Origin: Nereocystis luetkeana
Lineage: Eukaryota > Sar > Phaeophyceae > Laminariales > Laminariaceae
Assembly: GCA_031213475.1 (NCBI GenBank)
Contig: JARUPZ010000024.1
Coordinates: forward strand, 7,567,324-7,631,323
Length of the DNA: 64,000 nt
Direction: 5' to 3'
Below the pieces are notes generated by a model that was not told where the DNA came from, ran no database searches, and saw only the letters and a program-made list of their open reading frames with translations. Below, one piece after another: positions 1 to 64,000 of the stretch. Each line of letters starts with the position of its first letter. Positions within the stretch are counted from its first letter, which is position 1. The position numbers were made by a program, and so were the translations under genes.

Positions 1-347
1 GTAGATATTGTGTGTAGGACTGGCCACTGGCAGCCTTCATCAGCAGATATTGTTTCTGACTCTGTCCGCAGTCCGTGTATTGGATTGCATCAATGCACCG
101 GTCGAGTGAAGCGAATAGGCAAGGCTGCTCGCCCTCCAGCCATGGTGTGACCAAACGAAAACAAAACAGGAGCCCGGTTATCTACGGTAGCTCACGCTGT
201 GATTGGCGTGTTTCACAGGGTCGTTGCCAATCGACGTCAACCCAACCAATGTCTACTATAGTACGAGGTTTCAACGCTGACGCGGATCGCATATCAATAA
301 AAGCGACCGCAAGGCCCGAGGGTAGCCCGACCAATCGTCCCCCGTTC
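1..347. other. Start of unit 1, no gene seen
   Basis: This stretch is repeated at 14,367, 29,111 and about 44,703. It contains short open frames only, and they are not conserved as protein in unit 4. I see no RNA gene or mobile element in it. Confidence 0.5.
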
Positions 348-885
348 TGAACTATATATAGGTTGGGTTGAAATCGGGTGGCAATGACACAGTATAACAT
401 GTCGCTAACTAGGTGAACTAGACAACCAGGGTACCGCTTTGTTCGTCTGTCTGTTCGTTGTTTCTGCGTCGGCCACAACTGACGATCGAGTTGGATCTTT
501 TGTGCGGGATGGAGGACCTTTACTCCGCACAAGGGGAATAATCGTATCTCGTTTTGTGCATGGCAAGGCCTCCACGAGGCAAATATATAGTACACACGTT
601 GCTGTCTCTGGAAGTAGCAACACCGAAACATGAATGCAACTCATTGAAGCTATCATCCACGTGCAAGTCCGCCTCATCAGAGGTTCTTGGTAGGATAGCT
701 CACCCTTCATTTGACTCGCCGAATCACTTACGGCGCTTCGCCCTTGGTGCAAGCAACATGCCTGTCAGGATGGTGAAAACCAGACGTGCTCTGTCCCGGC
801 ATTGTAGGAATACCAGGGTCTATGGTCATACAACTACGGCCAAGCATGATGTCGAATACACCCTGCCCCTCCCCACCCCGGCTGA
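348..885 (+). repeat. Dispersed ~540-bp element, unit 1 copy
   Basis: The segment occurs in every unit (14,714-15,258; 29,457-30,000; about 45,022-45,905 with insertions) and once more, inverted, inside intron 5 of the fourth gene (54,418-54,950). The inverted copy at a different site shows that this is a mobile or once-mobile sequence and not just part of the unit. I saw no clear terminal repeats and no convincing coding frame, so its class is unknown. Confidence 0.6.
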
Positions 886-1124
886 GGAGGGGGGGCACCA
901 GAGGCCAAAACGTTCGCGTCATCGCTTCATGCCCCATTCCAAGCGGGGCTCAACACTACTTCTATCCGCGGTGATTGCGGTTATCGACAGAGAAAAAACG
1001 TTGAAAATACTTCAGAAAATATGCTATTATAGAAACGGGTGGTGATTCTCAGTGACGACGGTCTTCCTTGGGTTTTGTTCGAGCAGGCATCCGTGAAATA
1101 TTTCAGTCTTGAAAAGGTCTCAAT
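886..1124. other. Short spacer before the 210-bp array
   Basis: I see no gene. The stretch links the dispersed element to the monomer array and is conserved in units 1-3. In unit 4 the matching place is opened by an inserted TIR element at 46,167-46,998. Confidence 0.4.
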
Positions 1125-2930
1125 CTACGACCAGCCAGGGACAAATACGACGACCCCCCGAATCGACACCGCCCTGCACGATGTGGAAATCCGACGCCCA
1201 TAGGCTGGTCACTGATTTGATGAGGCCCATGGAACCAACGGCACCCGGGGATAATAGAGCCCCATCTCCGGCGCAAAAACCAATCCATGCTCTTATAACT
1301 CCGACAACCCATGGACGAACACAGACGTTCCCCGGGTCGATACTGACCGGAACAATGGGTAAGCGCCACCCCTACTGGCCGACGTATGGTTGGCTGGGGC
1401 TTATGGATCCAGCGCGCGGCAAGAGTTTCGCCACGGGGCACCGGCGAGGTCCCGCCACACCCGGGGATGACAGGGCCCCATCACGGATTAAATTACCTCC
1501 CATATATCTACAAATCCAACACCCCCCGGGACAGCTACGGAAATCCCTCGGGTCGATACCGCTCAGTATGGTGTGGGATCCCCACCCCTACTGGGTGATT
1601 TCTGATTCAGCTGGGGATCATAGAGTCGGCGCCTGGCAAGAGTTTCTCCAATGAACAACGTCGAACAACAGCCGCACCTGGAGATGATAAGATCCCATCT
1701 CCATATCAGAAATCCGCCCATACATCTACAACTCAAAAATGCCGGGGACGAAAACAGAGATTGACAGGGTAGCTTTCACCCCGCAAGGTGTGGAATTCCC
1801 CACCTTACTGGCTGCTTTATGGTGAGCTAGGGTTCATGGGGCCAGCGACACCAAGAACTGGCCGCTAGATCCCGCCGCACCCGAGAAAGATAAGGTATCA
1901 TCCTCTGATCAGAAAACCTTGCATACATCTACTAGTTACCACTCCAACAACCCGGTGGAAACAAAACGGAATTCCCTCGGGTCGATACCGCCCCCCAGGG
2001 TGGGGATAAACCCCCCCTCGTCGGCTGATTTCTGATATGGTTGGGGCTCAAAAACTCAGCGAGCGGCGCGTGTTGCCCCACGGGACAAGGGCGACGTCCC
2101 GCCGCACCCGGGGATGGTAGGTTCCCGTCACCCAATATATACTGTTTCCATACATCTATATCGTCAACAACCCGGGGACAAAACCTACGACCCTCCAGGC
2201 TGGCTTTGCCCCGCAAGGTGTGGAAGGCCGACCCCACTGGCTGATGTATGGTTTGGCTGGGGCTCATCATGAAGCCAGCGCACGGCAAGAGCTTACTCTT
2301 GGGGTAACGTCGAGTTCCTGTCGCACCCGGGGACTAAACCGGACATCGCTCGGATCGATACCGCCCTAAAAGGCATAATACCTACTACCCCACAGGCAGA
2401 TTTCAGGTTCAACTGGGGCCCATGGTCGATGTCCCGCGCCGTACCCGGGGACAATAAGGCCCATCCTCGGATCAGAAATAATCTCATACATGTACAACTC
2501 AAACAACCCGGAGACTAAAACGGACATTCCACGGGCCGATACCACCCCGCACGGTGTTCTTCTATTTGCATTCAGGGTAGTACATCTACGATTATACTTC
2601 TGACCTTGTACTTACAAATCTACCTAGGGCAACGCAAAGCTTGCGCCAAGGGTGGAGCGGTGGCCGCACCGCAATATGAACGATGGCCCGTCGCTCCCGG
2701 GGATGGTCTTGAGCCCAATCTCTGAATCGAAAATGCTTCCGCATATGTACAACTTCAGTAACCCGGGAACAACATGGGTCGATACCTCCCCCCACAGTGG
2801 TTCTTACATTGCCGGTCAGAGGGATACATCATAACACACACTACGAGTTCTCCCCTACCAGGTACTTACAAATTTCTATGGGCAACGCAGGGCTAGCGCC
2901 ACGGGCGGAGCGGTGGCCGAACCGCTAGTG
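1125..2930 (+). repeat. Array of ~210-bp degenerate monomers, unit 1
   Basis: A phrase like ACAACCCGGGGACAAAACGG recurs near 1,309, 1,532, 1,738, 1,949, 2,169, 2,506 and 2,759, so spacing is about 206-223 bp with shortened or stretched monomers towards the right. Each monomer also carries a CGGGTCGATACCGCC-like block, a GATTTCTGATTTGGCTGGGG-like block and a CGCACCCGGGGATGATAAG-like block. Open frames cross the array on both strands but change with each monomer, so I do not call them genes. Confidence 0.85.
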
Positions 2931-3852
2931 AGTATAACATCTCCTGATCAGCCTGCTGCAACTACTGCTGTTGTACTGGCCGGCTCAAACCGTATACGAC
3001 GGGATACATTGCTACTCTACTAGTGTGTTGTGTCCACATTAAATAGTTCTTTCTACCCAGCTTCATCAGTACACCCAGTGTCCGTCCCGACTCCTAATCT
3101 TAGAGGGACTGACTCTGTGTGACAAACTGTGTGAGATAGAGGAAGAAGAAAAACAATAATAAACCGCAAATTCAAGGGTCAAGCAAGTGAAGTGTCAGCG
3201 TACCGGGTACGAAAGCACAACATCACAAGCTGAACCAGAAAATTGGCACAAAAAGACAATGAACCAATAAACACTTCTGAAACGAAACAAAATACAACTG
3301 GCGCAAGGAGATCAAATGGAAGGCCACTATAAATAGACGGAAATTGTACGTACAGACAGCTGCTGCACGGACGAAGCAACGCAAAGGAGAGGAAGATACC
3401 AGCATACGGACGGCGGGGGGGGCAAACGAAACAAAGGGAGAGACAAGGCAAAGCAGTGAGAAGGAAGAGAGAAGGGAGAAAAACGAGAACGTCGTACCCC
3501 AGGCGGAGATGTTCAAGGGTGCCCGTTTGACCTACGGTAGATTTAATTACTGCCACTACATCGGTACATACTGTGCCGGGGCCCAGCCGGAATGTTGTGC
3601 GGTGTTATAGCTAGAAGGTATCAAAAGTCATGAAATTATTCGCGCAAACTCACTAACTATGGCACGAACACTCCCCACATCGTGTTTGGAGTTGAGGCGG
3701 TGTGTATATATTTCATATAATTTGTACAGTATGCCGTGCCTGTCGTATTTACAGTAATACTCTAGTACGTACGATGACTGATTGGCATGACATCACATTG
3801 TCTACTCTGCTTACTGCAGAGCATTGTACGTACAGTAGTATCTCTGGGTCCC
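2931..3852. other. Purine-rich intergenic stretch, unit 1
   Basis: On the + strand about 3,110-3,510 is rich in G and A, with long GAAGGAAGAGAGAAGGG-like runs. The opposite strand shows Leu/Phe/Ser-rich open frames that are a by-product of this composition. No gene is supported. Counterparts lie at about 17,304-18,225, 32,063-32,984 and 48,981-49,921. Confidence 0.5.
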
Positions 3853-3967
3853 GGTCGCCCCGGTGGGCCCGTGGTACCCTTGGATGCTGCTACAAGTTGG
3901 GGATGGAGTTCGAATCCCACGTGGGGGGTCGAACTTTCAACTTTATTCTGGCTTATTTACAAAAATA
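3853..3967 (+). repeat. tRNA-derived SINE (family A), unit 1
   Basis: It starts GGTCGCCCCGGTGGGC, carries a box B-like GAGTTCGAATCCCAC, and ends in a tail resembling GTCGAACTTTCAACTTTATT followed by A-rich sequence. The same head and tail occur on the opposite strand at 45,281-45,389, at a different site, which supports a mobile tRNA-derived element rather than a working tRNA. Box A is weak here. Confidence 0.6.
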
Positions 3968-4913
3968 ACTGGAGTGAAAAAAAAACGGAATCGACTTCTT
4001 CTGAAAGGGCCTATTCGTAGTAGCAGTTGGGATAGGCGCAATGCGATACGAGTCAACGAGGTAAGAAGGAGCCGAGGACTTCTCGCGATCAAAAGGTGAG
4101 GCAAAACCTGTACGGGGGAGGAGGGACAGGATTCTGCTTCATGACCCCAGATCTGAGTTACGACGGCTACTAGTAACTGCAAGAAGGAGAGAGAATAGAA
4201 GGGCAGAGACAAGAAACAGAATGACAAAAAAAATAAGAAACGAAAAAGAGATACTGTATCAGGATCGAGGAAGCGGCACGGACACTGTCTACTTGTCGTT
4301 GTGTTGGATGTCGACGGGTAGAAAGAAATGTTTAACGTGGAGATCACACGCACCCTCGCTCGAGTCAGTAAAATGCTATTGACAGCGCGGCAATCTTCTC
4401 ATCATCAACCGACAAACCCGCTACCTGCGGCCCATGATGCTTCGTCTCGCTTCGCTGAACGGCATACGGCATACAGCATGATGATGATTTTATGACGTAC
4501 AACAGCAGCAACGGCAGTGCCTTGCAGCCGAGATAAACAATGTTGCCGTTCTGTCGCACGAAATTTCGATGTCACATCACCACATTAAATCCCAGATGAA
4601 ACTCAGCATCAACAATTGCGAAGGATCAAAAGAATGTTTTGGATATTGTCCGTTTCATCTCGAAATGACAGCTCCCGACGTGATGCTTGAGGTATCATGT
4701 CACCTTTTATCAGAGGGATGTGACATCTAGTAGCCCTTCGGAGGACAGCCGCACAGGTCATAGTAAAACCCAGCCCACCTTCCGTTGGTCCTCTCCCCAT
4801 CCCACCACACACGTTGCGCTGCCCTAGCCAGCGTTGGAACACAAAGGCCCCTGTCCCTCTCTCTTCTTCTGCCCTGCAAGTAAGCGAGAGACAAGGCTCT
4901 TGGTTCTGCGACG
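3968..4913 (+). promoter_or_regulatory. 5' flank of gene 1
   Basis: About 320 bp before the start codon (4,590-4,913) is conserved in all four units, including blocks TTTTGGATATTGTCC and CAGCCCACCTTCCGTTGG-like sequence and a pyrimidine-rich stretch before the ATG. The other flanks end at 19,283, 34,036 and 51,147. I could not place a TATA box or transcription start with confidence. The part nearer the SINE differs between units by small indels only. Nothing else is seen in it. Confidence 0.4.
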
Positions 4914-7900
4914 ATGACGATGATGATAATATCGACGATAAAGGCGTTCGCCTTTGCTGCTCTCTGCTCGACGGTCATGCTCGCCGCCCTGAGCGGTGCC
5001 CTCGGCGCCAAGGCCCACAAGAGCGACAACGACAACAGCAGCACCCGATTTGACGACGTTCCTGGCATCGACGCATGCTGCTACGAGCTCACCTCCACCT
5101 CCTCCTCCATCCCGTCCTACAAGGATGGGGGTGCTGCTGCTGCCGGCACAATGACCCTCCTGCACAGCATTTCTTTCGAGGAGCCCACGGTGAGCGTGCT
5201 GTTTCAAGTTTCACATCTAATACCTTGTTTCACATCCCATGAACCATGCAGCATTCCACACGCAAAATCACGACCGGCCCCTGTTTTCTGTCTTGTAGCC
5301 CCGGCCCGAGCACTGATTCTCAAAATAGTTGATTGCAGCCGTCCCAGCGAACTCGGACGCTCAGCGCTCGTGCTTCCCGGTGCCTATTGTGTATACACCC
5401 ACACCCATTCTATGGCCAGCCACTCCACTCCCCAAGCTATATCCGTATGGTGCTTGCTCCTGCTGTATAGAGGTGGCCCTGCTCTGCTCGAAGAGTGGAC
5501 TCCTGGGCTGCTGCTTTGCCGCTGTGCCCGTGCCGCGTGCGTTGCCTCGCCTAGGTTTGACCTGTCAAGGATATCGCTATTAACAGGAACATTACACGTA
5601 GCTGTTTTAGTGCGGGTATTGTAGTTCCTTGACTTCTGTCCGTCAAAGGTTGGTCAGTTGACGGTCTACGCTTGACGCGTCTAGGTCTAATGAGACTCAA
5701 AAGTCCATAGCTTTCAGACTGTGTACCAGATTCCCTGGACGGACGTGACGGCTAGCCATTCACGGCCGAGATTGCCGTCAGCCATCAATAGTGAGAGACA
5801 CATCATCAGAAAAGCAGAGAGCTATCAAAAATGCGTGGCGGAGAGCCCTAAGCTCGCACCATCGATGCTGCGTCATGGTGTTGGGCTGTACCTCCAGCAC
5901 AGCTTCTCTTAATAGAACCAGGTTCGGAATACGATTTCTTTTGTTTTGTATCCTCCGGCGGATTGGTGAAAATAACTTACGTACGTATAACAGTCGCGTG
6001 TGGATATGCATATCGAAACGGGTGCGGTGTACCTGATATGAACTACGCAGTATCTTCCAGGCAGAAGGCACTCCATGTTTGTACAGCGCTTGTTTCCGGG
6101 AGTACGGTAAGCTCGGCCAGACCGGGGGTGCGTGCGTGTCCTTGTGTGTGAGGTGTTACTTTTGTATATGAGTAGTTGCCCCTTGCGTGTTTCTTTATGC
6201 AGTCAACGGGTACCGCTGTGCACGGCTGACTGCCCTCGGTCACTGTCCCCCCTTTGCAATGAAATATGTCCACCTACCGACATCGGACGGGTTACAGCTA
6301 CCCCTCGCTTGGTAGGCCCTTGTCTTGCCTCTGAGACGTGGCAACTTCTCGTGCGCAGGGAATTACCTGGTGTATGCTATACTCCAGTAACTACAGCCAC
6401 TTTCGTGTTGCTGCTGTACCACCGCTGTACTGTAGCGCAATCCCCGTTAGGTATGTAGGTATTATATGTTGTATCTGGTGCCATACCAGGTACGCAGAAT
6501 AACACGAAATAACAAAATGATATTGTATACTCGTATGCGTTTGCGATGAAACCTGTGCCGTCGCCCGCAACACCTTCTCTGATAGCGCCTTGTTGGTTGG
6601 GTTGTGATCAACTACCCTGTCCTCCTGCTGTGCCTCCCCTCGTGCGCCCTGTAGTTTCTCCACATTGAAGAGGAGCTGCTGCTGCTATCTGAGAACCCCA
6701 TCGACACGACCAACCTTCATTTTGTCGTGCACGAGGGAGGAACTCTCACGCTCCGTGCACCGGCCGCCAGGATCAACCGGGACGAGGTGAAAGCGACACA
6801 CCAAAATAAATGCTGTAACCGACGCGCAAGGAATTACTGCATTATAGCACCAACACTACTGTAGAGTTGGATATCGGATGTCGATATCGATAATCGAGTA
6901 CGACACGATGCCGATAACTCAACCACACCACAGTAGTCGATACGATTCGGATGTTCGATACATCGAAGCTTTCGCTCGGTACCACCTGCATAATAAACAC
7001 AGGAATGCAAGGGGATAGCGGGCAAAACACGTTCAATGTGATACCTCGGAAATTCGAGAAATCGATACGTCGATCCTTTAGATACGATGTCCAACACTAA
7101 TGCAGTAGTTGACATCGACCATGATCACCCTACGGGGGGATAGCCGCATTTCAGGACTAACTGAGTTAAGACGAATCGCGTGTGTTGCTACTGCACATAT
7201 TCTAGAAAGCCTCACTTTAAAACATACTTGAAAGCATTTTGTTGGCGCAGCGCATGAACGAATAATTGTACACGAGGGTATATGACCGGTGCACACCGAA
7301 AACCAGCACACACCTCAACACATCCTATGCATAGGGTAGCCACGGAACCACTCACGTGGTGAGAGGACCCGAGCTACTGAGAAATGAAAGCCCAATCGGG
7401 AAAGGGGGTGCCTTCTAGCCGCCTTCCTCCTCTGCCCTGCTCAGGCCTACCGGGTATAGTGCAAGCATCTATTTATGTGAAAGCGGCTGCCAAATAGGAA
7501 AAATGTCCTGGCGAAAACGTTGTGTTTGATATAGGAAACGAGAAGAAAGAAAGACGCGGACAACACTTCCCGTCAGGGGAAACAATATTCTAACTGTTAC
7601 TACTGCACCCTCCACGCACCCTCCATGTTACCCTGTTTTCCCCCGCCGGCAGTCTTCCACCGCGCCTCTGTTCGATGTATCGGGCAAGGTCACGTTCGAG
7701 TTCACCGGTTCCGTTCCGGTTGTCCTACTGGATGGCAGTCTTGTGAGTTTCGTGTCGACGTGTTTGTCATAATCTGGGCTTGAAAACTGTGTCAATCTTT
7801 CCCCCTCCCAATTAAACAGGGTTGCTGCATTAGACCCCACTCAGGCCTTAAGGAATCCAGAGGGACAAATAAATTGAAAGCATGTGGCGATACCGCATCG

Positions 7901-10900
7901 GCTCCACGTGAAGCAAGCTTGCGCTATTGGCGTATATAGTAGGGTGTTAAAGTCCGAACATATGCGGTGTTAGGGGTGAGCGATACGCGCACAGTGTGGA
8001 TGGTAATCCCGTCTAACACGGGTGGTGGCATAACACACGTAAGACACACCCCATGGGACGAATTACATAACCGATTTTTTCAAAAACCATTCCTTCAGGG
8101 GGGTGCACCCGACGGAAACGGTGGCTCAAGAAAACTAATCACCAAGATGTTTCCATAGATCTGTCTTCGCTTGCGATTGACACTCTCGAGAAGATCAGTG
8201 TTCTCATTTGTCCCAGGGGGTGGGAGGCGGGTGTTATCTTGTAATCTTATCACACGTTTGGTACGACAAATCTTATCACACGTGTGGTGCGGGTAGTCTT
8301 GTCGCACGTGTGGTGCGGGTAATTTTATCACACGTGCGGTACGGGAATTTTTGTGTGGTGCGGCTAACCTTAACCTTAACACACGTGTGGTACGGGTAAT
8401 CTTACCACACGTGTGGTACGGGTAATATAATCACACGTGTAATGCGGGTAATATTATTACAGAGGCCAAACATGTGATCTTCCTTATCATACGCGTGGTA
8501 CCGGTGACCTTATCACACGTGTGATGCGCACACCTGCGGTACGGGTACTCTTTTCACACGTGTGGTACGGGTAATATTTATTACACCTGTGGTGCGTGTA
8601 ATATTATCACATATATATGTCAAACAGGTATTTTTATCATACGCGTGGTACGCGGATCTTATCACACATGTGATGCGCACACCTGTGATACGGGTAATAT
8701 TATCATATCTGTGGGATGGGTAAGCTTATCACACGTGTGGTGCGGGTAAGCTTACCCCACGTGTGATACGAGTCATTCTATCACACACTTGGTACCGGTA
8801 ACCTTCTCGCATGTGTGGTACAGGTAAGCGTATCACACGTATAGTGCGGATAAGCTTACCCCACGTGTGATACTACTGGTAGTCTTGCCGCACGTGTGGT
8901 GCGGATAATCGTATCAAATGTGTTGTACGGGTGATTATGCCGCACGTGTGGTGCGGATAAGGTTATCGTACGTGTGGTACGGGTGATTTTATCACATGTG
9001 TCGTAAGGGTAATAGTATCACACGTGTAGTACGGGTCCTATTTTCACATATGTCAAACACGTAAACTCATCCCACGTGTGGTACGGGTTATCTTCTCACA
9101 CCTGTGGTCCGGGTAATCTTATCACACGTGTGGTGCGGGTATATACACTCTACTCTACAATATGTTCTTCTTGCTGCACGCCCTTTCCTGCTGTGGACGC
9201 TTGGTGGCATCGCACTACAGCCCTGCAAGCAGTTCGCTTTTTGGTCAAGGGGGTAGCAGATCGATACGTGCTCGGTAGAAAAAGAATGCCAGATAACAAT
9301 GCCCGAGATAGAGAAAAAAGGCCAGCTGCGCGCCCAGTTCGCCATGCCATGCTGAATTAAAGGAGGTACTTGAGTTCTTAATTCGTTAGAAGGATAACAC
9401 AACCCGTCTCGTAAGCCGTAGGCCGGCCCTCTCGTTTTGGCTGGCTGCATACATGAGGAACTTATCAATGAAACACATGCTACTACAAGTAGATATCTCC
9501 CCCGTCGAATTACGTGTAGAAGACCTCTAAGGACCGGTAGTGTGGGAGATCAATATTTCCAGAAGTTCCAGAAGTTCGAGATTATAGATTAGCCCAGAAC
9601 AGAAGGTTTCCTGATTATTCTTGGACTGAATATGTTTTTTTTTTATCGCTCCTGGCATCTGCTCCCTTCGTAATCATCTAAGGATCATGACAGAATGCCT
9701 CCGTATCTTGATGTATGTCGATAAAAATAATCCAAACTTTCCACATTTATGAAAATTTCGGGAAGAAACAAACTCTCCGATCGTAACGGCCGCAACACGT
9801 TTTTTCCCCTGCGTAGCATTGTTCTTATCCTGTATGATATACTTGATTGCTTGACCCCGTGCAGGTGGATGAAGGAATAGTTGTGCGGGTGACGGATGAT
9901 ACCGCCTCATTCATGTCCGATGGAGAGGACATTATCCGTTACTACGCCAATGGGGTAACGGTATCCAGGATGGAAGACGGGGGAGAACTGGTGAGTGTCC
10001 GTGCGCGCTGGAGGTTTGAGTAGTAAAGAAGCAAGCAGTTAACAACAGGAGCCTAGACATTGCGTATGGACGTCCGACCCCAGCATTCGGCCCTGCAAGG
10101 ATTTAAGCTGAGAAAGTATTTCGGTAAACCTTCAATGCTTCACTCCTCCACCCTCGTTTCTCACAATAATAGGATTTGTTAAGTTTGGTGTCCATGCCAC
10201 TCGTCATACACCCTTTTGCCGAGCCTTCAAAAACATCTCGCTGGGCAATCCCACTTATCTGTGGTTGAGCTAGGAATCGAAATGGGCTGTATGCACTTCC
10301 GGTTTTCCTGACAGCTCGGAGAGTTGCGTAACCGCAGTAACCTCTCTCGCATCTTTTCGTTTGGAACGTCCATCGAAACATGAAACTAGAACGCTTTGTA
10401 CTAAGATTCACTCCTTGGAGGCAATAGACGAACAACACACGTATACCATCAATCGGGGCACTCTAACCGATGTCGATACTGCCCTTCCCCTGCGACTTCC
10501 CCTACGCTCACCCATAACACCGTGCCTCACATGTATACGTGTTCATTGCACAATCGTACAGGACGGTTCACACCACGAGGAGGTCAAGCTAAGCCCTCAG
10601 CTCAAGGCGTCGCTGGATGCAGTCCACGCCAAACTCAACGGCGAATCTGGCGTAGCGTCCTCGACTCACCGACCAACTTCCTTCTCCTCGTCGCCTTCCT
10701 CTACTGCATCCCCTTCACTTACCTCCGAAGTCGGAGACAACAGTGCCGAGAACGACGATTGCATCGAGACTCCCTACTTCCAGCCCCTGGGTGAACCCGG
10801 CTCTTGCCCCGCTCCGGCATTTAGACCTGCAATCGCCCACCCGGCCAGACCCTCCTCCTCCTCCTCTACACCCTCTACACCCTCTACATCCGAACACGAA

Positions 10901-13038
10901 GACAGTGATGGAAAGAGTGGCGTTTGTTGTTCAACCCTGTTTTACCAGGCTGCGAATGGGCCCGGATCTTGCCCCTCTCGGGAATCTTCCTCTGCCGAGA
11001 CCGCTACGACTATCTCAGCCAGAGACGGTGAAACAGAAACCCAAGCTACCACCGGCGTCTCTGAAAACAACGAGGACAACAAAACCAACGCCACGGCTGA
11101 TAATGGAGGCAGCAACAACGATGACGCCATAACGGAGCGTAAACACCACGACCGAGACGATGACAGAAGCGAGAACATGGTGGGCAAGCGTGATGAACCA
11201 GCATCATCGACGACGACGCCCCCACCCCTCGACGTTATCGCGGCCGGCGATATCCCCGATGATTCTACTCCTACGCCAGCCGACCGCGACGCTGATGCAA
11301 GCGAAAACAGCACGACCGACACAGACCAAACGTCGCCCTTGGTGATATCCCCCCGACCGACCACCAACGATGCTACCGACGAATCCGTGGATGCTATCCA
11401 GGATGACATGGGTACGGTACCCCCCCGTCCTACAGATACCGATGCTACCGACGGATCAGCGACTGCCAACCAGGATGATACTGGTAAGGCGCCCCGGACG
11501 CCGGTCGCCAGTGATGCTACCGACCGATCGAAGGCTGCCGGCCAAGATGACAACGCCACGAACGACGGGACGAGGTCAAGTCAACGAGGCAAGAGCCACT
11601 CGGCGTCATCAAAGGCCAAGCTCGTGCTGAAAGTGGGCGAGAAGCTGCTCGGACCCTTGATATCCTCGAACGGCAAGTCGGCCGTGTGGCCCAGCAAACA
11701 CGGGTCCATCTTCTTCGCCAAGAAGCCTAGGAGTGATGGCATGGCTTCAGATGCATCGGGAAAGGACAAGCAGCAGCCCGAGCTTGCCCGCCCGTCGGTG
11801 ATGTTGGCCGCTGATGCTGGTCGGCTTCAGCGCGTGCTCCAAGCGAGGGCAGAGGTGAAGAAAGAGCAGCGGGATGGGACCCTACCGACCGAAGAACGAG
11901 CGAAGGGGGGGAGGAGTGCTTGGGGATGGGTTCCCTCGTTTCGCACTCGGCACCAGAAGCTTGTCGAGACGGCGAGGCGGCACCTGGGAGAAGTTGAGAT
12001 GACACTCGACGAGAGGGGATGCGTGGTGAGTCGCGTGTTGGAGGGCTGGTTGGTTGTGTTGAGCTAGCGGCGACGTTGACTTGTTAGGATCATGTATCGT
12101 CCGTTCATTACCACCAAGTGGTGATCATGGTACCTCTTAGATATGAGGATGTAATCGTTGGGTTGGCATCTACTGCAGGATAGGCGTCTGCCACGGATCA
12201 GGGCAGCACCCAAGGTGTTCGAGTGTGCTCGCGTGAAGAGCTGTTTCCCACATCACGCAACAAACAATCGGGTCTGTGAAACCTTGTACGCTAAAGCTCG
12301 ATATCAATTTTCATTACCTAAAAAAATGTATGTGGAGTTGAAGAATTGGGCTTAAACGGTCGGGTCCAAAGGTTCAACGTGTGAGAGTCGCAATGCGTCA
12401 AACGTCGAACTCCCCCCTACCGTAGCCCGGCTATACTATAATCAAGTAAAACCCGTGCCTCAGCACGCCTCCATTGTATTACATTTACTGTGCAAACCGT
12501 TGGTCAGATAAGATAGTTCTAGGGTCGCCCTCTAGCGTACCGGTAAATTAATCGCAATGGAACAGGGTCGTCAGCTGAAAGAGGGGATTACCCACAGGAG
12601 ATCAAAAATTATCAAGGGCGAACTTGTGACAAGCGTCTGCGCCGGTTTAGAGCATTTTCGCGCTTTTGTCGGCCTTGCCATTGATCTAGAATATTTAGAG
12701 GCGGCGAACAATGCTGCATTGTGGTAGGTATGATCATATGAAGATCTAACACGCAGCCCTCTATCGCGTAAAGCGTGCCTCCCTCATCGTACCTCCCGCC
12801 CACTCTGCCTGCCTATATTTCTGCCATACGGCACCCGGCATCAACACAGGAGGTGACTGTCGACGGCACCTGTGTGCTGTCAAGATCAGGCCGTTTTAAG
12901 CGGGAGTGGATGAACCGCTTCCCCTGGCGGAGGAGCAAGGACAACAACTACCAGCTGCGCGTCGAGGGTGACCGAATGGAGGTCCGCTTGAGGGAAAAAA
13001 CGGTCTGGGGGGTTACGGCTAATGGCATCATGGGATAG
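4914..13038 (+). CDS. Gene 1: secreted protein of unknown function, eight exons, about 838 residues
   Basis: I inferred the exons from GT-AG sites, phases and conservation: 4914-5189, 6051-6106, 6203-6386, 6655-6786, 7653-7742, 9865-9990, 10562-12025, 12850-13038. I do not recognise the family. Residues 1 to about 33 form a signal peptide. About 34-172 is a Cys-containing part (CCYELTS near residue 55, then PLCTADCP). About 173-288 is beta-rich with NLHFVVHEGGTLTLR and KVTFE. About 318-630 is a disordered Ser/Thr/Asp/Asn/Pro-rich region with potential glycosylation sites. It holds two PGSCP motifs (near 355-371 and 410-426) and three ~24-residue repeats (552-625). About 632-838 is a basic domain with VWPSKHGSIFF, SAWGWVPSF and MNRFPWRRS. 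The first ATG of a Met-rich start was taken. Exons 2 and 3 are the least certain: they read openly in this frame in genes 1-3. A Pro at SENPID is unique to this copy. Confidence 0.72.
8225..9150 (+). repeat. Palindromic ~26-bp minisatellite in intron 5 of gene 1
   Basis: A unit like AATCTTATCACACGTGTGGT followed by GCGGGT is repeated about 35 times with much variation. Its core CACACGTGTG is its own reverse complement and contains CACGTG. Repeats vary by point changes rather than by length, so it is not a simple microsatellite. Intron 5 runs 7,743-9,864. Confidence 0.9.
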
Positions 13039-14366
13039 ATGCATAGGTTGTAGGTGCTTCCTCAATTTCGGTTTTTCTGTAGGGCATCAGTTTAACATTC
13101 CACCTGTTCAACTTGTAGGGATGACCTTAAGCCTATTACTACACTGTGTGCTACTGTAATTATTGTTTTACTGACCTGTTAAGAGGGGGCTAATGTTGTG
13201 ATCAGAACCCACGATAGACCCAAACACCACGCACCCCCCGACCTTCACACGCAATTTTTGGTTTTGATTAGTATCACACGATGTGTTGCCCGGTAATACG
13301 TGACTCGGTCTAGGCGTACCCTTCCATGTGTATTGTACGACCTGGGCGTGCAAAGGAAGGAGGGCAATGGCAGAAAAAGATGTGTATGGTGTGTGGTACA
13401 GAAACCCCGACGGGGACGATTGATTTCGTAGTTTGCGTAAATTTCCCTATCATGCTGGTGGGGAGTACTGCGCTTCCCCACGAGCATCGTCGCTGGCGTT
13501 TTTGTTTAGGAGGGCACCGCTGCCCTTGGGATGTCATGTAGACTCACGTGGTGACAGTTTCTAATGTTTTTTTAACGTTCGTAGAACTGGAGTTCACAGC
13601 AGGGGTACAGAGCTAGTTGACACGAGGCCCGTCAGGAGGTCAATCAACACCGCTTCTCATAAACACATCGCTGGGGTGCAAGCTCGAACTCCGAGCCGTT
13701 GTACCTGCCAAGCACCACGTGGTGTATACTGGCAATGATTTTAGTGGTGTACACGACACGACACGTACTAATTAAAATACTAAGAGGGTTAGCACTAAGG
13801 ACAGCACAGGTAGACGTGAACCACCCTTCCGGCATCTTATCAGGAGGTGGTAAAAGTGGCCGGGACCCTCTCCTTGCATAGTGTTAGCGTAACCAAAACT
13901 TGTGGAAGCCTTCAACACTGTGGCAAAACCCACAAGGTTTCGACAACCTCTCAATCCGATACGCGTACTGGTGTGCTACATTGTTAAACGTCTTCTCAAA
14001 ATGAGTTTTACGTCGATATCAGGCAAGGGGCGGGGTCCCGGCCACCTGTGGGACAGGCGTCCTAAATACCTTGAGGAAAATCAAAGCCCCGCGAGGCTGC
14101 GTGTTTGTTTGCGTTCCGTGGGATTTGCCTCATTTATTTCGGTGTAATATCATCCTCGGCATCAGCCGTATTATCGCCATCAACATTATCAGAATCGTCA
14201 TCATCGTGCATGTGTGCCACCTATGCCCGGGAGGGAGAGAAGCAAGCATCTACTGCATGCCTATTTAGGTACGTTTCCATTCGTCGCAGCAAACGGAAAC
14301 ACAGATAGGCGCCTATTGAAAGGCCAACCCATGCAATAAAAGGCAGCCTCTGGTATGTGATACCTG
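13039..14366. other. 3' flank of gene 1, no gene seen
   Basis: About 1.3 kb after the stop codon. It is shared with unit 2 (27,782-29,110) with only scattered changes, more weakly with unit 3 and in part with unit 4. Short open frames in it are not kept in unit 4. It presumably contains the 3' untranslated region, but I could not place a polyadenylation site. Confidence 0.4.
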
Positions 14367-14713
14367 GTAGATATTGTGTGTAGGACTGGCCACTGGCAGC
14401 CTTCATCAGCAGATATTGTTTCTGACTCTGTCCGCAGTCCGTGTATTGGATTGCATCAATGCACCGGTCGAGTGAAGCGAATAGGCAAGGCTGCTCGCCC
14501 TCCAGCCATGGTGTGACCAAACGAAAACAAAACAGGAGCCCGGTTATCTACGGTAGCTCACGCTGTGATTGGCGTGTTTCACAGGGTCGTTGCCAATCGA
14601 CGTCAACCCAACCAATGTCTACTATAGTACGAGGTTTCAACGCTGACGCGGATCGCATATCAATAAAAGCGACCGCAAGGCCCGAGGGTAGCCCGACCAA
14701 TCGTCCCCCGTTC

Positions 14714-15258
14714 TGAACTATATATTATCTATAGGTTGGGTTGAAATCGGGTGGCAATGACACAGTATAACATGTCGCTAACTAGGTGAACTAGACAACC
14801 AGGGTACCGCTTTGTTCGTCTGTCTGTTCGTTGTTCCTGCGTCGGCCACAACTGACGATCGAGTTGGATCTTTTGTGCGGGATGGAGGACCTTTACTCCG
14901 CACAAGGGGAATAATCGTATCTCGTTTTGTGCATGGCAAGGCCTCCACGAGGCAAATATATAGTACACACGTTGCTGTCTCTGGGAATAGCAACACCGAA
15001 ACATGAATGCAACTCATTGAAGCTATCATCCACGTGCAAGTCCGCCTCATCAGAGGTTCTTGGTAGGATAGCTCACCCTTCATTTGACTCGCCGAATCAC
15101 TTACGGCGCTTCGCCCTTGGTGCAAGCAACATGCCTGTCAGGATGGTGAAAACCAGACGTGCTCTGTCCCGGCATTGTAGGAATACCAGGGTCTATGGTC
15201 ATACAACTACGGCCAAGCATGATGTCGAATACACCCTGCCCCTCCCCACCCCGGCTGA
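14714..15258 (+). repeat. Dispersed ~540-bp element, unit 2 copy
   Basis: This copy is nearly identical to the one at 348-885 apart from a ~7-bp insertion close to its left end. See the unit 1 copy for the argument that it is a dispersed element. Confidence 0.6.
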
Positions 15259-15497
15259 GGAGGGGGGGCACCAGAGGCCAAAACGTTCGCGTCATCGCTT
15301 CATGCCCCATTCCAAGCGGGGCTCAACACTACCTCTATCCGCGGTGATTGCGGTTATCGACAGAGAAAAAACGTTGAAAATACTTCAGAAAATATGCTAT
15401 TATAGAAACGTGTGGTGATTCTCAGTGACGACGGTCTTCCTTGGGTTTTGTTCGAGCAGGCATCCGTGAAATATTTCAGTCTTGAAAAGGTCTCAAT
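15259..15497. other. Short spacer before the 210-bp array, unit 2
   Basis: No gene is seen; same as the unit 1 spacer at 886-1,124. Confidence 0.35.
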
Positions 15498-17303
15498 CTA
15501 CGACCAGCCAGGGACAAATACGACGACCCCCCGAATCGACACCGCCCTGCACGATGTGGAAATCCGACGCCCATAGGCTGGTCACTGATTTGATGAGGCC
15601 CATGGAACCAACGGCACCCGGGGATAATAGAGCCCCATCTCCGGCGCAAAAACCAATCCATGCTCTTATAACTCCGACAACCCATGGACGAACACAGACG
15701 TTCCCCGGGTCGATACTGACCGGAACAATGGGTAAGCGCCACCCCTACTGGCCGACGTATGGTTGGCTGGGGCTTATGGATCCAGCGCGCGGCAAGAGTT
15801 TCGCCACGGGGCACCGGCGAGGTCCCGCCACACCCGGGGATGACAGGGCCCCATCACGGATTAAATTACCTCCCATATATCTACAAATCCAACACCCCCC
15901 GGGACAGCTACGGAAATCCCTCGGGTCGATACCGCTCAGTATGGTGTGGGATCCCCACCCCTACTGGGTGATTTCTGATTCAGCTGGGGATCATAGAGTC
16001 GGCGCCTGGCAAGAGTTTCTCCAATGAACAACGTCGAACAACAGCCGCACCTGGAGATGATAATATCCCATCTCCATATCAGAAATCCGCCCATACATCT
16101 ACAACTCAAAAATGCCGGGGACGAAAACAGAGATTGACAGGGTAGCTTTCACCCCGCAAGGTGTGGAATTCCCCACCTTACTGGCTGCTTTATGGTGAGC
16201 TAGGGTTCATGGGGCCAGCGACACCAAGAACTGGCCGCTAGATCCCGCCGCACCCGAGAAAGATAAGGTATCATCCTCTGATCAGAAAACCTTGCATACA
16301 TCTACTAGTTACCACTCCAACAACCCGGTGGAAACAAAACGGAATTCCCTCGGGTCGATACCGCCCCCCAGGGTGGGGATAAACCCCCCCTCGTCGGCTG
16401 ATTTCTGATATGGTTGGGGCTCAAAAACTCAGCGAGCGGCGCGTGTTGCCCCACGGGACAAGGGCGACGTCCCGCCGCACCCGGGGATGGTAGGTTCCCG
16501 TCACCCAATATATACTGTTTCCATACATCTATATCGTCAACAACCCGGGGACAAAACCTACGACCCTCCAGGCTGGCTTTGCCCCGCAAGGTGTGGAAGG
16601 CCGACCCCACTGGCTGATGTATGGTTTGGCTGGGGCTCATCATGAAGCCAGCGCACGGCAAGAGCTTACTCTTGGGGTAACGTCGAGTTCCTGTCGCACC
16701 CGGGGACTAAACCGGACATCGCTCGGATCGATACCGCCCTAAAAGGCATAATACCTACTACCCCACAGGCAGATTTCAGGTTCAACTGGGGCCCATGGTC
16801 GATGTCCCGCGCCGTACCCGGGGACAATAAGGCCCATCCTCGGATCAGAAATAATCTCATACATGTACAACTCAAACAACCCGGAGACTAAAACGGACAT
16901 TCCACGGGCCGATACCACCCCGCACGGTGTTCTTCTATTTGCATTCAGGGTAGTACATCTACGATTATACTTCTGACCTTGTACTTACAAATCTACCTAG
17001 GGCAACGCAAAGCTTGCGCCAAGGGTGGAGCGGTGGCCGCACCGCAATATGAACGATGGCCCGTCGCTCCCGGGGATGGTCTTGAGCCCAATCTCTGAAT
17101 CGAAAATGCTTCCGCATATGTACAACTTCAGTAACCCGGGAACAACATGGGTCGATACCTCCCCCCACAGTGGTTCTTACATTGCCGGTCAGAGGGATAC
17201 ATCATAACACACACTACGAGTTCTCCCCTACCAGGTACTTACAAATTTCTATGGGCAACGCAGGGCTAGCGCCACGGGCGGAGCGGTGGCCGAACCGCTA
17301 GTG
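15498..17303 (+). repeat. Array of ~210-bp degenerate monomers, unit 2
   Basis: This is the same array as at 1,125-2,930, with the same monomer count and length and almost no base changes. It therefore shares a very recent origin with the unit 1 array. Confidence 0.85.
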
Positions 17304-18225
17304 AGTATAACATCTCCTGATCAGCCTGCTGCAACTACTGCTGTTGTACTGGCCGGCTCAAACCGTATACGACGGGATACATTGCTACTCTACTAGTGTG
17401 TTGTGTCCACATTAAATAGTTCTTTCTACCCAGCTTCATCAGTACACCCAGTGTCCGTCCCGACTCCTAATCTTAGAGGGACTGACTCTGTGTGACAAAC
17501 TGTGTGAGATAGAGGAAGAAGAAAAACAATAATAAACCGCAAATTCAAGGGTCAAGCAAGTGAAGTGTCAGCGTACCGGGTACGAAAGCACAACATCACA
17601 AGCTGAACCAGAAAATTGGCACAAAAAGACAATGAACCAATAAACACTTCTGAAACGAAACAAAATACAACTGGCGCAAGGAGATCAAATGGAAGGCCAC
17701 TATAAATAGACGGAAATTGTACGTACAGACAGCTGCTGCACGGACGAAGCAACGCAAAGGAGAGGAAGATACCAGCATACGGACGGCGGGGGGGGCAAAC
17801 GAAACAAAGGGAGAGACAAGGCAAAGCAGTGAGAAGGAAGAGAGAAGGGAGAAAAACGAGAACGTCGTACCCCAGGCGGAGATGTTCAAGGGTGCCCGTT
17901 TGACCTACGGTAGATTTAATTACTGCCACTACATCGGTACATACTGTGCCGGGGCCCAGCCGGAATGTTGTGCGGTGTTATAGCTAGAAGGTATCAAAAG
18001 TCATGAAATTATTCGCGCAAACTCACTAACTATGGCACGAACACTCCCCACATCGTGTTTGGAGTTGAGGCGGTGTGTATATATTTCATATAATTTGTAC
18101 AGTATGCCGTGCCTGTCGTATTTACAGTAATACTCTAGTACGTACGATGACTGATTGGCATGACATCACATTGTCTACTCTGCTTACTGCAGAGCATTGT
18201 ACGTACAGTAGTATCTCTGGGTCCC
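17304..18225. other. Purine-rich intergenic stretch, unit 2
   Basis: It matches 2,931-3,852 almost exactly. No gene is seen. Confidence 0.45.
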
Positions 18226-18340
18226 GGTCGCCCCGGTGGGCCCGTGGTACCCTTGGATGCTGCTACAAGTTGGTGGTGGGGTTCGAATACCACGTGGTGG
18301 GTCGAACTTTCAAGTTTATTCTGGCTTATTTACAAAACTA
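18226..18340 (+). repeat. tRNA-derived SINE (family A), unit 2
   Basis: This is the counterpart of 3,853-3,967. Near its middle the almost perfect identity between units 1 and 2 breaks off: unit 2 reads GGTGGTGGGGTTCGAATACC where unit 1 differs at several bases. The SINE therefore sits at a change point in the mosaic. Confidence 0.58.
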
Positions 18341-19283
18341 ACTGGAGTGACAAGAAACGGAATCGACTGATGAGAGGGCCTATTCGTAGCAGCTGGGGTA
18401 GGCGCAATGCGATACGAGTCAACCACGTAAGAAGGGGCCGAGGACTTCTCGCGATCAAAAGGTGAGGCAAAAACTGTACGGGGGAGGAGGGACAGGATTC
18501 TGCTTCATGACCCCAGATCTGAGTTACGACGGCTACTAGTAACTGTAAGAAGGAGAGAGAATAGAAGGGCAGAGACAAGAAACAGAATGACAAAAAAAAT
18601 AAGAAACGAAAAAGAGATACTGTATCAGGATCGAGGAAGCGGCACGGACACTGTCTACTTGTCGTTGTGTTGGATGTCGACGGGTAGAAAGAAATGTTTA
18701 ACGTGGAGATCACACGCACCCTCGCTCGAGTCAGTAAAATGCTATTGACAGCGCGGCAATCTTCTCATCATCAACCGACAAACCCGCTACCTGCGGCCCA
18801 TGATGCTTCGTCTCGCTTCGCTGAACGGCATACATACGGCATACAGCATGATGATGATTTTATGACGTACAACAGCAGCAACGGCAGTGCCTTGCAGCCG
18901 AGATAAACAATGTTGCCGTTCTGTCGCACGAAATTTCGATGTCACATCACCACATTAAATCCCAGATGAAACTCAGCATCAACAATTGCGAAGGATCAAA
19001 AGAATGTTTTGGATATTGTCCGTTTCATCTCGAAATGACAGCTCCCGACGTGATGCTTGAGGTATCATGTCACCTTTTATCAGAGGGATGTGACATCTAG
19101 TAGCCCTTCGGAGGACAGCCGCACAGGTCATAGTAAAACCCAGCCCACCTTCCGTTGGTCCTCTCCCCATCCCACCACACACGTTGCGCTGCCCTAGCCA
19201 GCGTTGGAACACAAAGGCCCCTGTCCCTCTCTCTTCTTCTGCCCTGCAAGTAAGCGAGAGACAAGGCTCTTGGTTCTGCGACG

Positions 19284-22200
19284 ATGACGATGATGATAAT
19301 ATCGACGATGAAGGCGTTCGCCTTTGCTGCTCTCTGCTCGACGGTCATGCTCGCCGCCCTGAGCGGTGCCCTCGGCGCCAAGGCCCACAAGAGCGACAAC
19401 GACAACAGCAGCACCCGATTTGACGACGTTCCTGGCATCGAGGCATGCTGCTACGAGCTCACCTCCACCTCCTCCTCCATCCCGTCCTACAAGGATGGGG
19501 GTGCTGCTGCTGCCGGCACAATGACCCTCCTGCACAGCATTTCTTTCGAAGAGCCCACGGTGAGCGTGCTGTTTCAAGTTTCACATCTGATACCTTGTTT
19601 CACATCCCATGAACCATGCGGCATTCCACACGCAAAATCACGACCGGCCCCTGTTTTCTGTCTTGTAGCCCCGGCCCGAGCACTGATTCTCAAAATAGTT
19701 AAAAGCAGCCTTCCCAGCGAACTCGGACGCTCAGCGCTCGTGCTTCCTGGTGCCTATTGTGTATACACCCACACCCATTCTATGGCCAGCCACTCCACTC
19801 CCCAAGCTATATCCGTATGGTGCTTGCTCCTGCTGTATAGAGGTGGCCCTGCTCTGCTCGAAGAGTGGAGTCCTGGGCTGCTGCTTTGCCGCTGTGCCCG
19901 TGCCGCGTGCGTTGCCTCGCCTAGGTTTGACCTGTCAAGGATATCGCTATTAACAGGAACATTACGCGTAGCTGTTTTAGTGCGGGTATTGTAGTTCCTT
20001 GACTTCTGTCCGTCAAAGGTTGGTCAGTTGACGGTCGACGGTTGACGCGTCTAGGTCTATTGAGACTCAAACGTCCATAGCTTTCAGACTGTGTACCAGA
20101 TTTCCTGGACGGATGTGACGGCTAGCCATCCACGGCCGAGATTGCCGTCAGCTATCAATAGTGAGAGACACATCATCAGAAAAGCAGAGAGCTATCAAAT
20201 ATGCGTGGCGGGGAGCCCTAAGCTCGCACCATCGATGCTGCGTCATGGTGTTGGGCTGTACCTCCAGCATAGCTTCTCTTAATAGAACCAGGTTCGGAAT
20301 ACGATTTCTTTTGTTTTGTATCCTCCGGCGGATTGGTAAAATAACTTACGTACGTATAACAGTTGCGTGTGGATATGCACGTCAAAACGGGTACGGTGTA
20401 CCTGATATGAACTCAGAATCTTCCAGGCAGAAGGCACTCCATGTTTGCACAGCGCTTGTTTCCGCGAGTACTGTAAGCTCGGCCCAACCTGGGGTGCGTG
20501 CGTGTCCTTGTGTGTGAGGTGTTACTTTTGTATATGAGTAGTTGCCCCTTACGTGTTTCTTTATGCAGTCAACGGGTACCGCTGTGCACGGCTGACTGCC
20601 CTCGGTCACTGTCCGCCCTTTGCAATGAAATATGTCCACCTACCGACATCGGACGGATTACGGCTACCCCTCGCTTGGTAGGCCCTTGTCATGCCAGTAA
20701 GACGTGGCAACTTCTCGTGCGCAGGGAATTACCTGGTATATGCTATACTCCAGTAACTACAGCCACTTTCGTGTTGCTGCTGTACCACCGATGTACTGTA
20801 GCGCAATCCCCGTTAGGTCTGTAGGTAATATATGTTGTATCTGGTGCCGTACCAGGTACGCAGAATAACACGAAATAACAAAATGATATTGTATACTCGT
20901 AGGGGTATGCGATGAAACCTGTGCCGTCGCCCGCAACACCTTCTCTGGTCGCGCAATTGTTGGTTGGGTTGTGATCGACTACCCTATCCTCCTGCTGTGC
21001 CTCCCCTCGTGCGCCCTGTAGTTTCTCCACATTGAAGAGGAGCTGCTGCTGCTATCTGAGAACACCATCGACACGACCAACCTTCATTTTGTCGTGCACG
21101 AGGGAGGAACTCTCACGCTCCGTGCACCAGCCGCCAGGATCAACCGGGACGAGGTGAAAGCGACACACCAAAATGCTGTAACCGACGCGCAAGGTATTGC
21201 ATTATAGCACCAACACTACTGTAGAGTTGGATATCGGATATCGATATCGATAATCGAGTACGACACGATGTCGATAACTCAACCACACCACAGTAGTCGA
21301 TACGATTCGGATGTTCGATACCTCGAAGCTTGCGCTCGGTACCACCTGCATAACAAACACAGGAATGCAAGGGGATAGCGGGCAAAACACGTTCAATGTG
21401 ATACCTCGGAAATTCGAGAAAAAATCGATACATCGATCCTTTAGATACGATGTCCAACACTAATGCAGTAGTTATAAATATATCAAACGACCATGGTACC
21501 ACTACAGGGGGGTAGCCGCGTGTCAGGACTAACCGATTTAAGGCGACTCGCGTGTGTTGCTACTGCACATATACTAGATACCCTCACTTCAACACACACT
21601 TGAAAGCATTTTGTTGGCGCAGCGCGTGAACGAATAATTGTACACGAGGGTATATGACCGATGCACACCGAAAACCAGCACACATCCTAACACTTCCTAT
21701 GCTTAGGGTAGCCAAGGAACCACTCACGCGGTGAGAGGACCCGAGCTACTGAAAAATGAAAGCCCAAACGGGGAAGGGGCCGGCTTCTAGCCGCCTTCCT
21801 CCTCTGCCCTGCTCTGGCCTACCGGGTATAATGCAAGCATCTATTTATGTGGAAGCGGCTGCCAAATAGGAAAAATGTCCTAGCGAAAACATGGTGTTTG
21901 ATATAGGAAACGAGAAGGAAGAAAAATGCAGACAACACTTCCTATCGGAGGAAACGGTATTCTAACATGTTACTGTACCCTCCACGCACCCTCCATGTCA
22001 CCCTGTTTTCCCCCACCGGCAGTCTTCCGCCGCGCCTCTGTTCGATGTATCGGGCAAGGTCACGTTCGAGCCCGCCGGCTCCGTTCCTGTTGTCCTACTG
22101 GATGGCAGTCTTGTGAGTTCCGTGTCGACGTGCTTGTCATCGTCTGAGCTTGAAAATGGTGTCAATGTTTCCCCCTCCAGGGTTGCTGCATTAGAACCCA

Positions 22201-25200
22201 CTCAGGCCCTTAAGGAATCCAGAGGGACAAATAAATTGAAAGCATGTGGCGATACCGCATCGGCTACACGTGAAGCAAGCTTGCGCTATTATTGGCGTAC
22301 CTAGTAGGGTGCTAATGTCCGAACCTATGCGGTGTTGAGGGGTGAACGATACGCGCATAGCATGTATAGTAATCCCGTCCAACACGGGTGGTGACCTACC
22401 ACACCTAAGACACCCCATGGGACGAATTACACAGCCGGTCTTCTCCAAAACCATTCCTTCAGGGGGGCACGCCCGACAAATTCGGTGGCTCAAGAAAACT
22501 ATTTCGCCAAGATGTGTCCATAGATTCGTCTTCGCTTGCGATTTACACTCTCGAGAAGATCAGTGTTCTGATTTGTCCCAGGGGGGGGGAGGGGAGTGTT
22601 ATCTTGTAATATTATTACACGTTTGGTACGACAAATCTTATCACACGTGTGGTGCGGGTAGTCTTGTCGCACGTGTGGTACGGGTACTCTTATCACAGGT
22701 GTCGTCCGGGCAATCATATCACACGTGCTTTACGGGTAATTTTATCACAAGTGTGGTGCGGGTAATCTTATCACACGCGTGGCACGGATAATAATCACAC
22801 CTGTGGTGCGGGAAATATTATCACATGTGTGGTGCGGGTAATCTTATCCTACGCGTGGTACGGGTAACCTTATCACACGTGTGGTGCGCACAACTGCGGT
22901 ACGGGTAATCTTATCATACCTGTGGTACGGGTGAGCTTATCACACGTCTAGTGCGGGTAAGCTTATCCCACGTGTGATACGGGTAATCTTATCACAGACT
23001 TGGTATGGGTAATCTTATCGCATGTGTGATACAGGTACTACTATCGCACGTATGTGACCAGTAATCTTGTTACACATGCGGCACGGCTAATCTAGCCGCA
23101 CGTGTGGTGCGGATAAATCGTATCCCATGTGTGGTACGGGTAACCTTACCGCACGTGTGATGCGGATAAATCGTATCACATTACGGGTAATCTTGCCGCA
23201 CGTGTGGTGCGGATAAATCGTATCACATGTGTGGTACGGGTGATTATGCCGCACGTGCGGTGCGGATAAGCTTATCGTACGTGTGGTACCAGTAACTTTA
23301 TCACATGTGTTGTAAGGGTGATAATATTACACATGTAGTACGGATTATACTATGAATATCACATATGTCGAACAGGTAATCTCGTCCCACGTGCGGTACG
23401 AGTTATCCTATCACACCTGTGGTGCGGGTTGTCTTCTCACGTCTTATCACAACTGTGGTCCGGGTAATCTCATCACACGTGTGGTGCGGGTATATACACA
23501 CTCTACTCTACTCCATGCTCTTCTTGCTGCACGTTCTTTCCTGCTGTGGACGCTTGGTGATATCGCACTACAGTACTGTAAGGTGTTCACTTTTTTTGTC
23601 AAGGGGGTAGTAGATAGATGTGTGCTAGGTATAGAAAGATTGCCAGTCATTAATAACAATGCCCCATGCTAAGATAGGGAAGGGAGGCCAGCTACGTTCC
23701 TGGTTCGCCATGCTATGCTGAATTAAAGGAGATGCTTGAGATCTATATTCATTATCAGGATAGTGCAACCTGTCTCCTAAGCCCAAGCCCGGCCCTCTCG
23801 TTTTGGCTGGCTGCATACATGATGAACTTATCAACGAAACACATGCTACTTTGTTTTTTTTCTGGTTTTTATTTTGATCATCCCTTTTACTTTTCCAGCC
23901 TAACTCGTAGGAGGTTTTACCCTAAGCGATCTTCTGGACAAGCCGTGGTCACAGGTTTCGTCCCTTCTCCCCCCCGGTACGTGCCTTTTATATTTGTCGC
24001 GCATAGGGTTCAGCATTCCCACTGCTCGTCGATTTTCATCGAATGTAGCTAACTCACGCTCTCGCGCTTTCCGCTAATCAATTTTGTATGCAAGAAAACA
24101 TCCCTAGCATGCACTCGGTGAGGCTTAAACCCACGAAATGGATCTTGCTAGGCACGCGGACCATCTACCAAGCCACAGGGGACGCCGGATTACAAGTAGA
24201 TATCTCCCCCATCGTGTTACATGTAGAAGACCTCTAAGGACCGGTAGGGTGGGAGATCAATATTTCCAGAAGTTCAAGAAGTTCGAGATTATAGATTAGC
24301 CCAAAACAGAAGGTTTCCTGATTATTCTTGTACTAAATATGCGAAATTTGATCGTTCCTGGCATCTGTTCCCTTCGTAATAATCTACAGATCATGACAGA
24401 ATGCCTCCGTATCTTGATGTATCTCGACAAAAAAAATACAAACTATCCATATTTATGAAAATTACGGGAAGAAACAAACTCTCCGATCGTAACGGCCGCA
24501 TCACGCTTTTTCCCCTGCGTAGCATTGTTCTAATACAGTATGATATACTCGACTGCTTGACCCCGTGCAGGTGGATGAAGGAATAGTTGTGCGGGTCACG
24601 GATGATACCGCCTCATTCATGTTCGATGGAGAGGACATTGTCCGTTACTACGCCAATGGGGTAACGGTATCCAGGATGGAAGACGGGGGAGAGCTGGTGA
24701 GTGTGCGTGCGCGCTGGAGGTTTGAGTAGTAAAAAAGCAAACAGTTAACAACAGGAGCCTAGACATAACGTGTGGCCGTCCGACCCCAGCATTCGGCCCG
24801 GCAAGGATTTAAGCTGAGAAAGTATTTCGGTAAACCTTCAATGCTTCACTCTTCCACCCTCGTTTCTCACAATAATAGGATTTGTTAAGTTTGGTGTCCA
24901 TGCCATGTTAGGTTTGGTGTCCATGCCACTCGTCATACACCCTTTTGTCGAGCCTTCAAATACATCTCGCTGGGCGATCCAACTTATCTGTGGTTGAGCT
25001 AGGAATCGAAATGGGCTGTATGCACTTCCGGTTTTCCTGACAGCTCGGAGAGTTGCGTAACCGCAGTAGCCTCTCTCGCATCTTTTCGTTTGGAATGTCC
25101 ATCGAAACATGAAACTAGAAAGCTTTGTACTAACATTCACTGAGGCAATAGACGAACAACACACGTATACCATCAATCGGGGCACTCTAACCGATGTCGA

Positions 25201-27781
25201 TACTGCCCTTCCCCTGCGACTTCCCCTCCGCTCACCCATAACCCCTTGCCGTACATGTCTAACGTGTTCATTGTACAATCGTACAGGACGGTTCACACCA
25301 CGAGGAGGTCAAGCTAAGCCCTCAGCTCAAGGCTTCGCTGGATGCAGTCCACGCCAAACTCAACGGCGAATCTGGCATAGCGTCCACGACTCACCGACCA
25401 ACTTCCTTCTCCTCGTCGCCTTCCTCCACTGCATCCCCTTCACTTACCTCCGAAGTCGGAGACAACATTGCCGAGAACGACGATTGCATCGAGACTCCCT
25501 ACTTCCAGTCCCTGGGTGAACCCGGCTCTTGCCCCGCTCCGGCATTTAGACCTGCAATCGCCCACCCGGCCAGACCCTCCTCCTCCTCCTCTACATCCTC
25601 TGCATCCTCTACATCCTCTACATCCTCTACATCCGAATTCGAATACAGTGATGGAAAGAGTGGCGTTTGTTGTTCAACCCTGTTTTACCAGGCTGCGAAT
25701 GGGCCCGGATCTTGCCCCTCTCGGGAATCTTCCTCTGCCGAGACCGCTACGACTATCTCAGCCAGAGACGGTGAAACAGAAACCCAAGCTACCACCGGCG
25801 TCTCTGAAAACAACGAGGACAACAAAACCAACGCCACGGCTGATAATGGAGGCAGCAACAACGATGACGCCATAACGGAGCGTAAACACCACGACCGAGA
25901 CGATGACAGAAGCGAGAACATGGTGGGCAAGCGTGATGAACCAGCATCATCGACGACGACGCCCCCACCCCTCGACGTTATCGCGGCCGGCGATATCCCC
26001 GATGATTCTGCTCCTACGCCAGCCGACCGCGACGCTGATGGAAGCGAAAACAGCACGACCGACACAGACCAAACGTCGCCCTTGGTGATATCCCCCCGAC
26101 CGACCACCAACGATGCTACCGACGAATCCGTGGATGCTATCCAGGATGACATGGGTACGGTACCCCCCCGTCCTACGGATACCGATGCTACCGACGGATC
26201 AGCGACTGCCAACCAGGATGATATTGGTAAGGCGCCCCGGACGCCGGCCTCCAGTGATGCTACCGACGGATCGAAGGCTACCGGCCAAGATGGCAACGCC
26301 ACGAACGACGAGACGAGGTCAGGTCAACGAGGCAAGAGCCACTCGGCGTCATCAAAGGCCAAGCTCGTGCTGAAAGTGGGCGAGAAGCTGCTCGGACCTT
26401 TGATATCCTCGAACGGTAAGTCGGCCGTGTGGCCCAGCAAACACGGGTCCATCTTCTTCGCCAAGAAGCCTTGGAGTGATGGCATGTCTTCAGATGCATC
26501 GGGAAAGGACAAGCAGCAGCCCGAGCTTGCCCGCCCGTCGGTGATGGTGGCCGCTGATGCTGGTCGGCTGAAGCGCGTGCTCCAAGCGAGGGCAGAGGTG
26601 AAGAAAGACCAGCGGGATGGGACCCTACCGACCGAAGAACGAGCGAAGGGGGGAAGGAGTGCTTGGGGATGGGTTCCCTCGTTTCGCACTCGGCACCAGA
26701 AGCTTGTCGAGACGGCGAGGCGGCACCTGGGAGAAGTTGAGATGACACTCGACGAGAGGGGATGCGTGGTGAGTCGCGTGTTGGAGGGCTGGTTGGTTGT
26801 GTTGAGCTAGCGGCGACGTTGACTTGTTAGGATCATGTATCGTCCGTTCATTACCACCAAGTGGTGATCATGGTACCTCTTAGATATGACGATGTAATCG
26901 TTGGGTTGGCACCTACTGCAGGATAGGCGTCTGCCACGGATCGGGGCAACACCCAAGGTGTTCGAGTGTGCTCGCGTGAAGAGCTGTTTCCCACATCACG
27001 CAACAAACAATCGGGTCTGTTAACCGTCCAAGCTAAAGCTCGATATCAAATTTCATTTCTATAAAAAGATGTATGTGGAGTTGAAGAATTGAGCTTAAAC
27101 GGTCGGGTCCAAAGATTCAACGTGTGAGAGTCGCAAAGCGTCAAACGTCGAACCCTCCCCTACCGTAGTCCGGCTATACTATAATCAAGTAAAACCCGTG
27201 CCTCAGCACGCCTCCATTCTATGACGTTTACTGTGCAAACCGTTGGTCAGATAAGATAGTTCTAGGGTCGCCCTCTAGCGTACCGGTAGGATAATTGCAA
27301 TGGAACAGGGTCGCCAGCTGAAAGAGGGGATTACCCACAGGAGATCGAAAATTATCAAGGGCGAACTTGTGACAAGCGTCTGCGCCGGTTTAGAGCATTT
27401 TCGCGCTTTTGTCGGCCTTGCGATTGATCTAGAATATATAAAGGCGGCCAACAATGCTGCATTGTGGTAGGTATGATCATATGAAGATCTAACACGCAGC
27501 CCTCTGTCGCGTAAAGCGTGCCTCCCTCATCGTACCTCCCGCCCACTCTGCCTGCCTCAATTTCCGCCCTACGGCACCCGGCATCTACACAGGAGGTGAC
27601 TGTCGACGGCACCTGTGTGCTGTCAAGATCAGGCCGTTTTAAGCGGGAGTGGATGAACCGCTTCCCCTGGCGGAGGAGCAAGGACAACAACTACCAGCTG
27701 CGCGTCGAGGGTGACCGAATGGAAGTCCGCTTGAGGGAAAAAACGGTCTGGGGGGTTCCGGCTAATGACATCATGGGATAG
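19284..27781 (+). CDS. Gene 2: secreted protein of unknown function, eight exons, about 844 residues
   Basis: Paralogue of the gene at 4,914. Inferred exons: 19284-19559, 20417-20472, 20569-20752, 21022-21153, 22023-22112, 24571-24696, 25287-26768, 27593-27781. All phases match and I found no stop in any exon. The large exon opens right after a TACAG acceptor and reads through upstream of its first internal ATG at 25,920. It has extra Ser-Thr/Ala codons (25,590-25,632) that make the exon 18 bp longer than in gene 1. Exon 2 starts AAT after a CTCAG acceptor, where genes 1 and 3 have TAT after CGCAG. Exon 6 reads FMFDGED where the others read FMSDGED. Intron 5 (22,113-24,570) is longer than in gene 1 because it holds a SINE-like insertion. 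The start codon and signal peptide are the same as in gene 1 except for one Ile to Met change near residue 9. Exons 2 and 3 are least certain. Confidence 0.72.
22600..23492 (+). repeat. Palindromic ~26-bp minisatellite in intron 5 of gene 2
   Basis: It has the same repeat type as 8,225-9,150 (core CACACGTGTG), but the order of variant repeats differs. Several GCCGCACGTGTGGTGCGGAT-type variants cluster in its second half, as they do in unit 3. Confidence 0.9.
23850..24190 (-). repeat. tRNA-derived SINE (family B), unit 2
   Basis: Read on the minus strand it begins with a tRNA-like head (CCCTGTGGCTTGGTAGATGG as a box A region, then GTGGGTTTAAGCCTCAC as box B), followed by a ~250-bp body and an A-rich end. 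Units 1 and 4 lack it: there the flanking CATGCTAC and TACAAGTAG join directly. The clean empty site makes the insertion limits secure. It lies in intron 5 of gene 2. Confidence 0.7.
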
Positions 27782-29110
27782 ATGCATAGGTTGTAGGTGC
27801 TTCCTCAATTTCGGTTTTTCTGTAGGGCATCAGTTTAATATTCCACCTGTTCAACTTGTAGGGATGACCTAAGCCTAATACTACACTGTGTGCTACTGTA
27901 AGTATTGTTTTTCTGACCTGTTAAGGGGGGGCTGATGTTGTGACCAGAACCCACGATAGACCCAAACACCACGCACCCCCCGAGCTTAACACGCCATTTT
28001 TGGTTTTGATTAGTATCACACGATGTGTTGCCCGGTAATACGTGACTCGGTCTAGGCGTACCCTTCCATGTGTATTGTACGGCCTGGGCGTGCAAAGGAA
28101 GGAAGGCAGCGACAGGGAAGGGGTGTGTGTATGGTGTGTGGTACAGAAACCCCAACGGGGACGATCGATTTCGTAGTTTGCGTAAATTTCCCTATCATGC
28201 TGGTGGGGAGTACTGCGCTTCCCCACGAGCATCGTCGCTGGCGTTTTTGTTTAGGAGGGCACCGCTACCCTTGGGATGTCATGTAGACTCACGTGGTGAC
28301 AGTTTCTAATGTTTTTTAAACGTTCGAAGGACTGGAGTTCACAGCAGGGGTACAGAGCTAGTGACACGAGGCCCGTCAGGAGGTCAATCAACACCGCTTC
28401 TCATAAACACATCGCTGGGGTGCAAGCTCGAACTCCGAGCCGTTGTACCTGCCAAGCACCACGTGGTGTATACTGGCAATGATTTTAGTGGTGTACACGA
28501 CACGACACGTACTAATTAAAATACTAAGAGGGTTAGCACTAAGGACAGCACAGGTAGACGTGAACCACCCTTCCGGCATCTTATCAGGAGGTGGTAAAAG
28601 TGGCCGGGACCCTCTCCTTGCATAGTGTTAGCGTAACCAAAACTTGTGGAAGACTTCAACACGGTGGCAAAACCCACAAGGTTTCGACAACCTCTCAATC
28701 CGATAAGCGTACTGGTGTGCTACATTGTTAAACTTCTTCTCAAAATGAGTTTTACGTCGACATCAGGCAAGGGGCGGGGTCCCGGCCACCTGTGGGACAG
28801 GCGTCCTAAGTACCTTGTGGAAACTCAAAGCCCTGCGAGGCTGCGTGTTTGTTTACGTTCCGTGGGATTTGCCTCATTTATTTCGGTGTGATACTATCCT
28901 CGGCATCAGCCTCATTATCGCCATCACCATTATCAGAATCGTCATCATCGTGCATGTGTGCCACCTATGCCCGGGAGGGAGAGGAGCAAGCATCTACTGC
29001 ATGCCTATTTAGGTACGTTTCCATTCGTCGCAGCAAACGGAAACACAGATAGGCGCCTATTGAAAGGTCACCCCATGCAAAAAAAGGCAGCCTGTGGTAT
29101 GTGATACCTG
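27782..29110. other. 3' flank of gene 2, no gene seen
   Basis: It corresponds to 13,039-14,366. From about 28,383 to 29,080 it aligns with unit 1 without a length change. No gene or mobile element is seen. Confidence 0.4.
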
Positions 29111-29456
29111 GTAGATATTTTGTGTAGGACTGGCCACTGGCAGCCTCAATCAGCAGAAATTGTTTCTGACTCCGGCCGTGGTCAGTGTATTGGATTGCAT
29201 CAATGCACCGGTCGGGTGAAGCGAATAGGCGAGGTGGTTCGACCGCCAGCCATGGTGTGACCAAACGAAAAACAAACAGGAGCCCGATTATCTACGGTAG
29301 CTCACGCTGTGATTGGCGTGTTTCACAGGGTCGTTGCCAATGGACGTTAACCCAACCGATGCCTTCTGTAATACGAGGTTTCAACGCTGACGCGGATCGC
29401 ATATCAATAAAAGCGACCGCAAGGCCCGAGAGTAGCTCGACCAATCGTCCCCCGTT
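29111..29456. other. Start of unit 3, no gene seen
   Basis: It matches 1-347 with clearly more substitutions than unit 2 shows. Nothing else is seen. Confidence 0.4.
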
Positions 29457-30000
29457 CTGAACTGTATATTTTATATAGGTCGGGTTGGGATCGGTTGGCA
29501 ATGACACTGTAAAATATGCCCCTCACTACGTAAGCTAGACAACCAGGGTACCGCTTCGTTCGTTTGTCTGTTTGTTGTTCGTGCGTCGACCACAACTGGC
29601 GATCGATTTGGATATTTTGTGCGGGATGGAGGACCTTTACTCCGCACAAGGGGAATAATCGCATCTCGTTGTGTGCATGGCAACGCCTCCACGAGGCAAA
29701 TACATAGTACACACGTTGCTGTCTCTGGAAGTAGCAACACCGAAACATGAATGCAACTCATTGAAGCTATCATCCACGTGCAAGTCCGCCTCATCAGAGG
29801 TTCTTGGTAGGATAGCTCACCCTTCATTTGACTCGCCGAATCACTTACGGCGCTTCGCCCTTGGTGCAACCAACATGCCTGTCAGGACGGTGAAAGCCAG
29901 ACGTGCTCTGTCCCGGCATTGTAGGAATACCACGGTCTATGGTCATACAATTACGGCCAAGCATGATGTCGAATACACCCTCCCCCTCCCCACCCCTGGC
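29457..30000 (+). repeat. Dispersed ~540-bp element, unit 3 copy
   Basis: This copy lies at the same place in the unit as the copies in units 1 and 2, with more scattered substitutions in its left third. Confidence 0.58.
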
Positions 30001-30235
30001 TGAGGAGGGGGGGGCACCAGAGGCCAAAACTTTTGCGTCATCGCTTCATGCCCCATTCCAATCGGGGCTCAACACTACTTCTATCCGCGGGGATTGCGGT
30101 TATCGACAGAGAAAAAACGTTGAAAATACTTCAGAAAATATTATAGAAACGGGTGGTGATGATCAGTGACGACGGTCTTCCTTGGGTTTTGTTCGAGCAG
30201 GCATCCGTGAAATATTTCAGTCTTGAAAAGGTCTC

Positions 30236-32062
30236 AATCTACGACCAGCCAGGGACAAATACAACGACCCCCCGAATCGACACCGCCCTGAACAATGTGG
30301 AAACCCGACGCCCATAGGCTGATCACTGATTTGATGAGGTCCATGGAACTAACGGCACCCGGGGAAAATAGAGCCCCATCTCTGGCACAAAAATCAATTC
30401 ATGCTATTATAACCCCAACAACCCACGGACGAAAACAGACACCCCCCGGGTCGATACTGAACGGATCAATGGGTAAGCCCCACCCCTACTGGCCGACTTA
30501 TGGTTGGCTGGGGCCTATGGATCCAGCGCGCGGCAAGAGTTTCGCCAGGGGGCACCGGCGAGGTCCCGTCGCACCCGGGGATGACAGGGCTCCATCACGG
30601 ATTAAATAACATCCCATGTATCTACAAATCCAACACCCCGGGACAACTACGGAAATCCCTCGGGTCGATACCGCTCAGTATGGTGTGGGATCCCCACCCC
30701 TACTGGGTGATTTCTGATTCAGCTGGGGATCATAGAGTCGGCGCCTGGCAAGAGTTTCTCCAACGAACAACGTCGAAGAACATCCGCACCTGGAGATGAT
30801 AAGACCACATCTCCATATCAGAAATTCGCCCATACATCTACAACTCCAAAATGCCGGGGACGAAAACAGAGATTGACAGGGTAGCTTTCACCCCGCAAGG
30901 TGTGGAATTCCCCACCTTACTGGCTGCTTTATGGTGAGCTAGGGCCCAAGGGGCCAGCGACGGCGAGAACTGACCAACGGAGCAACGGCTAGATCCCGCC
31001 GCACCCGAGAAAGATAAGGTATCATCGTCTGATCAGAAAACCTTGCATACATCTACAATTTACCACTCCAACAACCCGGTGGAAACAAAACGGAATTCCC
31101 TCGGGTCGATACTGCCCCCCAAGGTGGGGATAAACCCCCCCTCGTCGGCTGATTTCTGATATGGTTGGGGCTCAAAAACTCAGCGAGCGGCGCGTGTTGC
31201 CCCACGGGACAAGGGCGACGTCCCGACGCACCCGGGGATGGTAGGTTCCCGTCCCCAGATCTAAACTGTTTCCATACATCTACATCTTCAACAACCCGGG
31301 GACTATACCGGCGATCCTCCTGGTTGGCTTTGCCCCGCAAGGTGTGAAAGGCCGACCCCACTGGCTGATGTATGCTTTGGCTGGGGCTCATCGTGAAGCC
31401 AGCGCACGGCGAGAGCTTACTCTTGGGGCAACGTCGAGTTCCTGTCGCACCCAGGGACTAAACCGGACATCGCTCGAATCGATACCGCTCTACAAGGCAT
31501 AACACCTACAACCCCACTGACAGATTTCAGGTTCAACTGGGGCTCATGGTCGATGTCCCGCGCCGTACCCGGGGATAATAAGGCCCATCCTCGGATCAGA
31601 AATAATCCCATACATGTAAAACTCAAACAACCCGGAGACTAAAACGGACATTCCACGGGCCGATACCACCCCGCACGGTGTTCTTCTATTTGCATTCAGG
31701 GTAGTACATCACAGCACACTACGATTATACTTCTGACCTTGTACTTACAAATCTACCTAGGGCAATGCAAAGCTTGCGCCAAGGGTGGAGCGGTGGCCGC
31801 ACCGCAATATGAACGATGGCCCGTCGCTCCCGGGGATGGTCTTGAGCCCAATCTCTGAATCGAAAATGCTTCCGCATATGTACAACTTCAGTAACCCGGG
31901 AACAACATGGGTCGATACCTCCCCCCACAGTGGTTCTTACATTGCCGGTCAAAGGGATACATCATAGCACACACTACGAGTTCTCCCCTACCAGATACTT
32001 ACAAATTTCTATTGGCAACGCAGGGCTAGCGCCACGGGCGGAGCAGTGGCCGTACCGCTAGT
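30236..32062 (+). repeat. Array of ~210-bp degenerate monomers, unit 3
   Basis: It has the same monomer order as units 1 and 2 but with scattered substitutions and small indels. One example is an extra GGAGCAACGG-like piece near 30,980 that unit 4 also has. Unit 3 thus keeps an older state at that point. Confidence 0.82.
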
Positions 32063-32984
32063 GAGTATAACATCTCCTGATCAGCCTGCTGCAACTACTG
32101 CTGTTGTACTGGCCGGCTCAAACCGTATACGACGGGATACATTGCTACTGTACTAGTGTGTTGTGTCCACATTAAATAGTTATTTCTACCCAGCTTCATC
32201 AGTACACCCAGTGTCCGTCCCGACTCCTAATCTTAGAGGGACTGACTCTGTGTGACAAACTGTGTGAGATAGAGGAAGAAGAAAAACAATAATAAACCGC
32301 AAATTCAAGGGTCAAGCAAGTGAAGTGCCAGCGTACCGGGTACGAAAGCACAACATCACAAGCTAAACCAGAAAATTGGTACAAAAAGCCAATGAACCAA
32401 AAAACACTTCTGAAACGAAACAAAATACAACTGGCGCAAGGAGATCAAATGGAAGACCGCTATTAATAGACGGAAATTATACGTACAGACAGCTGCTGCA
32501 CGGACGAAGCAACGCAAAAGAGAGGAAGATACCAGCATACGGACGGCGGGGAGGGCAAACGAAACAAAGGGAGAGACGAGGCAAAGCAGTGAGAAGGAAG
32601 AGAGAAGGGAGTAAAACGTCGTACCCCAGGCGGAGATGTTCAAGGGTGCCCGTTTGACCTACGGTAGATTTAATTACTGCCACTACATCGGTACATACTG
32701 TGCCGGGGCCCAGCCGGAATGTTGTGCGGTGTCATAGCTAGAAGGTATCAAAAGTCATGAAATAATTCGCGCAAACTCACTAACTATGGAACGAACACTC
32801 CCCACATGGTGTTTGGAGTTGAGGCGGTTTTTATATATTTCATAGAATTTGTACAGTATGTCGTGCCTGTCGTATTTACAGTAATACTGTAGTATCGTAC
32901 GATGATTGATTGGCATGACATCGCATTGTCTACTCTGCATGCTTACTGCAGAGCATTGTACGTACAGTGGTATATCTGGGTCCC
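32063..32984. other. Purine-rich intergenic stretch, unit 3
   Basis: It is the counterpart of 2,931-3,852 with scattered indels. No gene is seen. Confidence 0.4.
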
Positions 32985-33098
32985 GGTCGCCCCGGTGGGC
33001 CCGTGGTACCCTTGGATGCTGCTACAAGTTGGTGATGGGGTTCGAATACCACGTGGGGGGTCGAACTTTCAAGTTTATTCTGGCTTATTTCCAAAAGT
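32985..33098 (+). repeat. tRNA-derived SINE (family A), unit 3
   Basis: This is the same insertion as in units 1, 2 and 4, with the box B-like GGGTTCGAATACC and the AACTTTCAAGTTTATTCTGG tail. Confidence 0.58.
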
Positions 33099-34036
33099 AA
33101 CTGGAGTGACAAGAAACGGAATCGACTGATGAGAGGGCCTATTCGTAGCAGTTGGGGTAGGCGCAATGCGATACGAGTCAACCACGTAAGAAGGGGCCGA
33201 GGGCTTCTCGCGATCAAAAGGTGAGGCAAAACCTGTACGGGGGAGGAGGGACAGGATTCTGCTTCATGACCACAGATCTGAGTTACGACGACTACTACTG
33301 TAAGAAGGAGAGAGAACGGAAGGGCAGAGACAAGAAACAGAATGACAAAAAAAAAAGAAACGAAAAAGAGATACTGTATCAGGATCGAGGAAGCGGCACG
33401 GACACTGTCTACTTGTCGTTGTGTTGGATGTCGACGGGTAGAAAGAAATGTTTAATGTGGAGATCACACGCACCCTCGCTCGAGTCAGTAAAATGCTATT
33501 GACAGCGCGGCAATCTTCTCATCATCAACCGACAAACCCGCTACCTGCGGCCCATGATGCTTCGTCTCGCTTCGCTGAACGGCATACTACGGCATACAGC
33601 ATGATGATGATTTTATGACATACAACAACAGCAGCAACGGCAGTGCTTTGCAGCCGAGATAAACAATGTTGCCGTTCTGTCGCACGAAATTTCGATGTCA
33701 CATCACCACATTAAATCCCAGATGAAACTCAGCATCAACATTTGCGAAGGATCAAAAGAATGTTTTGGATATTGTCCGTTTCATCTCGAAATGACAGCTC
33801 CCGACGTGATGCTTGAGGTATCATGTCACCTTTTATCAGAGGGATGTGACATCTAGTAGCCCTTCGGAGGACAGCCGCACAGGTCATAGTAAAACCCAGC
33901 CCACCTTCCGTTGGTCCTCTCCCCATCCCATCACACACGTTGCGCTGCCCTAGCCAGCGTTGGAACACAAAGGCCCCTGTCCCTCTCTCTTCTGCCCTGC
34001 AAGTAAGCGAGAGACAAGGCTCTTGGTTCTGCGACG

Positions 34037-37000
34037 ATGACGATGATGATAATATCGACGATGAAGGCGTTCGCCTTTGCTGCTCTCTGCTCGACGGTCA
34101 TGCTCGCCGCCCTGAGCGGTGCCCTCGGCGCCAAGGCCCACAAGAGCGACAACGACAACAGCAGCACCCGATTTGACGACGTTCCTGGCATCGAGGCATG
34201 CTGCTACGAGCTCACCTCCACCTCCTCCTCCATCCCGTCCTACAAGGATGGGGGTGCTGCTGCTGCCGGCACAATGACCCTCCTGCACAGCATTTCTTTC
34301 GAGGAGCCCACGGTGAGCGTGCTGTTTCAAGTTTCACATCTGATACCTTGTTTCACATCCCATGAACCATGCAGCATTCCACACGCAAAATCACGATCGG
34401 CCCCAGTTTTCTGTCTTGTAGCCCCGGCCCGAGCACTGATTCTCCAAATAGTTAAAAGCAGCCTTCCCAGCGAACTCGGACGCTCAGCGCTCGTGCTTCC
34501 TGGTGCCTATTGTGTATACACCCACACCCATGCTATGGCCAGCCACTCCACTCCCCAAGCTATATCCGTATGGTGCTTGCTCCTGCTGTATAGAGGTGGC
34601 CCTGCTCTGCTCGAAGAGTGGACTCCTGGGCTGCTGCTTTGACGCTGTGCCCGTGCCGTTGCCTCGCCTAGGTTTGACCCGTCAAGGATATCGCTATTAA
34701 CAGGAACATTACACGTAGCTGTTTTAGTGCGGGTACTGTAGTTCCTTGACTTCTGTCCGTCAAAGGTTGTTCAGTTGACGGTCGACGCTTGACGCGTCTA
34801 GGTCTATTGAGACTCAAACGTCCATAGCTTTCAGACTGTGTACCAGATTTCCTGGACGGATGTGACGGCTAGCCGTCAACGGCCGAGATTGCCGTCAGCT
34901 ATTAATAGTGAGAGACACATCATCAGAAAAGCAGAGAGCTATCAAATATGCGTGGCGGGGAGCCCCAAGCTCGCACCATCGATGCTGCGTCATGGTGTTG
35001 GGCTGTACCTCCAGCACAGCTTCTCTTAATAGAACCAGGTTCGGAATACGATTTCTTTTGTTTTGTATCCTCCGGCGGATTGGTGAAAATACCTTACGTA
35101 CGTATAACAGTCGCGTGTGGATATGCACGTCGAAACGGGTGCGGTGTACCTGATATGAACTGGTACGCAGTATCTTCCAGGCAGAAGGCACTCCATGTTT
35201 GTACCGCGCTTGTTTCCGGGAGTACGGTAAGCTCGGCCAGACCGGGGGTGCGTGCGTGTCCTTGTGTGTGAGGTGTTACTTTTGTATATGAGTAGTTGCC
35301 CCTTGTGTGTTTCTTTCTGCAGTCAACGGGTACCGCTGTGCACGGCTGACTGCCCTCGGTCACTGTCCGCCCTTTGCAATGAAATATGTCCACCTACCGA
35401 CATCGGACGGATTACAGCTACCCCTCGCTTGGTAGGCCCTTGTCTTGCCTCTAAGACGTGGCAACTTCTCGTGCGCAGGGAATTACCTGGTATATGCTAC
35501 CAGGTATACTGCAGTAACTACAGCCACTTTCGTGTTGCTGCTGTACCACCGCTGTACTGTAGCGCAATCCCCGTTAGGTATGTAGGTATTATATGTTGTA
35601 TCTGGTGCCATACCAGGTACGCAGAATACCACGAAATAAAATATAATATTGTATACTCGTAGGCGTATGCGATGAAACCTGTGCCGTCGCCCGCAACACC
35701 TTCTCTGATAGCGCATTGTTGGTTGGGTTGTGATCAACTACCCTGTCCTCCTGCTGTGCCTCCCCTCGTGCGCCCTGTAGTTTCTCCACATTGAAGAGGA
35801 GCTGCTGCTGCTATCTGAGAACACCATCGACACGACCAACCTTCATTTTGTCGTGCACGAGGGAGGAACTCTCACGCTCCGTGCACCGGCCGCCAGGATC
35901 AACCGGGACGAGGTGAAAGCGACACACCAAAGTGCTGTAACCGACGCGCAAGTAACTGTATTATAGCACCAACACTACTGTAGAGTTGGATATCGGATAT
36001 CGGAAATCGAGTACGACACGATGCCGATAACTCAACCACACCACAGTAGTCGATACGATTCGGATGTTCGATACATCGAAGCTTTCGCTCGGTACCACCT
36101 GCATAACAAACACAGGAATGCTAGGGGATAGCGGGCAAAACACGTTCAATGTGATACCTCGGAAATTCGAGAAATCGATACATCGATCCTTTAGATACGA
36201 TGTCCAACACTAATGCAGTAGTTATAAATATATCATACGACCATGGTAACACTACAGGGGGGTAGCCGCGTTTCAAGACTAACCGAGTTAAGACGACTCA
36301 CGTGTGTTGCTACTGCACATATACTAGATACCCTCACTTCAACACATACCTGAAAGCATTTTGTTGGCGCAGCGCATGAACGAATAATTGTACACCAGGG
36401 TATATGACCGATGCACACCGAAAACCAGCACACACTTTAACACATCCTACGCATAGGGTAGCCAAGGAACCACTCACGTGGTGAGAGGACCCGAGCTACT
36501 GAGAAATTAAAGGCTTCTAGCCGCCTTCCTCCTCTGCCCTGCTCTGGCCTACCGGGTATAATGCAAGCATCTATTTATGTGGAAGCGGCTGCCAAATAGG
36601 AAAAATGTCCTAGCGAAAACATGGTGTTTGATATAGGAAACGAGAAGGAAGAAAAATGCGGACAACACTTCCTATCGGAGGAAACGATATTCTAACTGTT
36701 ACTGTACCCTCCACACACCCTCCATGTCACCCTGTTTTCCCCCACCGGCAGTATTCCACCGCGCCTCTGTTCGATGTATCGGGCAAGGTCACGTTCGAGC
36801 CCGCCGGTTCCGTTCCGGTTGTCCTACTGGATGGCAGTCTTGTGAGTTCCGTGTCGACGTGCTTGTCATCGTCTGAGCTTGAAAATGGTGTCAATGTTCC
36901 CCCCTCCAGGGTTGCTGCATTAGAACCCACTCAGGCCCTTAAGGAATCCAAAGGGACAAACAAATTGAAATCATGTGGCGATACCGCATCGGCTACACGC

Positions 37001-40000
37001 GAAGTAAGCTTGCGCTATTGGCGTACATAGTAGGGTGCTAATCTCCGAACCAATGCGGTGTTTAGGAGTGAACGATACGCGCATAGCATGTATAGTGATC
37101 CCGTCCAACACGGGTGGTGACCTACCACACCTTAAACACCCCATGGGACGAAATTCACAGCCGGTTTTCTCCAAAACCATTCCTTCAGGGGGGCACGCCC
37201 GACAAAATCGGTGGCTCAAGAAAACTATTTCGCGAAGATGTTTCCATAGATTCGTCTTCGCTTGCGATTTACACTCTCGAGAAGATCAGTGTTTTGATTT
37301 GTCCCAGGGGGGGGGGGGGAGGGGGGTGTTATCTTGTAATCTTATCACACGTTGGGTACGAGTAATCTTATCACACGTATGGTGCGGGTAGTCTTGTCGC
37401 ACGTGTGGTACGGGTACTCTTATCACAGGTGAGGTGTCGTCCGGGCAATCATATCACACGTGCTTTACGGGTAAATTTATCACACGTGTGGTGCGGGTAA
37501 TCTTATCACACGTGTGCACGGATAATAATCACACCTGTGGTGCGGGAAATTTTATCCCATGTGTGGTGCGGGTAATCTTATCCTACGCGTGGTACGGGTA
37601 ACCTTATCACACGTCTAGTGCGGGTAAGGTTATCCCACGTGTGATACGGGTAATTTTATCATACACTTGGTACGGGTAACCTTATCGCATGTGTGGTACA
37701 GGTACTACTATCGCACGTATGATACCGGTAATCTTGGTACACTTGTGGCACGGGTAGTCTTGCCGCACGTGTGGTGCGGATAAATCGTATCCCATGTGTG
37801 GTACGGGTAACCTTGCCGCACGTGTGGTGCGGATTAATCGTATCCCATTACGGGTAATCTTGCCGCACGTGTGGTGCGGATAATCGTATCCCATGCGTGG
37901 TGCGGGTGATAATGCCGCACGTGCGGTGCGGATAAGCTTATCGTACGTGTGGTACCAGAAATGTTATCACATGTGTCGTAAGGGTGATATTATTACACAT
38001 GTAGTACGGATTATACTATGAATATCACAGATGTCGAACAGGTAATCTCGTCCCACGTGCGGTACGAGCTATCCTATCAAACCCGTGGTGCGGGTTGTCT
38101 TCTCACATCTTATCACAACTGTGGTCCGGGTAATCTCATCACACGTATGGTGCGGGTATATATACACTCTACTCTACTGTATGCTCTTCTTGCTGCACGT
38201 TTTTTCCTGCTGTGGACGCTTGGTGATATCGCACTACAGTACTGTAAGGTGTTCGCTTTTTTTGTCAAGGGGGTAGTAGATAGATGTGTGCTAGGTATAG
38301 AAAGATTGCCAGCCATTAATAACAATGCCCCATGCTAAGATAGGGAAGGGAGGCCAGCTACGTGCCTGGTTCGCCATGCTATGCTGAATTGAAGGAGATG
38401 CTTGAGTTCTATATTCATTATCAGGATAGTGCAACCTGTCTCCTAAGCCCAAGCCCGGCCCTCTCGTTTTGGCTGGCTGCATACATGAGGAACTTATCAA
38501 CGAAACACATGCTACTTATTTTGTTTTCTAGTTTTGTTTTCGATCATCACTTTTACTTTTGCAGCCTAACTCGTAGGAGGTTTTACCCTAAGCGATCTTC
38601 TGGACAAGCCGTGATCACAGGTGTCGTCCCTTCTCCCCCCCGGTACGTGCCTTTTATATTTGTCGCGCATAGGGTTCAGCATTCCCACTGCTCGTCGACT
38701 TTCATCGAATGTAGCTAGCTCACGCTCTCGCGCTTTCCGCTAATCAATTTTGTTTGCAAGAAAACATCCCTAGCATGCACTCGGTGAGTTAAACCCGCGA
38801 AATAGATCTTGCTAGGCACGCGGACTATCTACCAAGCCACAGGGGACGCCGGATTACAAGTAGATATCTCCCCCGTCGAATTACGTGTAGAAGACCTCCA
38901 AGGACCGGTAGTGTGGGAGATGAATATTTCCAGAAGTTCCCGAAGTTCGAGATTATAGATTAGCCCAAAACAGAAGGTTTCCTGATTATTCTTGTACTAA
39001 ATATGCCATTTTTTTATCGCTCCTGGCATCTGCTCCCTTCGTAATCATCTACAGATCATGACAGAATGCCTCCGTATCTTGATGTATCTCGATAAAAACA
39101 ATACAAACTGAAATTTTCGGGAAGAAACAAACTCTCCGATCGTAACGGTCGCAACACACTTTTTCCCCTGCGTAGCATTGTTCTAATCCCGTATGATATA
39201 CTCGATTGCTTGACCCCGTGCAGGTGGATGAAGGAATAGTTGTGCGGGTGACGGATGATACCGCCTCATTCATGTCCGATGGAGAGGACATCGTCCGTTA
39301 CTACGCCAATGGGGTAACGGTATCCAGGATGGAAGACAGGGGAGAGCTGGTGAGTGTGCGTGCGCGCTGGAGGTTTGAGTAGTAAAGAAGCAAGCAGTTA
39401 ACAACAGGAGCCTAGGCATTGCGTATGGCCATCCGACCCCAGCATTCGGCCCTGCAAGGATTTAAGCTGAGAAAGTATTTCGGTAAACCTTCAATGCTTC
39501 ACTCCTCCACCCTCGTTTCTCACAATAATAGGATTTGTTAGGTTTGGTGTCCATGCCACTCGTCATACACCCTTTTGCCGAGCCTTCAAAAACATCTCGC
39601 TGGGCGATCCAACTTATCTGTGGCTGAGGTAGGAATCGAAATGGGCTGTATGCACTTTCGGGTTTCCTGACAGCTCGGAGAGTTGCGTAACCGCAGTAGC
39701 CTCTCTCGCATCTTTTATTTTGGAACGTCCATCGAAACATGAAACTAGAACGCTTTGTACTAAGATTCACTCCTTGGAGGCAATAGACGAACAACACACG
39801 TATACCATCAATCGGGGCACTCAAACCGATGTCGATACTGCCCTTTCCCTGCGACTTCCCCTCCGCTCACCCATAAACCCTTGCCGTACATGTCTAACGT
39901 GGTCATTGCCCAATCGTACAGGACGGTTCACACCACGACGAAGTTAAGCTAAGCCCTCAGCTCAAGGCTTCGCTGGATGCAGTCCACGCCAAACTTAACG

Positions 40001-42411
40001 GCGAATCTGGCGTAGCGTCCACGACTCACCGACCCACTTCCTTCTCCTCGTCGCCTTCCTCCACTGCATCCCCTTCACTTACCTCTGAAGTCGGAGACAA
40101 CAGTGCCGAGAACGACGATTGTATCGAGACTCCCTACTTCCAGTCCCTGGGTGAACCCGGCTCTTGCCCCGCTCCGGCATTTAGACCTGCAATCCCCAAC
40201 CCGGCCAGACCCTCCTCCTCCTCCTCCTCCTCCTCCTCTGCATCCTCTACATCCTCTGCATCCGAAGTCGAAGACAGTGATGGAGAGAGTGGCGTTTGTT
40301 GTTCAACCCTGTTTTACCAGGCTGCGGATGGGCCCGGATCTTGCCCCTCTCGGGAATCTTCCTGTGCCGAGACCGCTACGACTATCTCAGCCAGAGACGG
40401 TGAAACAGAAACCCAAGCTACCACCGGCGTCTCTGAAAACAACGATGACAACAAAACCAACGCCACGGCTGATAACGGAGGCAGCAACAACGATGATGCC
40501 ATAACGGAGCGTAAACACCACGACCGAGACGATGACAGAAGCGAGAACATGGTGGGCAAGCGTGATGAACCAGCATCATCGACGACGACGCCCCCACCCC
40601 TCGACGTTATCGCGGCCGGCGATATCCCCGATGATTCTACTCCTACGCCAGCCGACCGCGACGCTGATGGAAGCGAAAACAGCACGACCGACACAGACCA
40701 AACGTCGCCCTTGGTGATATCCCCCCGACCGACCACCAACGATGCTACCGACGAATCCGTGGATGCTATCCAGGATGACATGGGTACGGTACCCCCCCGT
40801 CCTACGGATACCGATGCTACCGACGGATCAGCGACTGCCAACCAGAATGGTATTGGTAAGGCGCCCCGGAAGCCGGCCGCCAGTGATGCCACCGACGGAT
40901 CGAAGGCTGCCGGCCAAGATGATAACGCCACGAACGACGGGACGAGGTCAAGTCAACGAGGCAAGAGCCACTCGGCGTCATCAAAGGCCAAGCTCGTGCT
41001 GAAAGTGGGCGAGAAGCTGCTCGGACCCTTGATATCCTCGAACGGCAAGTCGGCCGTGTGGCCCAGCAAACACGGGTCCATCTTCTTCGCCAAGAAGCCT
41101 AGGAGTGATGGCATGTCTTCAGATGCATCGAGAAAGGACAAGCAGCAGCCCGAGCTAGCCCGCCCGTCGGTGATGGTGGCCGCTGATGCTGGTCGGCTTC
41201 AGCGCGTGCTCCAAGCGAGGGCAGAGGTGAAGAAAGACCAGCGGGATGGGACCCTACCGACCGAAGAACGAGCGAAGGGGGGGAGGAGTGCTTGGGGATG
41301 GGTTCCCTCGTTTCGCACTCGGCACCAGAAGCTTGTCGAGACGGCGAGGCGGCACCTGGGAGAAGTTGAGATGACACTCGACGAGAGGGGATGCGTGGTG
41401 AGTCGCGTGTTGGAGGGCTGGTTGGTTGTGTTGAGCTAGCGGCGACGTTGACTTGTTAGGATCATGTATCGTCCGTTCATTACCACCAAGTGGTGATCAT
41501 GGTACCTCTTAGATATGAGGATGTAATCGTTGGGTTGGCATCTACTGCAGGATAGGCGTCTGCCACGGATCAGGGCAGCACCCAAGGTGTTCGAGTGTGC
41601 TCGCGTGAAGAGCTGTTTCCCACATCACGCAACAAACAATCGGGTCTGTGAAACCTTGTACGCTAAAGCTCGATATCAAATTTCATTACTTTGAAAAGAT
41701 GTATGTGGAGTTGAAGAATTGAGCTTAAACGGTTGGGTCCAAAGGTTCAACGTGTGAGAGTCGCAAAGCGTCAAACGTCGAGCTCCCCACTACCGTAGCC
41801 CGGCTATACTATAATCAAGTAAAACCCGTGCCTCAGCACGCCTCCATTGTATAACATTTACTGTGCAAACCGTTGGTCAGATAAGATAGTTCTAGGGTCG
41901 CCCTCTAGCGTACCGGTAGGATAATCGCAATGGAACAGGGTCGTCAGCTGAAAGAGGGGATTACCCACAGGAGATCGAAAATTATCAAGGGCGAACTTGT
42001 GACAAGCGTCTGCGCCGGTTAAGAGCCTTTTCGCGCTTTTGTCGGCCTTGCGATTGATCTAGAATATATAGAGGCGGCCAACAATGCTGCATTGTGGTAG
42101 GTATGATCATATGAAGATGTAACACGCAGCCCTCTGTCGCGTAAAGGGTGCCTCCCTCATCGTACCTCCCGCCCACTCTGCCTGCCTCAATTTCCGCCCT
42201 ACGGCACCCGGCATCTACACAGGAGGTGACTGTCGACGGCACCTGTGTGCTGTCAAGATCAGGCCGTTTTAAGCGGGAGTGGATGAACCGCTTCCCCTGG
42301 CGGAGGAGCAAGGACAACAACTACCAGCTGCGCGTCGAGGGTGACCGAATGGAAGTCCGCTTGGGGGAAAAAACGGTCTGGGGGGTTACGGCTAATGACA
42401 TCATGGGATAG
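34037..42411 (+). CDS. Gene 3: secreted protein of unknown function, eight exons, about 841 residues
   Basis: Paralogue of the gene at 4,914. Inferred exons: 34037-34312, 35171-35226, 35323-35503, 35781-35912, 36752-36841, 39224-39349, 39922-41397, 42223-42411. Everything is open and in phase. Exon 3 probably ends at CAG before GTATAC (35,504): a 7-bp insertion moved the old donor out of frame, and this new donor restores phase 0. Exon 5 begins TAT (Tyr) where the other genes have Ser. Exon 6 has EDRGEL where the others have EDGGEL. The Ser-rich run in exon 7 (about 40,209-40,262) is of a different length again. The large exon reads openly from its TACAG acceptor although its first internal ATG lies at 40,549. 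Exons 2 and 3 are least certain. Confidence 0.71.
37327..38158 (+). repeat. Palindromic ~26-bp minisatellite in intron 5 of gene 3
   Basis: It belongs to the same family as 8,225-9,150 and shares its variant order with unit 2 over much of its length. It is preceded by a run of 13 G at 37,307-37,319. Confidence 0.9.
38516..38854 (-). repeat. tRNA-derived SINE (family B), unit 3
   Basis: It is the same insertion, at the same site, as 23,850-24,190, in intron 5 of gene 3. It has small changes, for example in the A-rich end and a two-base deletion near the box B region. Confidence 0.7.
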
Positions 42412-43792
42412 ATGCATACGTTGTAGGTGCTTCCTCAGTTTCGGTTTTTCTGTAGGGTATCAGTTTAACATTCCACCTGTTCAACTTGTAGAGATGACCT
42501 AAGCCTATTACTACACTGTGTGCTACTGTAAGTATTGTTTTACTGAACTGTTACGGGGGACTAACGTTGTGATCTGAACCCACGATAGACCCAAACACCA
42601 CGCACCCCCGTATGCCACACGCCAAATTGGTTCTGATTATTTTGACATGATCGGTTGCCCGGTAATACGTGTTTCTGTCTAGGATTCCCCCCGACCTTCA
42701 CACGCCATTTTTGGTTTTGATTAGTATCACACGATGTGTTGCCCGGAAATACGTGACTCGGTCTAGGCGTACCCTTCCATGTGTATTGTACGACCTGGGC
42801 GTGCAAAGGAAGGAGGGCAATGGCAGAAAAAGAGGTGTATGGTGTATGGTGTATGGTACAGAAGACCCGATGGGAACGGTAGGCCTTTAGGTTTGCTGTA
42901 GTTACGTGTGAAATTGCGTTGCTACTCTACCCATGCTGGTGGGGGGTCCTGCGCTTCCCCACGAGCATCGTCGCTGGCGCTTTTGTTTGGGAGGGCACCG
43001 CTGCCCTTGGGATGCCATATAGACTCACGTGGTAACAGGTTCAAATGTTTTTGAAACGTTCGAAGGACTGGAGTCCACAGTACGGGTACAAAGCTAGTCT
43101 ACACGAGGTCTATCAGGAGGTCAATCAACACCGCTTCTCCAAAACATATCGCTGTGGTGCAAGCTCAAGCTCCGAGCCGTTGTACCTACCACGCACCACG
43201 TGGTTTATGCTGTCCCTGATTTTAGTTGTGTACAAGACACGTACTAGTTATAAAAGAAGAGGGCTCGAACTAAGGACAGCACAGGTGGCCGGGAAACACC
43301 CTTGCGACATCTTAGCAGGAGGTGGGGAAAGTGGCCGGGACCCCCCCCCCTTGCATAGTGTGAACGTAACCAAACATCATGGAGACTTTGAACACTGTGG
43401 CCAAACCCCCCACAAGATGCCGACAACCTCTCAACTCCGTACGTGTACTTGTGAGATACGTTGTAATAACTTCTTCACAAAACGTACACCCACATCATGC
43501 AAGGAGCGGGGTCCCGGCAACAGAAGGCAGGCGTCTTAAGTACACCTCGGAAAAAATCAAAGTCCCGCAAGACTGCGTGCTGTCTACGTTCTATGGATGC
43601 TGGCTTCTTTTAATACGGTGTGATATCATCCTCGGCATTAGCCCTGTTAGCACCATCACCATTATCAGAATCGTCATCATCGTGTATGTGTGCCGCCCAT
43701 GCCCGGGAGTGGGAGGAGCAAGTATCTACGGCATGCCTATAAGCGTACCTCTCCTTTCGTCGCAGCTAACGGAAACACGGACAGGCGCGACT
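42412..43792. other. 3' flank of gene 3, no gene seen
   Basis: It is related to 13,039-14,366 but contains an extra, diverged ~85-bp tandem copy near 42,600-42,690. Beyond about 42,830 it is far more diverged than the matching parts of units 1 and 2. No gene is supported. Confidence 0.4.
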
Positions 43793-44669
43793 TTAAGGGG
43801 ACGCTGGCACGCTCAGGAATGCGTCGTGAAGTACCCGCGCGTAGGCGTTCCGGCAACGCACGCATACGACAAGGAATTAGGGAGAAGGATTTGCAACCAA
43901 GATCCGTATTTCGTGGTTGTAGAATGGTTGACGCACATATACGAGAGTCTTGAGCTGTTTAGCCCATTTGTGAACGTGTTCGGGCGCAATAACTTACTAG
44001 CCTTTCAAGGGGACGTAGTTTTGCGCCCAGCAGCATCTTCGACGACGACTCTGTAAGATATACTTCATCCGCCTGGAGATCAGCAATCTTCCAGCGAAGG
44101 CCATTTCTTCATCGTTGATGTAGCCATTGTGCCCTGCTCCCTTGCGTGAAATGAAATAGTGTAGCGTTTGTGCGAACTTTTCGTGGCGCTCTCTCGAAAC
44201 TCCGAATATACGAAAACACCTCGTGAGTCGTTTGCCGCTGCCTACGGCGGCCGTCTTGCGCACCCGACGCCCTCACAGATCTCATCCTGAGCATTCCTCA
44301 ATTTCGCGGGCTGGAGTTACCTATGAAGAGCTGTAGCCGTCCGCAAGTGAAGTGCAAGCGTGCAGTTGGGGTTTGTATTTTGTCTCATTTTGTGCACCCC
44401 AAATTTTAGGCTAACTTCGACCACTGGAGCACCTCTTAGTCGAGGTCTAGGCCTCTGTTGAAAACCTGCGGGGGATCCATCTCGAGAGAAATCCAAGGTG
44501 CAACCTCTGACAAGCCACCGTCGCTCTCCGGTGAGCATGAATCAGCCGAAGTTCTAAACGCAGCGTTTTAAGATAGCGATGCTTTGTTCTGTTCAGACAA
44601 TACCACTAGAGATTAGAGTCACCGGAAACCCGGGAACCAGGGGACGCTTGGGTGCCAGCGTCCCCTTAA
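43793..44669. mobile_element. TTAA-flanked MITE (piggyBac-like target site)
   Basis: The left end reads TTAAGGGGACGCTGGCAC and the right end GTGCCAGCGTCCCCTTAA, an exact 18-bp inverted repeat that includes a TTAA at each edge. Units 1 and 2 lack the insert: there GGCGCCTATTGAAAGGCC runs straight through. TTAA target duplication is the hallmark of piggyBac elements. No transposase is seen in its ~870 bp, so it would be non-autonomous. Short open frames inside are unrecognised: 43,997-44,263 on the minus strand, and the end of a + strand frame closing at 44,056. Just inside the right end GGGGACGC and GCGTCCCC form a second hairpin. Confidence 0.82.
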
Positions 44670-45045
44670 AGGCCACCCCATGGAAAAAAATGGGAATCTC
44701 TGGCAAGTGTGTAGAGCTCGGCAATGGCTGTGTCAACCAGTAGATATTGGTTTTGACTCCGTCTGTAGTCAGTGCAATGGATTGCAGCAATATTCTGGTC
44801 AGGCGAAACGAGTAGGCAAGGCGGCTTGACCGCCAGCCATGTGACCGCAAAACATCAAACAGTACCCCGGCTGTCTACGGTAGCTCACGCAGTGATTGGC
44901 CTGATTTACAGGGTGGTTGCCAACCGATGTCTAATACACGGGTTCGGTACTCACGCGCATCGCATAACAATGAAAGCTACCGCAAGGCCCGAGAGTAGCT
45001 CGATCAATCGTCCCCCGGCTTGAACGATATATTATCTTTAGGTTG

Positions 45046-45280
45046 TTTTTTTTTGTTTTTGCTCATCCCATTTATGATCTTCGCCCATCTTCTTCTCTCT
45101 CTCCTTCCAACTCGTAACTCAGATCCGGGGTCACATAGCAGGCTCTTCTCCCCCCTTCCCGCTACGGTACGTGCCTCCATTTTTATCGCGAGAAGATTTC
45201 AGCCTTTTCTTCCCTCGTCGACTCGCATCAAATTGTGCCTACCCACGCTGCAAGGCGCTCTCAACAATTGAACCTTCTTT
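45046..45280 (-). repeat. SINE family B fragment without tRNA head
   Basis: The sequence resembles the body of the insertions at 23,850-24,190 and 38,516-38,854, sharing for example CGGTACGTGCC and a run of T at the + strand left end. The tRNA-like head is missing. It lies directly beside the family A SINE at 45,281-45,389 and both are missing from units 1-3. Confidence 0.5.
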
Positions 45281-45389
45281 CTTTTTTTTTTTGCAAATAA
45301 AGTTAAAAGTCCGACCCACCTGGGGCTCGAACCCAGGACTCAAACACAAGTAGAATTCGAGGTTAACCACTTGAACCACCGGGGCGACC
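45281..45389 (-). repeat. tRNA-derived SINE (family A), extra copy in reverse orientation
   Basis: Read on the minus strand it begins GGTCGCCCCGGTGGTTCAAG, has a box A-like TGGTTCAAGTGG and a strong box B GGGTTCGAGCCCC, then a GGACTTTTAACTTTATTTGC tail and a run of A. This is the best preserved member of the family in the window and shows clearly that family A is tRNA-derived. It is absent from units 1-3. Confidence 0.72.
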
Positions 45390-45905
45390 GGTTGGGATCG
45401 GTCGGCAATGATACTGTATAGCATGCCGCTCTCTACGTGCACTAGACAACCAGGGTGCTGTTTTGTTCGTCTGTCTGATTAGTATTTGATCGTCTGTCAC
45501 AGCCGGTGATTGAGTTGGATCATTGTGCGGGGTGGAGAACCTTTACTCCGCACTACTAGAGGAATGGTGATATCACGTGGTGTTTATGGCAAGGCACCCA
45601 CGAGGCAAATATGTATCACAACCGTTGCTGTCTCTGCAAGTGGCCACACCTGAAACTGAATTCCCTCTTTGAAGCTATCATCCATGTGCAAGTCCACCCC
45701 ACAAGAGGCTCTAGGAAGGATGCAGCTCACCTTCTATGTGACTCGCCGAACAACCTCACGGCGCTTTGCCCTTGGTGCGAGCAATATATGTCTGGACGGT
45801 GAAAAGCCGACGTGCCCCGTCTCGGCATTGTAGGAATGCGAGGGTCTCTGTCTATACGACTATGGTCATGCATGATATGTCGAGTACATCCTTCCATCCC
45901 ACCGT

Positions 45906-46166
45906 AGGAGTGCACCAGACGTTCCTGAGCGACTCACATTAGGAGCTCAATATCTAACCCGATACAATACTTGGGAAAAATTCGTTCGTGCCACCCGACC
46001 GGCACTTGTATGCGCTAGTCCAAAACCTAATATACGAGTAAAACTTTCATCCTAGCTGGTAGTTCCTTACTTAAGGAACCCAATTGGTCAGAAACTTTTG
46101 GCCCAAAAAGTGCAACCCCTACCGTGGGGTGACTACTTCCCCCCAGGCTGAAAAGGGAACCCTTCA
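45906..46166. other. Unit 4 spacer of uncertain origin
   Basis: About 260 bp with only patchy similarity to the other units. No gene is seen. It may be a further insertion or strongly diverged unit sequence. Confidence 0.3.
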
Positions 46167-46998
46167 GACCTATGCCAATGGTACAGCGAAGTTGCAATAA
46201 AAAGTTTGAATTTCAAAGATACCCGCCAAACAAAATCAGAACACGCTTCCTATGGGCCACCTAAAAAAACAAAAAAAAGTTCCTAACTTTTGGAAAAGCC
46301 CGAAAAAAGCAAATCTGGGGTCGATGTTGGGCCAACATCGGCTTGAGAAAAACTCAGGCCGATCTTTGGTTCGAAGCGGTGAGATTCCGAGTCCTCGACA
46401 GACATCGATCAACAAAACCAACGATTGCGTTATGAATTCTGAACGGAGTGCGCTCGTTAGGGGCTCCAACCCACCCTAGGGTCACCGTCTTCACACCATG
46501 GCCGGTGTCATGTGGCGGGAGCTGACCAGGTGTGTGATAAAAAAACATTTGCCCGCTGGTTTGCACAGAACAGAAGACAAAACTTCTCCATCCGTCTCGA
46601 ATGGCAAAAAATAGACTTTTTTTCAGGTTTGGGAGGATACCGTACGACGCCGCCGGCAAGCTCTCGCCCCCTAGACCATGGATCCGCCTGATATCTTCGA
46701 GGCCGTCATCTATACTCGTTGGACTTGCCAGATACCGAGTGGGTTGGCCGTGGCTGAGTCTATGTCGAGATCGAGCGTCGATTGTCGCACGAGCTGGTTT
46801 CGATCACCGTGTTGATAATTTGCGACCAGAAAAACATAAATTGCGCCGCCTGCAGCCGTTGGGGGAAAAAAATAGAAAAAACCAAACCTTTTTCTCTTTT
46901 TTTCCCACAGCGGCGGTACGAGAAAAATTTCGGCTGTATTTTGAAAGCGATATATTTGAAAAAAACTTTTGAACTTCGCGTTTCCATTGGCATAGGTC
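46167..46998. mobile_element. TIR DNA element of unknown superfamily, 832 bp
   Basis: The left end GACCTATGCCAATGG and the reverse complement of the right end are identical for 15 bp. They stay alike to about 27 bp, sharing GCGAAGTT after a four-base stretch with three mismatches. TCA flanks both sides (46,164-46,166 and 46,999-47,001), consistent with a 3-bp target duplication. Units 1-3 lack the insert, their CAGAGGCCAAAA being joined to the preceding G-rich stretch. No transposase is recognised. A 101-codon open frame on the minus strand (46,354-46,659) is unassigned. Confidence 0.72.
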
Positions 46999-47199
46999 TC
47001 AGAGGCCAAAATTTCCCATCAACGCTTCATGCCCCATCCTAATCGGAGCCCACCAATACTTCTTGCAGTCATCGACACAGAAAAAAACGTTTGAAACGCT
47101 TCAGAAAATATGCTAGAAACGGGTGGTGATGTTTTGTGCCGACGGTCTTCCTTGCTTTTGTTCGCGCAGGCATCCGTGAAATGTTTTAGGCTTGAAATG

Positions 47200-48980
47200 T
47201 TCTCAATCTACGACCGACTGGGTACATAAACGGCGATCCCCCGGATCGACACCGCCCCGCGCGGTGTGGAAACTCGACACCCACCGGCTGATTATTGATT
47301 GGTTGAGGCCCCTGGAACCAACGGCACCCGGGAGAAATAAAGCCCCGTCTCCCAATCAAAAACCCTTCCATGCACTTACAACTCGAATAACCCGTGGACG
47401 AAAACGGATATATCCCCCGGGTCGGTACTGACCGGGAAAATGTGGAAGCCGCACCCCTACTGGCGGAGTTGGTTGGTAGGGGCTTATGGAGCCAGCGCGC
47501 GACAACAGTTTCCCCACGGGGCAGCGGCGAGGTCCCCCCGTACCCGGGGACGACAGGGCCCCATCACGGATCAAATACCCTCCCATATATCGACAACTCC
47601 AACAACCCGGGCACCAGACCGGACATCCTTCGGGTCGATACCGTCCAGTATGGTGTGGGATGCCCACCCCTACTTGCTGATTTCTGATTTGGCTGGGGAT
47701 CATAGAGTCAGCACCCGGCGACAGTTTCCCCACTGAACAACGTCGAAGAACAGCCGCACCTGGGGATGATAAGATCCCACCTCCAGATCAGAACTGCTTC
47801 CGTACCTCTACAACTACTATATGCCGAGGACGAAAACGGACCTTCCCCGGGTAGATTTCGCCCCGCAAGGTGTGGAATTCCCAACCCGTATTGGCTGCTT
47901 TATTGTGGGCTAGGGCTTTTGGAGCCAGCGCTCGCCGATAACTGGCCCCCGGAGCAACGGTGAGGTCCCGCCGCACCCGGGGTGAAGATAAGGTGTCATT
48001 CCCTGGCACTCCAACAACCCGCTGGGGAAAAAAGGAGTTCCCCCGGGTCGACACTGCCCCGCAAGGTGCGGATAACCCCCCCTCATCGGCTGATTGCTGA
48101 TTGGGCTAGGGCTCATAGACTCAGCGCGCAGGAAGCGTTGCCCCACGGGACAAAGGCGACGTCCCGCCGCACCAGGGGATGAAGTTCACGTCCCCAGATC
48201 TTTGTTTCCATACATCTACATCTTCAACAACCCGGGGACAAAAACGGCATTCCTCCAGGTTGGCTTTGCCCCGCAAGGTGTGGAAATGCCAACCCCACTG
48301 GTTGATGTACGATTTGGCTGGGGCTCATCCTAAAGCCAGCGCACGGCGAGAGCTTGCTCTTGGGACAACGTCGAGCTCCTGTCACACCCGGGGACAAAAA
48401 CAGACATCCCTCGGGTCGATACCGCCCTACAAAGTACAAAACCTACTACCCCACAGGCAGATTTCAGGTTCAACTGGGGCTCATGGTCGATGTCCCGCCG
48501 TACCCAGGGATATCAAGGCCCATCCTCGAATCAGAAATATTTTCATACATGTTCAACTCCAACAACCCGGGGACAAACGGACATTCCTTTGGTTCTTCTA
48601 TTTCCGTGCAGGATAGTATATCACAGCATACTAAGATTATACTTATAACCATGTACCGGTACTTAAAAGTATATTTCGGGCAACGCAAAGCTTGCCGTGG
48701 AACCGTGGCCGTACCGCTGTGTGGTCGACGGCCCGCCGCACCCGGGGAGGGTATAAAGCCCCATCTCCGAATCAGAAATTCTTCCGTACGTGTACAACTC
48801 CGATAACCCGGGGACAAACATGGGTCGATGCCTACCCGCACGGTGGCTCTGACATTTCCGATAAGCGGGGTACATCACAGCACGCACTACAAGTACTGCC
48901 CTACCAGGTACTCACAAACCACTATGATGGGCAACGCAGGTCTAGTGCCAAGGGCGGAGCGGTGGCCGTACCGCTAGTAA
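47200..48980 (+). repeat. Array of ~210-bp degenerate monomers, unit 4
   Basis: The array is recognisable by the repeated CAACCCGGGGACAAAAACGG-like and CGGGTCGATACCG-like blocks. Its monomers are more diverged from those of units 1-3, but their order is kept, so the array existed before the units separated. Confidence 0.82.
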
Positions 48981-49921
48981 ATATAGCATCTTCAGATCAG
49001 CCCTCTGCAGCAACTGCTATACTGGCCGGCTCAAACCGTATACGACTGAATTGCTACAGTGTGTTGCCTTCACATTAAATCGTCATTTCTACCCAGCTTC
49101 ACCTGTACACCCAGTGTCCGTCACGATTCCCGATCCTAGAGAGATACTGATTCTGTGGTCACAGACTGTGAGAGACAGAGGAAGACCAAAAGCATTGAAA
49201 ACTCAAATCGCAAATTCAAGGGTCAAGCAAGTGAGATGTCATGCTACCGGGTACGAGATCACAACGATCAAAAGCAAGACCAGAAAAGATGAACAAAAAA
49301 GACAATGAATCAAGAATATTTCTGAAATGAAACAGAAAACAACTGGAGCAAAGCGACCAGAAAGACTGCTATTAGCAGACAGAAAGCATGCATACGTGCT
49401 CAGGAAGGACAGATAGCTACTGCACGGACAAAGCAACACGAACGAGAAGAAAATACCGGCATACGGACGGCGGGGGGGGAGGGACGAAACAAAGGGAGAG
49501 ACAAAGACAAAGCAAGAAGGAAGAGAGAAGGGAGAAAATATAGAACATCGTACTCCAGGCGGTGACAATAACATGGGTGCCCGCCTGACCTACGGTAGGT
49601 TTATTTGCTGCCAGTACATCGGTACATACTGTGCCGGGGCCCAGCCGTAATGTTGTACGCTATCATACCTGGTAGGTAGTGCAAGTCTTAAACCAATTCG
49701 CGCAAACCCACTATGGAGCGAACACTCCCCCTTGGTGCTTGGAGTTGAGACGATTTGTATCTCTTTCATACCCGGTAGAATATATACAGCATGTCGCGCC
49801 TGTCGTATTTACAGTAGTAGTACGTACGTACGATGATTGGCTGACACAGCATCACATTGTCTACTCTGCTTACCTGCTACTGCAGAGCATTGTACGTACA
49901 GCAGCAGTATATCTGGGCCCC
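48981..49921. other. Purine-rich intergenic stretch, unit 4
   Basis: It is the diverged counterpart of 2,931-3,852, again with GA-rich runs (about 49,430-49,540). No gene is seen. Confidence 0.4.
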
Positions 49922-50046
49922 GGTCGCCCCGGTCTCGCCGGTGGGCAAGTGGTACCCTCGGATGCTGCTACAAGTTGGTGCTGGAGTTCGAATCCCTCAT
50001 AGTGGATCGAACTTTCAAGTATATTCTGATTTACTTGCAGAAAAAT
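49922..50046 (+). repeat. tRNA-derived SINE (family A), unit 4
   Basis: The head GGTCGCCCCGGT, box B-like GAGTTCGAATCCC and the AACTTTCAAGTATATTCTG tail are kept. A ~10-bp insertion lies in the head. Its presence in unit 4 dates the insertion before the array's first duplication. Confidence 0.55.
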
Positions 50047-50180
50047 GTAAAACGGAATCAACCGCTGAGAGCGTATTGATAGTAGCGGAGGTAGGCGCAA
50101 AATTCGATGCGAGTCGACCTCGAGGGAAACAAAAGCCGAGGTATTCTCGCGATTAAAATGCGAGACAAAAAACGTAGCGA

Positions 50181-50202
50181 GGGGGGGGGGGGGGGGGGGG
50201 GG
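50181..50202 (+). repeat. G22 homopolymer
   Basis: A run of 22 G lies in the 5' flank of gene 4. Units 1-3 have only GGGGGAGGAGGG at this place, so the run expanded in unit 4. Confidence 0.9.
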
Positions 50203-50247
50203 CTCCCACGTACGTCACCCCGGATCTGAGTTACGACTACTACTACT

Positions 50248-50436
50248 GTAGAAAAAAGAAAAGACGGGCAGAACAATGGATCGAATGGGATAACAGAAAA
50301 AAGAAACAAAAAAGAGAGCTTGTACCTACCTCTCTAGGATCGGTAGAAAAAAGAAAAGACGGGCAGAACAATCGATCGAATGGAATAACAGAAAAAAGAA
50401 ACCAAAAAGAGAGCTTGTGCCTATACCTCTCTAGGA
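50248..50436 (+). repeat. ~95-bp tandem duplication in the 5' flank of gene 4
   Basis: GTAGAAAAAAGAAAAGACGG starts at about 50,248 and again at 50,343, each followed by near-identical sequence through CTCTCTAGGATCG. Units 1-3 have one related copy. Confidence 0.8.
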
Positions 50437-50752
50437 TCGAGGAACCGGCACGGACACTATCTACTTACTTGTCGTTGTGTTGGATGTCGACGGGTAGAAA
50501 GAAAGCTTTTAATATCTGAAGAAGCCACACACTCCGTCCAGTCAGTACGATGCTATTATTGACAACGCCGCAGTCTTCTCGTCATAAACCGCCAAACACG
50601 CTATCTGTTGCCAAGGATGCCTCGTCTTGCTCCGCTGAACGGCATACAGCATACATACAGTATGGTATTACGACGTACCACAGCAGCAACGGCAGTGCCT
50701 TGCAGCCGAGATAAACAAAGTTGCCGTCCTGTCGCACGGAATTTCGATGGCG

Positions 50753-50890
50753 CATCACCAGATGAAACCCAGCAAGAAATGGCTAGAATCAATAAATATT
50801 TTGGATATTGTCCACATCACGACATTAAATCCCAAATGAAACCCAGCATCAAGAATTGGGAAGAATCAATAAATATTTTGGATATTGTCC
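50753..50890 (+). repeat. ~70-bp imperfect tandem duplication in the 5' flank of gene 4
   Basis: ATCAATAAATATTTTGGATA with flanking CCCAGCA- and CATCAC-containing sequence occurs twice. Units 1-3 have one copy of the TTTTGGATATTGTCC block, which is part of the conserved 5' flank. Confidence 0.75.
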
Positions 50891-51147
50891 GTTACATCTC
50901 GAAGCGACAGCTCCCGACGTGATGTTTGAGGTATCATGTCCACTTTTTTCAGATGTTGGATCTCACGCAATAGCCCCTCGGAGAATAGCCCCACAGGTCA
51001 TAGTAAAACCCAGCCCAGCTTCCGTTGGTCCTTTCCCCATCCCACCACACTCGTTGCGCTGCCCTAGCCAGCGTTAGAATACAAGGTCCCCTGTCATTCT
51101 CTCTTCTGCCCTGCAAACAAGCGAGAGACAAGGCTCTTGGTTCTGCG

Positions 51148-54100
51148 ATGATGACGATGATGATGATGATGATATCCACGATGAAGACGTTCGCCTTTGC
51201 TGCTCTCTGCTCGACGGTCATGCTCACCGCCCTAAGCGGTGCCCCCGGTGCCAGGGCCCAAAAGAGTGACAAAGACAACAGCAGCAGCCGATTCAACGAC
51301 GTTCCTGGTACAATAGGGGCATGCTGCTACGAGCTCACTTCCTTCTCCTTCCCGTCTTGTTACAAGGATGGGGGTGCTGTTGCGGCCGGGACAATGACCC
51401 TCCTGCACAGCATTTCTTTCGAGGAGCCCACGGTGAGCGTGCTGTTTCGAATTGCCACATCTGATACCTTGTTCCACATACCAGGAACGTTGCAGCATTC
51501 CACACTCAAATCACGGCCGGACTCAGTTTCCTGTCTCGTAGCCCCGGCCCGCGCACTGATTCTCTAAATAGTTGGTTGCAGTCGTCCCAACGAACTCGGA
51601 CACTCAGCGCCTCTCCTTCCCGTTGTACCTTCCGCGTATACACCCACGCTATGGCCAGCTACTCCACTCTCCAGGCTGGATCTGTATGGTGCTTGCTCTC
51701 TGCTGTGTAGGGTGGCCCTGCTCTGCTCGAAGAGTGGACTCCTCGGCTGCTGCTTTGCCGTTGCGCCCGTACCGCCGTTGCGCCTTTGCCTCGCCTAGGT
51801 TTGACCCGTCGAGGATATCGCTAGGAGTAGTATACTTGTTTTAGTGCGGGTATTGTAGTTCCTTGACTTCTGTCCGTCAAAGGGTGGTCAGTTGACGGTC
51901 TACGCTTGACGCGTCTAGTCCTATTGAGAATCAAAACTATAGGTTTCAGACTGTGTACCGAATTTCCTTGACGGCTGTGACGGCTAGCCGTCAATATTCG
52001 AGATTGCCGTCAACTACAGTAGTAAGATACCAGGTACACAACACCCAAAAACCAGTGAGCTACGTACCAGAAACGCGTGGCGGGGAGACCTAACCTCGCA
52101 CCATCGATACTGCGTCATGGTGTTGGGCTATACCTCCAGCGCAGCTTCTCTTGATAGAACCAAGGGGGGAATCGGAGTTGCATGTGGATATGCACGTCGA
52201 AACGGATACAGTGTACCTGGTGTTCACGCAGTGTACCTGATACCCTGGTAGGCAGGAGGCACTCCATGTTTGCACAGCGCTTGTTTCCGGGAGTACGGTA
52301 AACTCGGTCAAACCTGGGTACGCGTGTGTGCTTGTGTGCGATGTTGTTTTATGTTGTATGAACACTCGCCCCTTGCGTGTTTCTTTATGCAGTCAAATGG
52401 TACCGTTGTGCACGGCTGACTGCCCTCGGTCACTGTCCCCCCTTGCATTGGTGTCCACTTACAGGCATCGGACGGATTACAGCCACCCCTCGCTTGGTAC
52501 GCCCTTGTCTTGCCTCTAAGTTGTGGCAACTTCTCATGCGCAGGGAATTACCTCGTATATGCTGTGTTGCAGTAACTTCAGCCACTCGCGTGTTGCTGCT
52601 GTACCACTGTACTACTGTAGCACAATCCCTGCTAGGTCTTCAGGCATTATAATTTATTTGTACCTGGTACCATACCAAGTGTATGCACAATAACAAAAAC
52701 AAACAAAATAATGGTGTACGTATGCGATGAAACCTGTGCCGTCGCCCGCAACACCTTCTCTGATCGCGCATTGTTGGTTGGGTTGTGATCAACTACCCTG
52801 TCCTCCTGCTGTACCTCCCCTCGTGCGCCCTGTAGTTTCTCCACATTGAAGAGGAGCTGCTGCTGCTATCTGAGAACACCATCGACACGACCAACCTTCA
52901 TTTTGTCGTGCACCAGGGAGGAACCCTCACGCTCCGTGCACCGGCCGCCAAGATCAACCGGGACGAGGTAAAAATGGCACCTACTGTATACACCAAATGC
53001 TGTAACCGACGCGAAAGTAGCTACAGTATAATGCCAGCACTACGTAGTGTTGGCTATCGGATACCGACATCGGAAATCGAGTACGATACGACGCCGATAA
53101 AACTAGCACACTACGTTAACCTGTACTATTTCGATACTTGATACATTCGCTCAGTACCTGCAAAGTAAACACAGGAATGCAAGCGGATGGAGGCCAAAAC
53201 ACGTTCGATGTAATTGATATATCGAAAATTCGATAAACCGATACATCGATACTTTAGACACGATGTCCGATGTCCAACACTGCAGGTATATACGTATATA
53301 TGCCATACGGCCATGATATCCGCACGGGGGGGTACCCGCATTATCAGTACGAACTGAGTTAAAACGACTCGCGGGGGTGAATTATGCACATAAACTATAA
53401 GCTTCACTTGAAAAGAGACTTGAACGCATTTTATTGGTGAAGCGCATTAACAATCAGTGGTATGCCAGGGCGTATGGTTGATGCACACCGAAACGCAGCA
53501 CAAATCTTCACATTTCCTATGCATAGTGTAATCACGGAACCACTCACGCGGTGAGGGGATTCGAACCACTGAAAAATCAAAGCCCGAACGGGGAAGGGGG
53601 CGGCTTCTAGCCCCCTCCCCATTCTCCCTTCCTATGGCTTACCAGGTACTGGTATAATACAAGCATCTTTGGAGTGGAAGCGGCTATCAAAATAGGAAAG
53701 TTGTCGTATCGATAACCTGGGGTTTGATATAGAAAACGAGAAGAAAGAAAAACGCGGACAACGCTTCCTCTCAGGGAAGATGATATTCTCACTGTTACTG
53801 TGCCCCCCGCGTACCCTCCATGCTGCCCCGTTTCTTCCCACCGGCAGTCTTCCACCGCGCCTCTGTTCGACGTATCGGGCAAGGTCACGTTCGAGCCTGC
53901 CGGTTCCGTTCCGGTTGTCCTACTAGATGGCAGTCTTGTGAGTTCCGTGTCGACGTGTTCGTCATCATCTCGACTTGAAAACATTTTTTTAATTTCCCTC
54001 TCCCAATGAAACGGGGTTGCTGCATTACACGCTACCCCCCCTCACATCCAAAGAGAGAGATAAAAAAGTCGAAAGCATGTGGCGAGTACCGCATCGGCCA

Positions 54101-57100
54101 CAGGCGAAGCAAGCCTGCGCTGCTGGAGTATACAGTACTCGTAGGGTGTTGGTACTTCAAACCGATGTGACGATTCGCACACTGCATGGACGGTGATACC
54201 CTCTAACACGGGTGACGAGATGACACACCTGAGACATCTCACGGGACGAATTACGGGGCCGATTTTCTCCGAAACCATGCCTTTAGGGGGTCGCACCCGA
54301 TGAAAACGGTGGCTTAAGAAAAAAAACTCGCCAAGTTGTTCCCATAGATTCGTCTCAGCTTGCGAGTTACACTCTCGAAAATGACAGGTTTCAAATTTTT
54401 CCCAGGGGGGGTGGGGGGTGTACTCGATAGCATGCCCGGCCGTAGCCGTATGACCATAGACCCTTGCAACCCTACAATGCCGGGACGGAGCACGTCGGGT
54501 TTTCTCCGGCCAGGCAGGCATTGCATGCACCAAGCGTGAAGCACTGTGAGGTGTCGGGCGAGTCGCATGAAGGGTGAGCTGCATCCTACTAAGAACCGCT
54601 TGTGAGGCGGATTTTCTTGCGTATGGATGACAGCATCAAATGAACTGATTTAATTGCTGGTGTGGCCAGTTTCCAGAGGCAGCAATGGGTTTACTATGTA
54701 ACTGCCTCGTGGGTGCCTCGCCGTATACACACGACGTGATACGATCATCCCGCTTGTGTGCGAAGTAAAGGTTCTCCCGGCACAAAAATGATCGAACTCG
54801 ACCGCCAGCCGTTCGTTGTATTCGCCAAAAACAAAAACAAAAAAACGGCACCCTGGCTGTCTAGCTCACACAGTAAGAGGTGTGTTTTACAGCGTCGTCG
54901 CCAACCGACGCCGACCCAACCTACATATTCACCAGCTATATAAAATAGGGGGGGGGGTCTTGCAATCGTATCACAGGTGTGATACGGGTAATATCATCAC
55001 ACGTACGTGTGGTACCGGTAAGTTCATCACATGTATGGTACGGGTAGTTGATACCTGGTATGAGGCTTAGATAGGGTAGGCGATTGGTTAACCTTTTACA
55101 TTTAGCCCAACGGACTAAGACCTTCACAAATAATGGCGTCGTCGGCAGGACATGGGTCGTTGGTCGTGAGTTCGAATCTCACGTCATCGCTTTTTAAAAA
55201 AAAGTGAGTTTCATCAGGTCAATAATCTGAAAAATGCTTCTGGATCCCCAGAAATTGGAACCGCGTGTGGTGGCGCGTCGACCCGTAAAATCCTGTTCGT
55301 TCCAGGGGGGGAGAGTGTTATGAGGCTTGGTTTGTGTAGGCGATTGGTTAACCTTTTACGTTTAGCCCAACGGACTAAGACCTTCTCATAGTCTCATCAC
55401 ACGTGCAGCACGGGTAATCTTGATCCAGGTGTCGTACGGGTTATCTTATTGCAGGTGTCGCACGGGTAATCTTATCACACAATGACATGTGGAACGGCTA
55501 AGATTGTCGTATGTGCGGTACGGGTATTATTATCACACGTGTGGTACGGGTAATATTATCACATACGTGTGTGATACGGGGTAATATTATCGTACGTGTG
55601 GTGCGGGTAATATTATCACAGGTGTGACACGGGATATCTTATCATAGGTGTCGTACGGGTAACTTTATCAGATAGATGTGTGGTGCGGTTTGTGTTATCA
55701 CACGTGTGGTGCGGGTATACGTATTACTCCATATGCTCTTCTTGCTGCACGCCTTTTTGTGCTGTGGACGCTTTGTGAGATCGCACTACAGTATTTATTT
55801 GCTGTTACACAGTTGGGTTTTTTATCGAGGTGATACATATACAGTAGATAGATATGAGCTCGTTATAGAAGGAAGACCTATTGACAATGCCACATGCTAA
55901 GATAGAGAAAGAAGGCCAGCTACGCGCCCAACTCGCCATACCATGCTAAGTTTAAGGAGGTACTTGAGTTCCATTTTCATTATCGGAATAGTGAAACCCC
56001 TCTCCTAAGCCATAGCTCGGCTCTCTAGTTTTGGCTGGCTACATGCATGAGGAGCTGTTCAACGAAACCCATGCAACTGTACAAGTAGATATCTCCCCCA
56101 TCGTATTGCATGTAGCAGGCCTCTCAGAGCCGTTAATGTGAGAGAGCTTTTCCTGCAGAATCTCGAGAAGTTCGAGATTATATTTTGTCGCAAAAAAAGT
56201 AGGTTCCCGATTTTCCCGATTTTTGTTTTGCCAATTAATTATGTGAAATTGGAACGTTCCTGATATTTGCTCCTTCCGTAGAAAGCCACAAATCATGGTA
56301 GAATGCGTCCGTATCTTGATACGAATTTCCCAAACTTTCCTAATTTTGAAAAAAATTGGGGGGATAAAAGCTCTCCGATCATAGCGGCCGCGACACGCGT
56401 TTTCCCTTCATTACATTGTTCTAATGATGTATGATATACGTGATTGATTGACCACGTGCAGGTGGATGAAGGGATAGCCGTACGGGTGACGGATGATGCC
56501 GCCTCATTCATGTCCGATGGAGAGGACATTGTCCGTTACTACGCCAATGGGGTAACGGTATCCAGGATGGAAGACGGGGGAGAACTGGTGAGTGTGCGTG
56601 CGTGCTGGAGGTTGGAGCAGTAAAGCAGCAGGCAGTGAACAACAGGAGCCTATATATATACCTGGTATATATATATAACGTCTGGAGGCCCCAGCATTCG
56701 GCCCCCCGCAAGGTTTTGCTTAGAACATACTTCGGTAACCCTTCAGTGCAGGATTGCTAAGCAGGCGTTTTACGACAGAGGTTCGCCGTAATTTTTCTGG
56801 GGCTCCTCACTTGACGAGCTCCACAACTCACCCGAAGACTGGCTTCAGCAAAAATCTAACTGCATCCCGATGAATAATCACATGGCCCAAGTATACAACT
56901 ACGTCATTTTTCGAAACAAGACTGGCGTTCTTATGATTATGGGCCCCGCCTTTCAGAAAAAAAAATAGCGAATATGTGCTACCCTTATCGTAGAACGCAC
57001 CTAAAGGTTTGGTGGCAATGCCACACATCATATGCCCTTTTTGCCGAGCCTTCAAATAACCCGCCAGGCGATTCGACTATTATGTGGTTGGGCTAGGAAT

Positions 57101-59715
57101 CGAAATGCACTGTATGGACTCCGGGCTTTCCTGGCAGCTCGGAGAGTTGCGTACCTACAGTAGTCCCTCGCATCGTTTGTTTTGTCACGTCCATCAAAAC
57201 GTGAAACTCGAAAGAATTGAGCTCCCTACTAACATTCACTCATCGTAGACAACAGACGAACATAGCACGTATGCAACCGACCGGGGCACTCTAGCCGAAG
57301 TCAATACCGCCCTTCCCCTCCGACGTCCCCCTCCAATCACCCATACTCCCGTGCTATACATGTATAATGTGCACATTGCCCTAACGTACAGGACGATTCA
57401 CACCACGAGGAGATCAAGCTAAGCCCTCAGCTCAAGGCTTCGCTGGATGCATTCCACGCCAAACTCAACGCCGAGTCCGACATAGCGTCTATGACTCACC
57501 GACCCACCTCCTTTTCCTCGTCGTCTACCCCCACGGCATCCCCTGCTCCTACCTCGAATGTCGGAGACAATGGTGTTGAGAACGACGATTGCGTCGGGAC
57601 TCCCTACGTCCAGCCCCTGGGTGGACCCGGCTCTTGCCCCGCTCCGGCCTTAAGACCTGCAAACACCGACTCGGCCAGCTCCTCCTCCTCTACATCTTCT
57701 ATATGCGAACTCGAAGACAGCGATGGAGAGAGTGATGCTTGTCGTTTGACCCTGTTTCACCAGGCTCCGGGTGGGCCCGGCTCTAGCCCCTCTCGGGAAT
57801 CTTCCTCTGCCGAGACCGCCACGACTTTCTCAGCCAGAGACGCTGAAACGGAAACCCACGCTGCCGCCGGCGTCTCTGAACGTAACGGTGGCAACAACAC
57901 CAGCGCCACGGCTGGCGACGGAGGCAGCATCAACGTTAATGCGATAGCGGAACGCAAACAACACGACCGCGACGGGGACAAGCGAGATGAATCAGCATCA
58001 TCGACGACGACGCCCCTACCCCTCGAAGCTACCGCGGCCAGTGATGTTCCGGACGCTCCCACTTCTACCCCGGTCGACCGCGACGTTGACGGACGCGGCA
58101 ACAGCAGGACCAACACTGACCAGACCTCATCCTCAGCGGCGTCCCCCCGACGGACCGACAACGATGTTACCGACGGACCCGCGGATGCCAACCAGGATGC
58201 CAACGTCAAGCACGACCGGACGAGGTCCGGCAGACGAGTCAAGATCCACTTGGCGTCGTCAAAGGCGAAGCGCGTGCTCAAAGTGGGCGACAAGCTAGTC
58301 GGGCCCTTGATATCCTCGGACGGCAAGTCGTCCGTGTGGCCCACCCCGCATGGGTACATCTTCTTCGCCAATAATCCTGGCGGTGATGGCAAGGCCTCAG
58401 CTGCGTCGAGAAAGAACAGGCAGGAGCCCGGACTTGCCCGCCCGTCAGAAATGGTGGCCGCCGATGCCCGTCGGGTATTTCGCGTACTCCAAGCCAGGGC
58501 GGAGGTGAGAAAAGAGCAGCGGGATGGGACCCTGCCGACGGAAGGACGAGCGAACGGGGGGAGGAGTGCTTGGGGGTGGGTTTCCTCGATGCACACTCGG
58601 CACCAGAAGCTTCTCAGGACGACGAGGCGGCACCTGGGAGAAGTTGAGATGACGCTCGACGAGAGGGGATGCGTGGTGAGTTGTCTGTTGGAGGTTTGGT
58701 TGGGAATATCGGGCTAGCGGCAACACTGAGTTATAAGGAGCATATTTTGTTCGTTCAATACCTCTAAGTGGTGATCGCGGTGTCCCCTAGAAATGAAGGT
58801 GTGGTCGTTACCTTCTAGTGCTGGATAGGCGCGTGGCACGGATCGGGGTAGCACCCAAGGTGTTCGAGTCTGCTCGCGTGAAGAGCTGGTTTCCACATCA
58901 CGCAGCGAATATTTGAGTCTGGTGAAACTTGCAAGCTAAAGCTCGATACGCATTTTCGTGGGCTTCCAGTAGGTATAGGTGGAGTTGAATCGAGCTTAAA
59001 CCGTAGGATCCAAACCTACCACATTTGAGAGTTACAATGGGTCAAACGTCGAACCCCTTACCGTAACATGGCTATACTACAATCAAGTAAATCCCATACC
59101 TCAGCACGCCTCGATAATATAACATTACTGTGCATCACTTTGCTGAGTAGGACCAGCGGTGATTACGGTGTCCCCTGGGTCAGATAAGATAGTCCTGGGG
59201 TGGTCATCCACTAGCGTACCAGTAGGATAGTGGCAAGGCAGCAGCGTCGATAGCTGAAAGACGGGATTACCCACCACAATTCGACAATTATCAATGGCAA
59301 ACTTGTGGCAAGCGTTTGGACCGCCATAGTGATTTTTTGCGCTTTTGTCGTGCTTGCGGTTGATCCAGGATACAGAGGCAACAAGCAATCCTACGTTGTA
59401 GTAGGTGTGATAAGATAAACGTCCAACACGCCGCCCTCTATCTGTTGAAGCGTGCCTCCCATATCGTGCCTCCCACCCCCCCTGCCGGCCTCAATTTTTG
59501 CCCGACGGCACCCAACATCTACACAGGAGGTGACCGTCGACGGCACCTGTGTGCTGTCAAAGTCAGGCCGTTTTAAACGAGAGTGGATGAACCGCTTCCC
59601 CTGGCGGAGGAGAAAGGACAGCAACTACCAGCTGCGCGTCGAAGGGGACCGAATGGAAGTCCGTTTGGGGGGGAAGACTGTCTGGGGGGTTACGGCTAAT
59701 GATATCATGGGATAG
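51148..59715 (+). CDS. Gene 4: diverged secreted paralogue, eight exons, about 776 residues
   Basis: Inferred exons: 51148-51432, 52252-52297, 52393-52571, 52836-52967, 53848-53937, 56462-56587, 57392-58675, 59527-59715. The first ATG of a Met-rich run was chosen (MMTMMMMM); the next Met would also serve. Exons 4, 5, 6 and 8 are almost unchanged from genes 1-3: against gene 3, exon 4 differs at 3 of 132 bases, one of them silent. The introns, by contrast, have diverged heavily. Exon 7 is about 190 bp shorter. It keeps one of the three ~24-residue repeats and lacks other Ser/Asp-rich stretches. Its second PGSCP motif reads PGSSP. Exons 2 and 3 stay open only with a different acceptor (GGTAG before 52,252) and a different frame in their first part. 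A net 5-bp loss in exon 3 then returns to the shared frame at GRITATPRLV. These two exons are the least certain. Confidence 0.66.
54418..54950 (-). repeat. Inverted copy of the dispersed ~540-bp element in intron 5 of gene 4
   Basis: The reverse complement matches 348-885 along its length, sharing for example TATGACCATAGACCCT and GCCTCGTGG blocks. It is inserted in G-rich sequence just before the minisatellite, and G-rich runs remain on both sides (about 54,405-54,417 and 54,950-54,958). The other units lack it here. Confidence 0.75.
54958..55050 (+). repeat. Palindromic minisatellite, left part, in intron 5 of gene 4
   Basis: A few repeats of the CACACGTGTG type, cut off from the rest by the tRNA-like element that follows. 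Confidence 0.75.
55061..55388 (+). repeat. tRNA-like element bounded by 68-bp direct repeats
   Basis: Bases 55,061-55,128 and 55,321-55,388 are near-identical 68-bp direct repeats, each beginning TGAGGCTT and ending CA. They enclose 192 bp. TAGCCCAACGG (55,103-55,113) fits a box A and GAGTTCGAATCTC (55,169-55,181) a box B, followed by a run of T. A purine tract stands just before the right repeat. This could be a tRNA-derived SINE with a partial second copy. It could also be a very small terminal-repeat retroelement relic. I cannot decide between them. Confidence 0.5.
55389..55715 (+). repeat. Palindromic minisatellite, right part, in intron 5 of gene 4
   Basis: Further ~26-bp repeats of the CACACGTGTG family. 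With the left part the array is much shorter than in units 1-3. Confidence 0.8.
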
Positions 59716-60510
59716 ATACATACACATATATATATATATATATATATATACCTGGTAGGCGATTTCTCAGTCGTTTTTTTTTTAAAGCATCAGTTTCATT
59801 TTCCACGGTTCAACTCGTAGGGATGATCTAAGCCTACTACTACACGTTGTGCTACAGTGGGTATTGTTTTACTCATCCGTTACGGGGGGGTTAATGTTGC
59901 AAGAATCAGAACCCACGATAGCCCCAAACACCACTCGCCCCCCTACGTTCACACGCCATATTCGATTAGTATCATATGTTGCCCGGCAATACGTGTTCTG
60001 GGCTAGGCGTACCCTTCCATGTGTATTGTACGGCCTCGATGGCGAAGGAAGGAGGGCAACGGCAGGGAAGAGGTCTGTGGTGTGTGGTGTATGGTACACA
60101 AAACCCGACGGGGACGATAGACATTTTGTGCTGCCGTAATTACGTGTGGCATATCTCTACCACTCTGTTGATAGCTCTGCAGGTGGAGAGTCCTGCGCTT
60201 CCCCACGGGCACCACCGCTGTTTTTTGCGTTTTTGGTGCGAGGGCACCGTCGCCTTTGGCATGCCATGCAGTCTGTCTTGGTAACGGTTTCTAAATGGTT
60301 GAAACGTTCGAACGACTGGAGTCCACAGTAGTAGGGGCACAGAGCTCATCGACACAGGGTTGGGCAGGAGGCCAATCAACACCGCTTCTCCAAAACACAT
60401 AACTGTGATGCAAGCTACTCGAAGCCCGAGCCGTCGTGCTTGCCACATGCAGCGCGGATGGTTGTTTTTTTCGCGAAGTTTTTTCGTCTACAGTAGTAAT
60501 GTACAAGACA
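59716..60510. other. 3' flank of gene 4 to the end of the array
   Basis: The counterpart of 13,039-13,770, recognisable to about 60,510. No gene is seen. Confidence 0.4.
59725..59750 (+). repeat. TA microsatellite
   Basis: An uninterrupted run of TA about 24 bp long lies right after the stop codon of gene 4, in the presumed 3' untranslated region. Units 1-3 have no such run. Confidence 0.9.
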
Positions 60511-63500
60511 CCTACAGAAGTACCAAAGAAAACGAGAATCACGAACCACCAAGGCCGGTACTGGTTGGGGGGGTTTCCCTTCTCATTATGGGGTAATTTG
60601 TTGCGACTATTGTTCCGCCTCCAGCGGGTTTGTTCGAGCCCGTACGACAGCACACACAACCTTCTATCTTGGCTTCTACGACTGCAGTAGGTCCCCCTGT
60701 TCAAAGCGCCCGATAGAAGAAGGTGGACAGAAGACAGGCGTTCTGCAGTAAGGATATTCTGGAACGTCAAAATAACGCGTCGTTCCACACATCGGTCAGG
60801 TCAGATCAGATCATGTACAGATCATTCCCTCACGATCTAGATATTTCAGGGCAGGTGATATGTATGATCTGCACACTAGCTTATGTTGCCGGGTTTAAGC
60901 CGTGCTGTGGTTATGATCTAGCATGTGATTTCTGGGTTGAACGTGTACTACACAAGTAGGACCTACCATTCAGTGCCTAAATATAGGCAACGTTTTCGCA
61001 CTTTAACTCAAAGAAAACAGTGTCTAGGGACGGAGTTGTAGGTGATCTAGATTATCTGTTCGAGGTGTACCTATTGCGGTGAGCCAACCCGAACGACACG
61101 CCCTCTAAACACCACTCGGGACATGAGAAAGGACGCAAAGCCCGTAGACCTAATCGTAGCAAAATCTCACATTGCGTGACGTTTGACATCTCCAACGGTG
61201 TTTGCGTGCTCGAAGCGATAGTACGGGTGTCTTTTGGCAACCTACCTTGTACGAAAGAGAATCTGGAAATAGAACTTTTGGTTCCAGAGACCCAAGTGGA
61301 CTGGGATATATATGAGGTCGCGACGGGATAATCAACCAAGAGCACTAAGGGGCCCCTTCGGTTAAAACAAAAACAGAGCACGAGGTACGCTTCACAAAAA
61401 AACAAAAAACGATGCCAGGTACTCCACTTTTTTCCGAGTCCTGGGGTGTGCAAAAATGAAGTATAACAATTCTGGAAAAAAAAGCATGTTGTATTTCATT
61501 CCTGACAAAAATCCCATCCCGCTTCGTAGCTTAAAACATGTTTCATTCCACGTTCCTGACAGAGATCCCAACCCGCGTTTTTTGTAGTGTGTTTTCAATT
61601 TTGACATAATGGCGAGTGGGGTTCCGCTCTCTCTTTTTTGTCTCGTGTACCCCTGAGTACTTGCGTCTTTTGAACACACCGTGATTCGTGTTTTTGGTTC
61701 GGCAGCGATACTGTTTCTGGTAAAATAATGACACATCTGGAGTCCTTGGGGAACACGGCATAGCTCCAATACCATTACTACCGCTATAGGCCTTGGGTCA
61801 TCTCCCGACTGGCATTTAACGCGTTCGTAATGGTCTCTAGGAGGAGGTGTTGGGCCCTCGGATCTGCAGGGGGGGGGGGGGGGCACTGCTACCCCCACTG
61901 CTGTATATTCATCACGAAACGAGAATGCTCAGCAGCAAGAACCTGGGACCTTCCGGAGCTCCTGTTAGGTATCCACACTCTGCTGTGGTCGCGTAGGACG
62001 CTACGAGCGGTCGAGCTAGAGGCCGAGGCAGATTCGTCTGCTAGTGGTCGGTGTTGTCGACGAGACTCTGATATCAAACACCCTGAGATGGTGTATTTGT
62101 AAAATTCGATCCGGCGCCTGATACAAAAAGATTGCCTGTGACCTACGCATTATTGAACTAGCTGCCGTGAGGGGCATGATTCGAGCCTTAGAACTGGAGA
62201 AATGCACTTTTCGGTAGGGAGACATAAAAGGTCAAAATTATAAGAAGAAACAGTAGTGTAACTGAAAAACAAACAAACGGATTAGATGCTGCAAAAGATT
62301 GGAATGCTCTTGTATTTTTTGCGCTCGGAAGGGTGAGGGATCAACTATTAATACGATGATAGCGCAGTATGCGTCTACAGTAGGGTCCGACTACTCTGCC
62401 CATGTGGCTCTGGAAGCACTTGATCCTTTCACACTTGATCCGAATTAGCTTGCTCACCCTGCCCCGATGTCTTCTGGACACGAGGGGCAAGGGGGTCATA
62501 AGACACCAACAACGTACTGATGTAGGTACGAAAAGACGCATCCTCATATATATATACCAGAGAGGATACCATAACATTAGCCCACCCTGACAGGCTGCCG
62601 ATGCAGAAAGATACCAGTGGGAAATCTTAAACACTAGCCCACGGGATGTCGATGCAAATACATGCATTGAAAATCAGGAAGGACCAAAATCTATACAGAT
62701 CGTTTTTCCAGACAGGATACTACAACGCTATGGGAAAGGTAGTGGAGACCACAGGCCAGGTGTGGCATGCACCTTCCAATCCCAACTTCGGACGCATGTC
62801 ATAGAGAGGAACAGCTCCGTGCTCGCCTCTTCGACTCTGTGTACAGTACCGGCTAGTCACACACGACCAAAAAGCTCACAGCAATAGTTTTCATGCCACA
62901 CCACACAGCATGAAACAAATCATTACAAACCGCATCATTCCGGCAACGGCACACATCAAAATAGTTATTCTCCACAAGGCCAACAAGTACCGGGAACAAA
63001 CTATAGGGAAAGCCAGACCACCAAGCCCAACTCAATCGATATCCGCAAAAGAAACCCAGCGAGGTTGGTGTATATCCCGGATGTACCCTGATCACCACAA
63101 AACGCGACCCCTTCCACCCTCGCCCAGCAGGCTACGATGGCAAACATCTGACGCCTTGCGCTAAGGGCACCAGAGCCCAACGAGCAATTCCCCCGAGTAT
63201 CGCCTACAACTCCTGATGTCGATGCGATTGGAAACCGCCATAAATCCGACGTTGGTGTGGACGGGTGCCGTAGACAAAGAGTCGTCGTGCGGGCGACTTA
63301 TATGAGCACACGACGTCGGATTGATAACGCGCGACAGATACATGGGGGCGGGGCGTGCGCCAGGGTTCAGGCGCCGCCACCGTCGCCACCTTGGTAGGTT
63401 CAGACGGACGAACTACATGCACCATCGAGACACTTTTGGTGTGAAGAACACATGTAGAAACTTGTAAAACATAAACAAAACGCAACCAATCGATACACTC

Positions 63501-63846
63501 CCGCGACACCCCCCAACAACGTGTCAAACACACTTCGTTAGGTGGTGCTGAGCTCTCCGTCGGGTATGGCGGGCGGTAAGCTTGAATCGCAGCTCTTCGC
63601 TAGCTATTCACGCGCAACGACATCGCAAATGCCTTGCGATCGGCTTATATATCAGCGTGTATTCATTATCTCGGTGCAATTACCGGCGAACATTATAAAC
63701 AAGATGAAACGCTTGAATAGCAATTCCAAACACGACGGAACCGTACGCCCACTGACAGTCACAACAAAAACGTCACGATGAAACGCCCACAACGCATCGA
63801 TGCAGACAGAGGCACTCGGCATGTGGCGCAAATCTTGCAGGAGAAC
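60511..63846. other. Right flank outside the array, no gene supported
   Basis: I find no similarity to the units and no recognisable protein, RNA gene or transposon. The longest open frame is 61,392-61,898 on the minus strand (168 codons), which is Pro-rich at its start and crosses a short direct duplication (about 61,490-61,585). It has no recognisable domain. A run of 15 G lies at 61,869-61,883. Exons of a spliced gene could be hidden here, but I could not support any. Confidence 0.4.
61488..61585. repeat. Short direct duplication
   Basis: CATTCCTGACAAAAATCCCA (from about 61,498) and the related CCTGACAGAGATCCCAACCC (from about 61,554) belong to two ~50-bp copies in tandem. Confidence 0.55.
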
Positions 63847-64000
63847 TCTGGCAGTAGAGTGCCTACTACAATGGAGCTATTGCAGCAGAATACCCACTAC
63901 AACAGAACCCTTGCAGTAGATTGCCCACTACGCTAGAACTATTGCAGTCGATTCCCCACTACAGTAGAACTCTCGCAGTAGAATGCCCACTACAGCAGTA
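63847..64000 (+). repeat. 31-bp minisatellite running off the window
   Basis: Five consecutive copies of a 31-bp unit of the form TATTGCAGTAGATTGCCCAC followed by TACAGTAGAAC, with point changes. The array continues past the window edge. Confidence 0.9.

Follow-up and report, generated by a model that had tools for sequence, protein, structure and literature searches.

Ten tandemly arrayed paralogues encoding a probably secreted protein of an orphan family in Nereocystis luetkeana

In the genome assembly of the brown alga Nereocystis luetkeana, ten paralogous genes stand head to tail in a tandem array. We consider it likely that this array grew by unequal crossing-over in at least three steps together with patchy gene conversion and that the reading frames of its secreted-looking product are under purifying selection; the copies may be kept mainly for dosage. 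Overall, the locus is a case of ordinary tandem amplification with concerted evolution.

The stretch of DNA that was analysed (the window; 64,000 nucleotides, C24:7567324-7631323) carries the last four of the ten units (U7-U10). The complete array, located by a genome search and in the fetched flank and counted in the assembly, spans approximately 7,481,450-7,627,769 of contig C24. A first-pass annotation of the window had described four head-to-tail units in an array that might be larger; self-BLAST confirmed the four units, and the array indeed extends to the left. The first three units in the window gave self-alignments of up to 19 kb with 90.6-95.4% identity, and the rightmost unit aligned to the others in pieces at 73-84%. 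Because of the alignment length, a chance origin of the repetition is excluded. Adjacent units lie on the same strand and have both the spacer and the gene in common. The earlier unit size of 14-16 kb had to be corrected for the last unit, since the genes in the window are spaced by 14.37, 14.75 and 17.1 kb and the in-window part of the array stops at 60446. The units are as follows, in window positions:

1-13310, plus strand: unit U7 (seventh of ten), found by self-BLAST, genome search and in the fetched flank; its left part belongs to the shared spacer and passes into U6 without a break, so that the border is nominal.
13311-28055, plus strand: unit U8, near-identical to U3, which lies 72.76 kb to the left (99.9%; coding sequences identical); border nominal.
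28056-42683, plus strand: unit U9, partner of U4; border nominal.
42687-60446, plus strand: unit U10, the oldest and rightmost, ~17.8 kb; 73-86% identical to the other units where it aligns; ~43.8-44.7 kb and ~45.9-47.0 kb stay unaligned.

Each of the ten units contains one gene with six phase-0 coding exons and a product of 701-764 aa. All ten genes lack internal stops, all 50 introns are bounded by GT and AG, and the length of all 60 exons is a multiple of three. This agrees with the first-pass description of a complete multi-exon reading frame in each window unit and of copies that are all intact. The genes in the window are:

4914-13038, plus strand: gene in U7, 758 aa; exons 4914-5189, 6655-6786, 7653-7742, 9865-9990, 10562-12025, 12850-13038.
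19284-27781, plus strand: gene in U8, 764 aa; exons 19284-19559, 21022-21153, 22023-22112, 24571-24696, 25287-26768, 27593-27781.
34037-42411, plus strand: gene in U9, 762 aa; exons 34037-34312, 35781-35912, 36752-36841, 39224-39349, 39922-41397, 42223-42411.
51148-59715, plus strand: gene in U10, 701 aa; exons 51148-51432, 52836-52967, 53848-53937, 56462-56587, 57392-58675, 59527-59715.

The gene models are supported by conservation. When the U8 region was compared by tblastx to seven dispersed paralogues, 148 of the 185 matches touched the six exons. Among the 37 matches outside, 30 lie at 23858-24202, in a dispersed repeat of intron 3, and the remaining seven are short (14-29 aa). These matches support six coding exons per gene instead of the eight exons that had been proposed earlier; untranslated exons may come in addition. 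Nothing beyond the six emerged when the window units were scanned for conserved exons of compatible phase, or when additional conserved blocks were sought in comparison with the seven paralogues. Mismatches between U8 and U10 showed too little three-base periodicity to locate exons (one of 107 windows flagged). Three repeats were annotated within the units:

15400-16900, no strand: spacer segment with a degenerate ~216 bp repeat that matches in all ten units (partially in U1) and is present on many contigs.
22606-23492, no strand: U8 intron 3, 26-bp minisatellite with equivalents at 8241-9141, 37336-38158 and 54970-55718.
23851-24190, minus strand: 340-bp high-copy dispersed element in intron 3, SINE-like by eye.

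The left edge of U1 (C24:7481450) lies inside the ~216 bp repeat.

As the first-pass annotation had proposed, the units clearly differ in age. Identity among U1-U9 ranges from 90.9 to 99.9%, and U10 is older, with a dS of 0.23-0.26 to U1-U9. Furthermore, the units are mosaics: the nearest neighbour of a unit switches along its length, and relationships are patchy, with tracts common to different partners. U4 and U9 are 98.2% identical overall; when their alignment is cut into 16 windows of one kb, the first 11 reach 99.8-100%. The 340-bp element is scattered, being present in U1, U3, U4, U6, U8 and U9 and absent from U2, U5, U7 and U10 (in U2 and U5 as judged by intron length and the lack of a match). 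Judging from the alignments, U2-U4 and U7-U9 appear to be the products of a recent block duplication with conversion-like patches. Along 49 kb, the two blocks are separated by 23 indels and by 275 mismatches, which cluster at window positions -7 to -3 kb (113), 10-11 kb (43) and 40-43 kb (60).

We infer that unequal crossing-over and gene conversion shaped the array. An old duplication would first have split U10 from the ancestor of U1-U9. An expansion to several units of ~14.5 kb would have followed, and lastly a three-unit block, U2-U4, would have been duplicated to U7-U9 with a shift of five units, while patchy gene conversion may have mixed the units.

Alternatively, the repetition of U2-U4 in U7-U9 could be an assembly artefact in which two haplotypes were joined in line, so that the true array would have ~5-7 units per haplotype. 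The block core, with 23 mismatches in 28 kb (window 12-40 kb), is allele-like. Copies that score equally to chromosomal ones are found on small contigs (C1051, C1554 and C1756 with C27; C1457 and C1042 with C4), which hints at redundancy or may reflect repeats. Against such a join, the 200 kb examined contain no N, and U1, U5, U6 and U10 each lack a near-identical counterpart (U1 and U6 are 93.7% identical); we regard it as unlikely. Due to the lack of such counterparts, seven distinct unit sequences (U1, U2/7, U3/8, U4/9, U5, U6 and U10) remain, whether they represent one haplotype or two.

The intact copies had initially been taken as a sign of selection for gene number or diversity. Our tests bear out selection for keeping the frame but not for diversity. 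Exon indels among U1-U9 occupy three distinct intervals, all multiples of three and all at one Ser-codon repeat, whereas 32 of the 45 intron indel intervals outside the minisatellite are frame-breaking and 13 are multiples of three. At the intron rate, ~13.7 frame-breaking exon indels would be expected and none was observed, with intervals counted as independent although the units exchange sequence. The data hence support that the frames are kept by selection. Over the longer time to U10, dN/dS is 0.47-0.51 in all nine pairs (U8-U10 ~0.47), and divergence between U8 and U10 is 13.2% in exons (277/2094) vs 23.5% outside (1438/6114). The deficit of replacements between U8 and U10 is significant in exons 2-4 and in the C-terminal domain, but not in the low-complexity part. 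Purifying selection thus acts on the frames and on the end domains of the protein.

Among U1-U9, the signal is weaker. We observed 70 replacement and 35 silent changes where neutrality predicts 76.6 replacements (P=0.087), and neutrally evolving copies would be free of stops with a probability of 0.067. Exon 3 has equal dN and dS and varies in 7 of 90 columns, matching some introns. Copy retention could therefore be due in part to youth and conversion, which may also explain the similarity of the units. In the strongest form of this argument, U1-U9 are mostly recent neutral duplicates, alike through conversion and drift, with only one or two copies that matter. The mosaic structure would fit such a history; however, the missing frame-breaking indels and the lower variability of exon sites (99/2277 vs 716/6159 outside exons, including the minisatellite) speak against it, and we consider it improbable. 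That the array instead holds proteins selected to differ, for example of a recognition or immune type, is very unlikely: the family is clustered, multigenic and apparently secreted, 69 of the 105 changes among U1-U9 fall in the low-complexity part of exon 5 and five of 36 pairs have a dN/dS just over 1, based on few changes, but none of the four tested regions has more replacements than neutrality predicts, U3 and U8 have identical coding sequences, conversion homogenises the copies, and selection for diversity is unsupported because amino-acid change among U1-U9 is indistinguishable from neutral. Dosage is compatible with the data as a target of selection, and the copies may be retained mainly for the quantity of protein that they supply to the wall or the extracellular space rather than for sequence diversity.

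From its N terminus onwards, the protein has a signal-like leader, a conserved module of ~116 aa, a long stretch rich in Ser, Thr and Asp, and a C-terminal domain of ~200 aa that is conserved as well. All ten proteins have a hydrophobic N-terminal leader as judged by eye; the protein is thus probably secreted, which would place it outside the cell, in the wall or the extracellular space.

The array gene belongs to an orphan family. No Pfam match above the cut-off was obtained with five ORFs, two spliced proteins and two family alignments (9 and 5 members). A weak similarity to Rdx/SelW (PF10262) at the end of exon 5 and the start of exon 6 was found in three of nine members (best E 2.9e-4). 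This identity is unsupported: among the matches listed with a bit score, all are below the curated cut-off of 22.6 bits (20.4 for the first member, E 6e-4; 16.9 and 17.8 for full-length proteins), the listed matches start at profile position 11 or 12 and leave the profile start uncovered, and hhalign against the genome's own SelW-like protein gave a probability of 0.1%. The start of the PF10262 profile bears the redox motif. Among weak Pfam matches of single members, VIT_2 had the lowest E-value (0.003, one of five members, exon 2-4 module). A bulb-type lectin, considered by eye, was discarded as no Pfam lectin profile match was reported at E 5, with filters that drop most matches above 0.1, and the PDB profile search contained no lectin. 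PDB sequence searches yielded no convincing solved structure (best E 0.013, a Cas1, then 0.096 and 0.9), and a structure predicted for the portion of the C-terminal domain that exon 5 encodes was unusable (mean pLDDT 37.9). A relationship to the neighbouring PMP-like ORF was sought with profiles of the two modules, which had no match below E 0.1 in the flanks, and a genome search with Chlam_PMP had no match at E 0.001 among the 150 of 234 candidates scored. No relative was found among viral contigs, and a bacterial origin was dismissed as the one bacterial match was unsupported by direct comparison. A sex-linked amplification was also considered; the sex determiner is an HMG-box gene, and none of the 15 HMG_box matches in the genome lies on C24. 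The literature titles and abstract openings searched do not describe the family.

Like other tandem families with birth-and-death evolution and conversion, the array has one gene per unit, head-to-tail order, mixed ages, a block duplication and conversion-like tracts; unlike these, its gene could not be assigned to a named family, its units are long (~14.5 kb) and its introns are large. Tandem gene arrays are common, and it is the amplified family that is without known match. Since its steps can be put in order, the array is a clear natural example of birth-and-death evolution, and its ten intact copies mark the family as possibly dosage-relevant. Complex multicellularity evolved independently in brown algae and, to our knowledge, many extracellular proteins of this group still await description. 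Speculatively, this could be a family without relatives outside this genome, as far as the Pfam, PDB, viral and bacterial data searched extend, with a hot spot of ongoing block duplication and conversion on one chromosome, and copy number might vary among individuals and set the amount of an extracellular-matrix protein.

The genome contains ~24 further loci of the family (on C24, C3, C13, C15, C5, C11 and C27), ten of them on C24, where they and the array span ~1.34 Mb. The seven paralogues examined have the same C-terminal domain, divided at the same exon border, but lie outside long arrays and share 35-60% identity with the U8 domain. The three closest have all six exons in common with the array. 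Exons 5 and 6 were found in all seven, exon 1 in three, exon 2 in four, exon 3 in six and exon 4 in three; upstream exons were possibly missed because each paralogue was taken as 10 kb only. The paralogue at 7.12 Mb on C24 has several stops in its matched stretches, and some others have a single stop.

When we compared the window to itself, we found the four head-to-tail units that the first-pass annotation had described. The first three align with each other over up to 19 kb at 90.6–95.4% identity, and the last (U10) aligns with the others in pieces of 73–84% identity. The annotation had also allowed for a larger array, and aligning the flanks to themselves indeed reveals ten units in all (U1–U10, left to right) on contig JARUPZ010000024.1 (C24), from about 7,481,450 to 7,627,769; U7–U10 lie in the window (C24:7567324–7631323), in a genome of 465 Mb. 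We conclude that the array is real, bigger than first noted and ordinary in kind, that is, a tandem gene array; the additional point is that the amplified family has no convincing match in the libraries searched. The repeats of the array and the features flanking it are the following.

C24:7476919–7477392, left of the array: sub-threshold match to the Chlamydia PMP repeat in an ORF (E 0.0054)
C24:7635074–7635769, right of the array: AAA ATPase exon (E 2.9e-7)
Window 8241–9141, 22606–23492, 37336–38158 and 54970–55718, intron 3 of every window unit: 26-bp minisatellite with the core CACGTGTGGTACGGGTAA
Window 23851–24190 and equivalent positions, intron 3: 340-bp dispersed element, high-copy
Window 15400–16900 and many contigs, spacer: degenerate tandem repeat of ~216 bp

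Based on the alignment of the window units and the conserved splice sites, the array gene has six coding exons, all phase 0. Carried over to all ten units, this model gives open frames in 10 of 10 (701–764 aa), exon lengths that are a multiple of three in 60 of 60 cases and introns bounded by GT and AG in 50 of 50, in agreement with the earlier claim of a complete, readable gene in each unit. The eight exons initially proposed are reduced to six coding exons by a tblastx comparison of the U8 region with seven dispersed paralogues (relatives outside the array, compared as 10 kb each), a method to which untranslated exons are invisible. Of its 185 matches, 148 touch the six exons; of the 37 outside, 30 fall on the dispersed intron-3 element, which matches in many frames and in either orientation, and the remaining seven are short (14–29 aa). 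Exons 5 and 6 are present in all seven paralogues, exon 3 in six, and exons 1, 2 and 4 in three, four and three, respectively.

The encoded protein starts with a hydrophobic leader, as judged by eye, followed by a module of ~116 aa (exons 2–4), an exon-5 stretch rich in Ser, Thr and Asp, and a C-terminal domain of ~200 aa that spans exons 5 and 6. Searching Pfam with ORFs, spliced proteins and family alignments, we saw no match above the curated cut-off, where members beyond the first of each alignment were judged by E-value only. Rdx (PF10262) matches weakly in three of nine family members (best E 2.9e-4; 20.4 bits for the first member vs a cut-off of 22.6), and a profile comparison with the SelW-like protein of the same genome did not support this link (probability 0.1%). 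VIT_2 matches one of five members of the exon 2–4 module (E 0.003). Sequence searches of the PDB turned up nothing convincing (best E 0.013, 0.096 and 0.9), and a structure model of the exon-5 part of the C-terminal domain was dropped (mean pLDDT 37.9). Separately, the Rdx/SelW-like gene at L035:1498–1743 has an in-frame TGA at its redox motif (Cys-Gly-Gly, then TGA), which would be consistent with a selenoprotein; the Rdx/SelW match in L034 likewise contains one TGA.

Protein searches of the genome itself revealed, among the best matches listed, about 24 further family loci, counted by hand by merging rows within ~5 kb on one strand and leaving aside two weak rows, at C3:5.66 and at C13:1.047 Mb. 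Ten of these are dispersed on C24 at 6.29–7.29 Mb and the remainder lie on contigs C3 (2), C5 (1), C11 (2), C13 (2), C15 (5) and C27 (2). Several stops interrupt the matched stretches of one C24 locus (7.12 Mb), which is probably a pseudogene; some other dispersed loci have a single stop each, which may merely be an exon end. A midpoint-rooted tree built from the C-terminal domain unites the array copies (support 100/100) and places three C24 paralogues next to them (97/97); it does not settle the branching order within the array. No relative was found in the viral contigs searched, and direct comparison gave no support to the one bacterial match.

The units are of clearly different age, as first proposed: dS is 0.23–0.26 between U10 and the others and 0–0.042 among U1–U9. 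U3 and U8 are 99.9% identical across the unit, with identical coding sequence, and U2/U7 and U4/U9 share 99.4% and 98.2% identity. At an offset of 72.76 kb (five units), a 49-kb block aligns with 23 indels and 275 mismatches, which are clustered: 113 fall at window −7 to −3 kb, 43 at 10–11 kb and 60 at 40–43 kb, with only 23 at 12–40 kb. Furthermore, the closest relative shifts along the unit: most of U4 is nearest to U9, its 3' end to U5; in U2, the region of exons 4 and 5 is nearest to U1. Six units (U1, U3, U4, U6, U8 and U9) carry the 340-bp element, which U2, U5, U7 and U10 lack. The clustered mismatches, switching relatives and patchy intron-3 element fit block duplication together with gene conversion. 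The repetition of U2–U4 as U7–U9 could also stem from two haplotypes assembled in line; equal-scoring sequences on small contigs hint at leftover assembly redundancy, unless they are repeats. However, N is absent from the 200 kb examined around the array, and a haplotype join would still leave seven distinct unit sequences, on one or two haplotypes.

As to the repeats, the minisatellite core has 38 matches with at most two mismatches vs 0.01 expected. The 340-bp element has at least 35 matches elsewhere, 34 of them near full length at 89–91% (2453 first-look candidates); with its T-rich start and G+C-rich end, it looks like a SINE on the minus strand. The ~216-bp repeat matches some 20 contigs, the longer matches at 64–72% identity. 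Because the left edge of U1 falls within this repeat, recombination there may have aided the first duplication. The spacer before U10 (window 42687–51100) has two long stretches that are unaligned to other spacers (~43.8–44.7 and 45.9–47.0 kb).

Lastly, we analysed selection on the gene copies. U8 and U10 differ at 277 of 2094 exon and 1438 of 6114 non-exon positions, and dN/dS is 0.47–0.51 in all nine comparisons with U10. Between U8 and U10, replacements fall below the neutral expectation in the whole CDS, exons 2–4 and the C-terminal domain, and the low-complexity part has no significant deficit (P 0.30). Because codons with two changes were scored one change at a time, one of the 286 single changes would on its own read as a stop. 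Among U1–U9, the exons have three distinct indel intervals, all at one Ser-codon repeat and all with a length divisible by three, vs 13 of 45 in introns (minisatellite excluded). At the intron rate, the exons should have gained about 13.7 indels that break the frame, with intervals partly dependent as units exchange sequence. Pointing the other way, replacement and synonymous changes number 70:35 (76.6 replacements expected under neutrality, P=0.087), neutral copies would have stayed free of stops with a probability of 0.067, and exon 3, with 7 of 90 columns variable, is as variable as some introns; for the young copies, neutral amino-acid change is therefore not rejected. dN/dS slightly exceeds 1 in 5 of 36 U1–U9 pairs, with few changes each. 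Selection for diversity, one of the two forms first suggested, is not supported; as for gene number, copies were possibly retained for dosage.

Elsewhere in the genome, HMG-box matches at C27:2969485 and on the small contigs C1051, C1554 and C1756 score equally, which hints at leftover assembly redundancy or at a repeat. The EsV-1-7 cysteine motif family (PF19114), a brown-algal hallmark that occurs in 0 of 14 control genomes and by which we judged the genome to be brown-algal, is very large here, with at least 150 matches and 1711 first-look candidates (C1, C14, C25, C26 and others).
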